From: Halichondria panicea
Lineage: Eukaryota; Porifera; Demospongiae; Suberitida; Halichondriidae
DNA: 64,000 bases
Direction of reading: 5' to 3'
NCBI RefSeq assembly: GCF_963675165.1
Contig: NC_087390.1
Span: 5,576,750-5,640,749, forward strand
Shown here in pieces: positions 1 to 64,000 of this stretch (its first letter is position 1; the number at the start of each line of letters is the position of its first letter). Made by a program: the position numbers and the translations under genes. The notes under the pieces were generated by a model that saw nothing but the letters and a program-made list of their open reading frames with translations, did no database searches and had not been told where the DNA came from.

Positions 1-2246
1 CGTGTGTGGGAGGAAGACCCTTCCATGAGCTACCACTTTGGCTGGATAATTAAATGCGCTAAAGACATCCAATTCTTTGATCCACGGAGTTTTCAGATTC
101 TCATTCTGAGGCTAGTGTTCACTTTTTGCCTTGCTCCTTTCGAAGAAATAATCACAAAAAACCCTGCCCTCCAAAAATCTTGCTCTGTATGGAAGAGTGG
201 GATGTGCTGGTGCCACGATAATGAGATTACCGCACACCTCGAACTTTGTAACAACAAGTCTATCGTTCTTAAAATACGATCTAAAGTTCTCACAACTAAG
301 AGCCTAGCCCATCGCTCAGTAATAGTCAATAAAATTCTCGAAACGGTGAAAGACGTTTGTCCCAATATTGTAGTTGTGGAATCACTGATCAATCCAAAGG
401 AAGTTGTCAGTCATCCTCTAGAACCTTCCTTAGAGCTCATGCTGTTTAGTGTTAGACATCTTGCTGCAGCTGTCAGCTCTCAAAACGAATCTGTGGAATC
501 AAATATCCATCACCCTCTTTCGCTAAAATGTCTTCTTCATTTTGAGCCGTACGCTGGTTTGGACCTTAAAACTATACATTGCATTCACAGTAACGAGAAA
601 ATCTTGAAAGAGGACAAAATTTCGAACACCTTCATTTCTCATTTTGCCAGTCAAATTTCTGATCCAAACAGCATTCTCATGTACAAACAAATTCTGGGCC
701 AATCTCAAGCTTCTTCTGATACAAAGGATGTAGTCCAGGCCCTCGAGACGTGGAGGAAAGAGACTGAGGGAACTTACAGCTGTCTGAGGGAGACTCTCAA
801 CAAGTACAGCGTCTTCACTGGGAGAAACCCCCTGGCGAGTTAAACCTAGCTATCTTATCACAATTGAGTGTATGATGAATGTATTCTTCATTTGCTCTCA
901 CATGATTATAATTATATGTATTACTACCTCATTCGCACATGCAGGAGCTAGCTGGTGTGGCTCATGATGATGTTGATCCCTTCGTGTTTAGTGTCAGTGA
1001 TGATGAGCAAAATGTGAGAAGCTGTATTTTTAGCATGCAAACAGTATACCAAAATTCTAGTAGTAGTATGTATACATTGCATGGAATTGACGCGTGAAAT
1101 ATGTATATTGCTTTTCACAGGATCATGATACAGTAAGAGAGAAAGAGTACCCAGTGTCTACGTTAGGTATGTCAATGGGAACAGGACTATATTGTGTATA
1201 TATGAAAGCTATAGCTATAATTAATTTTAGTGTTCTATACCTATAATAACCTATATATAGCTGCACCTGTATCGCTTATTTTAGTAATTTACCAGTTACT
1301 CATTCTGCAAAGAATGAGTAATAGGCAACTAAGATACTTCAGATAATTCACATAATTATTATACCCATGCATATATAGACCTATCTGCCTCAGAGCTTTG
1401 GATACTAATTATGTTTGTACCTTGAACATATCCAACATCAAAATCATGAATGTCAGGTACAATTTCTTGTTTAAGCTGAGCTCTGATAGTTTTCTTTAGA
1501 CAATCTGATGAAGTAATGGTGACCATATCCACGTTGCTCAAAGTTGTATGAGACTTAGATAACATTGACACTACAATGTGGAAGCTGTTTATAGGAGCGC
1601 TTGCAATGCCTTTATTGTTCACGCCACCATAAACATAAATGTATATAGGATCACCCGCTAATCGAGTCACTCTCCAAGAATTAATGAGCCGATATAGTCT
1701 GACTGACGAGCAACTCAACAGTGAAATAGAGGACTTTGATTTTCCTTGCCTTGCCAAAACATTCGATGGTGCAGCGATCTATTCGAGTGCAATGGGACTA
1801 ACTCGTGCTGAACAAACCGATGTGAATATGTTGTACCACAGAGAAGGAACTCAAGCAGCCATAATGAATTGCTTGCAAAGCTGGAAAGAACATAATTCTT
1901 TTCAAGCAACTTACAAAGCTCTACTGGATATCTTACTGAGATTGGGGAAAGGAGACACAGCTGATCAAATCTGTCAGCAATTGACCCAAGGTAAGTATAA
2001 TTATGCACATACGTTACGTGTCGGTGATAGTTAAGCTATAAGCCTTCTACTGAGTAGATATTCTCATTCATAATAATTATGATATAATTCACACCAGATC
2101 CGGATAATAGGCGCATAGAGGCCTGCTCTTTTCCCTATAGGCGCATGCACTTACTAACCAGATTATACAGTATAGATACAGGCTATAGGTGCTCCATAAG
2201 ATCAACAATAAGCACATTTGGAACAAGAAGAGTGTACTGCATGTAA
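1..2246 (+). CDS. 3' part of a COR-Death-Death domain protein gene (5' end outside window)
   Basis: Predicted exons are <1-834, 945-1013, 1121-1166, 1649-1990 and 2098-2246, and all splice phases agree (0, 0, 1, 1). Exon 1 opens with a stretch resembling the C-terminal half of a COR domain of Roco/DAPK-type proteins (SVWKSGMCW near residue 62, then RSVIVNKIL and VVESLINP). It ends in a Death-fold domain with the typical ALETWRKETEGTYSCL helix pair, completed by exon 2 (ELAGVAH). Exon 4 holds a second Death-like domain (LTDEQLNSEI to KGDTADQICQQL). The first intron needs a GC donor (CTG|GCGAGT) because no GT gives an in-frame junction. The last exon (about 49 codons, stop 2244-2246) is the least certain; an AATAAA lies at about 2373. 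COR plus Death is the DAPK layout; Death domains assemble signalling complexes, so an adaptor or sensor role is inferred. The start lies upstream of the window. Confidence 0.6.
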
Positions 2247-3890
2247 TATTATAAACATAATGCAATTCACTTTAGCTACACAACTTATAATTATAATTTC
2301 AAGCACATCGGAGTCTACGCACAAAATTTATATCCTCCGACAGAGTTTAATGGGGTACCATTTTCTGTAGAAGAATAAAATTGTCTACTTGACTAAGCAT
2401 GATGCTTTCAAAAGAGGGAGTAAGCTGTATCATGTTGAAAATGTGTTTTCTGAGGATCATCACTTTTTTGTTCTATAGCCACAACTCTCATACGTGCTTT
2501 TCACTGAATATGCTTCGAACAGTAATGCACCACAGGTCATGCTTCACTAATGAATTTTTTTTGACGTCACTGTTCCTATAGCTAAGCAATAAGCGTTTTA
2601 ATGTGTGCACGAGGATGATGCAATAATGCTCGAGGTTACGTAATGCTCGAGTGTATCAACCGAGAGCATTATTGCATCATCCAAGTGCACCAGCGTATTA
2701 AAACACGTTGCCGTGTTGTTATAAAGGTTGTATTGCTGATCACAAAGCTAAAAACCCTGTTCTCAAGCTAGTTTTCAGATTAACCTAGCTTCAAGCTGCA
2801 TTCTTGAGATTGCTAGATGACTTGAATGATGTTATAAAAAGTATGCAATAACAACTTCTTATTGTACACTTAACTGGTACAGTTACATGACTAGATTTGA
2901 TGGATGTCGTGACTGTACGTAGGTAACATGATCAGCAGAGAAGGTATGACAGGTGCAGTGTAGCTCGAGTAATTAGCTTCTGATTTAATACACACTCAGC
3001 AATAACATGTACACACATGCAGGGTGGGCGGATAACTAGCTAGTGTCAATCAGAGACTAATTGGCTAGAGCTACACCGCGCCTGTCGTACCTAATTGATC
3101 CTCTGATAAGTATTAGTTAATCGAAGTATTACATTATATAAGGACCTTACCTAGCTTATACGCACATGCATGCACAGGTAGCTCACTACCTCGTGCTGAG
3201 ATTTCTGCCACTCTTGCTGTATCCCTAGTGCAATCTAAGTAACGTAACTCACTCTGACATCCACTCTCCTCTATATAGACACGAGTAGATGTAACACATC
3301 GACTCCTTTACTACCACCATCCTCACTGCCACTGGACCCAACCAACTCCATTCATTAAAGGACATACAGTGAGTCTTATGCACCTATCAATGATATGCAC
3401 CGCATCACCCCCACACCTGGGGCTATATATATACATATATACTGATGGGGGAAACGTGGGAAAGTGATAATGATCTTTGCCCCCTACATGGAGCGTATAA
3501 GCTTTGTTTATCTTGCCCCCATCTCACCCCATCCCCATTAGTCTGGGGGCATGACCTAATATCTCGGGGGCAAAATCATGCAAGTAGAGTTAGGATTAGG
3601 TCTGGAAACTCTTGCAGCATTTCCGTGTGCTCTAGCGGAATGTGGCAAGAGTCAATGAAATACACATCATATGTCATGTGATTTTAATGAGTGTATTGCC
3701 TCTGTGAAGTATACTTTATTTATAATTATGCAGGCCTAGTGATCTGAGTGCTGGAGTCAGCTGGATCTACGTACTGTAAACATTATATAATGTGTATACA
3801 TGTATAGGACTGCTGAACATTGTTATAATAATTGTGTGTGTGTACTTTTCATGAACCGATAATTTTCAGCAAATGCTTCAATTGTGAGCC
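2247..3890. other. Gene-free spacer
   Basis: No exon with credible splice sites and codon use was found. The stretch contains the palindromic repeat listed separately and a segment at about 2995-3115 that recurs near 17.1 kb. Short open frames here look like random AT-rich sequence. Confidence 0.5.
2590..2708. repeat. Imperfect palindrome (MITE-like)
   Basis: The left arm around GTGCACGAGGATGATGCA and AATAATGCTCG is repeated in reverse complement at 2660-2705 (GAGCATTATTGCATCATCC, GTGCAC, TTAAAAC). The arms are about 45 bp with a short central loop. No coding content; probably a small foldback transposon relic. Confidence 0.65.
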
Positions 3891-3929
3891 GCGGCTAGCT
3901 ATATGCATGCTGTTTAACTCTTGTTGTGT

Positions 3930-4465
3930 TAAGGATCTTTACCCAAATAATTTTACTGGTTGAACGTGATACGCCACCTGCTTGCTTTGTCAGACAGGGC
4001 CTGTAAAATTGTACTTGACACCACAATGTGTCATCAGCTGTATACCAATCGTTTATGACTGTCCACATCAGAACAATAATTATAAGACACACATTCTGAT
4101 ACGTAAACATGTCACAGTGGATTCAAGACGTAACAAAAGCAAGTGCAGTGTCAGTTAACTATATATAGGTTACTCAGTCTCTACCACTTGTTTTTTGTAT
4201 TCTATACCGAAGGTTGATTCCCAACGTACATATACCGTGTCAGGAGTGCTCCTGACCGTGTGCAGACTAAATCTATCGAATAATTTGTTCTATAATTATT
4301 ATTACAAAATTGATTCCTGAATTGCGGAGATGATGATTATATCATTCGGATATTCATATTATTTATCCTTAATTGGACTGTGTGCAGTAGAAAAAAGTGG
4401 AGATCTCACGAAGTGCTGTGGTTAGCTAGCTGCCAAGATGTCACAGTCAACTGCATGCATATTGC
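3930..4465 (+). pseudogene. Duplicated 5' flank and start of the CARD-like/4-TM gene
   Basis: This stretch aligns with 21,484-21,940 upstream of the intact CARD-like gene: shared blocks include TTTATGACTGTCCACATCAG, GTTACTCAGTCTCTACCAC and the start-codon context GCCAAGATGTCACAGTCAAC. Homology stops about eight codons after the ATG, next to a GCATGCAT run. The rest of a copy of this gene lies on the opposite strand at 5.3-6.2 kb. It is therefore an orphaned promoter and first codons without a coding region. Confidence 0.7.
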
Positions 4466-4811
4466 TAGACTAAACTCGAAGAATTTAACCGACAAGGAAG
4501 AATTTGTTAATTAGCTGGAAGCAACTCCGCATGAGTCACACTAAAACGGAGCAACCTCGAATATCACTATTTTTCCAATTTCTTATAATATTCACTCCCA
4601 AATATCTCCGACGAACAATTCCATTATCTGTACTCATCATCACTGAAAGCATCGGGTACATGTGCTCCAAGGTGTTCCTGCCAGTTGACAACAACTGGGG
4701 GATTTTCTGTAATAGGTACACTAAACATACCGTATATACTCTACCTGTAACCAAGATTTCGTCCATGCACGTATTGCACACTTTAACAGCATGAATAAGT
4801 CAGTGCATGTA

Positions 4812-5102
4812 CAGTAGAACCTCGATTATCCGGAACCTCGATTATCCGGCTTGGCAGTTTTCTTGTTATCAGATCAGAAGTGGGCGTGTCCCTCAAACGC
4901 GTATGCGCGTTGCAGTTGTTACCATGGAGACATGCCTGCTTATCTTCAGCGCATGCGCAGACAACCATGTGGCACTGCTGTTTATCAATAAAGTGGGTGG
5001 ATCAAGGCGTGGTTTATCTATTCGATTATCCGGCATATTAATTCACTTATCCGGCCTGCTTCTGGAACCAAGGTGTCCGGATAACTGATCGAGGTTCTAC
5101 TG
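4812..5102. mobile_element. pogo-like MITE, 291 bp, TA target duplication
   Basis: Inverted ends CAGTAGAACCTCGATTATCC and its complement at 5083-5102 are flanked by TA on both sides (4810-4811, 5103-5104). The TATCCGG motif recurs several times inside. No transposase is encoded, so it is non-autonomous. Related copies lie near 27.9 kb and 32.9 kb. The TA duplication and CAGT end fit Tc1/mariner-pogo elements. Confidence 0.8.
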
Positions 5103-5265
5103 TACATGCAGTCACACAACTGGATTTGATGGATATTTAAAATGTACATAACCTATACAGGATTAACAAATATACTTTGTTTGTACCATTCTTTGTTTTT
5201 ACAGATACTGTACTTGATAGGGTGATTGAATATAATTATGCAGAGTCAATTTACACGTTATTAAA

Positions 5266-6168
5266 TTAAGATAAGATAGTGCACTTAATTAAAAAGAGAA
5301 CGCACATAATCAAGAAAGTGATGAGACCCAGTACTGCAACAACTAATGACGCCACATGTGTGATAAGAAGGAATATGAAAGTTGAGTAGTGCCAAATAAT
5401 AAATTGACACTAATAGCATCATAATTATACCTGTGTATTTACATCCACGCAAGAAGAATCCTGTAAAAAGATATTAAAGTATACAGTCAATTGCACACTC
5501 AGTACAGGCTATGGTTACCATGATTTAACCAGAACATTGACAATAATTTACGTGTTACTCAAAATTACATGGACTTACTTCTTTGAATCTCCTTGGCAGT
5601 GTAATATCCTTGTTCACCCTGTCGTATGTCATGGGTTTCTTGAACAACCATCCTCTGGAAAGAGAACCAAATAAACTGACTTTATTACTTCTAAGTCAGA
5701 ATTCCCCTCAGGAGTGATTAGCTCAATTTCCTCAGGCATCTCAATGTTAGGTATAGTTGTGTATCAGTCTGGACACCAGTGGCATCATCCAAAAGTAGAT
5801 TCAAAACTGACTGACTGTCACGCTGAAGTTTAGCAACCTCCTAATACTAATAAAAACCTCCTGCTGCATGTAATTGTTCTTTCATGTACTCCAATGATTC
5901 TACTTCTTTCAATAGACTCAAGAATACATCGAAAGCATTGCTGTCTAGCTCTATTCGAGAAACAATAGCAGACATGAAGACTGTAGCTTTTTGATGAGGT
6001 GTAGTATACTCATGCAATTCCAAAGATGAATCCAAATGATTTTCCAATGATCTTCTTGCTCCATGCATGGTTTGGGCAGAAGGGTTTGTATTGAGATTGC
6101 TTGAACTAAGTCAGCATAGAGATTCTGGACTGACATAACACAGTTGACTGTAGCTAGACTTCTGACAT
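5266..6168 (-). pseudogene. Decayed paralogue of the CARD-like/4-TM membrane protein
   Basis: Read on the minus strand, it begins at an ATG in the context CCCAAGATGTCAG (6166-6168). It then carries the CARD-like stretch (QNLYADLVQAI, later KATVFMSAIVSRIELDSNAF and DVFLSLLKEVESL) split between two frames by indels, with an early stop. Relics of exon 2 (about 5580-5655) and exon 3 (5432-5461, FFLRGCKYT, both splice sites kept) follow. The first TM exon and most of the last exon are missing, but the last TM segment is still open (YSTFIFLLITHVASLVV to a TAA at 5266-5268). It is a pseudogene of the gene at 21.9-23.5 kb, in opposite orientation. Confidence 0.75.
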
Positions 6169-6996
6169 CTTGGGAATTATATTTATTCTTTGTTATGGGG
6201 GTCTCCCCCACTTCTGTCTGCCACTGCATTACATCACAACATTCTAAGAGTTCTGCAAGCCAAATTTCAGGGACAAAACATGAAGGTGTGATCCCCGCCG
6301 CCGAAGGAGGCACATTTTGAGGAATTCAAAATAATATTTAAGCACATGACTCTGATTTTCAATGCAAATTAAGACAACAATTCATGTATCCTGAGCTTAC
6401 TACTTAGCTCACTGCGCATGCTCATAATAATAATGACGTCATTTTTAATTGCTGGTAAACAACTCTGGGTAAAGAAGGGCTATATTAAAGACAAAATCAA
6501 CATTATTACTATTAGCCTCAATTCCAGCCCATCTAATCTGCACAATGCTTTATGTACATGAATATAACAGTTAACCTTTTTAACTATATATAATTTTGCC
6601 ACCCCTGCAAACCTATATTATGCAATCAGATTGCAGACTGCCTACATTACGTAAGCAGTTTGCATTCAGGAATGCATATGCACCAATCAGATTGTATAAC
6701 CCTTACGTAATGCATTTTTGTTGGCTTCCCAGCCCCTCCCCTATCTGCAAGCTGAGCTTTGTGGTTAGAGGCGCGGCTAATATTAATGATATTCATAGTT
6801 AGTACGTGATGCAGCAGAACGAATGCTAGATAGGGCTGCAACCCGTCTCCCCTTTTGGGGCCTCAGGCCTGGCTGATCATAATTATATAACATCATTTAG
6901 CATCTTTTTTACAGGGAGGGTGTGTCCTAGAACGATCTGTAGTTGACTCTGGTAGTTGACTCTGGTAGTTGACCACTCTGGTTGACCACTCTGGTA

Positions 6997-7938
6997 TAGC
7001 CTCCTTCGCAGCCTCTCCTTTTTCTGTTCTTTGTCACAGAAGAGAAAATTGGAGGAACAAAGAAAGAAAGAAGGAAGCGACAAAGAAAAAGGAGAGCCTG
7101 CCTTGCTAAGTCGCGTGATCCCCTACTGACGTAGACAAATTTTATTAACGAGCATGGGCGAGAGAAAACCTCAATAACTGTCCTCCCACACAGTACTTGG
7201 AGCGCATTTACCAGGAACATAATCTGTTATGAACAGTACAGTACAGTACAGTAGAGTCAGTGTGAGGACATGACCTCACAGGGCATTACTTGATAAGGAA
7301 CTACTGTGGTAAACCACAAGTACTACAGTGATCACTAGTAGAACATGTGTTTTGTTAGTAGAACATTCTAGAACATTTCAGATCATGTGTTTGTTAGTAG
7401 AACATTCTAGAACAGGTTTTAGTATTTAAGTGTTGAGTTTTGGATTTGTTGAAATCATCGAATTGACTGTGTGCAACCGAATCAACGTTATCTCTAAACC
7501 CTGATCCCTCACAGTCAGCCTTCGTGAGACCTTTAGTCAGTAGAGGAAGTATGAAAGACTAGAGTAGAGTAGACTATACTGCTGTAATAATTATATCTAC
7601 TAGTCAAGTGGGTCTGTTCTGAACTCAGGAAAAAAAACTGAGCTAAATTTAGATATAGATCTAGATCTTTAGTCTGTACGCCCTCGTCTACGATGTCTCC
7701 ACGCTTGATTCTGGCTTACTATCTACGATGCTAACAGCTAGAGTTTGCAATGCGCATGCTGTAGCTATTTGCTCTGTCAGGCTCTGCCCAGCTAGTGATT
7801 GCCCACGTTCATTTTCACTCATCTACCACTCGTCTACGACTTAGCAAGGCAGGCTCTCCTTTTTCTTTGTTCCTCCAATTAGTCCCGTAGTTTATCTTAT
7901 TGAACTATGACAAAGAAGAGAGGCTGGGAAGGAGGCTA
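6997..7938. repeat. Foldback element with TAGCCTCCTTC ends
   Basis: The left end (TAGCCTCCTTCGCAGCCTCTC, then the CTGTTCTTTGTCA region) is mirrored at 7830-7938. The arms share GGAGAGCCTGCCTTGC and CTTTGTTCCTCCAATT with their complements. Between them are short direct repeats of GTAGAACATTCTAGAACA (about 7330-7420) and a CAGTA run near 7226. A related, more diverged element occupies about 19.09-19.86 kb. No convincing protein is encoded and no clear target duplication was found. Confidence 0.65.
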
Positions 7939-8296
7939 CACGTTTTTTTGGTCACTTTTAGTTTGCATTTGTAAACCTTTTTTCAAGTGCCCTAATTGAA
8001 CAGTTCAGCAGAACTTCAAGGATAGGGTAATCGCATTCATGACACCATCCATGCAATCTACCACAGAATCAAATATCATGCAACATGCATTGACTAGTTG
8101 ATATATCACGCTCCCTTCCCTAGCTTTTTGTTGTACAATTTACAACAACTTGACCTGTAAAGGGGTAACCATGCACATGCATGCAGACTGCATGGATCCA
8201 TGATAGTATACAATTGCATGCATTTGAATTTTATCCGCTTACTATAATAGTGTGTCGAACAGTGAAATGGTTCACACTTATGATTGAGTTACTTTA

Positions 8297-8655
8297 CAGG
8301 GGCGTAGGGAGGGGGAGGGCTTTGGGGGCTGGAGCCCCCCCTTTCTCTGCAAAAACTACACTAAGAGCCCCACCTTCTCTGATGAGTCTTCAGCCTGGGA
8401 ATTACTGGTATAGATTAGTGGCAGACAAACAGCATGTCCAAGAGCTAGCTATACTATACTAGTAACTTTGATTCTTTAGTGCAACTAGCTACGGCTAGCT
8501 AGCTAGCTAGCTTTAGCAGTATTATTAATTGAAGCAAGGTGTGGCTATTTTCTTGCACATGCGCAATGAGCCATTAATTAGGGGGTGTGGCTTCCGGTCA
8601 CCGGAAAATTTCGGCGCTCAGCCCCCCCTTCCTCAAATTCCTGCCTACGCCCCTG
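8297..8655. mobile_element. CAGGGGCGTA-type MITE, 359 bp, 5-bp duplication CTTTA
   Basis: The ends are CAGGGGCGTAGG and CCTACGCCCCTG, flanked by CTTTA at 8292-8296 and 8656-8660. The interior has no usable reading frame. The same end type and a 5-bp duplication occur at 28,039-28,362 and 51,766-52,369. The ends look hAT-like; the 5-bp duplication would fit the hAT lineages reported with 5-bp sites, but the superfamily is not proven. Confidence 0.8.
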
Positions 8656-9059
8656 CTTTACTGCGCACTTGCATGAATACCATTTTGAACAACTCTGGTA
8701 TACAGTTTGATTTGCGATTTTGATCTGCATTTTGCAGAAACAATTGATAATTAGGTCACTATAAATACGTACGTCCGCCTTTAATAATAAAAATATAGTA
8801 TTAGGAGAATCCTACAACAATTAAGTTCAGCTTATATATACCCATGAAATGTAAAAGGATTTACTCGTGCATGCAGTGATTCACAGAAAAGATAAGATCC
8901 AATTTTATTGTCATTAGCCAAGCCTCCACTTTGCAGCTGTATGGTAACACATTGCATGCATGATTGAATTACACAATCCATAAATTCTGTGGTTTTACTA
9001 CCCATGAAATATGATCCAAGGCCTGTAAATGGGGTGAATCCATGCATGAATTGTTTTCT

Positions 9060-10745
9060 CAGCCATGCACCTCTAGTGGTTGGATATGGTGGGCCGTTTG
9101 TTTCAAAATTCAAATGTTACATTTTCATTCAAATCACAATACATTCATTCAAGATGTGCAATTTTCATTCAAGAGCATTCAAGATTATTCATTCAAGATT
9201 CAAGATTTTGATGGATGCATAAACATGCATAATTTCAGATGACTTTAGCCACACTTTGTGGTTTTATTGCACGGTGTAGTTGTTTTAATTAACAGGAAAT
9301 GGGGTTCACAATAATCAACTCCCTCCCTCAGTAGTGGTAAGTAGCCTCGATCCCAGGCCGAGTTTTCGCTTTTATAACGGTTAGGCGAACAACTGGGCCT
9401 GGTACTAGTTGTCTGCGCATGCGTCAAATTTTCATTGTATATTTGTGGTCGGCAAAAATATTTAATAAATCAATAATCTAAATTTGTACACAGAAAATGC
9501 ACAGAGTGAGTACACAAAAGATGCACATAGGGAGCTGCTTCACAAGGGCCTGGGGAGTTGCCAGTTGTGCTGCAGCACGATTACAGTGACCCAGGGAAAC
9601 TTCAGGATGATTGAATGCCTTCAAATTACGTTTCAAAAAGATTTAGCAGGCTGCTGGACTTCTCTGATTCTAGGCCCCAACTCGTAACTCAGTTAAATTT
9701 TGCTTGAGAAAACGTAGATTCTCTTGATGTCTCTGAGCTACCCAGCAACGCTCGAATGAGCAGGTCATACTCCAGTCCTGTGAGTACAGGACAATATTAA
9801 AAGAAACCAAAGACGGTTAAACCCTTACCTCAAACTGTCCAGTCTCGTCCGTTAGTATAGCCAAGAGGAGCACTGTTGGGATAGCTGGATATTAGCCATT
9901 GCTCCTGTACAGAGAAGTAGACATTCTAAATACGTGTAGATCTATACATATTAAATTTCTCGTGTTATAGTGTCATTGTCGACGAGCTGATGATGGCAGC
10001 ACCAAGTTCTCTAGCTCACACTCTTCACTTGATCCACCATATTAATGATGATACTATATATAGTCTACCTAGATCTTTAATACCAAACATGAACAAGACT
10101 TGATAGCATATAGTCATTAGGGCCCACACAAAAATATCTGACCTTAACAAGCTTGACAAAGCTTTATACCTCTTCCCTTGTTGTTCAGTCTTCAGAATAA
10201 TGTTTTCTAAGCTTCAGAGAAGAGAGAAGCTTCAGCTAAGAGCCATTCCAATAATGATAAAACGGGAACTGACTTCTAGTACACGATAGTACACGAATAT
10301 AAATGTCACGAAAGTGAACGAGAATATCCATTCGTCAGAATCTGACTAACGACTGACGCATGCGCAGACAACTAGTACCAGGCCAGTTGTTCGCCTAACC
10401 GTTATAAAAGCGAAAACTCGGCCTGGGATCGAGGCTATAGTGGTAAGGTGATTCCCAAACCAGAAACATGACATTGATTAACGAAAATTAACAAGAGGTC
10501 AGGGGTTCGTTGCCGACCTCCGAGTTTTGAGCATTAAGCAAAAGACATCTCTTAAATGTTGTGTTTTAATGACTGTATATGCATGCATGATATCTTGAAT
10601 AATTATTGTCGACTTGAATGCATTAAAATCTTGAATGACAATTGCAGGTCTTGAATGAATACTGTATATATGCATCTTGAATGAATGTATTGTAATCTGA
10701 ATGAAAATATAACATTTGAATTTTGAAACAAACGGCCCACCATAG
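9060..10745. repeat. Inverted repeat surrounding the first MULE-like element
   Basis: A CATTCAAGA-rich arm at 9060-9225 (GGTGGGCCGTTTGTTTCAAAA and onward) is present in reverse complement at about 10,590-10,745. The MULE-like element sits between them, so it inserted into an older foldback repeat. Sequence near 8990-9010, 10,800 and 11,720 shares a CATGAAATATGATCCAA block with it. Confidence 0.6.
9342..10437 (-). mobile_element. MULE-like non-autonomous element, copy 1, 10-bp duplication
   Basis: Long terminal inverted repeats start TAGCCTCGATCCCAGGCCG and run about 90 bp. The 10-bp sequence TAGTGGTAAG flanks both ends (9332-9341, 10,438-10,447). A second copy in opposite orientation lies at 42,983-44,061. 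Long TIRs and about 10-bp duplications are typical of Mutator-like elements. No transposase is present. The interior is conserved between copies and contains two exon-like segments with intact splice signals, on the minus strand here. Confidence 0.85.
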
Positions 10746-10863
10746 TTGGAAGTGTTAATTCCTTCTGGGGATGTATATGGGAGTGTGAATCCATGAAATA
10801 TGATCCAAGGATGAGGTGAATATGTTCTCAGACATGCACTCTAAAGTGGTAGTGTAAACCCTA

Positions 10864-10992
10864 CACTGTAAAAAATGATGTGTGGTTTGACGCAGAGTGT
10901 GTGGCTATTGTGGCAAACGTGCGTTTTTTCTTGCGTTTTTTCCGGATAATTGCAACAATAGTCACACACTTGCATCACAATTTTTTACAGTG
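10864..10992. mobile_element. Palindromic MITE, 129 bp, TA-flanked
   Basis: The ends CACTGTAAAAAAT and ATTTTTTACAGTG are flanked by TA. Almost the whole element folds on itself (GTGTGTGGCTATTGTGGCAA against the TTGCAACAATAGTCACACAC side). A related palindrome with the same GTGGCAAA/TTTGCCAC core is at 55,282-55,398. Confidence 0.7.
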
Positions 10993-13327
10993 TAGCATAA
11001 AACCACAATGTACTATTGTAGTAAATTGCATGTGGTTACTCAAATGGGAGACCATCTGCAGTGTACTGTAGTGTACTAAAAGTAGGAACCAGGCCCCTAA
11101 CACTGCATGCTTGCTTTTTACCCAAGCTCAATTGAATCAAAGAATCAAGCTTTTTATTGTATGCAAATACACCAATCAATCCTAGAGCATACAAAATTAA
11201 TACATTTTTTAGGGGACTACCCTAAGACCCCCTTGCAGGCGCACTTTATTATGTGTGCACATGCGTATCAGCTCCCCTTCTAAACTTTTTCTATGCTCTC
11301 TATAAGTGATAACTCTCTTCCTACGCCACTGCTGTCACGTACTGCTGTCAATAATCATGTTCACATTTCTCAAATTGCTAGTTATTTTTTCTGTGTGATA
11401 TGAGATAGACCAAGTACACACCTCAGCTCTGGTACACCATTCTCCATCTCACATCTGTGGAGTATTATTATAGGTCTTATTACTGCAACCATGTATACCT
11501 ATACAACTGTAGTTGTTGTGTTAGTATACACTGGCCAATTTTGATTTGATACTGCAAATTAGTAAAGAAACCACTCAAGGATAGCCTGCATGTAGTCCAT
11601 GTTTACATTGTGGGTTTCATTGTGGTTTACCCATTTGTGTGTGTGTGTGTTGCAAAAGTGTTAAAAATGCTGTAATTCCGTCTGAGAATGTATATGGGAG
11701 TGTGAATCCATCTGTGCTTTTACTACACATGAAATATGATCCAATTAAGGCCTGTGCATGGACGAGATGGCATGCGATGTTGTTAATAGCTACAAAGTGG
11801 AGGAATCACTATCATGAGTGATCCAGTGGTGTTACTTTAATTCTATCATATCTTAACAGCTAGGATTCTATCCAGTGTGGGATAGGGGGTTAGGGGGGAG
11901 CTTCTCCCCCAAACACTTTAGCTTCCCACCAGTCTGCACATCGTAAAAACAGTCCATCTTCTGTCACCAATTTTCCACTTCACCACGTCCATGCAGTGTA
12001 TAATTATACTGACTATGTACTATTGTTGATTTGTAACTGCAATGGTGATCATCACCTTAATTTTATCATCCATGGTGAAGGTTACTATAGCAGTCCTTAT
12101 AAGCAACTTTAACTTGTCACTAGTTCACAGTTAACTATAATTCACCATTCAATGTTGTGGTTTGTAGAGGTGCACGATTTGCATGCTTGTAGCTGTGCAC
12201 CGATCTTATTCTAAGAAGCTCCGAATTGCTCCTGTGCATGCATGCATGTGTATATAGTAGTCAGTAAAATTTATCCGTATCCTATGCTACAGGGCTGCAC
12301 AATGACCAGACCAAGGAGAAATGGAACAATATACTTCAATTTTCACTTAATTTGCGCACTAGTTTTTATTGTAGCTATTTTGTACAGTGTACGTCCAATA
12401 ATTAATTACAATCTTTTATTTTATTCATCAACAATTAGCAGTATCGGACAAAACTGTAAATTGACCTTTCACTGACAACTCTCACAGCCTCCTGCCCTTC
12501 AACAGGGGATTGTGAGTGTTAGCTGTAACAGCAATAGGTGTATCCTCAGGCTCTTTAGAATCATCCATAAATAGTACTTTAAGTTCGTCTGACATACAAC
12601 ACTGAAATGTGTGTGCATGTTCCTACTTACATAGTCCCCAATACACATGCATGCATGTGCGTGTTCTGGCCCAGATTAAGTGCCAGGTGTCGTGTAAATG
12701 GGGCTATTAGCCCGACACCTATCCGGGTCGAATCCAGATTTTTTCGAGTAATGGGCACACTAATTGCATTTGCAATACGAGAACACCACTAATTGCATTT
12801 GTGCAAACATTGAATTGGCTGATAGGAAGCTACTTCTATAGGAACACCCACAAACATGTATCTAACGTGCATGCATGTAGTTGACTTCTCAGAATTAGTT
12901 ACTCACAGCTAAACCGGCGGCGCCCGACTACCGTTTTGCATTGCACAAGTCACCAACATGCATGCACTACTTGTACACCTCTATACCTCTAGTTCTGAGC
13001 CACAGCCTATAGAAACACGGAGCAAGAATTGGATTGCATTGTTTCAGGCCTGTTCACATCTGAAAACTGACTGCACATGCAGCTACGTAGTTTCTAAAAA
13101 GCCTATTCTTTTGTATGATGAAATAAGTAGCTTAGACTGCTAGCATATGCTGCAACTCTGGTAGAGGATGCATCATGCACGCGTCATCCACCCACGCACA
13201 ACCGTTTTATGTTGGGGGCTGGGCCATGCATAGTTGCTCGCAACTCGCAAGTACAATAAAAGAATCTGCCACAGCAAGACTAAAGTATAATAATATTGAG
13301 ATCTCGACCTCACCTGGATTTGAAAAA
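10993..13327. other. Gene-free repeat-rich spacer
   Basis: No supported exon was seen. The stretch holds TE debris (CCCCCTAAGACCCCC-type fragments near 11.2 and 11.9 kb) and ATGC-rich runs. An open frame at 12,242-12,475 has a hydrophobic patch but no splice or start context. The last 150 bp may contain the 5' UTR of the kinase gene. Confidence 0.4.
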
Positions 13328-15011
13328 ATGGCAACAGGCGGAGAGGAAGACACCCCGGATACTGCAGATGAAAATAGCTTTAGGCGGAAAGAAAGTGACA
13401 CCATTGATTTAGGCACACATGTAGATGATTCAGGCGTCGGTAGATCTATATTGATTTTACCAGACAGTAGTAATTCGATCAGCCCATCTTATTCTATGGT
13501 AACAGGTCTCTCGAAAAAGGTAGATCATCTACAGCTTGTGCCATCAGATACTCCGTCTGTTGCTTCGGAATCAGTGCGTAACAGTGATGCAGTTTTACAA
13601 AATGAAAAATGTTCAAATGATGAAGATATCAGAGCTCTGAATTTTGACGTTGAAAAGCTAAGAAAGGACTATCAACAGCTTAAAGAAGAACTAGAGAATG
13701 TTCAAGAAGCCAATTATGCTGTGATATCGACCCAAAGAGTTACTATAGAGCAATTGCAAAACAAACTTGCTGATCAAGAACGACAAAACGAAAAACTAAC
13801 GCAGCTACTTCACGAAAAAACTAAAGATGTTGATGACATTAAATCAATCTACCTTCAGATGAAAAGTTCGTTAGAAGAATGTACAATGGAGATTAAATTT
13901 CTTAAACAGAAACTGAATGCAGATGCAAGTAAATCTAGCCAAGAATCAAACTCTCTCGAGACCACAAATCACGCTGTAGAGGAAGTGGATGGCTATACTC
14001 AATGTGAAGCTGATTTTAATTCAAGTCATCTAGGAATTGGAAAGGTATACATCTATAGTTATAATAAGCATGCAATTGGTATAATGTAGTGTGATTCTTT
14101 TGTTACAGTCACTGTTTATCTGGGAAAGAGTTTGGGTAGAGGTGGGTTTGGAGAGGTACGCAAAATCAAACTTCCAAAAGGTATTTTTGCTGCTAAATTT
14201 TTTTATGAGCAGAAGATCGAAAACTATCCCAAACACTTGAAGAGAGAAATGGAAATTTTGGAAAAATGCAAACATGCATGATAATGTTGTGAAGTATGTT
14301 GATTCTTGCCAAATTCCGGGGAAATCAGAATATCCTGTATTGATCATGGAACTGATGGACACTAGCTTTGAGAAACACTATATGAATAGCGATCTTACTC
14401 TTGAATGTACAATGCGAATCTTGGAACAAGTTGCTGTAGGGTTAGATTACTTGCACACCGAATGCGATCCAGAGATAATTCATTGGGACCTTAAGGCGAG
14501 CAATGTATTACTAAGTCGTAAAGATGCTTCAAGTGCAGATATCACGGCTAAAATTGCTGATTTTGGTCTTTCTCGATATGTTCGGTTGATATCAGTGGCA
14601 CCTATGACTAGATTATTTGCCACTAAATACTACGCAGCTGAGAAACCTCCCTATGATTGTAAGGTCGACATTTTCTCATATGGTCATCTAACTCTGGTCT
14701 CGTGCACCAAGCAAATAATCGATGAGTTGCCAGACATTCGACAGGGAAGTCGAGCTTTAACTGAAATTCAGAGACGTGAAAAGCATTTAGATAAACTGCA
14801 TGCTCTAATTGTAAAGGAAGGTGATCAGTATGCTGACCTCGAAAACCTTACGAAAAAGTGCCTAGAGTGTAATGAAAAACGACCAGCTGAAATAATTAAG
14901 AGGCTATCACAGATTCTAAATCGTCAGTCGCATGATTCTTCTAGTACAAGTTTCGTAAATTGTCGTTCGATTTTGTCTGGAACTTCAAGCGATTTGTCTG
15001 ATATAAACTAA
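13328..15011 (+). pseudogene. Coiled-coil protein kinase gene, frameshifted in the kinase domain
   Basis: The start ATG at 13,328 (AAAAAATGGC) is preferred to in-frame ATGs upstream. Exon 1 (13,328-14,044) encodes an acidic, serine-rich N-terminus and a coiled coil (about residues 100-215). A kinase domain follows after a short intron: glycine loop GKSLGRGGFGEV, lysine in FAAKFF, catalytic loop HWDLKASN (14,481), DFG at 14,559, and KVDIFSYGHLTL. Defects: a 4-bp ATGC duplication near 14,274 shifts the frame after EKCKH; HRD is HWD; the activation segment lacks a normal APE motif (YYAAEKPPYD); and the best acceptor (TTACAG, 14,107) does not match the phase of the exon 1 donor. A weaker acceptor near 14,093 would. 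The helix and loop sequences look like the TKL group. Either a recent pseudogene, or a pseudokinase with one assembly error. Confidence 0.65.
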
Positions 15012-15565
15012 AACATGTACATGCATGTAAACTGATAAGCATCACCTACACACACTGTCCGCATGTATTAGCTTCTATTGTGACAACCTTTAGTTTGTTG
15101 GAGCCATAATTATATATAGCTGAAGTATTATTAATTGCACTCTAGTACAATTATAATTATATATAGTACTGTGTAATAATGTTACTCTGGTATAATTATA
15201 TAGTTATTACTACTTAGCTATATGATTCTCTTGTGCAAGTTTATAGCATACACTTAGCTAAAAGGCTTAATTTTGTTTGCTGTAATTTTGTTCAACCTGG
15301 AATGTAGTAGTGATGGTAGCCAGGTGGTCACAGGTGTACGTTGTTTGCATGCCGACAGCATGAATATAATTATACGTACCATGCAAGCAGCTGTCATACA
15401 GACATTCCTAGTGCATGTCTGGTATCCATGGGAACACTGACCACTATATAGTCAGATGTGCCCAAAAAGGTCACTTCTATATCATGTATATCCACTATAC
15501 CCATGCATGCATGCACACACACAAACTATATACAATCATGCGAAGCGCATGATAATGGCTATATA

Positions 15566-16291
15566 CAGTGCCTTCAGCTTTGAGAGTAAATTTAACCACA
15601 GAGTGAGTAGTTGTACTTAAATGTATCTCAAGATTGAAACATTTCTAAGAAATTGTGCTGATACCATTGTGTAGGTGAATAAATAAGCTACAACCTTATT
15701 TGAAAATATTTCCCCAAAAGTTGTTGTAGTGGGAAATCATTTTAGGTAAAAATGGGGGTGATCGTAAAATATATGTGTAACATGAAATATCTCCGGAACT
15801 AAAGTATTGCTGGACAACTTTTTTGTATCAAAAGATAGAAAATTTATTAACAATTAATGTGCAAAAACAATTAGACCTTAGCCGACAAATTTGCTTGAGT
15901 TCCATCGCTAAGCGAAAAGGCACCTAAAATATCCCATAATTGAGTATTAATCAGTACGTGTACGTATGTAAGCTATACGTAACCATGTATATGTTAGCTA
16001 AACTATTCAGGAATGTTGTGCCAAAGTTCCATACTTTAGCCGAAAACAATTGGTCTTTTCCATCGCTAAGCAATTGTCCACTATAGAAAAATGTTGGTGT
16101 TTTATAAACCACCACATACCCACCACCTTTGGTTGCCATGAAAATATTTTTGGATATGCTTTAGATAATTTGTTCACCAACACAACGGTATCATCGTATT
16201 TTCTTAGAAATGTTCCAATCTCAAAATATTTACATTTATGTACTAACACGTACCAAATTGCGTTTATTTACTCTATAGACTAAAGGCACTG
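15566..16291. mobile_element. Long-TIR foldback element, 726 bp, TA-flanked
   Basis: The ends CAGTGCCTTCAG and CTAAAGGCACTG are flanked by TA (15,564-15,565; 16,292-16,293). Arms of roughly 300 bp pair imperfectly: AACATTTCTAAGAAA and GATACC.TTGTGT.GGTGAA appear in both. Internal short frames are by-products. Tc1/mariner-type termini are likely from the TA sites; no transposase. Confidence 0.7.
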
Positions 16292-16401
16292 TATACACTA
16301 GGGAATCAACCAATTAAACCTGTGCACATTATAGATCTATTAAGATTCCATGCACAGTAAGACTGTAAAGTATTAACACAGGTAGTATACAAGTACATGT
16401 A

Positions 16402-16517
16402 GCTCAAATGGTCCAATGCATAGGATGGCCAGCTCCCAGGTTCATGGCCGTGTCTATATGTCCTGAGGCAGAGCACTGGCGTCACCTGGTGGGGGTGGGG
16501 GAAAGAGTGCATGGGAC
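16402..16517 (-). pseudogene. Relic of HADH exon 7, copy 1
   Basis: The plus strand reads CAAATGGTCCAATGC...GGATGGCCAGCTCCC...TTCATGGCCGTGTCTAT... and ends CACCTGGTGGGGGTGGGGGA. This matches HADH exon 7 with its acceptor at 24,295-24,385, in the same orientation. Indels break the frame, including an ATGC insertion after GGTCC. It is too diverged to be a functional exon; it came from a genomic copy, because intron sequence beyond the acceptor is included. Confidence 0.8.
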
Positions 16518-17689
16518 CATGCACCCTACATGTAGTTCACTAAAAAGTCAACATTGGATACTTTACACATGCAGTATATAATTATATAATTTACCCATGC
16601 ATGTGCATTCACAATAAGGCTCTATATATATATACAACTTGTTTATATATAATTATAGCTTATCTTGCATAGTTGTTCTTAGACTATACGCTAAAGGCCC
16701 GAGATCATCTATTACAAGGGCCTTCACCATATATAAGACGGTCACATCCCGGCACTACAAAAACAAATGGCGTTAAATATTAGGACAAATCAGAAACTGA
16801 TAAGATGCCTATATATATACAGTACTTTTCCAGAACATGATTCTATATTGTTGCCTTTTGACCTCTTTACTTACATGGCATATTGCACTGTGGTCAGTTC
16901 TGCATGTATATATAATGGCATACACTCCTGATGGCATACTGGAAGTTGACCTTTCGGTAAGGCCCTTGTAATGGGCCTAGATAGGCGTTAGGCGTGGTGC
17001 ATGCAGCTCAAGCACATAGTAAAAGTATGGTAAAATACATAGGTCAGAGATTCCAGTGGGATCTTGGTTTAATAACTTAAGCCTCTGCATGATTCTCAGC
17101 AATAACACACAATGTGCATGGGCGGATAATTAGTGCATGTTCAATCAAATGCTAATTGCTTGAGCTGCACCAGTCGTATACCTCTTCTGGGTATAAATCA
17201 GTATAATTATGTGGTCAATATACCTGGATGATATTGACATTATATATCCATACAAGATGCAGACCGATTCAACCTGTAAAACACCATGCATGCATGCCAC
17301 CCACTATACGTACCCTAATATAGTTTATGTATACTGCCTGATTTTAAGCTGTGACTATAATTTATGCAAACAGCTGTCGTACTATAGTGTCTGGTATCCA
17401 TGGAAAACACTGGCCACTTCCGTCAAATGCCCAAATATGTATAAAATGAAACCATTGCATATATATACCCCAAACCATGCATAAAGTGTGGCTACTATGC
17501 ATGGGAATCACCTATCACACACATAAATCATGTTGTTTCAGAATCATGAACAGGACATAATATTATTATTACATCAACTTACTAGAAGTAAGACTGTTTA
17601 TGCAAGAAATCAAATGCGCTGTACTATTGTTCACGTAGAGGCAGTAAAAGTGCATTTACCTTCGAGGTCTAGGCCAACATAATTATAGC

Positions 17690-17785
17690 TAGTTCAAATG
17701 GTCCCCATGGGATGGCCATGCAGTTTCAAATTTCATAGCCGTGTCTATACCTTGAGCACTGACGTAATCATTAGGTGAATATAAA
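17690..17785 (-). pseudogene. Relic of HADH exon 7, copy 2
   Basis: TAGTTCAAATGGTCCCCATGG, then GATGGCC, an ATGC insertion, and TTCATAGCCGTGTCTA recall HADH exon 7 at 24,290-24,370. It is more diverged than the relic at 16.4 kb and has lost the acceptor. Intron 5-like sequence about 350 bp further right (18,095-18,180) suggests that a larger block of HADH was copied here and decayed. Confidence 0.7.
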
Positions 17786-19089
17786 CTTGTATATACCTAT
17801 ATATAGAAGTCCTTTGTCAAATCATCTACACTGGTTGAATGTACACTACCCCAGCATGACTGCAAGCAGAAGCAATTTGACTGGACGGTATACCTATATA
17901 TGCATGCATGCACATACAAAGATTATATAATTATTATAGGATACCAGCAGCATGTTGAGCAAAGATTGTGGTTGAAGTTAACTTACAATAATTACATAAT
18001 GAAACCAAAGGTATAATTATATAGCTTATCTATAATCATGGCATTCATGGGGCCTATTCAATACACATGCATGCACTATATGTTGTGCAGCTGTCTGATG
18101 CATCCCATAAATGCAACCTCTCGAAGTTATACATGCATGCAGCTATTGAAATGTCAATAATTTCGGTGCATATAACAACATTGATGCATTTAAGAAAAGT
18201 TAACACTAAAAAGCAAAAACAAAAGTATGCAACTTATGTACATACTCGAGATTAATATAGCGCAACGGTCGTCAGGCTGACACATTTCCAACAGGATACA
18301 TGGTATATATATGCAGTCTGATGCAGAGCAATGCGTTCAACGCACTCAGTCGTCTCGTTACATTTTGACCTCTGAGATCAAAGGAAACAGTGTGTGAATA
18401 TCTGCCACATGGCACAGTTCAGATGGTGAACTGCCAGATATATATATCTGGCATAACGGTTAGATACTGAGCTATAAAAATAAAAATGGAGGATTGACAA
18501 AAACATGAACATTAATTTAGTGCCTCGAAAATTGGCCATATCTGGTATAATACTGTTTAACTCTTGTTGTGTTAAGGATCTTTACCCAAACTATTTTACT
18601 TGGAGAAAGGTAGCCTCGATCCCAGGCCGCACTTCCCGCTAGGGAAAAAGGCCGGTGAAGGAGGCTAGGCACCAGAGAGCCTTTGATGTCAATCCGTGTT
18701 ATGGTTGCTCAACACGCGGGAAACAATGTTTCATGAATTATGATCACTACAAGATATTCAGAGCCCCCCTAAAATGTCATTCTCACGCCCCTAATGGTGA
18801 GCATCAGTTGGAAAAGAAAAAATACATTTTTGACTTTTGTGAAGAGAGCTAGAGGTACAAAACATGCTATGAGATCTTTATGTACCTAGAATGCTTCTAA
18901 TATAGCTAAGACTGTGCAACTCATCGGTGTGCTGTGTCCCATATGGTCTCAAGTGTCAGTTGGAAGTGCAAGTTTTAGTACAAATGCAGTATAATCTAGC
19001 AGACAAGATTTTACCAACGTTAGATACACAGCCTCGATTAAACCCCGGCGTAGCGCGGATATAATTCGAGGTAACTTCCGTTTCCAATC

Positions 19090-19855
19090 CCTCTCCCCCA
19101 GAGGAGGTAGCCTCTACACAGGCTCTCCTTTTCTGTTCTTTATCACTATCGTTAAATAAGATAAAATACTGTATTATTCGTTCAATGAGATAAACTACGG
19201 TATTAATTGGAGGAATAAAGAAAGAAATAGACGTAGAGTTAGGAAAAAGGACCTGTATTGGGAAGTCGCGTGAGGGTAGAAGGGTGGTAGAAGGGTGAAA
19301 ATGAGCGTGGGCATACTGAGCTAGAGATGTTGGACTGCCCACGCAGAGGTCTACGACTAATAAAACTTTGCCTGCAGCAAGCTGGACATGGACTTGGAAC
19401 TGGAAGTTTGCAAGCACTAAAGCTAGCTACAGTACCTTAGGCTTAGCTAGATGATCTACTAGTCTAGATTGTGTGTTTAGATTCTATCACTATTACCTTT
19501 TCTTGTGTCCTTCTACATGCTATAGTAGAATAGCTTAGTCATCATTATCATATAGCAGGTAGCTACTGCCACCAGAGCTGGCCACGCTGGTTCTCTGATC
19601 TGACTTGCAGCACAGCTTGGTGGTTGTCTCAGTTACTCTGAATGCGTGGGAGAATACCTTACGTCATGATTGTAGGCTACATATCGCCCACGTTCATAAA
19701 AATCCTTGTGGATCACGCGATTTCCCAAACCAGGCCTTACTTTTCTTAACTGTACGCCCATTTCTTTCTTTGCTGCCTCACTATGTCTTTCTTATGTTTA
19801 TGGATGAACAGTGACAACAGCAAGAAAAAGTAAGGCCTGGGAACGAGGTTACAGA
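19090..19855. repeat. Foldback element related to 7.0-7.9 kb
   Basis: The left end (GTAGCCTCTACACAGGCTCTCC, CTGTTCTTTATCAC) and right end (GTGACAACAGCAAG, GGCCTGGGAACGAGGTTAC) are imperfect inverted repeats. The left half shares GGAGGAATAAAGAAAGAAA with the 7.0 kb element. A solo TAGCCTCGATCCCAGGCCG end of the MULE-like family sits nearby at about 18,611. No credible gene inside. Confidence 0.5.
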
Positions 19856-19879
19856 GGAGGTACGACATGTAGGAGCAAT

Positions 19880-20290
19880 TTGGAAATTTTTGCTGAGTCA
19901 GCAAATACGTTCAGATACAGAAAACTCAGCGTTTGCAGAGTTCTATGGCTAATAAAAACAACAGGCAGCAATTGCAAGATCACGTACTTCTATGTAGCTA
20001 GCCTGTTAGTTCTCAGGTATAAGGTCACTGTATTGTATATTTGCTGACTCGACATGTAGGGCAATTACTATTACATAACAATCACGTGCTACGAATATTG
20101 TCATGTCAGCAAAATATGTGTAGCTACGTTGATGCTCAATGCAGTGACCTTATACCTGAGAACTAACAGGCTAGCTACATAGAAGTGATCTTGCAATTGC
20201 TGCCTGTTGTTTTTATTAGCCATAGGACTCTGCAAACGCTGAGTTTTCTGTATCTGAACGTATTTACTGACTCAGCAAAAATTGTCAATC
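19880..20290. repeat. Near-perfect palindrome with about 150-bp arms
   Basis: The left arm (GCTGAGTCAGCAAATACG, GAAAACTCAGCGTTTGCAGA, GCTAGCCTGTTAGTTCTCAG, TATAAGGTCACTG) is repeated in reverse complement on the right (CAGTGACCTTATACCTGAGA through CTGACTCAGCAAAAATT). About 100 bp of unpaired sequence separates the arms. The high arm identity implies a young inverted duplication or a foldback transposon. Such a structure could extrude a cruciform. Confidence 0.8.
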
Positions 20291-20548
20291 TAGGCTAGGA
20301 GAAAGATTGGAACACGTCATTTGACGTCACGTTTTACTATGTTTTGTACGTTGTGTGGGCGAAACCCTTTGAAGTCTACCATAGCAGCCGGTCAGCGTAG
20401 TGTGGCCTTTGACCTGCCCACTAGGCGTTACGCCTTAGGCTGCTAAGCTAAGAACACTTATTTTCGTTTGTACTAGTAACCACAAAAACAAGATCATAAA
20501 GAAAATACCAAGTACAAAGTTGTGCTACTCTTGGAAAGTTGTCTGAAC

Positions 20549-21406
20549 ATGAAATGTATGTGCTGTGGGCCATTGAAGGTCAGTTTTCCTTTTAAATTTT
20601 GCATATTAATCCCTCTACGAGGCTACTCAAAGCTATCTTGCCTAGCTTCTTTCATGAAATAGACTCTATGTACACTACTTTAACGTATGGTCTTTCCCCT
20701 TTCTTGTTTGCTTTAGAGAAACTCGAGATTTCCATTAAAGTTTAGTCTAAACTGTAAAGGCCGTTATGCTTTCACTTTGATCCCTCTACTCTAACACTGA
20801 TCGATTATTAGCCCTTCTGGCATTCATAGCAAGGGAGAATAGTCTTTACTGTATCGTAATGTATACTTACTTTTAATAGGAATGCTACACGGAAGAAGAT
20901 ATCAGCATTGGAAAAAAGCTGCAAGAGATAGACGGCTGGCTTGGTGTGCCAAAGATGGAAGTGCAAACAAAGTCCTCAAGTGATTCTAATATTACATTGT
21001 GTCCTTTGATAAGTCCTCTGATAATAACTTTTACCGATCATGAACCAACTACAAATGTATGTCTACATCATCATTATTTTTTTCAACCACTTTTTAATAC
21101 AATTATAATATGGAAGTTATACTGTATAGAACTTAAAGCAGTATCTCATTCTAATCCTTTTCATTATCCTGTGAATAGAGACCGTATAGCCATTCCTTTA
21201 TTGAGCTCGAAACTCTTCAGTCTTATCGTGGAAGTGTATTTTCAGTGTATTATTATTCCTGTCAGAAGTTACCAGGTCTAAACAGACTTCTCAGCATTCT
21301 GACTATTTTAGCTTGTCCTTTGATGAGAAGAAGACAAGCTTTGATTCACTGCCACAGCAGCCTCTCTTATTGGCGCCAATCTCGCGAGCAATGTATCCCT
21401 ACATAA
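20549..21406 (+). CDS. Predicted small three-exon gene, unknown function
   Basis: Three exons join in phase 0 throughout: 20,549-20,578 (MKCMCCGPLK, donor GTCAGT), 20,880-21,056 (acceptor TTTTAATAG, donor GTATGT) and 21,179-21,406 (acceptor TGTGAATAG, stop TAA). They give about 144 residues. Exon 2 encodes ECYTEEDISIGKKLQEIDG and a Ser/Thr-rich stretch. No family is recognised. In exon 3 a second frame is also open (FDEKKTSFDSLPQQP), so the C-terminus could differ through another splice or an indel. The consistent phases support a gene, but expression data would be needed to confirm it. It lies about 500 bp upstream of the CARD-like gene on the same strand. Confidence 0.4.
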
Positions 21407-21914
21407 TGATTACATCACCGTAACGCGCCTGGATTTAACCACGCCCATCGTTTCCAATCCCTTTCTCTTCCTTCATCTATGGTTAAATGATACGCCCACC
21501 ACCTGCTTCCTTTGTCAGACCTGTAAAATTGTAGTTGACACATGTCATCAGATGTCATCAGCTGTATAACGTTTATGACTGTCCACATCAGAACATTATA
21601 AGACACATATTATACGTAGATTCAACTTCGGACGTAACAAAAGCAAGTTACTCAGTCTCTACCACTTGTTTTTTTGTCCGAAGGTTTGATTCCTAACGTA
21701 CATAATACCGTGTGTAGACTAATATCGATTAATTTATCGGGAAAAAAATTGTTCTTACAAAATTCAGCCCATAATATTATTGACTTTACTGAGTCATTTC
21801 TTGCAGGGATAATGATAATGATATTTATATTATTTGTCCTTAATTGGACTGTGCTGCAGTAGAAAAGAAGTGAAGATCTCACAAAGTGCTGTGTATAACT
21901 AGATAGCTGCCAAG

Positions 21915-23506
21915 ATGTCACAGTCAACCGCATGTCAGTCCTCCCAGTACAAAGCTATTCAGAACCTCTATGCTGACTTAGTTCAAGCTATCTATCCAGA
22001 ACTGCAAATCATTATGGCCAAAGCATTCAGCAAGAATATAATTGGACAAGAACTATTGGATTTATCCAATGAATCGAGTATTACAACTAATAACAAAGCT
22101 AAAATTTTCATGTCTGCTATTGTTTCTCGAATAAATCTCGACAGTAATGCTTTCGATGTATTCCTGAGTCTGTTGAAAGAAGTGGAATCATTAGGGTACA
22201 TGATTGAACGTTTAAAACAAGAAGTGGCTAACCTTCAGCGTGGTGGTCAGTTAGCTCATAACACTTCTGTCCAGACTACTGCACAAATGCCTAAGCTTGA
22301 TGTCCATGAGGAACCGAACATCAAAACTAATGATGATAAGGATTTAACGGAAGTAAGTTGGATTTCATTTTTCAAAAAATATAATAATGTGATTCAGAAG
22401 TACTTTTGTTTTCCCTTTCCCAGGATGTGGTCAATACTAGATCTAAGCAAGAAGTCCATGACTTGCGGCAGAGAGAACAAGAGACTGCCTTAAAGAGAAG
22501 TAAGTCCAATTTTGAACAGCTGAGTTTATACAGTATATATTGTGCTTATTGTCCACTAACAATCAATATTTCCCATTGAGCACACGATAATTGTGGTTGT
22601 CAACAAAAATTAATGCACTCTTTTAATTTGTTAGTACCTTTATGAAGCAATTACTAACGAGTACAATGATTTGATCTGTTGTTTTATGTATGTACCCCTC
22701 GATCTATACAGGATTCTTCTTGTGTGGGTGTTATTACACAGGTATATAATTATAATTATGTGATGCTATAATTATTGGTGTATATACGATACGATACATT
22801 CATGCAAATATCTATAATTATCCTTTTTATTCTATAATTATAGGCTGACCATGCAATTGTACTATTTTTGTGATCATAATACTGTTAACCTATCATGCAG
22901 TACTTCTACTTACGACTGTTTTTATGAGCGTTGTCGGGGCTGTTGGAATTGGATTAGGTAAGTTGAATTTTGCCATTACGTTGATTTGTTTGTGTATATT
23001 CTTATATAGGAGCACATATGATTGTTGATGGGAATGACTGCACAGTAATGACTCAATTTAATGGACGGCTGGCTGGCAGTTTGGGTTTTCAAGGCAGCGT
23101 ATTTGTGCTAGTAATTGGAATTGCTCTCCAGTTAGGGGCCATGTTTTCAGCTCTACTGACACCTTATTATTGTTGTAGATTGTTTGGAAAGTGTCAACAT
23201 CGAGGATGGAGAGTTCCGTTATGTATTGGTGCTCCGTTGGGAATTTGTGGTTTAATCACTGCTCTCCCTACTTTAGGTTACTCTATTTTTATTGGTGTGT
23301 CTTTTTACCCACTTACACAGCAGGAGTTTGAAGTTGCTGATTGTCTTAGAATTCGTTACTACTCAATTTTTATATTCCTAGTTATCACACATGTCGTGTC
23401 CTTGTGCATTACATTTGCACTTTTTGTCAGTTGCGTTACTTTTTCTATTTACGCTTATATTAAATGCACTATCTTCGGTCCTATATATAGAATAACTCAT
23501 TTTTGA
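21915..23506 (+). CDS. CARD-like domain plus four-TM membrane protein
   Basis: Five exons, 21,915-22,352, 22,424-22,499, 22,712-22,741, 22,901-22,957 and 23,010-23,506, all with GT-AG borders and matching phases (0, 1, 1, 1), give 365 residues. The ATG context AAGATGTCA is shared with two duplicated copies. Residues about 12-105 form an all-helical DEATH-fold stretch closest to a CARD by eye (IQNLYADLVQAIYPEL, KAKIFMSAIVSRINLDSN, DVFLSLLKEV), followed by a short coiled coil (MIERLKQEVANL). Exon 4 begins TM1 (LLLTTVFMSVVGAVGIGLGA). Exon 5 encodes three more hydrophobic segments, starting at FVLVIGIALQLGAMF, CIGAPLGICGLITAL and IFIFLVITHVVSLC, with short loops. The first 200 residues should be cytosolic. 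A membrane-tethered DEATH-fold adaptor or receptor is inferred; MAVS also joins a CARD to a membrane anchor, but by one tail helix. A broken paralogue is at 5.3-6.2 kb. Confidence 0.75.
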
Positions 23507-23623
23507 GTTGATTGATTATATTCATGTGACTTGATAGTAACGTTCAATGAAAATACACACCCTATCAAGTACTGCATGTACAAACAAAGCATGATACACT
23601 TCAATATACGGTTCACTAAATTG

Positions 23624-26600
23624 TTAACTCTTTTTGTAAGAATAGAAGCCTTCTCCACTCTTCATGCCAATCTTTCCTGCCTCCACTAGCTGGTTAACAT
23701 GCTCAGTAGGTTTAAACAGCGGGTTGTCAGGGAAACGCTCGGACCATCCTGTATAATAAGAGAGGAAAAAGAATGAATATGAATCATCAATAAAGTCATT
23801 GGTCAAAAATACTTATACATGTTCATGTTCATGCCAGTGGTATGGATTAAGCTAAGGACCCACAATTTCATACACTGCTAAAATCAAACATCAATACGGC
23901 CGGTTATACACTACTTAACACTAGGCCTTGATAAAATTCATAATTTTAGCATAATAGGTGTCGTCCATTTTTGGTAAAGATCATCATTAAGCTATAACGA
24001 TGTTTTCGTGGTAACAAAATGCTGAAGGTGAATACTATGGATCAAATCAAGTTAGAGATAACACTGAGAATCATGATGTCAGTGTGCTGTGTTTATGTTT
24101 ACATATTTTGGGGTTTTTACGAGAAGCACATTTTCAAGAATTAAAGAATAGAATAATGGGTGAAAAAGCATAATTAATTAATCAGGGCCTACTTAACACA
24201 CCCACTGTATTATACCAGGAGCACTGATCTATACTCTTCCTTGTTGGTTACCTTCCAGAATGAACTTTGTGGTGTCCAAGCCGACGTAGTCAAGTAGTTC
24301 AAATGGTCCCATGGGATGGCCAGCTCCCAACTTCATGGCCGTGTCTATGTCCTGAGCACTGGCTTCACCTGGTGGGGGTGGGGGAAAGGGTGCATGGGAT
24401 TTAAGGTATGGGCTCTGAGGTATGGGAAAATAGCAGACAATTTTTAGTAGAAATCTATGTACGTAGACCGCCTGTATGGTACACAAGACATTGGATACAG
24501 AGCATGTGATTTACACACGTGTATACACAACCATATTATGAATGCAAACAAAATCCCCCAATACCTAGTATAGGATTTAGTAGTAACTGGGTACAAGCAA
24601 AATTATGAATAAGCTTGTGTATTATCATCACGCTGCATGGCTGTACACGGTGCATGTACTGTGTTTTGCAAGTTGCTTGCCATTGTGCACAGTAAATGGG
24701 CGTTGTCTATAGTACTACTGAGTCTTGTAGTAAAGTGAATGTGTCTATTCAGCAAAAAAAAAGTTAATTTGCTACCTTAGTTAGCTAAGCTGTTAGTGTG
24801 TATGCACATGCAGTACTCTGTTGACTTGCTATACCTCTGTTGATTTGAGGCAGTATGGCTGTTGTAGAAGTGCACAGTCACTAAAAGAGCAGGTAGATAT
24901 TAGAGGACGTAAACATTCCTGGTAACCACAATAGTACACAGACAACGCCCATTTACTGTGTGCAATGACAAGCACTTGCAAAACACAGTACCAGAGAGCA
25001 TGACTGTGTTTATGCCCTATACACTAATATATAGAGGCTATTTCTTACGTGCATAGTGTACATGCATGTATCATACATTGATGGTTCATACAACTAGAGA
25101 TGGAGGTCACACCACACTCACCTCTCTCTAACAGTCTGACAGCCTCAGCCAGGTAGGGCACCAGCAGTCTGTTCACAATGAAACCAGGGGTGTCCTGTGT
25201 GTATGTGTGGGGTGTGTGTGTGTGTGTGTGTGCGTGTGGGTGGGGGTGTGTGGGGGTATGTGTGTGGGGTAGTGGTGGTTCGCATATCTGATCATGAGAC
25301 CATTTCAAAACGGCATGTTGAAAAAAGAGGAATGCGGAATGGCATAATTATGGAACGACAGATATAAAGAGTACGGATGGTATAGCAATGGTAGAATCTG
25401 AATGGGAGATATAGAACACACACAGAAGTTAATTAGTACAAAGCTCAGTATCTCAGATCTCAAGAAACCTTTGATGTCTTTCATTTGTCATGTTGGAGTT
25501 GTTTACATTCCTCCTTTACAACACACCATGTGATGTACAGTAGTCTGATATATCCCATAAATACTACATGCTCAAACACGGCCCTTCATGCAGGGTTACA
25601 GCTATTGAAATATGCCACGAATGTCAGTGTACGCCATTGTACGATGCAATAAGAACTTGCCTTGCATGAGACGGTGGTCTTTTTCATGGCCTTTCCAAAC
25701 TTCATGAGAGCATCGAATGTAGCATCACTCGTCTCATCAATACGAATCACCTGAGATGGGGGGGGGGGGGGGGGGGGGGTCATAAATATTATTGAGTACA
25801 GAGTACAATTCTAAGCTATCACGAAATCATTAAAAACCGTACATTATAGGATTTAGTAGGTTTGAAAGAGTAACAATAGTTGTAATTATCGTACAGTGCA
25901 ATAATTATGTTCCGGTTTTGCCAGACTAGCACAAAATGGAAACAAGTTACGGTGGCTCAAAAAGTGGAGATTCAGGACTTCAATTATACAGATCAATACA
26001 ATGCACACACTGTGATGTGCACAGGGACTTCATTGTACAGTACAATACAATGCACACACTGTAAATAAGTATGTACGCACAGACTTGCCTCCAGAAGTTT
26101 CATGACTGGTACAGGGTTGAAGAAGTGGAGTCCTCCAAACCTGTCTCTACGGTCGGTGGAGCTGGCTATCTCAGTGATGGAGAGAGAGGATGTGTTGCTT
26201 GTGAAGATGGTGGAGCTGCATGAGAGGTGTGAGGGATGTGAGGGCGTGAGGAGTGTGGGGGCATGAGGAGTGTGAGGGTGTGAGGGGTGTGAAGAGTGTG
26301 AGGAGTGTGAGTGGTGTGAGGGATGTGTGGGGTGTGAGGGGTGTGTGAATAAGTAAACAAAAGAAGTAATAAGTACACTCGACAATTAGTAAAGAAAAGG
26401 TATTTGCAGTTTACAAGTAGCTACAGTGAATGAATGCACTTAGAACATTTGCTCTCGGCAACAAATTCCTTTCCTAGGCTCACCTTGGAGCAGCCTTGTC
26501 TAGTTCCGAGAACAGTTTCTGTTTAACCCCTACGTTCTCCACAATCGCCTCTATCACTAGGTCACATGACTTGGCCGCCTCTACTGCATCAACTGTGAAC

Positions 26601-27432
26601 TGGATTCGGCCCAGAGTGGTTTTGACAAAATCCACGCCAGCCTAGAATACAGATAAGGGGAGACATTCTGTCTACAATCAGATGTACAAGTATAAGAGGG
26701 GCTAGGCCAATGCAAGAAAAAGCCCTATTCTCATACTATTTGCACTGCTGAATAATTGAATAAGTTTATCCACAGGGGAAAGATCACACATAGCCTTACA
26801 AAGGTGCTACCTGAGGGTCTTCAGCGAATTTTTTCTTGGCCACCCTGGCCAGACTGCTCTCAATTCTCTTGCTAGCCACAGAGAGGACATCTTGACTCAC
26901 ATCCACTAGCTGCACACCGTGTCCCGTCTGAGCCGCTACCTGTGAGGGTGGGAGGTGTGTGTGTGGGGGTCATTAATTTTGTGAGGATGAAAGGTGTGTG
27001 TGGTGGGTGTGTGGTGGGGTGATTATGAGGTGATTAAAATCAAGCTATCAAATCTTTTACACAGATCTATGCAGCGGTGTCAACATTAGCTGCCTGCCAC
27101 GCCACGCCCACACATAAGCACACAATACATTCGTACTGATCGATCGTATATATAGTTGAGCCTCGGTTCCTACTACAAAAACTCCAAAAACTCCAAGTGT
27201 AAATCATACTGTACTCTCATCACTCTGCTATATAGCTCATCCAGCCTCACCCACCCACCTGTGCTATCCCAGACCCCATGAGTCCACTGCCAATCACAGT
27301 CACCCTCTCAATGGGAGCCATGGCCACAGCACTCCCGCTGAGTTTCCGGGGACCTCTGACAGAGCCAGCTGCTGAGATGACCTGGGGCTGTCTGGAGAGC
27401 AACCAGCGAGAGCATCTTGTCAGGGGAAACAT
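23624..27432 (-). CDS. HADH: 3-hydroxyacyl-CoA dehydrogenase, mitochondrial
   Basis: Eight exons on the minus strand (27,432-27,259; 26,939-26,811; 26,641-26,484; 26,215-26,089; 25,750-25,661; 25,194-25,122; 24,368-24,252; 23,748-23,624) give 330 residues in one consistent frame; human HADH has 314. The enzyme oxidises L-3-hydroxyacyl-CoA with NAD+ in mitochondrial beta-oxidation. Seen: an Arg-rich N-terminal targeting peptide, Rossmann motif [13 protein letters not shown], catalytic [13 protein letters not shown] with its His and Glu, the substrate-site NTSSL and IVNRLL, and the C-terminal [18 protein letters not shown] and [12 protein letters not shown]. Introns 4 and 5 use GC donors (GAG|GCAAGT and AAG|GCAAGT). 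The start at 27,432 gives a good presequence; an in-frame ATG lies 19 codons upstream. Intron 3 has a GTGTGAGGG minisatellite, intron 4 a G22 run, intron 5 a TG repeat, intron 6 a palindromic MITE and intron 7 a dispersed repeat. Confidence 0.97.
23870..24140. repeat. Dispersed repeat in HADH intron 7
   Basis: The block with CATTTTTGGTAAAGATCATCA, ATGCTGAAGGTGAATA and AACACTGAGAATCATGATGT matches the reverse complement of 28,660-28,930. The two copies are about 4.7 kb apart in opposite orientation. No coding frame is shared. Confidence 0.7.
24655..24995. repeat. Palindromic MITE in HADH intron 6
   Basis: The arms TACTGTGTTTTGCAAGTTGC... and ACAGTAAATGGGCGTTGTCT are mirrored by AGACAACGCCCATTTACTGT and TGCAAAACACAGTA at 24,935-24,992. 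It has no coding content and lies wholly within the intron. Confidence 0.7.
25758..25779. repeat. Homopolymer run of 22 G in HADH intron 4
   Basis: Twenty-two consecutive G on the plus strand, a few bases from the intron 4 acceptor. On the coding strand it is a C-run that serves as the polypyrimidine tract of the exon 5 acceptor (CCCATCTCAG). Its length is likely polymorphic. Confidence 0.9.
26219..26345. repeat. GTGTGAGGG minisatellite in HADH intron 3
   Basis: About a dozen imperfect copies of a 9-11 bp unit (GTGTGAGGG/GAGTGTGAG), immediately upstream of the exon 4 acceptor on the coding strand. The minus-strand open frame made of Ser-His-Thr-Pro repeats is a by-product. Confidence 0.8.
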
Positions 27433-27882
27433 CTTCTGTCTTGAAACTTGATGTGTACCACGTGGGTGACAATAGTGACGATAAAACATGTAAGGTGGGC
27501 GTATCTGCTTTTGCAGGATTTTCAGCTCCTCCCCCGAAATGAAGGAAGTGAGCTATGAAAATGGAGACACCATGCACGATGATGCAGGAGAGACTGAATA
27601 GACTCACACACAAAGCCATAGGGATAAGAATAAGTACAGTGAGTCTGACTTTCTTGCTAATCTCAATAGCTAGGCTAGTACCTAGTCTAGACTAGCTTTT
27701 TATGTGTGTATGCCACAATATGGCCTGTATGGGGTGCTTGTTTGATACTGTTTTTGCATGCAAGTGCATGCAATAAAAAAAAATGCTGGCTTGTAATGAC
27801 AAGAGTATTTTACAGTTGACACAAGTGTGGAAGTAAAAATAGTAGTGATCGATAATGACATTCTCTAGTAATTGTGGTTGAT

Positions 27883-28555
27883 ACAGTCACCTCGATATAC
27901 AGTGAAACCTCGATTATCCGAACGCCTTAATTGGTTCCAGATCGGGGCAGGCCGGTTGAATATGTCAGATAATCGAATAGATAAACCTCGCCTTGATCCA
28001 CATTTAATTGATAAACAGCAGTGCCATAATTATATGGTCAGGGGCGTAACTAGCAATGAGGCAGAGGAGGCCCTTGCCTCCTGTAAAATTGAATTTCAAG
28101 TTTCATGTGACTCACCTCACTAGCTTTTAATAGCTCTGGCTAGCTAACTTCTGGATAACTAGTTAACTAAGTATATAGAATGAGCAGAAATGAGCTCTAT
28201 CACTGTCTTGTTGATGAAGAAAAGAGAAGGCTAGAACAGGTAAATAGCAGTTTTCTGCCATTTGCATGCGCTTCTACGCGATAATTAATGGGTGTGGTTT
28301 CCGGGCAAATAATTTGCGGGGGTGGTTGCCTCCTTCCCGTAAATTTTCTAGTTACGCCCCTGATGGTTGTCTGGGCATGCGCAGAAGGTAAGCAGGCCTC
28401 AGCCCCCCGGCCTCTGCCTACGCCACTGGGCCTGTTTCCATAGAACAGCTACAATGCACATACACATTTAAGCGACACGCTCATTTTTGAAAGAGAATTG
28501 CCAAGCCGGTTCCGGGTAATAGAGAGCCGGATAATCGAAGTTCTATATAATACTG
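27883..28555. mobile_element. pogo-like MITE, copy 2, with nested insertion
   Basis: The inverted ends contain CCTCGATTATCC and GGATAATCGAAGTTCTA. The interior CGGATAATCGAATAGATAAACC-like and GTTGTCTGGGCATGCGCAGA blocks are shared with the copies at 4.8 and 32.9 kb. It is interrupted at 28,039-28,362 by another element. The exact outer boundary is uncertain by a few bases. Confidence 0.75.
28039..28362. mobile_element. CAGGGGCGTA-type MITE nested in pogo-like MITE, 324 bp
   Basis: The ends CAGGGGCGTAACTAG and CTAGTTACGCCCCTG are flanked by ATGGT (28,034-28,038; 28,363-28,367). The paralogous pogo-like copy near 32,965 reads CCATATATGGTTGTCTGGGC without the insertion, which proves both the ends and the 5-bp target duplication. 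Confidence 0.9.
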
Positions 28556-28659
28556 CCAGCCATTTTGTTGGCATTGCTAGCTATGATTAATACTGCATGA
28601 AGTCCCCTAAAATGCGGCCACCTCACCTGTGCCAATTAGGCTCATAAAAATGCTGATTA

Positions 28660-28930
28660 TTTCGTAATTAGAGACAAATTAAAACATAGACATAAACCAG
28701 CACTCATCTGACACAAACTATATATCATGATTCTCAGTGTTATATCTCTTGCTGGCTTAAATTGATCATACATCATATTCACCTTCAGCCATTCTTTTGC
28801 CATGAGAACATTGTTAATGCAAAACTTAAAGTGATGATCTTTACCAAAAATGGACATTGTTGCCCAATTTTACTTATTATGCTAAAAATATTCCGAGCAT
28901 AACTTATGAAGTGCACTGTATAAATTATAG
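28660..28930. repeat. Dispersed repeat, second copy
   Basis: Reverse complement of the repeat in HADH intron 7 (23,870-24,140); shared blocks include TGATGATCTTTACCAAAAATG and ATCATGATTCTCAGTGTTAT. The stretch from here to 29,820 has no supported gene. Confidence 0.65.
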
Positions 28931-29519
28931 TACGTCTGTACAACCATCTCCAGGACATGTTGCACAGGGTTTCCAAACGACTGCAACCTGGATTAGAAAG
29001 GTGTTTTCTTCAGATACACAATCGCTTTCACGAGGCAGACGACCTCTCAGGCTCTACTACCTAGACAATTTCGCCATCATTAAGTCACTGCTCAGAAACG
29101 TCACAATGCCTCATGGCCACTTTATGAGATGGGCGTGGCTGTGATACGCTGTAGCAGTGAGCAATGTTAAAAATTGCTATATATTAGAGTTGGCCGGGAA
29201 AACCATCAAAATACTTAATAGCGTGGAAAAAATACAGCCAAAAAATTAACTAGAACATGTACATAATTTCTACATGTGAATGACGTTGTAATGGATTTGA
29301 TTTCTTGTTTTCACGTGTTTTTTCTATAGCAACTTTTACATAGCCTCTTTCCCATGTCAAATTTTCTTCTGTTTTTTAGAGAAAATTTTGCCTGGGTAAC
29401 GAGGTTATATATACTTTTCACATTGCACATGCATTTTTCTAGCTGAATAAATGCATTAATTAGGGCAGCATGCAGAAGTTTGTATAATCATAATGTCACT
29501 GATAACAAACTATAAGTAC

Positions 29520-31740
29520 TTTGATTCAGTTTCATCTTAAGAATAGTACATTTGTCCTTAATATAATTATGGTATACAGTTTCTATTGCATTCAATAGAG
29601 AGTTTATTTAAATGTGTTGTTGTTATAACAATAATAAGTACTGTACACTTTTCCCATAATCATTCGATAAACAGTTATGAATGTGTTGTTATAAGAAGAA
29701 GATAAGTATAAGCTCTGCTGGCAATGCACAATTTTCATGGGAAATAACTATCTTTTGGCTAATAGTGTGAGACACGCGTGCTAGTGTGTTATGAATTTTA
29801 TTGAATAGCTGCATAAGAGGGTAACTACTGACTTTGATCACCTGACCACAGGAATCCGTATGCTTCGCACTCTGTGATCTCGTATGTCAATTTTCGAATG
29901 TCCGGCAACTCAAATGGGTTTCTCTCCTCTTGAGATGGGCGTTGGTCCCTCGTAGCTGCCTCTTGCTCCTCTTGAGGTGAGCGTTGGTCCTTCTGAGCTG
30001 CTTCTTGCTCTTCTTGAGGTGGGTGTTGGTCCCTTGTAGCTGACTCCTGCTCCTCTTGAGGTGGGCATTGGTCTTTTTGAGCTGCTTTTTGCTCCTCTTG
30101 AGGTGGGCGTTGATCCCTTTGAGCAACCTCTTGCCCCTCTTGAGGTGGGCGTTGATCCTTCTGAGCTGACTCTTGCCCCTCTTGAGGTGGGCGTTGATCC
30201 TTCTGAGCTGACTCTTGCTCCTCTTGAGGTGGGCGTTGGTCCCTTTGAGCTGCCTCTTGCACTGTTATGTTGCATTCAGTCATCTCAGCTGCTTCCACAT
30301 TCATCACATTTGACCTGCATATACACATGTTGTTGTAGTTGATACTGTAGATATCAGGTTTCGAATATGTTTCGTTGGGAATTTTGCGAGGTTTTCCCAC
30401 AGAAATTGCAACCGAAAGAATAAAAGAATACACATGAATTAAGAAAGCCTGTGCGTATAAACTGTAAACATGTTTGTACAGTGTCATTTGCAATTGCTTA
30501 ACTACTCACGCTCGAAACCTGATCTAATTAAGGGAAGTGTTTATAAGTTTTATCACTTTAGAATCAGGAGTTATAAATTATAAGCTTGACTGTTGCTAAG
30601 CTATAGTGCATTTCTAGTAGCCAATATAGTTAGACCATGTGCATGAGGTATCTATGGTTATAGTGTCCCTCATCCCTCGGGATAACACATTAGATATACC
30701 TCATTTAGTGGACCATGGCTAATCCCATTTGAAACATTGCCAATCAGATTGCCTAGAATGTAAATCAAAAGTCCCCTTAACAATGAAAACTTTCATTATT
30801 CTTGTATATGAAATATTATACATGTATAAGCTCTCCGAATTTGCGGTTATCTACTGCCAATTGTTTCTAAACTCACTTTAGTTTAAATATTCGCTGTCTC
30901 CTTCGTTCCCTGACTAGTACCACAATCAATGCTATGGCAACCACGACAAGTATTCCGTCAATGATGGCACCTACGATGGTTGCTACCATGAATCTCTGCA
31001 ATGACTCATCCATTTCACTCAGGGTAGGGTTGATGGTGTTTGGTATAATTATAGAAGGCCAGTCAACAGTAGACTATAATTATATGTGTGTACTTCACTC
31101 AGGGTAGGGTTGATGGTGTTTGGTATAATTATAGAAGGCCAGTCAACAGTAGACTATAATTATATGTGTGTACATCAGTCATGTAATCATACAGATGGTT
31201 AGATCTTATATACTGAAGAGCTATAATATGTACAGTTCATGCAACTTATCTCGTAACACTGATACCTGTATTCAAAATTAGATCAAGATAACTATACGAT
31301 GTAACTTACTATATACTGGACTCAAGATAGCTATACGCCAGTTGTAACTTACTATGATTCAAACTCATGTATATATTTGGTTGTGATAACTTTATGTTGT
31401 ACTAGCTGTTTGTTTTGCATATGTGGCCTATATGTTGTACACATGCAGATGGACGATACACTGTGTTTACACAAACATGTGCATGTTATTTTATCTGATG
31501 TTGTACCCATTTAGGTAAGTTTATGCAACCAAATAAGTGTGTGTATCTAACATGAATCATAACAGGTGAAACTGCATACTTTTTCTATTGATGATTCGTA
31601 CCAATTGCAAAGCCGTACACCATTAAAGAATGTGGTAATGGTGAGTTCACAAATATCTCAATAATACGTATTACAGTGTTCACTAGATGCTAATGCTATA
31701 CATGAAAGAAAGCATTCAATCAAATCAAGCAATGGTGAAC
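29520..31740. repeat. Segmental duplication carrying paralogue A (partner 34,430-36,050)
   Basis: Homology with 34,430-36,050 runs from about 250 bp beyond the 3' end of the gene, through both exons and the intron, to the 5' flank (CAGATGGACGATACACTGTG, GAATGTGGTAATGGTGAGTT). Differences include the number of 42-bp units and a tandem 83-bp duplication at 31,008-31,175 present only here. Confidence 0.85.
29825..31013 (-). CDS. Single-pass membrane protein with 14-residue tail repeats, paralogue A
   Basis: Two exons on the minus strand: 31,013-30,877 and 30,314-29,825 (donor GTGAGT, acceptor TATGCAG, phase 2), 208 residues. Exon 1 encodes MDESLQ and a TM segment (about residues 8-34, ending VVVAIALIVVLV) followed by RERRRQR. 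That positive patch puts the C-terminus in the cytosol. Exon 2 encodes eight 14-residue repeats of the type QESAQKDQRPPQEE and a conserved tail (NPFELPDI, YEITECEAYGFL) ending GDQSQ. YGFL fits a YxxPhi sorting motif. The repeat DNA is a 42-bp tandem array. The frame upstream of the chosen ATG is closed by an insertion-derived stop, unlike paralogue B. No known family; the tail resembles a disordered charged linker. It lies within a 2-kb segmental duplication. Confidence 0.75.
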
Positions 31741-31789
31741 TGGTGGTCTCACTGTCTGACTTGCTTGCTAATCTCACTAGCTATAGTAC

Positions 31790-31998
31790 CAAGGGCGTAT
31801 AAAAGAAGAGAGGGCATGCAACTCCACTATCAGTACACGTAGCTAGCAGGGTTCAAACGTGGGCGGAGGAATGTGTGCATTTGCATGAAGTGCTAAAAAT
31901 AGAAATTTCATTTCATGCACAGTCATGCACATTCAACCGCCCACGTTTGAACTCTGTTCATAGGAGTTGCATGCCCTCTCTTCTTTTATACGCCCTTG
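31790..31998. mobile_element. MITE with CAAGGGCGTATAAAAG ends, about 209 bp
   Basis: The ends CAAGGGCGTATAAAAGAAG and CTTCTTTTATACGCCCTTG are perfect inverted repeats; the arms continue with AGAGGGCATGCAACTCC. TAGTAC flanks both sides. The duplicated locus at 27,665 reads GGCTAGTACCTAGTC without it, which gives an empty site. A fragment of similar type is seen near 44.4 kb. Confidence 0.85.
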
Positions 31999-32131
31999 CT
32001 AGTACCTAGTCTAGACTAGCTATTTAGTTATGTGTATGCCACAGTATGGCCTGTATATATGGGGTGTTTGCTTGATACTGTTTTTGCATGCACTTGCATG
32101 CGAATGCTTGCTTGTGGTGACAAGAGTACAG

Positions 32132-32779
32132 TGCTTTTATGCACAAGCTGGTATCACATAGTAAACCACCACAAATAATAAACATGCAAACCACAGGCTG
32201 CTACAGGCAAGGAGGAATTTGTGATGTTGTCTTGTTGATGAGCTGCTTAAAGGATGTGTTCGATAGAAACTTCAAAATCTAAGGCTTACAGTGAGGACAT
32301 AAGGTGGAGGATGATACACCAGAGGTGTGACCTTGGGTTATCTTACAAAACAATAGCTGAAAATTTCAATGTGAACCCCTCTACTGTATTCAAAACTGTG
32401 GGACTTTTTTAGGAAACTAGTACGGTTGAACATTCAAGGGTACCACAAAACTACTACTAAAAGACTAAGTGCCAGAATGAGATGAAATTGTTCTTCTTAA
32501 AGCTGTTTTAGAAACACCTTAAGATCTAAGAAGGACATAAGGTCACACCTCTGATGTATTATCCTCCATCTTATGTCCTTACTGTAAGCCTTAGATCTTA
32601 AATTTTCTATTGAACACATCCTTTAAGCAGCTCATCAACAAGACAACATCACTATAATTATTTATCAAATTCCAAATTTTATGATAAGGTCGAAGTACAG
32701 CCTGTAGCCTGTGATTTGTATGTTTACTATTTGTGGTTTACAATGTGATACCAGCTTGTTGCAAAGGTGCATAAAAGCT
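32132..32779 (+). mobile_element. IS630/Tc1-like transposon relic with about 200-bp inverted arms
   Basis: The outer ends TGCTTTTATGCAC and GTGCATAAAAGC and the inner arms (AGCTGGTATCACAT, GATGTTGTCTTGTTGATGAG, TTAAAGGATGTGTTC) pair across the element. Between about 32,290 and 32,520 the plus strand encodes a decayed N-terminal transposase stretch: DIRWRMIHQR, LSYKTIAENFNVNPST, then DEIVLLKAVLETP after a frame change. Its helix-turn-helix pattern is that of IS630-type transposases. The duplicate locus near 27,810 lacks it, so it inserted after the segmental duplication. Stops and frame changes make it inactive. Confidence 0.8.
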
Positions 32780-32844
32780 TTACAGTTGAGTCAAGTGTGG
32801 AAATAGTATAGTGATATTCATTATCTGGTAATTGTGGTTGATAC

Positions 32845-33106
32845 GGTCACTACAGCCTGTGCAATCGATTATCCGGACACTTTGATTCCAGATCGAGGAA
32901 GGCCCGCCGGTTGAATATGCCGGATAATCGAATAGATAAACCACGCCTTGAAAAACAACAGTGCCATATATGGTTGTCTGGGCATGCGCAGAAGCTAAAC
33001 ATGCACATTTAAGCGACACGCCCATTTTTTGTGAAAGAGCCAGATAATCAGTTGAGATTGCGGGTAATGGAGAGCCGGATAATCAAGGTTCTATGTACTG
33101 CCAGCC
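32845..33106. mobile_element. pogo-like MITE, copy 3
   Basis: CGATTATCCGG and GGATAATCAAGGTTCTA mark the inverted ends. The interior matches copy 2 (CCGGTTGAATATGCCGGATA, AAGCGACACGCCCATTTTT) and lacks the nested CAGGGGCGTA element. The flank ACTGCCAGCCATA is shared with copy 2 because the whole segment is duplicated. Confidence 0.75.
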
Positions 33107-33464
33107 ATATTACGTTGTACATGCATTTTTCTATGGATAAATGTAGAAGCTGCATGCAGAAGTTCGTATAATCCAGACCCGGATCTAGGGGGTGGGTTTC
33201 AGGGGTTGCAACTCCCCCAAACACTCGCTCAACCTACACTTGTGTTGCTTGTGGCTAAATGAGCAATGTGGTTAACTTACAAGCTGTGAACTATAAAGTA
33301 TTAGTATCTGTTGACATGAGTACAAGTCCAGGACACACTAAGTAGTAACTAGTAAATACACAATAATTTTATTCCACACGTACCGTTCACATGTATTATA
33401 TTTAGACTACATTACATCATCTGTAATTGATCTGATTGGCTAAAAACAGTAGATTACATGGAAG

Positions 33465-33570
33465 CATAATCTACAGGAAGGTAGTTATTCTACAGGAAAT
33501 GGGCGCATATTCTACAGGAAGTGGACACATATTCTACAGGAAATGGACGTATATTCTACAGGAAGTGACA
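33465..33570. repeat. Short tandem repeat, unit about 30 bp
   Basis: Four imperfect copies of a unit containing ATTCTACAGGAA(A/G)TGGAC. No coding support. The rest of 33,110-34,690 shows only repeats. Confidence 0.7.
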
Positions 33571-34130
33571 AATAATTTGCAGGAAGTTCTCAAAAGTTGG
33601 AATGAAATTTTTAGTGAAAAGTGACAAGAAGATGACAAAAACATTATAAAAAACACAGAATGCAATAGTTTTTTCAGTCAATATCCATTCTTTCCATGTC
33701 CACTGTTGCTTTGTATTGCTTTTTCCAGTTGGGCATGGGCAGGGGGGCCAGGAAGCATCAAAAACACTTTAGTAGTCGCTTGACACTTTCTATTGAGGTT
33801 CCATGCCTATCCAGTCTGCTCTATACCCCCTCCACTCCACCACAGTGCTTCATTCTTCTTCTTGTAGTGTTGCAGAGTCAGTTCTAGCATAGTTCTATGT
33901 TCTTTTTACATGTCTGTTCTTTCCAGTATCTTCAGGAAGCGTTTCACAAGCTTTACTAAGTTTTACTGTAGTTTTTCGTTGTTTTGAAGCCGTCTTCTTG
34001 TCTTTTTCTGTCAACTGGTGTCTCTCACAGCTCCAGCTCGTCCAGCTCGCACAAATTCAATTTCTGTTGCTACGCACCAAACCTGGCTTTTTTATAACCA
34101 CGCCTCGCGCATGCGCAATGAAGTCCAAGT

Positions 34131-34272
34131 TAGATAGACCACACCCACTCGTAGAATATGCGTCTTAGTAACCGCCTTGGTTACGGTTAGATTCCCTCGG
34201 CTTTGCGCCTCGGGCTAACCGCAACCGCGGAGGTTACATAGACGCATATTCTACTCTTAGGTGTAGTCTATC
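34131..34272. mobile_element. Palindromic MITE with ACACC-type ends
   Basis: The arms CGTAGAATATGCGTC and GACGCATATTCTAC, inside ATAGACCACACC and GGTGTAGTCTAT, form a long hairpin with a GC-rich core (GGTTACGGTTAG...). A relative with the same CTCGGAGGATATGCA plan and TCTTAGGTGT end is at 49,986-50,112. Confidence 0.7.
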
Positions 34273-34696
34273 CTATACATACATGACATGGCACCTAACT
34301 GTAGTAGACATTCAATTAAGTGGGCGTTAAAGGGGTCGTGGTCAAACATTTTGCGCGCGCTAACGCACGCTTTTGTTTTATAACCCCCTATAAATGTTTG
34401 GCTGGATCCGCCCCTGTAATCGTAATGTCCACAATACTTTGATTCAGTTTCATCTTGGGATATGAATTAATTTTGCTCTTACGGTATACATGCATGCAAA
34501 TCATTCAATAGAGTGAAGTGTTGTTGTAATAATCCTTCAATAAACAGTTTCATGAATAAGAATAGTAATAGGTAAGCTCTGTTGGCAATGCACAGTTTTC
34601 ATGGGAAATAAATCTATCTTTTGGCTAATAGTATGAGACGCGCGTGCTAGTGTGTTACGAATTGTGATTGAATAGCTGCATTACATAAGTGGCTAA

Positions 34697-35508
34697 CTAC
34701 TGACTTTGATCACCTGACCCCAGGAATCCGTATGCTTCGTACTCTGTGATCTCGTATCTCAATTTTAGAATGTCCGGCAACTCAAATGGGTTTCTCTCCT
34801 CTTGAGGTGGGCGTTGATCCCTTGTAGCTGCTTCTTGTTCCTCTTGAGGTGGGCGTTGGTCCCTTGTAGCTGCTTCTTGCTCCTCTTGAGGTGGGTGTTG
34901 GTCCCTCGTAGCTGACTCATGCTGCTCTTGAGGTGGGCGTTGGTCTTTTTGAGCTGCTTTTTGCTCCTCTTGAGGTGGGTGTTGATCCTTCTGAGCTGAC
35001 TCTTGCTCCTCTTGAGGTGGGCGTTGGTCCCTTTGAGCTGCCTCTTGCACTGTTATGTTGCATTCAGTCATCTCAGCTGCTTCCACATTCATTACATTTG
35101 CCCTGCATGTTATTGTAGTTGATACTGTAGATATCAGGTTTCGAATATGTTTCATTGCTAATTCATTTTTGCCCACAATCTAAAGGTGAAAACTTTCAGT
35201 ATTCTTGTATGAAATGCATGCATGTAGATCTATATAGCTCTCCAGATTGTAGTATCTACTGCCAGTTGTTTTTAAACTCACTTTAGTTTAGATATTCGCT
35301 GTCTCCTTCGTTTTCTGACTAGTACCACAACCAATGCTATAGCAACAATGGCAAGTATTCCATTAATTATGATGGCACCTACAATGATGATTGCTACCAC
35401 GAATATCTGCAATGACTCATCCATTTCACTCAGGGTAGGGTTAGTGGTGTTGTTATATAGAAGGCCAGTCAACAGTAGACTATAATTATATGTGTGTACA
35501 TCAGTCAT
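34697..35508 (-). CDS. Single-pass membrane protein with 14-residue tail repeats, paralogue B
   Basis: Exons 35,508-35,282 and 35,102-34,697 (donor GTGAGT, phase 2) give 210 residues if the first ATG is used. A second in-frame ATG at 35,424 corresponds to the start of paralogue A. The N-terminus has NNTTNPTLSE, a possible glycosylation site; the TM segment is about residues 34-63 (VVAIIIVGAIIINGILAIVA...) followed by RKRRRQR. The cytoplasmic tail has six 14-residue repeats (QEAATRDQRPPQEE type) and the same C-terminus as A (NPFELPDI, AYGFLGSGDQSQ). The last two 42-bp units are nearly identical, a sign of recent expansion. Function unknown; the open reading frame kept in two diverged copies suggests selection. 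Confidence 0.8.
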
Positions 35509-36343
35509 GTAATCATACAGATGGTTAGATCTTATATACTGAAGAGCTATAATACGTACAGTTTATGCAACTTATTTCGTAACACAGATACCTGTATTCA
35601 AAATTAGATTCAAGATAGCTTTACGATGTAACTTACTATATACTGGACTCAAGATAGCTATACGCCAGTTGTAACTTACTATAGACTAAGTGGTTTGTGT
35701 TAACTTTTATGTTGTACTGTTTGTTTTGCATATGTGGCCTATAATAATGTTGTACACATGCAGATGGACGATACACTGTGTTTACACAAACATGTGCATG
35801 TTATTTTATCTGATGTACCCAATTAGGTAAGTTTATGAACCAAACAAGTGTGTGTATCTAACATGAGTCATAACAGGTGAAACTGCATACTTTTTCTATT
35901 GATGATTCGTACCAATTGCAAAGCCGTACACCAAAGAATGTGGTAATGGTGAGTTCACAAATATCTCAATATTAACGTAATACAGTGTTCACTAGATGCT
36001 AATGCTATACATTGAAAGAAAGCCAAATCAAGCAATGGTGAACTGGTGGTCTCATTGTTGAATTAACAAAGAACCAATTTCCGTATCTGCTTCTTCAGAA
36101 TGACCACGCATCATGCAGGTATGAATTGGAGTGCAATAATTCGTTAACACTTTTAATTGCAAAAAACAGAGTAAGCACATGCACTTGATAAAATAGGTGC
36201 CATTACATGATAAATAATTATTATGATGTTTGAAAGCAATAAGAATACATAAGTACAGTGACTTGCGGTGTAGTATGTGAATTGTGCTCATAATTATTAT
36301 TATATATTATTGAAACATTAATTGTTCAGTACCTTGTGTCCGT

Positions 36344-38149
36344 TTAAAGGAGGTTCATTAAAGCAATGATAAGTGTTAGGCAGATCAGCGTCGTGTTGCT
36401 GAGTGTAATAGATGCATCACTATGATAGTTTCGTACTTTGTCAGATACGGACCGTTGTCCTGATTTCAGTTTATTGGTATCGGTTTTGATATTTTCAACG
36501 TCCCGTTCCAAATCCGTTACTTTCTGTTGAGTGTTTGTAGCTTTCCCTCGCAAGTTTTCCAAGCGTGTACTTACTTGATCGATATCTCCGTTCAAATCTG
36601 TTCGCAGTCCCTGTAGCCTAGTGGTATGCATTTCGTTATTGTTATTAACGGTTGCCGTCAGTTGGGTGTGGTTTAGTCTCGCTTCAGCCGTTAAACTTCT
36701 TATCAGTCCATTATTTGCACTATATCGTTCCAAAAGATCGTTATTAACTCCGTGAATTAAATTTAAAAGTGTTTCAAATATAATTGTACCGTTTTCCCTG
36801 AGGGCAATTAGATCTGATTCTGTGTTATCCACTCTCTGTAAAAGTTCAATCTTTACTTGTTGAATGGAATCAATACTGGTGTTGCTCAGAAGGTCAATCA
36901 AATGTTCCACCTTTGTGAAATTATCTTGTGCAGAAAAGGCCAGTTGCCCCAGTTCATTTTTCAGATCTCTTTCTGTGCTGTTCAAGTTGTAAATGAGCAG
37001 CTTTATGCGTTCTTGAGTGGCTGATATACGTTCAGTAAGATTATTGTGAACAGTTTCCAAAGCGAGGTCATTCTGTGTGTCGTGCATCTCGAGTTGATTG
37101 TTTAAGTTGACAATGCTCTCTTGAAGCTCAATACTCAATGCCTGTAGCATACTGTTAACCTCATGGATGCTCTGTACTAGCCTATCCTCAGTGGCATTTA
37201 AAGAATGCTGTGTCTTGTCTAGCTTTAAGAGAAGGTGGTCTCGTAGCTCACTCGTTTCGTTCGCGATAAGTTCCTTAGTTAGAATATCTGTTTCTCTCAG
37301 TGCGGTAATGTTTTCTCGTGTTTCTGTGATGACAAATTCCAAATCAGCTCTCAATTGAACCTCAGTTGAATTGATTAAAGTTTTTAGAGAAGCTGTTTGC
37401 TCAGCAATATTGCTTGCCAAGGAATTTTGCAACGCTGTTAGTTCTGAACTTAATTCAATTACTCTAGCTCCCGTTTCATTAACATCATCTCTTAACTCTT
37501 CTAGATCCATTACTGTCTGAAGTTGCCTTTCTTCTAGTTGATGAACATTTCGGCGTAACTTATCAGTTTGTATCTGTGTCAAATTTTGCTGCTCACTGAG
37601 TTCACTTTTTGTCTCTCTCATTACCTCGTTTAATTGCTCAATCTGTTCTGTGCTGTCGTTGGCCTGAATAGAAAGCTGTGAGATTGCAAAACTTGTCTCG
37701 TTTTGAATTATTTCACTGCTTTCTTGAAAATCTCTGAATTGGGCACGTAGCACTTGAGTTTCCCCGTTTGTCATATTCTGCCGCAATTCTAAATCATCCA
37801 AACGATTGGAAAATGATTCGAGAGTTTTGTTAAATTCATCCAGAGGCAGTGAGAGACCTTCCTGAATACCTCGACTCACCTCAGTAGCGATGAATTTACG
37901 CACCGTAATCCAATCCTTATCAGTCAATGAGCCGTGTTTTGGTTGCGCCATGTTCTTCTGATACAAACTGCAGCTGTACCCGCTCATTGCAATAGCTATT
38001 ACAGCTAGTATGCCAATGATGACTGTGGCCCCCACCTGAAGAATCATGCAATTGCAACGACGATCTTTTCTTTTGCATTCAGTATCGTCCTTCTCATGAC
38101 CTTTATCATCATATTTGTCCTTAATTTCGCTCTCTTTTGATGCAGCCAT
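36344..38149 (-). CDS. Double-anchored coiled-coil membrane protein (tetherin-like topology), 601 aa
   Basis: Single exon. Residues 1-34 are a charged cytoplasmic tail, 35-57 a TM segment (VGATVIIGILAVIAIAM), and about 65-580 a nearly continuous coiled coil with about 20 N-x-S/T sites. The last 18 residues (TTLICLTLIIALMNLL end) are hydrophobic with no charged tail after them, as in a GPI-anchor signal; small residues just before it (SDAS) could be the attachment site. Both ends would thus be held in the membrane with the coil outside, as in vertebrate BST2, although sequence homology to BST2 is not evident. A weak internal periodicity (ELREN/LRDDVNET blocks) suggests growth by duplication. 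A perfect kappa-B decamer lies 145 bp upstream. It could instead be a secreted or structural coiled coil; the topology is prediction. Confidence 0.8.
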   Translation of the reverse strand: MAASKESEIKDKYDDKGHEKDDTECKRKDRRCNCMILQVGATVIIGILAVIAIAMSGYSCSLYQKNMAQPKHGSLTDKDWITVRKFIATEVSRGIQEGLSLPLDEFNKTLESFSNRLDDLELRQNMTNGETQVLRAQFRDFQESSEIIQNETSFAISQLSIQANDSTEQIEQLNEVMRETKSELSEQQNLTQIQTDKLRRNVHQLEERQLQTVMDLEELRDDVNETGARVIELSSELTALQNSLASNIAEQTASLKTLINSTEVQLRADLEFVITETRENITALRETDILTKELIANETSELRDHLLLKLDKTQHSLNATEDRLVQSIHEVNSMLQALSIELQESIVNLNNQLEMHDTQNDLALETVHNNLTERISATQERIKLLIYNLNSTERDLKNELGQLAFSAQDNFTKVEHLIDLLSNTSIDSIQQVKIELLQRVDNTESDLIALRENGTIIFETLLNLIHGVNNDLLERYSANNGLIRSLTAEARLNHTQLTATVNNNNEMHTTRLQGLRTDLNGDIDQVSTRLENLRGKATNTQQKVTDLERDVENIKTDTNKLKSGQRSVSDKVRNYHSDASITLSNTTLICLTLIIALMNLL

Positions 38150-38290
38150 GGTGTTGATTTTCTTGATCTCTATATAGACTAGCCACTAGTTAAAAACTGT
38201 AGACTTTAATAATGATGTGTGCACATTGAGCCTTCACTTTTATATGCAATATGCACTGCATGGCTAGCATACCAAGACTCAAGAGAGTCC

Positions 38291-38305
38291 CCTGGGACTT
38301 TCCCC
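38291..38305 (+). promoter_or_regulatory. Kappa-B site upstream of the 601-aa gene
   Basis: GGGACTTTCC (38,294-38,303), preceded by GAGTCCCCT, forms an imperfect palindrome. It lies about 145 bp upstream of the start codon at 38,149. GGGACTTTCC is a canonical NF-kappa-B decamer. The same arrangement precedes the next gene of the family. Confidence 0.6.
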
Positions 38306-38499
38306 ATTAATTGTTTGTGTTTGATTATTGCTTCATTTCCTTTGAAAGACTTGCGCAATTTTTGTGTGGGTAATTTTTTGGTAACCTTGAGGTGGGGTGA
38401 CCAAATGCTTTGGTAAGCAAGGAGCTGGTCTATAAAATGTTGTTTTAGTATTTCTGACAATAATATCTTAATTATGCACCTATGATTGCGAGTTAAAAT

Positions 38500-39190
38500 A
38501 ATGCATGAGGGTAAATTCACTGGCTTATATATAGCTAAAAGCATGAGCAAATGCATGAGGGTATTTACTAAAAGCAGGAGTACATTAAGAGGATGATCTA
38601 AACCAGTAGGAGCATGCATACCACGTCACTATCAGACCGCATCTTAAATAGGTGCGTAGGTGTAGTACACACGTGTGGTTTGTACCTCCAGCCCACATTT
38701 AATGTTATTCATGGCTAACAGTTTACACAACTACAAGCGTTAGTGACGTGTGCGTGGGAGTTGGATAATCCTCTCCTGCTAAAAGGTTAAGCATAGGGTA
38801 TTTAGAGGGTACAAATGGATGCATGAGGGTTTCATTAAAAGCATGAGGGTGTTTACTAACAGCATAAGGGTATTTTATTTACTAAAAGCATGAGGGTATT
38901 TACTAAAAGCATGAGGGTATTAACTAAAAGCATGAGGGTATTTACTAGCATGAGGGTATTAACTAAAAGCATGAGGGTATTAACTAAAAGCATGAGGGTA
39001 TTAACTAAAAGCATGAGGGTATTTACTAAAAGCATGAGGGTATTTACTAGCATGAGGGTATTTACTAAAAGCATGAGGGTATTTACTAGCGTATTTAGGA
39101 GGGTATTATTTTACTAGCATGAGGGTATTTAGGAGGGTATTTATATACTAACAGCATAAGGGTAACTACTAGCTATAGGGTATTTAGCAG
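38500..39190. repeat. Minisatellite, unit AGCATGAGGGTATTTACTAAA
   Basis: More than a dozen copies of a 21-bp unit, with 15-18 bp variants, are densest at 38,870-39,090. Because 21 is a multiple of three, both strands show open frames (for example MLLVNTL repeats), which are not genes. A lone inverted unit sits near 39,350-39,375. Confidence 0.9.
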
Positions 39191-40038
39191 CAAAAGCATG
39201 GGAAAGCATGCACGAGCCTCTATTCCATGCAGGCTGCATTCGAGGCTAGTAATCAGGAGATTTGTCTTTGATCCTGTGCGACACAGACAGTATATTCTTG
39301 GCATAACTGTATACCCAATCGATAATTACCCTTGCGCTTTCCTTGCATTTAGTAAATACCCTCATGCTTTTAGTACTTGAAGCTAACTTCCCACTACGTA
39401 CAACCCTTAATTCGAGATCAGGTCGTTCATTGGGGAGCGGTTGGTCATGAAGTGTTCGAATGTTTCTAGAACTCTAGGAATTTCATGAACTCTTCGAAGA
39501 TTAACCACAATTGGTCATGAATATGATTATGCTAGAACATTCTACAGAATTACAGAGAAGAAGGCATGCAACTTAGACTCAGCAAACTATTATTAGACAT
39601 TCTGCAGGTTTGACTTTGCCACTAGATCTAAATCCTATCTTGGATGATTACATGCATAAGCCTTGATACTAAGTTCGTGTTTACTATACTCATATTCATG
39701 ATCGATTATGGACGTCCTGTGCTGTTAATTATTGGTCCTTGGACCGAGTTCTACATTGGAAGTTGACATGCAGGACAAGTGTATGAATGGCCTGGCCTCA
39801 AGACTATAGGCTAACCCATCATGATGACTATAATAATTTATCTAGCCCAGCAACTGAGCATGGTCTCAAACAGGCAGCTCTCGAAGAGGTTTTATTACTG
39901 CGGAGTAGCTATAGTACCCTCATTTAAGACATTGTGAATTTGTTTACATGTATTCTTCAACTGCAAGAGCGTGATCTGTTTATTCTGTTTTTAATCATGT
40001 TGTCGTATAAATTTTACAACAAAAAATGCATGGCTGAT

Positions 40039-40908
40039 TTACAAGTAGACACACAACACAGTGACTAGTCCCACAACTAGTGAGTATTTGCTCATCAGTA
40101 CGACACCCGATGACAGTTCTAGCTCATGAACACGACTCTCCAGATTACTCAGGTCTGTCTCTACTTGATGCAGTTCTGATTTTGCTAGCGTGGAATTCTC
40201 AATCTCGTCAAACCTGTTTCCAACATCAATTCTGAAATTATCAATATCTGCTCGAATCTTCTCTGTTTGAATTTGCCGTTGTTCTAGTTGTGCTAGCGTG
40301 GAATTCTGAATCTCGTCAATTCTGTTTCCAACATCGTTTCTTAAATTGTCGACGTGTACTCGAATCTGCTCCTCCGTTTGATTTTGCCTTTGTTCTAGCT
40401 CATAGACATTTATAAGTAGCTCATCAATTTGTCTCTTTGTCGAATTTTGCTGTTCCACCATCTCTCTTATTACCTCGTTCAATCGTTCAATCTGTTCCCT
40501 GCTGTTATTTACCTGAATAGATAGCTGTAAAATCACATTCAGTGTGTTATTTTGGCTGCTCTCTCTGAAGTTATCTCGTAGCTCTTCATTGTTGAGTTCT
40601 AATTCAGCCAAACGATTCAATGTGAGATTGTTGTTGTATTCGTTCATGAAAGAGATTTGCTTATCAGGCAATGGGGTATTGTTTTGCTGCTGCCAATTTA
40701 CCACACTCATTACCAAAGCTGCAATGGCGATTAATGCAACAACTGCCACTCCCAGATACTTGAGACAATTTGTACTGCTGCTGCTGCAGCGTCCATGGCT
40801 TTTTTTGATATGCGTATCAGATGTAGATGTCTCTTGGTCGTTTGGTTTCACTTTATCGTAAGTGTCTTCAAAGTCACTCTCTTTAATATGTCCAGCCACA
40901 CCAGCCAT
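40039..40908 (-). CDS. Double-anchored coiled-coil membrane protein, 289 aa
   Basis: The ATG at 40,908 (ACTATGGCT) is preferred to one 24 codons upstream because the tail then matches the family: an acidic cytoplasmic segment with YDKV (YxxPhi type), a Cys/Ser patch, and a TM at residues 50-70 (LGVAVVALIAIAALVM). The ectodomain is coiled coil with about seven N-x-S/T sites and two copies of a unit ending NRxDEIxNSTLA. The C-terminus SKYSLVVGLVTVLCVYL is hydrophobic to the last residue, a likely GPI signal. It is identical to that of the gene at 45.4 kb, although the N-terminal halves differ. A head-to-head pair of kappa-B sites lies 145-168 bp upstream. Confidence 0.8.
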   Translation of the reverse strand: MAGVAGHIKESDFEDTYDKVKPNDQETSTSDTHIKKSHGRCSSSSTNCLKYLGVAVVALIAIAALVMSVVNWQQQNNTPLPDKQISFMNEYNNNLTLNRLAELELNNEELRDNFRESSQNNTLNVILQLSIQVNNSREQIERLNEVIREMVEQQNSTKRQIDELLINVYELEQRQNQTEEQIRVHVDNLRNDVGNRIDEIQNSTLAQLEQRQIQTEKIRADIDNFRIDVGNRFDEIENSTLAKSELHQVETDLSNLESRVHELELSSGVVLMSKYSLVVGLVTVLCVYL

Positions 40909-41051
40909 AGTGATAATCGATAATCTTGTTGGTTGAATTTGGAATTTGTATTCACACTGCAGGTATAACTGGTTGGGCAATAGCTTTGTGTTTGGTAGTT
41001 AAAATATGAAACTAGCACACTCTGATCTGGAAACTGCTGAAGCTTCTAGTT

Positions 41052-41076
41052 GGGGAGTTTCCCAGGGAAAGTCCCC
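41052..41076. promoter_or_regulatory. Inverted pair of kappa-B sites
   Basis: The plus strand has GGGGAGTTTCCC (41,052-41,063); two bases later the minus strand has GGGGACTTTCCC (41,065-41,076). Both fit GGGRNNYYCC, and the second contains the canonical GGGACTTTCC. The pair lies 145-168 bp upstream of the 289-aa gene. Confidence 0.65.
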
Positions 41077-41079
41077 ATT

Positions 41080-42982
41080 ATCATCATTATCATGTACTTG
41101 GCATGCAGACTGTGGTGTTGTTTTGAATGCTTAATGGATGTAAACATGTGATGTTGTGTCACTGTGGGTGCATGGATACTGTTACATTAAGTTGACCTCC
41201 ACGACATGAATCTATATCCTTTACTGTCGATCAAAGGGCACAATATGCTACAATTTTGTGGTTCAAAAAGTTTATTTTTTATAGCTCGCCAACTTATTGC
41301 CATCCCCAAAGAAGTGGCCATGGCTTAGATATGGGTGTGGACCAATGCTTGTGCACACATGCACTAACCAGTCGGTTATTCCTTGCTGCTGCCTCGATAC
41401 GGAAGTATGTGTGCCCTAAGCTGCACTAGCTCTAGTGAACTAAGCTGTTTAGCAGCCAATTGCCAGCAAGCATGTAGTGCATGTGTCGACTTATGTAGTG
41501 CTTGTGTAGGAATATAATGGCTAGCTGATATACTAACCATATAGCTGGTCTAACCTTATTCTTTTTTTAAGTGTCCTAATTGAACAGCTCAGAAAAACTT
41601 CAAAGGATAATCGCATTCATCACTTTCCTATGTATCTACCACAGAATTACCATTGAACCACAATTTGCCCAGTATATTGGGATATATGGGCTCCATGCAG
41701 CAATGTGCATTTAGTATAGGTAAGCTCTCAAACTAATTAATCTTAAGGCCAAGATTCTTCACCTTATTAACCCGCCGCAGCATGCACGGGTTATGGTCAG
41801 TCTGTCTGTCTGTCTGCTGTCTGCCGTTCTGTATATTCCGAGTCTGCTCGCCTGGCTGCCATATATCACTGTGTTTGTATGATCGACATGGATAGCCTCA
41901 ACACCACTAGCCTCCTTCACTGGTTCGAGGAGTTTTGCGGCCTGAGGTCGAGGCTACAACATAACTAGCTTTAAATTTGGCAGATTTTCTCAACAAAGCT
42001 TTGTTGTCGAATAAAAGCAAGCAAAAGCTACGAAGCTTGAAGTTGCACGTTGGCATGTGTAGCGATACGCAACTTTGATAAACTATCTAGTCTTATACGC
42101 ATGCGCACTCTACAATCGAAGCGTGATACCGACATCGATGAAAACGAGCAGGTCACATTTTGTGTTGCCATTCAGGACGGCTGAGACCACACCCCAGTTA
42201 GGCAGTACACGGTACAAACAATTACTCCTCATACTTTTTATGTCCCTCTGACTGTAGTTCTGTTGTTCTAGTGTACTGTGTCGAATTATGTGGAGGATAG
42301 AATTATCTACTTTGCAGTTGAAGTACATGTATGTGCTTCTTGCTTGATGTATAGATCAGTAAATACATACGAGTTAGTATGAGTGACTATGGTGACCATG
42401 CAATCATGTACAGGTGGCCATTGAGGCCAGTGACAGTGGCACCCCATCACTCAGCTCTCAAATCACCCGTCAACGTTCTGGCCGTCCGACATTAACGACA
42501 ATCTCCCGGAGCGTGAGGTGAGGGGAGGGGTTTTGTATATGCAGTCAAATAATTTCATAAACTGCATTGTCTATATCTGCCCTTTGCACTCTTGTCAGTT
42601 CTCCATTCAATAACCATGCATACCCCCTCTCAACATGCATTAGTATTTGGGTGACGATATAGCTAGCATTGTAAGTACGTTGGGACCATAACATGTTTAT
42701 GTCTGTATGGTAGATTAGGCGTGCAATACTGTTTATCGGTCAGTAGATTGTTGTCAAGGCTCGAGATCATTATGTGCTGCAAGGGGTCAATAAAACAGTG
42801 GCGTAAGGACGCAATTTCTCAACAGGGGGCTCTAGTTTTTGAATGGAAAAAAGTACATATAGAGCAGCTTGATAAGTTATCTATAATTTGTCACTGCATA
42901 TACTTTATGTCAAAGGTCAAAAGGTTAACGATGTATGGCAAAATATCTGGACATCATTGCCTGATAGGGCAATATGCAATCC
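41080..42982. other. Gene-free spacer
   Basis: Contains a short CTGT microsatellite (about 41,802-41,825) and repeat fragments, including a CAGTGGCGTA-type piece near 42,795 related to 44,450. Open frames are short and lack splice support. Confidence 0.45.
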
Positions 42983-44061
42983 TAGCCTCGATCCCAGGCC
43001 GAGTTTTCGCTTTTATAACGGTTAGGCGAACAACTGGGCCTGGTACTAGTTGTCTGCGCATGCGTCAGTCGTTCGTCAGATTCTGACGAATGGATATTCT
43101 CGTTCACTTTCGTGACATTTATATTCGTGTACTATCGTGTACTAGAAGTCAGTTCCCGTTTTATCATTATTGGAATCGATTGGAATGGCTCTTAGCTGAA
43201 GCTTCTCTCTTCTCTGAAGCTTATTCTGAAGACTGAACAACAAGGGAAGAGGTATAAAGCTTTGTCAAGCTTGTTAAGGTCAGATATTTTTGTGTGGGCC
43301 CTATGGCCGGCTATGCTATCAAGTCTTGTTCATGTTTGGCAAGAATGTAGGTAGACTATAGTTTCATCATTAATATGGTGGATCAAGTGAAGAGTGTGAG
43401 CTAGAGAACTTGGTGCTGCCATCATCAGCTCGTCGACAATGACACTATAACCGAGAAATTTAATATGTATAGATCTACACGTATTTAAAATGTCTACTTC
43501 TCTGTACAGGAGCAATGGCTAATATCCAGCTATCCCAACAGTGCTCCTCTTGGCTATACTAACGGACGAGACTGGACAGTTTGAGGTAAGGGTTTAACCG
43601 TCTTTGGTTTCTTTTAATATTGTCCTATACTCACAGACACAGGACTGGAGTATGACCTGCTCATTCGAGCGTTGCTGGGTAGCTCAGAGACATCAAGAGA
43701 ATCTACGTTTTCTCAAGCAATGAGTTACGAGTTGGGGCCTAGAATCAGAGAAGTCCAGCAGCCTGCTAAATCTTTTTGAAACGTAATTTGAAGGCATTCA
43801 ATCATCCTGAAGTTGCCCTGGGTCACTGTAATTGTGCTGCAGCACAACTGGCAACTCCCCAGGCCTTTGTGAAGCAGCTCCCTATGTGCATCTTTTGTGT
43901 ACTCACTCTGTGCATTTTCTGTGTACAAATTTCGATTATTGATTTATTAAATATTTTTGCCGACCACAAATATACAATGAAAATTTGACGCATGCGCAGA
44001 CAACTAGTACCAGGCCCAGTTGTTCGCCTAACCGCGAAAACTCGGCCTGGGATCGAGGCTA
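42983..44061 (+). mobile_element. MULE-like non-autonomous element, copy 2, 10-bp duplication
   Basis: TIRs identical in type to 9,342-10,437 are flanked by TATGCAATCC on both sides (42,973-42,982; 44,062-44,071). The interior is in the opposite orientation relative to the window. It contains an exon-like segment ending AILTDETGQFE at a GTAAGG donor (43,585) and another from a CACAG acceptor (43,643) reading DWSMTCSFERCWVAQRHQEN to TGA at 43,721. The two join in phase 0. The host gene they came from was not recognised. Confidence 0.85.
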
Positions 44062-44546
44062 TATGCAATCCATGGACTAGTTGCATTTAGAACCAGGATT
44101 ATGAAGTAGCTTATTATCTTACTGCATTGTACATGTAGTTTGATAACAAAGTTAGTTTACAATCTTGGTTGTGAAGACAACTATTCCACAGCGCTTCCTA
44201 ATATTGAAACTTCATGCCAGTTATCTAACAACACCAATAATTATGGTGAGAAAAGGAATGTATAAGACATTTAATTGTGGATATTGTTCCACTGTTGTTG
44301 TATGAACAATCCTACACACTTGTGCTATTCAGTGGCATAGAAAGGGGGAGCAAATCTTTCTATAATTATTAAGTAGATATATTTATTATGGTCAAGGGTG
44401 TATCGACGGCCAAAGGCGGGAGAGAGCATGCAACTCAACATCTAGACAGTGGTGTAGGAAACAATTTATCAATGGGGGGCTCTAAGGGAAAAAAGTACGG
44501 CTATCTACATAGTGTAGCTTGATAAGTCATCTAGCCTAGAAAGAGG

Positions 44547-44868
44547 GTAGACGGGCGTCGTCGCCCTCCCTGAAGGAGGACGGGAACCAAGCCTATCAAC
44601 AGTTTTGTTCTGGCTGTTACGCAATAGCATTATGAATATCATTATTTTTAAGTGGGTGTTAGCCAATAACGATGAATATCACTTGTGTTGGCCACGCCTC
44701 TCAGTCAATCCAGTGTGTGCAAAATTCACACGTGGTAAAGTTAAGTGGGTGTGATCAAATACTGCAATCTGATTGGAGCCGGTGGAATTCCACCGGCAGA
44801 ACAAAACTGTAGATAAGCTTGGGTCCCGTCCTCCTTCAGGGAGGGCGGCGACGCCCATCTAGAAAGAG
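44547..44868. mobile_element. Foldback element with GGGCGTCG ends
   Basis: The left arm (GGGCGTCGTCGCCCTCCCTGA, AGGAGGACGGGA, CAGTTTTGTTCTG) is mirrored on the right (CAGAACAAAACTG, TCCCGTCCTCCTTCAGGGAG, GGCGGCGACGCCC). It appears nested in a CAGTGGTGTAGG-type fragment starting near 44,450. Confidence 0.7.
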
Positions 44869-45427
44869 GGGGGGCTCCAGCCCCCTGCCCCCCTTTCCTA
44901 GATACGTGTGACACAGACTTTTCCACAGTTTATAGACCCCCGTATTTTGGAATTTAATGTATAGTTATGGATCGTGCTAGTGAGTCTAGGACTTCGAACG
45001 ATGAGATATATATAATTATATATAGAGGAGAGAGAGGACTACGCCATCAAGACGTATGAATTTCGGTGATATCGAGTTGCATGCCATCTTTCCTATATAC
45101 CCCCTTTATATGGCATACAGAAATGGGGAGGGTATATATATCCTCTGCCAGCAGTTCCTCTCACTATACGTTGACTGCAAGACAGCCCCTTCCTCCCGTG
45201 TGGACAGTACAGTGAGCTCTGAGCTGCTGTTAGCCTCGTCCCCACGCCTATATTTTATCTAGTCTATGATCATGAAGGAGGCAAAGCTGCTGTATGTTCA
45301 TATGTTGGTGAAACCGACCAACGCCGAGGGTTCTAATTAGTGCTCTAGTTTTGATATGTTCACACTCCCTCAACATCAAATGCAAATAAATTACGTTACA
45401 AAACTGTACTTTACAAAAAGTGGCTAA

Positions 45428-46093
45428 TTACAAGTAGACACACAACACAGTGACTAGTCCCACAACTAGTGAGTATTTGCTTATCAGTATGACACCCGAT
45501 GACAGCACGTTATCTATCTCATCAACACGACCCTCCAAATCACTCAGCTTTGTCTCCACGCCAAGCAGCTCCGATTTTGCTAGCGTGGAATTCTCAATAT
45601 CACTGAATCTGTTTGCAACGTCGTTCACAAAGCTGTCGATATTTGCTTGGATCTGTGCAAAATTACCCGAAGCATTGGTTTTCAAAGCGTTCAAATCAGA
45701 CGAAATTCGATTGAACTCAGCAGTCACGTTTTGCCTCAGGATATTCAGAGCGACTTCCACCTCGTGGTTGTTGGTACCGTTGAAAACCTCGATGACAGTA
45801 TTGGATTGTTGTTGAGCTTCTATCTCCACTTCAGCGAGCCTGATGTGGTTGGTAAGGTTACGATAGAGATTGAAGCCTGCTATACCAGCAAGACCGAGCA
45901 CTAGTGCAAACAGTAGCACAATCAGCAGCAGAGGTAGTGAGCACCTACAACACGATCTTTGCTTTAATGGTGGTTCTTCTTCTTCTTGGAATTGGTAGCT
46001 GCTAGGTCGTGCTACTGGTCGTGGTGTACGGCTTATGTCCGTTTTATCAGCTGCTTCATCAGCCATTTGATCAAAGTCATCGTACTCACTCAT
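45428..46093 (-). CDS. Double-anchored coiled-coil membrane protein, 221 aa
   Basis: Single exon. Residues 1-51 are an acidic then Pro/Arg-rich cytoplasmic tail ending in KQRSCCRCS, a possible palmitoylation patch. The TM is at 52-74 (LPLLLIVLLFALVLGLAGIAG). A short coiled-coil ectodomain follows with five or six N-x-S/T sites, then the C-terminal hydrophobic segment YSLVVGLVTVLCVYL. The 3' end, including about 90 bp of coding and the stop, is nearly identical to the gene at 40.0 kb, while the tail and TM are unrelated. That points to recombination or gene conversion between family members. A truncated copy of its first half lies at 50.2-50.5 kb. Confidence 0.8.
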   Translation of the reverse strand: MSEYDDFDQMADEAADKTDISRTPRPVARPSSYQFQEEEEPPLKQRSCCRCSLPLLLIVLLFALVLGLAGIAGFNLYRNLTNHIRLAEVEIEAQQQSNTVIEVFNGTNNHEVEVALNILRQNVTAEFNRISSDLNALKTNASGNFAQIQANIDSFVNDVANRFSDIENSTLAKSELLGVETKLSDLEGRVDEIDNVLSSGVILISKYSLVVGLVTVLCVYL

Positions 46094-46484
46094 TGTTGTG
46101 TGGTTTTCGTTTTGTGCTACTTTAGTTGGTCACTATTGTATCTCTTAAGATTTGTTTGTTGGGCGTTGCCCTACACTAGTACAGTTAATGGGTGTGTCAC
46201 ATGTGATAAGCGTATTCACAATAAATCTCTCACTGCATTTCAAGCCTTATTAGGAGGATGTGAATTTTTTTATCATTGACACATGTCAATGCATGTGTGT
46301 ATAATATATTCATTGTGGTCAAGGGAACAAAGATTCCAAACAATAATGACAGACAAGCACGGTATACATAATTGTAATTCCTACTTAGAGATAGACTCTG
46401 TTTCTACTTAATTACTCTTGTCTAACTTCAATGTTTTGGGGGTACGCATGCACATGCATTCATATAACTCTTACTTATTTCTAC

Positions 46485-48665
46485 TCACTTAGTGTAATAT
46501 CTGATCAATGCAAAGCATATAATTAGGAAGACGGCAAGCGCAGCTATAATACTTGCAAATGAAGCAACCGCACCTATTCCTGAGCTTTTTAAAGCATCGA
46601 CTTCATCCTCAAGATTGCTAATACTTGCACTGTGTTGACTCAGCAAGGCTGTCTTCGTATCTTGTGCACTCGCCACTTCATCAATTCTTTTGCTCAGATT
46701 TGTTCTTGCGTTGTTAGGTTCGTTAATGTTGCGAAGGACATCATCTCTAATGACATCCGTCCTCTCCCTCACCTCAGAAATATTTCTCGAAGTATCCACT
46801 CTTAGCTTCTCTATACTTGCACCCTGTAGTTGTACACTTGTATTCACTGCACGCAGCTGTGCCTCTAAAGCTAGTAGCTCACTCTCCGTTACGAATCTAG
46901 TAATGTTAGTTCCGAGGCCATATGCATCTCTTATTGTTGCATTGAGAATATTAATTTGATTTGAGTTTGCAGCAATGGCTTCTTGGGTCATCGCAAACTT
47001 TTGTCCTATGTCCCTGATGCTTGAGTTCAGTCGCTCCTCTTGTTCAGCTACCTTTCCATCCAGTGCAGCAAAACCCTCGGCTGTAGTTTCTTGAATCGTC
47101 TCCAACTTCTGTCCTATGTCTCTGATACTCGAGTTCAGTCGCTCTTCTTGTTTAACTACCTTTCCATCCTGTGCAGCAAAACCCTCGGCTGTAGTTTCTT
47201 GAATCGTCTCCAACTTCTGTTCTATTTCCCTGATGCTCGAGTTCAGTTGCTCCTCTTGTTCAGCTACCTTTCCATCCAGTGCAGCAAAACCCTCGGCTGT
47301 AGTTTCTTGAATCGTCTCCAACTTCTGTCCTATGTCTCTGATACTCGAGTTCAGTCGCTCTTCTTGTTCAGCTACCTTTCCAAAACCCTCGGCTGTAGTT
47401 TCTTGAATCGTCTCCAACTTCTGTCCCATGTCTCTGATACTCGAGTTCAGTCGCTCTTCTTGTTCAGCTACCTTTCCATCCAGTGCAGCAAAACCCTCGG
47501 CTGTAGTTTCTTGAATCGCCTCCAACTTCTGTCCTATGTCTCTGATACTCGAGTTCAGTCGCTCTTCTTGTTCAGCTACCTTTCTATCCAGTGCAGCAAA
47601 ACCCTCGGCTGTAGTTTCTTGAATCGTCTCCAACTTCTGTCCTATGTTCCTGATGCTCGAGTTCAGTCGCTCTTCTTGTTCAGCTACCTTTCCATCCAGT
47701 GTAGCAAAAGCCTCGACAGTAGCTTCTTGAATCATCTCCAACTTCTGTCCTATGTCTCTGATGCTCGAGTTCAGTCGCTCCTCTTGTTCAGCTACCTTTC
47801 CATCTAGTGCAGCGAAACCCTCGGCAGTAGCTTCTTGAATCGTCTCCAACTTCTGTCCTATGTCTCTGATACTCGAGTTCAGTCGCTCCTCTTGTTCAGC
47901 TACCTTTCCATCCAGTGCAGCAAAACCCTTGGCTGTAGTTTCTTGAATCGTCTCCAACTTCTGTCCTATGTCCCTGATGCTCGAGTTCAGTTACTCTTCT
48001 TGTTCAGCTACCTTTCCATCCAGTGCAGCAAAAGCCTCGGCAGTAGCTTCTTGAATCGTCTCCAACTTCTGGCCTGTGTCTCTGATGCTCGAGTTCAGTC
48101 GCTCTTTTTGTTCAGCTACCTTTCTATCCAGTGAAGCGAAACCATCGGCATTGGTTTCTATTTCCTCACGATTCTGCATAGTTTGATTTGCTTGATTAGT
48201 CTGAGAATACTGAAGCTGTGCCTCTTGCTTAGTATAGTTGGTTTGCAATTCTGAAAACCTGTTGTTCAGATCGGAAATGTTTTGTTGTAAAGCCTCCAGT
48301 TGTTGAAATACCTCCACTGCTGTACCCGTGCCTCTTGAATTATTCTCTAGATGTTCAAGCCTTTGATTAAATTTTGTGGCAATTACCACAATTGAAATTC
48401 CAATTCCCACAACAAGCACAACAGCCACAACAGCTACTTTGAAAGTAGTACCCTTCAGCAATTTCTTGCAATCTCCACACCCTGGAGCTTTATTGGGTTT
48501 GCTTACATCCTTTCTTCCAACAGCTTTGTCGGGATCGATACATTCTTTCTCACTTGCTGCAGCTTTATTGGGCTCACTACCTTGGCTATTAGCTGTATTG
48601 TTCGAGGGTACTCCAATTGTACTAGCAAGAGTACTATCCAAAATGTTTATACCATCATTTGACAT
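46485..48665 (-). pseudogene. Long coiled-coil double-TM protein with 36-residue repeats and one in-frame stop
   Basis: One frame of 727 codons from ATG at 48,665 to the stop at 46,485, broken only by TAA at 47,991-47,993 (codon 225). Sibling repeats have CGA (Arg) at that place. The tail is 75 residues with several PNKA motifs, and the TM is at 76-97 (VAVVAVVLVVGIGISIVVIA). The ectodomain holds about 11 tandem units of 36 residues, with LNSSIRDIGQKLETIQE and GFAALDGKVAEQEE as the two halves. The N-x-S site in LNSS is kept in nearly every unit. One unit lacks four residues. The C-terminus is a second TM (ASIIAALAVFLIICFALI) with a short RYYTK tail, not a GPI signal. The long intact frame means the stop is recent, polymorphic or an assembly error. 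The antisense frame with FLFSYLSIQCSKTLG repeats is a shadow. Confidence 0.75.
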
Positions 48666-49229
48666 GGTTGAATCAATTGTTTAGTTTGCCGTATAGCTGA
48701 CAGTTACTTAGAGTAGTTCTCTGAGTATACTTATGCTTTGGTAGGGTACACAAACACTGATATAATTATATTTATTTGTGCCACATGCTTCAGGATTAGG
48801 CAGTTACTCGTGATTATACTTCACAGGCTGCATCACCATGGTAATTATTACTGTGCAACCTCTCACATTATTAGCCTGGGTCTCTCCAGGTATATATACA
48901 TGTGTACATTCCATTACACAATCAGTATACAACTTCCAATATTGTGATTACTTTTGGTCTATATATGTTTGAGTACATTTCAGTGTGGTAAAAGAAGAAA
49001 TAGGGAACAACTGACAGAAACGAAAACCCCAATTGTTGGGTTTTTACATAACTCCACTTAGAGATCGAACTTGTGTTCTACTTTTTGCTCTTCTATGCAA
49101 AGCATATCTAAGTAACCACTACAAGCAAAGCGAATCCTATAATAGAAGCAACCCGGCGCATTTATCCTAGAGCTTTTAGCATTACAAGCCGTTGTGCTTG
49201 AATTACCATGAAAGCAACTGGATGATAAA

Positions 49230-49391
49230 GCTGTGAAGAATGTAACGTTACCACTATGGCAACAATCTCAAACAGTTTGCTCTTCAACCATGCATGCAGG
49301 TTTCTGTGGCTTGGCTAGCACCATTGTTGCTACTATTACTATCAGTTGTACTGTCCTTGTCTTCCCCGCACATTTATTTTTCAGGATCCAT
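49230..49391 (-). pseudogene. Orphan 5' end of a coiled-coil family gene
   Basis: From an ATG at 49,391 the minus strand reads MDPEK then stop. Downstream in another frame it shows CGEDKDSTTDSNSSNNGASQ, parallel to the N-terminal tail coded at 52,390-52,535. It is interrupted before the TM. It belongs to a duplicated block that recurs around 52.4, 55.6 and 58.3 kb. The following 49,400-49,860 shares long stretches with 57,770-58,110 (AAGAAAGTAAGCAAA, CATGCTTGACGGTA, GCTCTCCAACAAGAT). Confidence 0.65.
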
Positions 49392-49985
49392 ATCCATAAT
49401 CTCCATAGCTATTCTTTTCGTCCTTTTTTCTTACAATTGTGCCAGTCTTCTCTGAGTTTAGCCTTGACTCTTTTTTGTAGTTTATATAATTATACCACAC
49501 TTATGTCACCACAAATTGATCTCATTGGTCAACAGCTATATATCAGGATATATAGAATATTAGCATACAGCCCCAGGCATGCACAGTTTTTCAAGTTGTT
49601 TTTTAGTTTTTTCATTTGTTCAAGAAAGTAAGCAAAGAGAAAAGAGCCATGCTTGACGGTACTAAGACTCAAAGCGACGGCAGAAACAGGGAAGGTGCTC
49701 TCCAACAAGATGGCTAAGCTTCCATGGGTCCATGGGCGCGGTTTAGATACATTTTATCCAAGAGCTTGCAACTCCAGTAATAAGGGACGTTGAATGGTCA
49801 ACGCTAATTGGACCAAGGAAGCTCTTGAGCATCTGTAGGAGTCAACATGTTGCTCAACTAGCTCTTTGACGGCTGCAAATTTTGGCATAGTCTTGTTCTT
49901 TTTTGCAGTCTGCATCGTGATTGAATTGTTGCTAGGGGGAGGTCCTTTTATAGTGCTGCGGTCACGTGGTATAAGTCAGATATGT

Positions 49986-50112
49986 CACACCTACTCGGAG
50001 GATATGCACCCTATATATCCTCCGCTAGCGTGGTTACATACCCCTTGGCTCCGCCTCGGAGTAACCACGGTAGCGGAGGATATATGGGTGCATATCCTCC
50101 TCTTAGGTGTGG
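49986..50112. mobile_element. Palindromic MITE, about 127 bp
   Basis: Arms ACACCTACTCGGAGGATATG and CATATCCTCCTCTTAGGTGT, with a GGTTAC...GTAACC core. It sits inside the duplicated upstream block; the related blocks at 52.65 and 58.38 kb lack it. Relative at 34,131-34,272. Confidence 0.75.
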
Positions 50113-50166
50113 TGTACTATTGGTTTGGCTCCCTGATAATAATAGGGGGTTTTCCCAGGTACATTC

Positions 50167-50520
50167 CAGACGAAGTTCGATTGAACTCAGCTGTCACGTT
50201 TTGCCTCAGGATATTTAGAGCGACTTCCAGTTAGTTGCTGGCACCGTTGAAAACCTCGATGACAGTATTGGATTGTTGTTGAGCTTCTATCTCCACTTCA
50301 GCGAGCCTGATGTGGTTGGTAAGGTTACGATAGAGATTGAAGCCAGCTATACCAGCAAGACCGAGCACTAGTGCAAACAGTAGTACAATCAGTAGCAGAG
50401 GTAGTGAGCATCTACAACACGACCTTTGCTTTAATGGTGGTTCTTCTTCTTCTTGGAACTGGTAGCTGCTAGGTCGTGCTACTGGTCGTGGTGTACGGCT
50501 TATATCCGTTTTATATATGA
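50167..50520 (-). pseudogene. Truncated copy of the 221-aa gene
   Basis: The minus strand encodes DISRTPRPVARPSSYQFQ, the same TM (LPLLLIVLLFALVLGLAG) and ectodomain down to EVFNGASN, then a stop. Beyond it, LRQNVTAEFNR is still visible in the flank. It lacks both the first 18 codons and the C-terminal half of the gene at 45.4 kb. Identity is very high, so the duplication is recent. Confidence 0.8.
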
Positions 50521-50659
50521 ATCTCATTGACACATTAAATGTGTATGTGGGAACAAGGATTTTAAACAATAATTGACAAACAAGCACCAATTTTTGTGGT
50601 ATACATAATTATGAATCATAACTGTTACTTATAGGGATCGACTCTTAATTGCTCTTGTG

Positions 50660-52535
50660 TCACTTCGAACAGAATATCCAACCAACCACTGCAATAATAA
50701 TGAGCACAGCGAATCCAATAGTAGCAAATGTAACCGCACCTATCCCAAGACTTTTTAAATAAATAGATTCGCTTTCAAGATCGCTAACTTTCGCACTGTG
50801 TTGGCTCAGCAAGGCTGTGTTTGTGTCCTGTTTAGTTTCCACTTCATCTATTCTTCTGTTCAGACTTGTTCTTGCATCGTTAAGTTCGTTAGTGTTGCGA
50901 ATGACATCATCTCCAATGACATCGAGTGAGTCTTGTGTCCTCTCTCTCACCTCAGAAATATTTCTCGAAGTATCCACTCTTAGTTTCTCTATACTTGCAC
51001 CCTGTAGTTGTACACTTGTATTCACTGAACGCAGCTGTGCTTCTAGTAGCTCACTGTTCATTATGAATCTAGTAATGTTAGTTTCGAGGTCGTATGCATC
51101 TCTTATCGTTGCAATGAGGATATTAATTTGATTTGTGTTTGCAGCAATGGCTTCTTGGATCATCTCAAACTGTTGTCCTATGTCCTTGATGCTTGAGTTC
51201 AGTCGCTCTTCTTGTTCAGCTACTGTTCCATGCAGTGCAGCAAAAGCCTCGGCTGTAGCTTCTTGAATCGTCTCAAACTTTTGTGCTGTGTCCCTGATGC
51301 TCGAGTTCACTATCTCCTCTTGTTCAGTTAACTTTCCATCCTGTGCAGCGAAAGCCTCAGCAGTAGCTTCTTGAATCGTTTCAAACTTTTGTGCTGTGTC
51401 CCTGATGCTAGAGTTCACTCTCTCTTCTTGTTCGTCCACCTTCTCATCCAGTGCAGCGAAACCCTCGGCAATCCTTGTTATTTGCTCACGATTCACCACT
51501 ATTTTATTTCCTTGATTCGTTTGAGCAGTTCCAAGAGACTGTAGCTGTGCTTCTTGTATCTTGTCTTTGGCTTGCAATGCTAAAACCTTGCTGCTCAAAT
51601 CAGAAATATTTCGTTGGATAGTCTCCAGCTTTTGAATGTCAATTTTCAATGTTGCACATCTGCAATTTGGGTTATTCTGTAGATTATCAATCCTTTGCAC
51701 TAATTGGTTTGACTTCTGTTCTTGAAGTACTACGAAAGCAGTAACTACACCTATGCATACAGCTACAGTGGCGTAGCCAGAGGGGGGCAGAGGGTTCTCC
51801 AGCACCCCCCTCTGGCCTCAGACTCTGCTCCACAAGTTCATTTTACTAACTAGCTAGCTGATATGAGATCGAGAGTAACTAGAGCTCTATCAACTCAAAA
51901 CTCCACCTCTAACTATCTAGCTCCACCTCCAAATATTCATTCCAGTCAGTGCACATGCGCAAAGCCACGTGCTGAGCAGACCAAGGTCCCCCACAGAGTT
52001 GCAGACTGTTAATGTTCAGCAGCTATCACCATCATCATCATGAGTATTTTTCCGTTGAGCCCAGTTCACAGAGCAGCACTGCAACTGCAAGTGGCTTGCC
52101 ACCCTGTCCTGCTAATTCACAAGCAGAACCTGGTTAGCAGCTGCATGATTTAATTGTCACAACTCAAAACAATGCATTTTATAGGACATCTTCAAATGAA
52201 GATGTGGCTTAACCACCAGTACCCTCAAAGTAGCAGTACCCTCATTTCTTTAGCCAGATTGCGTTAGAATCAATCTCAGAGCATGTAACAACAAAAATTT
52301 TCTGGGGGAGTGCCCCCACCCCCATTGGTAATAAGCACCCCCCTATCTCAAATCCTTGCTACGCCCCTGAGCTATGAACAATAATAATATTATAACCACT
52401 ATGACGACAATCTCAAACCATTTGCTCTTCAACCGGGTTTTTGTAGTTTGGCTACCACCATTGCTACTACGTGTACTACTATCTGCAGCTGTACTGTCCT
52501 CGTCTTCCCCGCACGTTTTTTTTTTCAGAATCCAT
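50660..52535 (-). pseudogene. Coiled-coil double-TM family gene interrupted by a transposon
   Basis: The 3' part (50,660-51,765) is open: end of TM1 (CIGVVTAFVVLQEQ), Cys-containing NCRCATLKIDIQKL, three 36-residue repeats (VNSSIRDTAQKFETIQEATA), a region near-identical to the gene at 46.5 kb (VQLQGASIEKLRVDTSRNIS), and a C-terminal TM (ATIGFAVLIIIAVVGWIFCSK). The 5' part lies at 52,370-52,535 and codes CGEDEDSTAADSSTRSS and the start of TM1 (WFEIVVIVVIILLLFIA). The 604-bp element at 51,766-52,369 separates them exactly inside TM1, and the frames agree across it once one AGCTA duplication is discounted. In addition a run of ten A after the start puts the ATG out of frame by one base. A short frame beginning within the element (MLENPLPPSGYA) could give a TM-poor product but is probably not native. 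Confidence 0.8.
51766..52369. mobile_element. CAGTGGCGTA-type element in TM1 coding sequence, 604 bp
   Basis: The ends CAGTGGCGTAGC and TTGCTACGCCCCTG are flanked by AGCTA (51,761-51,765; 52,370-52,374). There is no clear transposase. End type and 5-bp duplication match the elements at 8.3 and 28.0 kb. Confidence 0.85.
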
Positions 52536-52703
52536 GTTGGTAGTCTCCATAGCTATTCTTTTCGTCTTTTTTACTTAGAATTGTCAGTGGTTCTGAGTTT
52601 ATATTAGCCTTGACTCTTCTTTGTATAATGTAGTTTATATATGAAGTGCTTAGGTGTAGTGTACTAGTGGTTTGGCTCCTAGTTATAGCTGTTTACAATA
52701 ACA

Positions 52704-52728
52704 GGGGGTTTCCCAGGTGTAGTCCCTT
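52704..52728. promoter_or_regulatory. Kappa-B-like palindrome upstream of the interrupted gene
   Basis: GGGGTTTCCC (52,705-52,714) fits GGGRNNYYCC and is followed by AGGTGTAGTCCCT, the degenerate second half of the palindrome seen at 41.05 kb. It lies about 170 bp upstream of the relic start codon at 52,535. Confidence 0.5.
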
Positions 52729-52849
52729 GATGAAGCCCGTACAAGTTGATGTTTTCCCAGGTACAATCCCTGGATTGTTGGCCACAGTGTGGTGTATAGG
52801 TAGGTAGTGCTGTGTACAAATAACAGTGGCCATGCATGCTTTTGCTTTT

Positions 52850-53147
52850 GCTTTCTTATGTTATTGGCTTGTAATGCTGAAAATTAATGTTGCTCAAGTC
52901 AGATACGTTTCTTTGTAAGTTGTTGAATGTCGATTTTCAACATTGCACATGTGCAATTTGTATATAGATGTTCAATATTTTGCTCTAGTTGGTTTAATTG
53001 ACCTCCGTGCTTGAAAACAATACTATGCATGAAGCTGTAAACACTTACAGTATAGCAACCACACATACATAGAACTGTGACTATGACAATCTTACTCTGA
53101 AACAAGGTTTCTTTGCTACTAGTATCATTATCGTATCCATCGATCAT
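52850..53147 (-). pseudogene. N-terminal fragment of a coiled-coil family gene
   Basis: From ATG 53,147 (MIDGYDNDTSSK) it encodes a TM segment (IVIVTVLCMCGCYTVSVYSF) and LNQLEQNIEHLYTNCTCAML, which parallels LVQRIDNLQ...CRCATLKIDIQ of the gene at 50.7-52.5 kb. A frameshift follows KIDIQQLTK; RNVSDLSN continues in the next frame and then decays. A TTTTTCCCAGGTACAATCCC relic of the upstream module is at 53,395. Confidence 0.7.
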
Positions 53148-53675
53148 AATTACGAATTCACATCCTCAAACTCCAAGCATATTCTTTTTGTCTGGTTTAT
53201 TTTGACATGGATCAAATATCGGCTAGTTGATAGTTGTCGATCACTTGTCACAGTGTTCTCAGATTTTCTATGAAGTGTGTATCTGGTCAACTTGAGTAGA
53301 TTCATTTGGTTTGGCCTACTAATATTCACGGTGAGGTTAAAGGTCGTGCATTGTGACCTGTACATTCCAGTTGCCTTGTTTACACTAAATAATTGGTTTT
53401 TCCCAGGTACAATCCCTTGTTGCCCAGTGATTGGGCAGATATCAAAGCAATCCAGTGCTCTGTATCTGGCATGTTGCACTGTGCTGGGCAATAACTAAAA
53501 CTTGCAGATTGCTGACTCACTGTAAACACTTCACATTACACAACTACAATTATTATATACTAGGTAGTACTTATACGTACTATGATTGATGCAATATAAG
53601 GTAATCAGACAATGAAAGTTAATAGTCACACTGCAACTTATACACAGCAGACATAAAGTTAATTGGTGCACATAA

Positions 53676-55031
53676 TTATAAGTCAAAATACTTAGTTAAC
53701 AATAAACAACACGAAGTAAATAATGCAATTATAAAAGTGCTTCCAATGTCTCTAGACCCTGAGGACCGAACACTTTCTAGTAGTCTATTGAATCTTTGGT
53801 CATGTGCATTAGTTTGCTCTGTTAGGGAGACTTGCTTTCCCTCAATCTGTGTTACTTTCCTATCATGATAATCAAGACGCTTACCTTGTGACTCAATTTT
53901 TGCTTTAATTGTTTCGATCTCTCTGTTCTGACTATCAATACTCGTAGCGAAATGTGTGTTCTGTTTATTCAACTTTTCAATTCGATCGTAAATGTCTTTC
54001 GTGTTCTGTTTTGTTCTGCTCACTTTCTTGGAAAGATCATCAATGTTCTTTCTGAGCTCTTTGTCAGTCACTGATTTCTCTGATTTCAATTTGTCTACTC
54101 TTTTGACAATGGCTTCAAGTCGAGCTTCATCATTAGCCATCTGTGTTTTCAGCTCTTGAAGCAAAACACTATTTTCTCGAGTTTTGACTTTCAGTTCTTT
54201 AAAACCAGTCGTAAGCGATTGTATTTTGTCCTTTGCTGAGGTAAGAGTCAGTTCCATTTGTTTGCTTTTAGTGGAGAGTTCGCTGACTTTGGCTTCAGTA
54301 TTATTGTGAGTTTCTGTAAGTTTTTGGTCAAGAGAATCAATTAATTTGTTGATATGCATTGTCAGATTCATCACAGTTGAATTTTGTTGCTGTTTAATCT
54401 CATTTATCAACAGCTCAAACTTCGCATCTGTCTGTTTTTGGATTTTTTCCCCCACTGCGTCAAGAGCCAGCTCCATTTGTTTGGAGAGTTCGCTGACTTT
54501 GGCTCGAGTACTGTTGTGGATTTCTGTAAGTTTTTGGTCAAGAGAATCGATCGATTTGTCAATATGCATTGTCAGATTCATCACAGTTGAGTTTTGTTGC
54601 TGTTTAAGTTTGGTTACCATTAGCAACATTCGCTCATACTTCGCATCAGTCTGCTTTTGGTGTTCTCTCAAATCTATCATTTTAAGCCTCATTGCATCAT
54701 TCTCAATTGCTTGGGTAGCATTTGCTTTCACAATCGTTTCTTTTAAACTATTGTGCGCTTCACGTGACCTGACTTCACTCATCACGAAGAATACTACCAC
54801 AGATACTAGCACAGTTGCTGCAGCTATTCCAGCTATTTCTCTTCGATTAAGATTCTGCAACTTGTTAAAAAATCGCTTCTTGTCCACTGCAAATTTTTTG
54901 CATTGGGTCCACATTGATTTCTGTTCTTTTTGCTCAGATTCCTTGTCTTCCATTACAAAAGTGAGCTCTCCATTGCTAGTGTTCTCCGTGTCAGAGAGTG
55001 TCAGCTTAGTGTAGTCAGTAGCTTGAGTCAT
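53676..55031 (-). CDS. Double-anchored coiled-coil membrane protein (MTQATDYTKL subfamily), 451 aa
   Basis: Single exon; it is the only full-length, undisrupted member of this subfamily in the window. The cytoplasmic tail (1-65) starts MTQATDYTKL, where YTKL is a YxxPhi-type sorting motif, and is rich in Glu/Lys. The TM is at 66-84 (IAGIAAATVLVSVVVFFVM). The ectodomain is one long coiled coil with two copies of a block containing KQQQNSTVMNLTMHI and many N-x-S/T sites. The C-terminus has small residues (RSSGSRD) followed by a hydrophobic stretch (STFIIALFTSCCLLL), a likely GPI signal although it ends KYFDL. Four damaged or shortened paralogues follow at 56.2, 58.7, 60.5 and 63.1 kb. Tethering between membranes or between cells is inferred from topology alone. 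Confidence 0.85.
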   Translation of the reverse strand: MTQATDYTKLTLSDTENTSNGELTFVMEDKESEQKEQKSMWTQCKKFAVDKKRFFNKLQNLNRREIAGIAAATVLVSVVVFFVMSEVRSREAHNSLKETIVKANATQAIENDAMRLKMIDLREHQKQTDAKYERMLLMVTKLKQQQNSTVMNLTMHIDKSIDSLDQKLTEIHNSTRAKVSELSKQMELALDAVGEKIQKQTDAKFELLINEIKQQQNSTVMNLTMHINKLIDSLDQKLTETHNNTEAKVSELSTKSKQMELTLTSAKDKIQSLTTGFKELKVKTRENSVLLQELKTQMANDEARLEAIVKRVDKLKSEKSVTDKELRKNIDDLSKKVSRTKQNTKDIYDRIEKLNKQNTHFATSIDSQNREIETIKAKIESQGKRLDYHDRKVTQIEGKQVSLTEQTNAHDQRFNRLLESVRSSGSRDIGSTFIIALFTSCCLLLTKYFDL

Positions 55032-55099
55032 TTTGAGTGGCTATATATATGTTTGCTAGTCAAAAATCACAGTGAATGGTTTAATGCAACCTGTTGTAA

Positions 55100-55140
55100 G
55101 CTTATAAAGCCATTGGATATATTACCCTGAAAATTCCCCT
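55100..55140 (-). promoter_or_regulatory. Conserved TATA-CCAAT promoter module, 451-aa gene
   Basis: Read on the minus strand: GGGGAATTTTC, then ATATCCAATGGCTTTATAAG, with the TATA box 71-77 bp before the ATG. The same order and spacing precede the paralogues at 57.3, 60.06 and 63.66 kb, where the first motif is GGGGAATATCC. CCAATGG is a CCAAT-type box. GGGGAATTTTC and GGGGAATATCC resemble weak kappa-B sites. Confidence 0.55.
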
Positions 55141-55281
55141 GAGTGTATTCAATGCTGACAAGCAAAATCATTGCGTGTTGAGCTAAGCTGGTAAAGGTCA
55201 TTAATGGAGTAACTTAAGTTTAAACACATTTTACTCTACATTGTCTAGCACTTAAAAAGGAGTGTCAGTGTTTTATTGTAG

Positions 55282-55398
55282 TACTACACTGTGTGGTTTT
55301 CACTCAAAGTCCATGAGTGTTGTGGCAAATGTCAGTTTTTTGCCTGATATTTGCCACAATAGTCACGCACTTGCGTGAAAACCAAATATGTGTAGTAG
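55282..55398. mobile_element. Palindromic MITE
   Basis: The arms CTACAC..TGTGGTTTTCAC and GTGAAAACCA...GTGTAG, with a GTGGCAAATGTCAG / TGATATTTGCCAC core, are flanked by TA. Related to 10,864-10,992. Confidence 0.7.
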
Positions 55399-55599
55399 GT
55401 TTTTAAAACTCACCAACTTAGACAGAAACACAATGTAAATAAAACATAATACAAAGTATTGCATGTATATATTCTCCGCTTTGAGCCAAAGGTCAAATGA
55501 CATACTATGCTAATGCCATCTTATTGGGAATGAACTAATTGTGAGTATTCTGGTAGATTGTCTTGTACTAGATGCTAGTTGTTAGAAGCTTAAGGTTTC

Positions 55600-55700
55600 T
55601 GTGGTTTGGCTACTTTTGCTGTTCGAGTCTTTATATATCCGTATTGTTCTTGTGTCCCTCATAGGTCCACATCTGTAGGCTCCATAATATACTCTCTTAT
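55600..55700 (-). pseudogene. Strongly decayed 5' end of a family gene
   Basis: The plus-strand pattern TTTCTGTGGTTTGGCTAC followed by CCTCATAGGTCCACATCTGTAGGCTCCATA parallels the tail-coding segments at 49.3 and 52.5 kb. No open frame remains. A degenerate upstream module (GGGACGTTCCCAGGTGCAAT) is at about 55,883-55,905. Confidence 0.45.
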
Positions 55701-56161
55701 TTCAGCATTTTAATTTAGAATGATTATAAGAAGGTTAGCATGTCACAGTGTTTTCTGATTTTATATGAAGTGTTTTAAGTACTGTAGGGTATTATACCAG
55801 CTTCAACTAGTTAATTTGAGTTGATTCATTTGACTATGCATTTATGATGACTTCTATTGCCCTGTTTACAATAGCAGTAATAGGGACGTTCCCAGGTGCA
55901 ATCCCTTGCAGAATGCTGCTGACTGTAAACACTTCCACAAATTAGCTGCACGGCTATACAATCATGTATAGTACATTTCCAGGTATAGCACGTATACAGT
56001 ACATCATTTTTGTAAGGAGAATGTAAGGTCATCAGAGAGGCCATGCACATGCATGCATGCTTTTGTTTTTGTGGCGTTTTGCCAACAACTTAATTGCACA
56101 TGCAACAGCATGCATGCAGACGTACATTTAATTGGTGCACATAATAAAAGCTCTTAATAAG

Positions 56162-57234
56162 TTAATAACCAACACAAAGTAAATAAATTGGTAACGCAAA
56201 CATCATTAGCCAATGTATACTTCCAGTGACTCTAGACCCTGAAGATCTCACACTTTCTATTTGACCTTGTAGTCTATTGAGTCTCCGGTCATGTTCATTA
56301 GTTTTCTCTGTTAGGGAGATTTGCTTTCCATCAATCTGTGTGACTTTCTTGCCTTGCTGATCAAGACGTTTATCTTGCGATTCATATTTGACCTCAATAG
56401 TTTCAATATCGCTGTTTTAACTATCGATTCTCGTAACTAAATTTTCGAGTTCTGTATCGACTCTTTCAAATCGTTTGCGATATTTTTCTGTGTTTTGTTC
56501 TGTTGTGTCCATTCTCTGCGAGAATTCATTGATGTTCTTTCCAACTTCTTCGTCGGTATCTGACTTATCTTGCTTTAATTCGTCAACTCGTTTGACAGTG
56601 TGCTCTAGTAGGGTTGCATTGTTAGCTACCTGTGTTTCCAGCTGATGAAACAAATCACTGGAGATCTTGGAAGCTTTAGTTATGTTTTCTCGAGTGCTGA
56701 CTTCTAGTTCTTTTAAACCTGATTGTATTGTGTCATTCACTGTTGTAAACTGTAGTTCTCTTTTCTTGGTGAGTTCGCTGATGCAAGCTAGAGCTTCTGT
56801 AAGTGACGTATTAAGAGAATCAATTACTTTCGATTGGTAAATAATCAGTGATTGCATTGACTCAAACTTTGCTTCAGTCTGCTGATGATAGTCAATGATT
56901 TTCTCTCTCAAAGCTTCAATTTCAATTGCTTGTGTAGTGTTTGCTTTCTCACTCTTTTCTTCCAAACTAGTATGCACTTCCAAAATATAGACTGCACTTA
57001 CTACGATTATGATTAGCAAGAAAAGTCCTAACACAGTAGCAATTGATCTTCGATTATTATGCACCTGTTAAGAAATTGCTTCATTGCAAATCGCTTGCAT
57101 TGAGTCCACTTTGATTTCTGTTCTTTGCGTTCAGATTCCTTGTCTTCCGTTACAAATGTGACATGCTCCTCTCCATTGCTAGTGTTCTCCCTATCAGAGA
57201 GAGCCAGCTTAGTGTAGTCAGTAGCTTGTGTCAT
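56162..57234 (-). pseudogene. MTQATDYTKL subfamily member with frameshift and nonsense codon
   Basis: ATG 57,234 gives MTQATDYTKLALSDRENTSN and a normal tail. A missing base after FLN (near 57,068) shifts the frame; in the correct frame the TM follows (IATVLGLFLLIIIVVSAVYI) with a coiled-coil ectodomain. At 56,417-56,419 a TAA stands where the 451-aa gene has CAA (IDSQN). Beyond it the frame stays open through KVTQIDGKQISLTEKT, the RSSGSR linker and a hydrophobic C-terminus (LMMFALPIYLLCVGY) to 56,162. Two small lesions in an otherwise preserved gene indicate recent loss, or possibly assembly errors. Confidence 0.8.
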
Positions 57235-57295
57235 TTTAAATGGCTATAATTATTCTTGCTAGTCAACTATCACACTGTACAGATGCATGCTGTAG

Positions 57296-57321
57296 TTTAT
57301 AAGCCATTGGATATTCCCTAC
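57296..57321 (-). promoter_or_regulatory. Conserved TATA-CCAAT promoter module
   Basis: Minus strand: TAGGGAATATCCAATGGCTT followed by ATAAACT. The TATA-like box is about 64 bp before the ATG at 57,234. Matches the modules of the neighbouring paralogues although the gene is broken. Confidence 0.55.
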
Positions 57322-57769
57322 CCTAGCTCCTAAGTGTATTCAATGGCTGACACATGTGTAATACTTGTTATGTAAGATTAAGCAATTCAATGACTATAAC
57401 ATGACATGTGACAACTTCTATATTCATTGCGGAGAGCTAAGCTGGTATAAAGGTCTTAATAAATGGAGCAACTTCAGTTTTAGAATCAGCTAGTATTGCT
57501 TGCTGGTGAAAAACCTTTGCAAATGAGGCAAATCAACTATTGCGTTCTTGCAAGGATAAAATTACCAGTCTCCTAGTTTAGATTTTGTGATTATATTTTT
57601 GCAAAAAGTAGGCAAAGTTCGCATATCTTTAATGCTCAGGTAAAGGATCATTGATGGAGTAAAAATTTAAGCTGGTAAAGGGTCATGGAGTAACTTAAGC
57701 GACCTTGGGTATCATCTTGTATATGGGCCTGTAATAAACGTGTGGTCAATTGACAAGCTATGCTTTTGC

Positions 57770-58480
57770 TGTCTTATGACTCATGTCTATAATTCATGAA
57801 TCAGTGTACATTTACGTCACCACTATTATTGATAACAGCCGTATATAGAAAAATAACATACATGCAAGCCCAGGCGTGCAGTTTTCATTTCATTTGTTCA
57901 AGAAAGTAAGCAAACAAAAAGAAGCCATGCTTGACGGTATACTATAAAACTCTAAAGTGACGGCAGAAACACAGAAGCTGCTCTCCAACAAGATAAGCCT
58001 CAATGGGACCATGGGCGTGGTTTAGATACATTTTAGCCAAGAAGAGCTTGCAACTGCAGCCGAATGTCCAACGCTTGGACCAAAAAAGCTCCTGAGCATC
58101 TATATGCACGGCGTTTTTCCCCTTTATGACGTCTATAAAACAAGCAGAACTTCAGAACCACGATATATCAGGTGGAGTGAGGATTGAAGACCCTCACATC
58201 AAAATAATCACAAAAAATTAATAAGCACATTGCTGCGTGTTACCCAAAAACTTCTTGCTTTGATGTTGAGTCTAGCATTCGGTATTACTATTGCAGCTGT
58301 ATTTTTCTCGTCTTTCCCATATGTTTCCTTTTCAGAATTCATCTCCATATTCAGTTTTTCAGTGTTATATACGAAGTGCTTAGGTATATATTGGTTTAGT
58401 TCATGATTAAAAAGCTACGATTAGTATATAATATAGTTATATATAGTTACAAATAGGGGGTTTCCCAGGTACAGTCCCTG
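57770..58480. repeat. Duplicated upstream block of the coiled-coil family
   Basis: Shares long stretches with 49,500-50,150 (GCATGCTTGACGGTA, CGGCAGAAACA, TGGTTTAGATACATTTTA, AAAGCTC.TGAGCATCT). At 58,260-58,342 it contains an orphan start (ATGAATTCTGAAAAGG on the minus strand) of a family gene. GGGGTTTCCC (58,457-58,466) with the AGGTACAGTCCC half-palindrome lies about 115 bp upstream of that start. No open gene remains. Confidence 0.65.
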
Positions 58481-58688
58481 TTAAAGTGTGTACATAATCT
58501 ATATCTATACTCCAGCATTGTGATACACAGTGTGTAAGTAGGTTGTACTTCATATTCTGTAGGTAATTTTTCTACGTAGGCTATTTAATAGTGGTCATGC
58601 TTTTTATTTTTTTATTTTATTAGACTCTGTCAAATTCGCACAACAATTAAGCATACAATAACATAATTATATAGACCAACAAAACAAG

Positions 58689-59983
58689 TTAATAACGAAC
58701 ACAAAGTAAATAATGGATGCAAAGCATAATTATTAGCAAAGTTATGCTTCCAGTGTCACTAGACCCTGCATGAGGACCTCACACTTTCTAGTAGTATATT
58801 GACTATCTGGTCATGTACATTAGTTTGCTCTGTTAGGGAGACTTGCTCTCCCTCGATCTGTGTGATTTTATTATCATGATGATCAAGACGTTTACCTTGT
58901 GACTCAATTTTTGCTTTAATTGTTTCAATCTCTCTGTTTTGACTATCAATACTCGTAGCTATGTTTTTATTTAGGTTTTCAACTCGATCGTAAAGGTCTT
59001 TCGTGTTCTGTTTTGTTCTGTCCACTTTCTTCAAAAAATCATTGATGTTCTTTCTGAGCTCTTTGTCAGTCACTGATTTCTCTGATTTCAATTCGTCTAC
59101 TCTTTTGACAATGGCTTCAAGTCGAGCTTCATCATTAACCATCTGTGTTTTCAGCTCTTGAAGCAAATCACTATTTTCTCGAGTTTTGGTTTCCAGTTTT
59201 CTAAAACTAGTCCTAAGCGATTGTATTTTGTCATTTGCTGAGGTAAGAGTCAGTTCCATTTGCTTGCTTTTAGTGGAGAGTTCTCTGACTTTGGCTCGAG
59301 TATTACTGTGAATTTCTGCAAGTTTTTGGTAAAGAGAATCAATCGATTTGTCGATACGCATTGTCAGATTCATCACAGTTGATTTTTGTTGCTGTTTAAC
59401 CAATAGCCTAAACTTTGAATCAGTCTTTTGGATTTTATTCTCCACTGCGGTAACAGTCAGTTCCATTTGCTTGCTTTTAGTAGAGAGTTTGCTGACTTTG
59501 GCTCAAGTATTGCTGTGAATTTCTGCAGGTTTTTGGTAAAGAGAATCAATCGATTTGTCGATATGCATTGTCAGATTTACTGCAGTTGATTTTTGTTGCT
59601 GTTTAAGCTCAGTTAACATTAATACCACTAGCTGATACTTCGCTCTCAAATCTTCCATTTCAAGCCTCGTTGCATCATTATCAATTGCTTGAGTAGCACT
59701 TGCTTTCACAATCGTTTCTTTCAAAGTATCATGCACTTCACGTGACGAGACTAGACTCATTACGATTAGCAAGATTAGCAAGATGATTCCTAATAACACA
59801 GTAGCAATTCCAGCAATTCCAAGATTCTTCTTGTTACAAAAATTGCTTGCATTGGGTCGACTTTGATTTCTGTTTTTTGGGTTTAGTTTTCTTGTCTTCC
59901 ATCACAAGAGTGGTGTACTCTCCATTTCTAGTGTTCTCCATGTCAGAGATTGGCACCTTAGAGTATTTAGTAACTTGAGTCAT
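58689..59983 (-). pseudogene. MTQATDYTKL subfamily member, several lesions
   Basis: From ATG 59,983 the tail reads MTQVTKYSKVPISDMENTRN. A stop and frame change fall after CKQFL (about 59,840). The correct frame then shows TM (GIAGIATVLLGIILLILLIV) and coiled coil. TGA replaces CGA near 59,503 (SNT*AKVSKL), the frame runs on to RSS near 58,770, and an ATGC insertion then shifts the frame within the C-terminal anchor (SDTGSITLLIIMLCIHYLLC, stop at 58,689). The ectodomain is very close to that of the 451-aa gene and retains a tandem duplicate of the KSTxxNLTM block. Confidence 0.8.
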
Positions 59984-60055
59984 TTTGTGTGGCTATGTTT
60001 GCTAGTCAACTATCACAGTCCAAAATTAATGGTTTAATTTAACTGTTGTCTGTCA

Positions 60056-60084
60056 GCTTATATAAGCCATCGGATATTCCCCCT
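60056..60084 (-). promoter_or_regulatory. Conserved TATA-CCAAT-like promoter module
   Basis: Minus strand: GGGGGAATATCCGATGGCTT then ATATAAGC, about 75 bp before the ATG at 59,983. One base of the CCAAT box differs (CCGAT). Confidence 0.5.
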
Positions 60085-60476
60085 TGGCTGACACAGCCAA
60101 ATTCCACGCGTATACCTCGCTTGCGCATTCGCACCGAGGCATAATAATTGTTACTCATGCCTGGTACTAGTGCAGACTTCTCCCAGGCCACTTGTGCATG
60201 AATCACATGAACCGATTAGTGGGCCATCGTAGGGCTATATATACATAGGCTGAGCTGTAGCATCATTGTCTGTCAATGTGGAGCCCAAGAGTGCAATGTT
60301 GTGAAATCAATAATCATATTCACAGACAATTTGCACAACTCAACAAACAATAAACAGCTTTTAAACCAATACTAGCACTAATATATTTCCAATCAAACAG
60401 TTTGACTCAGTGACGCATGGTTAGGTTCTAAATGCATATATGCTACGCCTGTACACCATTTTGACCACACATGTGG

Positions 60477-61019
60477 TTATTCGTATAAACTTTCAAGCTC
60501 TGTATCAACTCTTTCAACTCGAAGGTGAGGGTAGTTTGTGTTCTGGTCTGTTGCATTCATTTCTTTAGAGAGATTGTTGATGTTCTTACGCTTTTCGTCT
60601 CCTTTACATTTCAATTCGTCTACTCTTTTGACAGTGTGCTCATTGACAAGCTGAGTTGCATTGTTAGCTCCCTGTGTTTCCAGCTGATGAAACGAATCAC
60701 AGGAAATCTTAGAAGAGATGTTTTGTCGACTCATGCTGACTTCTTGCTGTGAAGAAACCTCAGTTGTATTTGGCTGAAGCTTTGCATTATAGACTGCACT
60801 CACCACAAATAGCAAAAATATTACTACTGTAGCTATTCCAGCTAGCCGATTAAAGTTTTGCACCTTGTTAAGAAATTGCTTCATAGCATCCATTGCAAGT
60901 CGCTTGAATTGGGATATCTGTTCTGATTCCTTGTCTTCCATTACAAGAATGATATGATCCAGCTCTCCATTGCTAGTGTTCTCCCTAGTCAGCTTAGTGT
61001 AGTCAGTAGCTTGAGTCAT
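60477..61019 (-). CDS. Short MTQATDYTKL subfamily protein, 180 aa, no C-terminal anchor
   Basis: Open frame with the family tail (MTQATDYTKLTRENTSNGEL), a TM at about 58-78 (LAGIATVVIFLLFVVSAVYN) and a short ectodomain with several N-x-S/T sites (NTTEVSS, RQNISS, NNATQL, MNATDQN). It stops at RVDTELESLYE, the point at which the gene at 56.2 kb continues into the rest of its coil, so there is no second anchor. The member at 63.1 kb ends at the same codon context. If expressed it would be a single-pass type II protein; it could also be a truncated relic. Confidence 0.6.
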   Translation of the reverse strand: MTQATDYTKLTRENTSNGELDHIILVMEDKESEQISQFKRLAMDAMKQFLNKVQNFNRLAGIATVVIFLLFVVSAVYNAKLQPNTTEVSSQQEVSMSRQNISSKISCDSFHQLETQGANNATQLVNEHTVKRVDELKCKGDEKRKNINNLSKEMNATDQNTNYPHLRVERVDTELESLYE

Positions 61020-61144
61020 TTTGAGTAGCTATCTCTTATTCTATGATGATAATGGTATGGTGTAGGCATGCTGTGGTTGTTGATAATAATTATTATAAGT
61101 ATATTCAATGGCTGACAAAAGCAAAGATTGGGCTGTCTGTAATC

Positions 61145-61190
61145 AGTGGACTGGACTACTGGACTGGACTGGACTGGACTGGACTTTGAC
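61145..61190. repeat. GGACT pentanucleotide repeat
   Basis: About seven interrupted copies of (A/T)GGACT just upstream of the 180-aa gene. The rest of 61,020-62,930 shows no supported gene: CCCCCCTGGCC-type TE debris at 62,650 and the tandem duplication at 62.3 kb. Confidence 0.75.
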
Positions 61191-62267
61191 TTGACTATTG
61201 CGACACCAATTACATTCCTTTTCCTCATAACAAGACTACAATGACAAATGATTGTAAAAACTTAACACATGTACATCTAGCTACATTACAAAACACAAAA
61301 AAATGAATGCTTGTCTTTAGGTTTGCATGATGGAAGAGCATGTTTAGCTTTCTGTATAGGAGGACAGGTAACTGGCCTAGCTGGTTGAGACCATAATGCA
61401 TTCTTGCTTAATTACTAGCAATGTACTGCATAACTTATGGGTATATAAATGCCACAATTTATTGTAATACTAAAACAAGTGATTGAGCCCCCAAAAATGT
61501 ATAGCTAGTATCTAACAGCTATGTAGTGCTATTCCCATTCTACTGTTAATAATTATATTCACGACATACAAGTTAATTCCTGTAAATTGGGGTCACATGA
61601 TACTAGCTTAGCTTTCCATTTTTCAAATTCCAAGCGCGAGGGCGGCCTGAGAATTGTCTAGAGCGGGGAAGTACTTGTTTGATTTGTCATGTGATATTCT
61701 ACAAAGCTGGACAACATCACGCGAGCAGAAAACATTGCTGAGTCAGGTAAGTTTTTTTACATGAAGAAGTTATCAATGTATAAAAATACATCGACTAAAT
61801 TACTATAGTTACTGCATGAAATAGGAGTGTTTAGCTTCCCAGTATAACTGCTTCAAGTGGCTTGCCTGCATGCATGTGTTGCTGCAACTGAGCTGCTGAT
61901 ATAGACAGTCGCATTTAGGCTGCATGGATATACAGTTCTGTGACACATAGCTCACAAAACTATGGAATCTCAAGGATATAGCTTCATTCAGCTGTGGTGC
62001 AAAGGCTAATTGCAAAGCCTCTCCCTTCCATTTATTAATAGGTCGATTTTCACCCCCAAATTAGGAGAAAAATTGGTTTGGAATGAGGCAGAATTCAATC
62101 TTGTTACATAACGATTAACGTGACAAGACTTGTGTGAAGTACTTCCCTCATTGTCCAAAGTCCAGTTGATACCATCTTCAAAGGAAGTGCGGCCTGTGGG
62201 TGATCGAGGCTAGCATGTGTAGTACTTTTTTATGAAAGATGAAGGTTTTTTAACGAATGACATGCAA

Positions 62268-62355
62268 TTCCTTCATTATCATGTACAGCTAAGCTGCATG
62301 GTAAAGGCCAATTCATTCATTATCATGTACAGCTAAGCTGCATGGTAAAGGCCTT
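62268..62355. repeat. Tandem duplication, unit about 45 bp
   Basis: TTCATTATCATGTACAGCTA and AGCTGCATGGTAAAGGCC occur twice in direct orientation. The GCTAAGCTG..TAAAGG element with GGAGTAACTTAA recurs upstream of several family genes (55.2, 57.45, 63.8 kb), so this is a stray copy of that upstream region. Confidence 0.75.
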
Positions 62356-63104
62356 TAATGGAGCAACTTAAGATTGATGGAGTAACTTAAAATGTTTCTG
62401 CACCTCCTCCTAATAGTATAATTATAGAATGTTCGCTCTAGCTCTTGTCTCTCAGTTGACATTAGGGTTCGTGTTTTAATTGTTAGTTGGCATGCCGTAA
62501 CGCATCAACCTGGACTAGAAACACAATGCAGATAACATAAACAAGTTAGAGTGTACTTCTCGTCTGTGAACTGACAATATAGATCCACAGACATCGTCGT
62601 GTCATGCTTATGCAAATCTTTTGTCCATAATTCAGTGGGGGGACTCAGAGGCTTGAGCACCCCCCCTGGCCTGCATGGCCTCACAGACAACAACCATAAC
62701 TTATTATCAGAACTGGTCTAGCTATAACTGCAGCTCTATATCGTATTCTGTATGCACACTATATACACTTGTAACGCAATGCTGGCTCTAGCCTCATTCC
62801 CAATTCAAGTCAATTTTCTAGAAAGACCCCAGCCTGTCTAAATTGCATTACACAACAACAGACACAAATCAGCAATAAATCTGATAAAACAATCAGTATA
62901 ATGCTAACTACAATTTAATCGTAAAGTTATGGTTCACATTTCTATTTGACCTAATAGTCCTTGAGTCTATGGCCATGAGCATTAGTTTTCTCTGTTAAGG
63001 TAGACTTGTTTTTCATCTGTTTCAGTTTGATTTTATTATCATGATAATCAAGACGACTCATTTTTTGCTATAAATGTTTCAATTTCTTTGTTTTAACCAT
63101 GTTG

Positions 63105-63578
63105 CTATTCGTATAAATTTTCGAGCTCTTTATCGACTCTTTCAAATCGTTTGTGAGGGTATTTTGTGTTCTGGTCTGTTCTGTTCACCTCTTTAGAGAG
63201 ATCCTTACGCTTTTCGTCTGTATTAGATTTCAATTCGTCAACATTTTTGACAGTGTGCTCAAGTCGAGTTGCATTGTTAGCTACCTGTGTTTCCAGCTGA
63301 TGAAACGAACCAATTCCAGTCTGATTATGGTAGTCATTGAATTTCTCTCTCAAAGCAGCTTCAGTGTGCACTTCACTTGAAGAGACTGCACTTATTACTA
63401 ACACAGTTACTAACACCGTTACTGCAGCTATTCCAGCTATTTTTCTTCGATTATTCTGCACCTTGTTACATTCAGATTCCTTGTCTTCCATTACAAGAAT
63501 GACATGCTCCAGCTCTCCATTGCTAGTGTTCTCCCTATCAGAGAGTGTCAGCTTAGTGTAGTCAGTAGCTTGAGTCAT
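63105..63578 (-). CDS. Short MTQATDYTKL subfamily protein, 157 aa, decayed 3' remainder
   Basis: Family tail (MTQATDYTKLTLSDRENTSN), a TM at about 47-67 (IAGIAAVTVLVTVLVISAVS) and a short ectodomain ending FERVDKELENLYE. Downstream (62,940-63,104) the former coding sequence is recognisable on the minus strand (KEIETFIAKNES, RLDYHDNK, TLTEKTNAHGHRL) but full of stops and frame changes. The C-terminal anchor is thus lost, and about 70 ectodomain residues are missing internally relative to the 451-aa gene. Possibly still expressed as a type II protein; equally it may be a pseudogene. Confidence 0.6.
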   Translation of the reverse strand: MTQATDYTKLTLSDRENTSNGELEHVILVMEDKESECNKVQNNRRKIAGIAAVTVLVTVLVISAVSSSEVHTEAALREKFNDYHNQTGIGSFHQLETQVANNATRLEHTVKNVDELKSNTDEKRKDLSKEVNRTDQNTKYPHKRFERVDKELENLYE

Positions 63579-63654
63579 TTTGAGAGGTTGTCACAGCTTA
63601 ATATTCTGCTAGTCAATCATCACATTTATCAATGCAAATACACTGCATGTTATA

Positions 63655-63684
63655 GCTTTATAAAGTGGTTGGATATTCCCCTTA
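63655..63684 (-). promoter_or_regulatory. Conserved TATA-CCAAT promoter module
   Basis: Minus strand: AGGGGAATATCCAACCACTT then TATAAAGC, about 78 bp before the ATG at 63,578. Upstream, CTCAGG and the GGTAAAGGTCATTAAT-like element are shared with the 451-aa gene (55.1-55.2 kb). Confidence 0.55.
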
Positions 63685-64000
63685 AATTTACCTGAGTGTA
63701 TTCAACGGCTGAAACAGGCAAAACTTATTGTGTGGTACTTGTGTTATGTAAGACAATGACTTGACAAGACAAATTCATTGCGTAGACAATCATGTGTTAT
63801 GCCCAATTTGAGCTATGTTGGTAAAGGTCATTAATAGAGAAAATGAATTTAAGGATCATTAATGGCTATGGTGATGAGTAACTTAATTAACTGCAGTTTT
63901 AGTGAGGTGCCTTTTCTGGTCTAGAACTTAATTCCAGTCGGTTTAATTTCATGACAACGAGGACTAGAAGCTGGTCAGTTTCTGTACATTGTCATACACA

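Follow-up and report, generated by a model that had tools for sequence, protein, structure and literature searches.

The literature describes tetherin (BST2) as a protein of vertebrates with an unusual topology (PMC3715405, PMC10617486). What it does is reportedly a matter of configuration and not of sequence: a non-homologous artificial protein recapitulates the activity, and tethers use pairs of transmembrane (TM) or GPI ends (PMC3715405). The small BST2-TMCC(aT)-PLVAP cluster of vertebrates comprises type II coiled-coil genes, some encoding a C-terminal anchor and some not, and losses from it have been recorded in birds (PMC10617486); Myotis bats have an expanded set of five locally amplified tetherin genes whose coiled-coil ectodomain is structurally varied (PMC9599465). 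Because activity rests on configuration rather than sequence, relatives or analogues of tetherin outside the vertebrates would lie beyond the reach of sequence search.

Here we describe a tandem array of intronless, single-exon genes on the - strand of the window (the whole 64,000-nucleotide stretch of Halichondria panicea DNA analysed), built on a plan of cytoplasmic tail, TM helix, long N-glycosylatable heptad-repeat ectodomain and hydrophobic extreme C-terminus. The array spans C14:5613-5677 kb, ~36 kb of it beyond the window, and totals about 16 copies; a genome-wide search found no match to any array query elsewhere in the 131-Mb genome, so far as these queries reach a single cluster. We are fairly confident that it encodes dual-anchored coiled-coil surface proteins and propose, from sequence features, that it is probably a young, locally duplicated cluster of double-anchored type II proteins of the cell surface or endosomes.

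Comparison with described systems

By analogy, the BST2-TMCC(aT)-PLVAP cluster is the nearest counterpart of the array. Both consist of adjoining type II TM and coiled-coil genes with a second hydrophobic anchor in some only, but the vertebrate cluster has three genes against about 16, no sequence relation was found, and its neighbours are CILP2 and PLVAP, whereas the array lies beside Notch-ligand-like EGF genes. The earlier note knew of no description of such an array, which holds for this one in the literature searched, although the vertebrate cluster (PMC10617486) is comparable.

The note's analogy with BST2 topology is borne out: array members and BST2 share a type II TM and a coiled-coil rod with sites for glycosylation, and most also a hydrophobic C-terminal end that would be a second anchor. 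The likeness to vertebrate BST2 (PF16716) may extend to a cytoplasmic tyrosine motif (putative, in the A and G groups) and to an ectodomain predicted to be an N-glycosylated, parallel coiled coil; in both, the plan is conserved while sequence is poorly conserved. Unlike BST2, the array has no sequence match to that family, its genes are single-exon and multicopy, its ectodomains are longer (about 130-600 aa), the A and G groups lack ectodomain cysteines of the kind that dimerise BST2, and some members end in a TM and basic tail rather than GPI; nothing found in the array points to an antiviral function. The Myotis tetherins, like the array, have been amplified locally and vary in the structure of their coiled-coil ectodomain, but they are true BST2 orthologues under positive selection, and no positive selection was detected in the array.

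No homology to BST2 had been claimed, and none was found by hmmscan of ten members against Pfam PF16716; a genome search with the same model gave no match, but its positive control was also silent, so that search is uninformative on the rest of the genome. Clear homology to an ordinary structural family, named in the earlier note as contrary to its reading, did not emerge from Pfam, PDB or Foldseek. Pfam matches (DUF1664, Rod_CreS, Vps27_GAT-like and others) were of the generic coiled-coil or repeat kind; most fell short of the cut-off, and the B1 matches that passed it stem from the 36-aa repeats of that member. Against PDB sequences H1 and A1 had no match and G2 matched coils only, and Foldseek gave generic coiled coils alone, all at E>0.01. 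Searches sensitive to close relatives only found none of A1 in viral contigs and none of H1 in prokaryote genomes. A likeness between A1 334-393 and the SNAP-25 SNARE motif (60 ungapped residues, IDSQNR among them; E=1e-4 from a profile of three sequences) was dropped: its Z of about 4.5 against heptad-preserving shuffles, as the best of 177,635 sequences, is not significant, the Pfam SNARE model matches neither A1 nor anything else in the cluster, and unlike SNAP-25 the region is predicted to be extracellular.

Members of the array

Members fall into three sequence groups (H/G, B and A/C/D/E/F) between which no significant similarity or homology was detectable, and because of this a common function across them is read from plan and location only. 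H1 (36344..38149, - strand; 601 aa, intact) has a TM at 35-53, a 529-aa ectodomain with 16 sequons and a GPI-like C-terminus, SDASITLSNTTLICLTLIIALMNLL, and is 49% identical to G1 across about 108 aa. G1 (40039..40908, -; 289 aa, intact) carries YDKV in its tail, a TM at 52-70 and a GPI-like C-terminus, SSGVVLMSKYSLVVGLVTVLCVYL; a nearly identical C-terminal block is found in G2 (45428..46093, -; 221 aa, intact), which has a cysteine-rich juxtamembrane RSCCRCS and a TM at 53-71. A truncated second copy of the 5' part of G2 (50231..50581, -; 94% identical) is a pseudogene, with a TAA at 50231-50233.

B1 (46485..48662, -; about 725 codons) is open save for one in-frame TAA near 47991, contains about ten 36-aa (108-bp) coiled-coil repeats, and ends in a TM and the basic tail IRYYTK. 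The pseudogene B2 (50660..51817, -) has a CxC stalk, three such repeats and a C-terminal TM; its N-terminal TM is split by an insertion and its upstream tail is frameshifted. The repetitive element within this TM segment (51766..52369, strand unassigned) has inverted ends CAGGGGCGTAGC...GCTACGCCACTG and at least 40 copies across the genome. A B-like N-terminal fragment (52899..53165, -) has a duplicate at C14 about 5658.5 kb.

In the third group, A1 (53676..55031, -; 451 aa, intact) has a conserved tail, MTQATDYTKL, a TM at 66-84, a long helical ectodomain and a C-terminus, SSGSRDIGSTFIIALFTSCCLLLTKYFDL, of GPI or TM type. C1 (56162..57234, -) is broken by one TAA and one frameshift, retains the GPI-like end VTGSIHWLMMFALPIYLLCVGY and has a better-preserved copy outside the window, while D1 (58759..59901, -), broken by one TGA, terminates in SSCRV ahead of the C-terminal anchor; D2, its copy outside the window, terminates in SITLLIIMLCIHYLLCVRY. 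E1 (60477..61019, -; 180 aa) and F1 (63105..63578, -; 157 aa) are truncated type II forms, with E2 (near-identical to E1) and F2 as copies outside the window; they keep tail and TM, stop after about 100 ectodomain residues and have no C-terminal hydrophobic segment. The flanking sequence examined holds Notch-ligand-like genes of the MNNL/EGF kind, an ORF for a RecQ-like helicase and remains of transposons. Poly(A) signals 3' of the array ORFs were uninformative.

The earlier note counted at least eight genes or pseudogenes on one strand with a shared plan; coordinates, strand and plan stand, but both anchors are visible in about seven window members (two with a stop codon, one with an inserted element), E and F having no C-terminal anchor.

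Anchors, tails and ectodomains

Hydropathy and simple rules served to assess the anchors. The N-terminal TM has a hydropathy of 2.3-3.3 in the members analysed, and wherever the N-terminus is intact the charge obeys the positive-inside rule, K+R being more frequent on the inner side of the TM. In a 15-residue window over the last 30 residues, hydropathy peaks at 1.89-3.59 in each member that has a C-terminal segment. A score of 2.0 is reached by 7% of 356 other ORF ends in the region, and ectodomain windows never exceed 1.3; the C-terminal hydrophobic ends are therefore not due to chance. Residues in the anchors turn over, yet hydrophobicity is kept beyond neutral simulation in most pairs tested: P=0.0008-0.012 in 5/6 N-terminal TM pairs, P=0.0002-0.011 for the B C-terminal TM, and P=0.02-0.24 for the A/C/D ends, the A-group C-terminal test being the weakest. 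Anchoring at two ends is thus likely.

By rule, H1, G1, G2 and C1 have GPI-like signals and A1/A2 are ambiguous. Of the GPI-like ends proposed previously, those at 36.3, 40.0 and 45.4 kb conform to the common signal pattern, making GPI anchoring of these members plausible, but the 53.7-kb end (...CCLLLTKYFDL), with K and D in its tail, could be either GPI or a short-tailed TM. The B C-ends consist of a TM plus basic tail, in agreement with the TM and short tail noted at 46.5 and 50.7 kb. YxxPhi motifs had also been noted and are present (YTKL in the A group, YDKV at 40.0 kb): putative motifs of this type comprise YTKL/YSKV in the A group, YDKV in G1 and YDDF in G2, and no tyrosine-based motif occurs in the H1 and B tails.

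The heptad z is 2.8-19 in all double-anchored members. AlphaFold2 (three-sequence input, mean pLDDT 67, pTM 0.33) predicts helix in A1 at 73-317 and 324-423 and a further, separate one at the C-terminus (429-450); the H1 model (mean pLDDT 49) is too poor to use. Potential N-glycosylation sites are scattered along the rod, and sequons lie after the TM (0-1 per cytoplasmic tail) and are about twofold enriched in ectodomains (observed vs expected 16 vs 8.1 in H1, 8 vs 3.1 in G1, 20 vs 5.2 in B1, 10 vs 3.9 in B3, about 7 vs 3.6 in A1 and A2), the enrichment being marginal in single A-, C- and G2-kind members (P about 0.05-0.07). Rod length is highly variable, through the 36-aa repeats in B and internal duplications in A. 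There is no ectodomain cysteine in G1, G2, A1, A2, C2 or B1; H1 has one adjoining the TM, and a CxC stalk occurs in B2 and B3 only.

Selection, gene loss and possible roles

Within groups the coding sequence is constrained, with dN/dS of 0.38 for A1-C2 (P=1.7e-10), 0.44 for A1-A2, 0.44 for G1-G2 (P=5e-6) and 0.49 for B1-B2 (P=2e-7), an overall range of 0.38-0.5. C1-C2 (0.88) and E1-F1 (0.74) are indistinguishable from neutral, and the 6 nonsynonymous and 0 synonymous changes of E1-E2 are not significant. No pair tested showed significant dN>dS. The cluster displays segmental duplication, recent loss and mosaic exchange between copies; A2, for example, has a TM segment nearer the D copies and an ectodomain 95-99% identical to A1. 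The earlier note described a large, variable and loss-rich family, as expected for an arms race or for self/non-self surface molecules; local duplication and loss are upheld, and the arms race is unsupported.

In the proposed dual-anchored arrangement an N-terminal TM and, in complete members, a C-terminal GPI signal or TM would be joined by an N-glycosylatable alpha-helical heptad rod; the rods may self-associate in parallel, with both ends embedded in membrane. Such a molecule could loop back onto a single membrane, where it would organise or space the surface, or it could span two membranes, one of its ends holding a budding vesicle or particle. In the A group, the YxxPhi tail motif would take it through endocytosis.

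The former is a possible reading, though less likely than not: both ends would sit in the same membrane and the proteins would form a glycosylated mesh or space microvilli or cell contacts, expansion reflecting neutral drift in copy number. Purifying rather than positive selection, the very variable rod length, glycosylation sites all along the rod, and losses without apparent replacement, which suggest redundancy, are consistent with such a role, but the conserved cytoplasmic tail (A1-C2 dN/dS 0.20 over the first 45 codons) is not obviously needed by a purely structural protein. PLVAP, for comparison, builds diaphragms.

Tetherin-like restriction, in which double-anchored parallel rods enter budding enveloped particles or extracellular vesicles, hold them at the surface and internalise them via YxxPhi, with both copy number and losses reflecting conflict with viruses, seems unlikely. 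Its parts lie in BST2 order, configuration suffices for an artificial non-homologous protein (PMC3715405), duplications and losses are many and recent, and the A-group YxxPhi is kept even where residues differ (YTKL vs YSKV). However, a chance YxxPhi is fairly likely in a 50-aa tail, rods run to about 130-600 residues, dN>dS was not seen, and A and G have no ectodomain cysteines for covalent dimers; with no BST2 family signal, the particle-holding role raised previously is unsupported. Even granting a dual-anchored array, tethering of particles or vesicles is possible as its main role but not the expectation, and surface spacing, organisation of microdomains or adhesion are alternatives. That a non-vertebrate animal independently evolved a tetherin-type array holding enveloped particles or vesicles at the cell surface, starting at a single locus from three or more lineages unrelated in sequence, is unlikely. 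The cluster nevertheless gives a tangible candidate case of convergence on the tetherin configuration that can be put to the test: some genes are intact, the truncated E and F are natural controls with a single anchor, and the B copies differ in their second anchor. Should tethering be shown, how widespread topology-based restriction is would become a directly testable question.

It is improbable that the cluster is mainly decaying, with many pseudogenes around a small ancestral set of type II coiled-coil genes and with C-terminal hydrophobic ends that are chance or relic and anchor nothing. Breaks affect C1, D1, D2, the 50.2-kb copy and every one of the three B copies, E and F are cut short, and two pairs (C1-C2 and E1-F1) are indistinguishable from neutral. 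H1, G1, G2, A1 and A2 are intact, however, and hydrophobic ends are shared by three unrelated sequence groups and withstand neutral decay. Self/non-self or adhesion ligands, with individual-specific combinations of rods pairing between cells, would fit a tandem array with mosaic exchange (A2) beside Notch-ligand-like MNNL/EGF genes, but are quite improbable given an ectodomain that is not hypervariable, divergence in the A and B groups being lowest there and highest in the anchors.

Each of the four in-frame stops is a C-to-T type change in a codon for Gln or Arg. RNA editing or recoding was weighed, but where coding sequence is rich in Gln this is the nonsense change most to be expected, and ordinary loss is therefore preferred.

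Members and extent of the cluster

The cluster consists of tandem intronless genes, and within the window all lie on the reverse strand (letters denote types, numbers copies). Open reading frames are kept by H1 (36344–38149), G1 (40039–40908), G2 (45428–46093) and A1 (53676–55031), while B1 (46485–48662) carries one in-frame TAA, B2 (50660–51817) is a pseudogene, C1 (56162–57234) and D1 (58759–59901) are broken, and E1 (60477–61019) and F1 (63105–63578) are truncated; a truncated copy of G2 (50231–50581) and a B-like fragment (52899–53165) lie among them. When the genome (131.5 Mb, 39 contigs) was searched with five members, relatives were confined to 5613–5677 kb of contig C14, on which the window occupies 5576750–5640749, and the cluster thus reaches ~36 kb beyond the window end. 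This extension holds A2 (C14 5659774–5661096; intact, 89% identical to A1), B3 (5662583–5663722; one TAG), C2 (5664105–5665187; open, with an altered and longer hydrophobic end), D2 (5666686–5668233; broken), E2 and F2.

The block from A to F was duplicated as one unit together with its neighbours, which encode MNNL (Notch-ligand N-terminal) and EGF domains with degenerate DSL regions, and such Notch-ligand-like genes sit between and after the block copies. Genes of the MNNL/EGF/DSL type are animal-specific. The neighbours form a tandem array at C14:5640.7–5688.7 kb, interleaved and duplicated with the cluster, whose products have MNNL, multiple EGF domains, a TM and a tail with repeated NPIYG motifs; about 20 more places with DSL domains occur elsewhere, several clustered at C2 2043–2083 kb.

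Anchors and ectodomain

Two-ended anchoring of the complete cluster proteins is probable in our assessment. Wherever the N-terminus is intact, K and R are commoner before the first TM than after it. Sequons are enriched ~2-fold in each of the ectodomains (P < 0.005 for H1, G1, B1 and B3; 0.03–0.07 in the A copies, C2, G2, B2 and E1; 0.13 in F1), with 0–1 in the cytoplasmic tails. All double-anchored members show strong heptad periodicity (z 2.8–19), and the rods are almost without prolines. An AlphaFold2 model of A1 (three-sequence alignment, mean pLDDT 67) predicts helices at 73–317 and 324–423 and a separate C-terminal helix at 429–450; the H1 model was of too low quality for use. Cytoplasmic juxtamembrane cysteines of H1, G1, G2, B1 and A1 would suit palmitoylation. 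The B genes contain 108-bp (36-residue) repeats (46996–48149 and 51150–51470), each with one NSS sequon, whose number varies from ~2 to ~10 across paralogues, a natural rod-length series.

In every member having the C-terminal segment, the last 30 residues include a 15-residue stretch of mean hydropathy 1.89–3.59; of the region's 356 other ORF ends, 7% reach 2.0, and all ectodomain windows stay at or below 1.3. The recurrence of this segment in three groups unrelated to one another makes chance an unlikely explanation. We also simulated neutral change, introducing into one copy as many changes as separate it from another; for most pairs this would give hydropathy well under the observed value (B C-ends, P = 0.0002–0.011; N-terminal TMs, P = 0.0008–0.012 in five of six; A, C and D C-ends, P = 0.02–0.24). 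The main weakness of the claim is the type of anchor, judged from hydropathy and the textbook signal. The ends of H1, G1, G2 and C1 match a textbook GPI signal, with small residues (SDA, SSG), a short polar spacer and 14–15 terminal hydrophobic residues. The GPI-like ends proposed in the earlier note are plausible at 36.3, 40.0 and 45.4 kb, while that at 53.7 kb is ambiguous, since A1 and A2 end in TKYFDL, compatible with GPI or TM. The B members end in a TM and a short tail, as had been read at 46.5 and 50.7 kb, and are therefore two-pass proteins; the tail is basic.

Sequence relations and coding constraint

Three groups were separated by blastp without significant cross-similarity: H/G (49% identity across ~90 residues, E = 3e-10), B, and A/C/D/E/F, the best match between groups being A2–G1 (E = 0.012). 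What is shared is therefore a plan rather than a recognisable sequence family. Clear homology to an ordinary structural family was not found, as Pfam, PDB sequence and PDB fold searches of the members matched only generic coiled coils. A weak likeness of A1 residues 334–393 (including IDSQNR) to the SNAP-25 SNARE motif was not significant against a heptad-preserving shuffle.

Constraint is evident in A1–C2 (dN/dS 0.38, P = 1.7e-10), A1–A2 (0.44), G1–G2 (0.44, P = 5e-6), B1–B2 (0.49, P = 2e-7) and B2–B3 (0.53, P = 8.5e-5); the values for C1–C2 (0.88) and E1–F1 (0.74) do not differ significantly from the neutral expectation. Conservation between A1 and C2 is strongest over the first 45 codons of the A-group tail (MTQATDYTKL...), where dN/dS is 0.20.

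Gene exchange and gene loss

Divergence between copies is patchy, which fits gene conversion among them. The A2 TM segment is nearest the D copies, the remaining ectodomain being 95–99% A1; G1 and G2 have zero synonymous differences in their C-terminal anchors and saturation elsewhere; and B2–B3 dS is ~1.26 in the anchors versus 0.18 in the adjoining ectodomain.

Many recent losses had been suggested, and this is borne out. The B2 TM is split by a repetitive element (51766–52369, inverted ends CAGGGGCGTAGC...GCTACGCCACTG) with at least 40 genome copies, up to 99% identical and thus recently active. Single in-frame stops interrupt otherwise long open members (B1 TAA, B3 TAG, C1 TAA within 56162–57067, D1 TGA). 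In each case a Gln or Arg codon has undergone a C-to-T type change, probably an ordinary nonsense mutation of coding sequence rich in Gln. E and F stop at the same aligned position (LYE-stop), so the single-anchor truncated form was itself duplicated.

Possible function and known systems

Among known arrangements, the vertebrate BST2-TMCC(aT)-PLVAP cluster comes closest: its adjoining type II coiled-coil genes carry a second anchor or lack it, and some have been lost in certain lineages (PMC10617486); in Myotis bats BST2 itself is amplified, with a structurally changed coiled coil (PMC9599465). Neither its sequence nor its cysteines place the sponge cluster in the BST2 family, and compared with BST2-type proteins it has more copies, its rods are longer and its second anchor is of two kinds. 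It would represent a convergent variant of their plan. In agreement with the earlier note, we found no such cluster described for sponges or other invertebrates in the literature searched, which lay mostly outside subscription journals.

Each double-anchored protein could form a self-associating, glycosylated rod at the cell surface or in endosomes, looping on one membrane or bridging two. A role in spacing or organising the cell surface is no less likely than particle tethering, because cysteines are missing from the A and G ectodomains, the rods, besides being longer, vary greatly, and positive selection is not seen. Tethering is unlikely as the main role, although holding vesicles or particles is the most interesting reading: in tetherin the configuration is enough without a particular sequence, and the TM or GPI ends enter the trapped particle in pairs (PMC3715405), a logic which by analogy could extend to the cluster proteins. 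The arms race proposed earlier is not supported, significant positive selection being absent from every pair tested by dN/dS.

Other features of the window

Duplicated reverse-strand genes with a 14-residue QRDQRPPQEEQEAA repeat (29825–30505 and 34697–35179), adjoined by an exon encoding a hydrophobic double TM and then a basic stretch (35278–35562), had no Pfam match. A long inverted repeat, GAGGATATGCACCC...GGGTGCATATCCTC, at 49950–50110 is probably a small inverted-repeat element.
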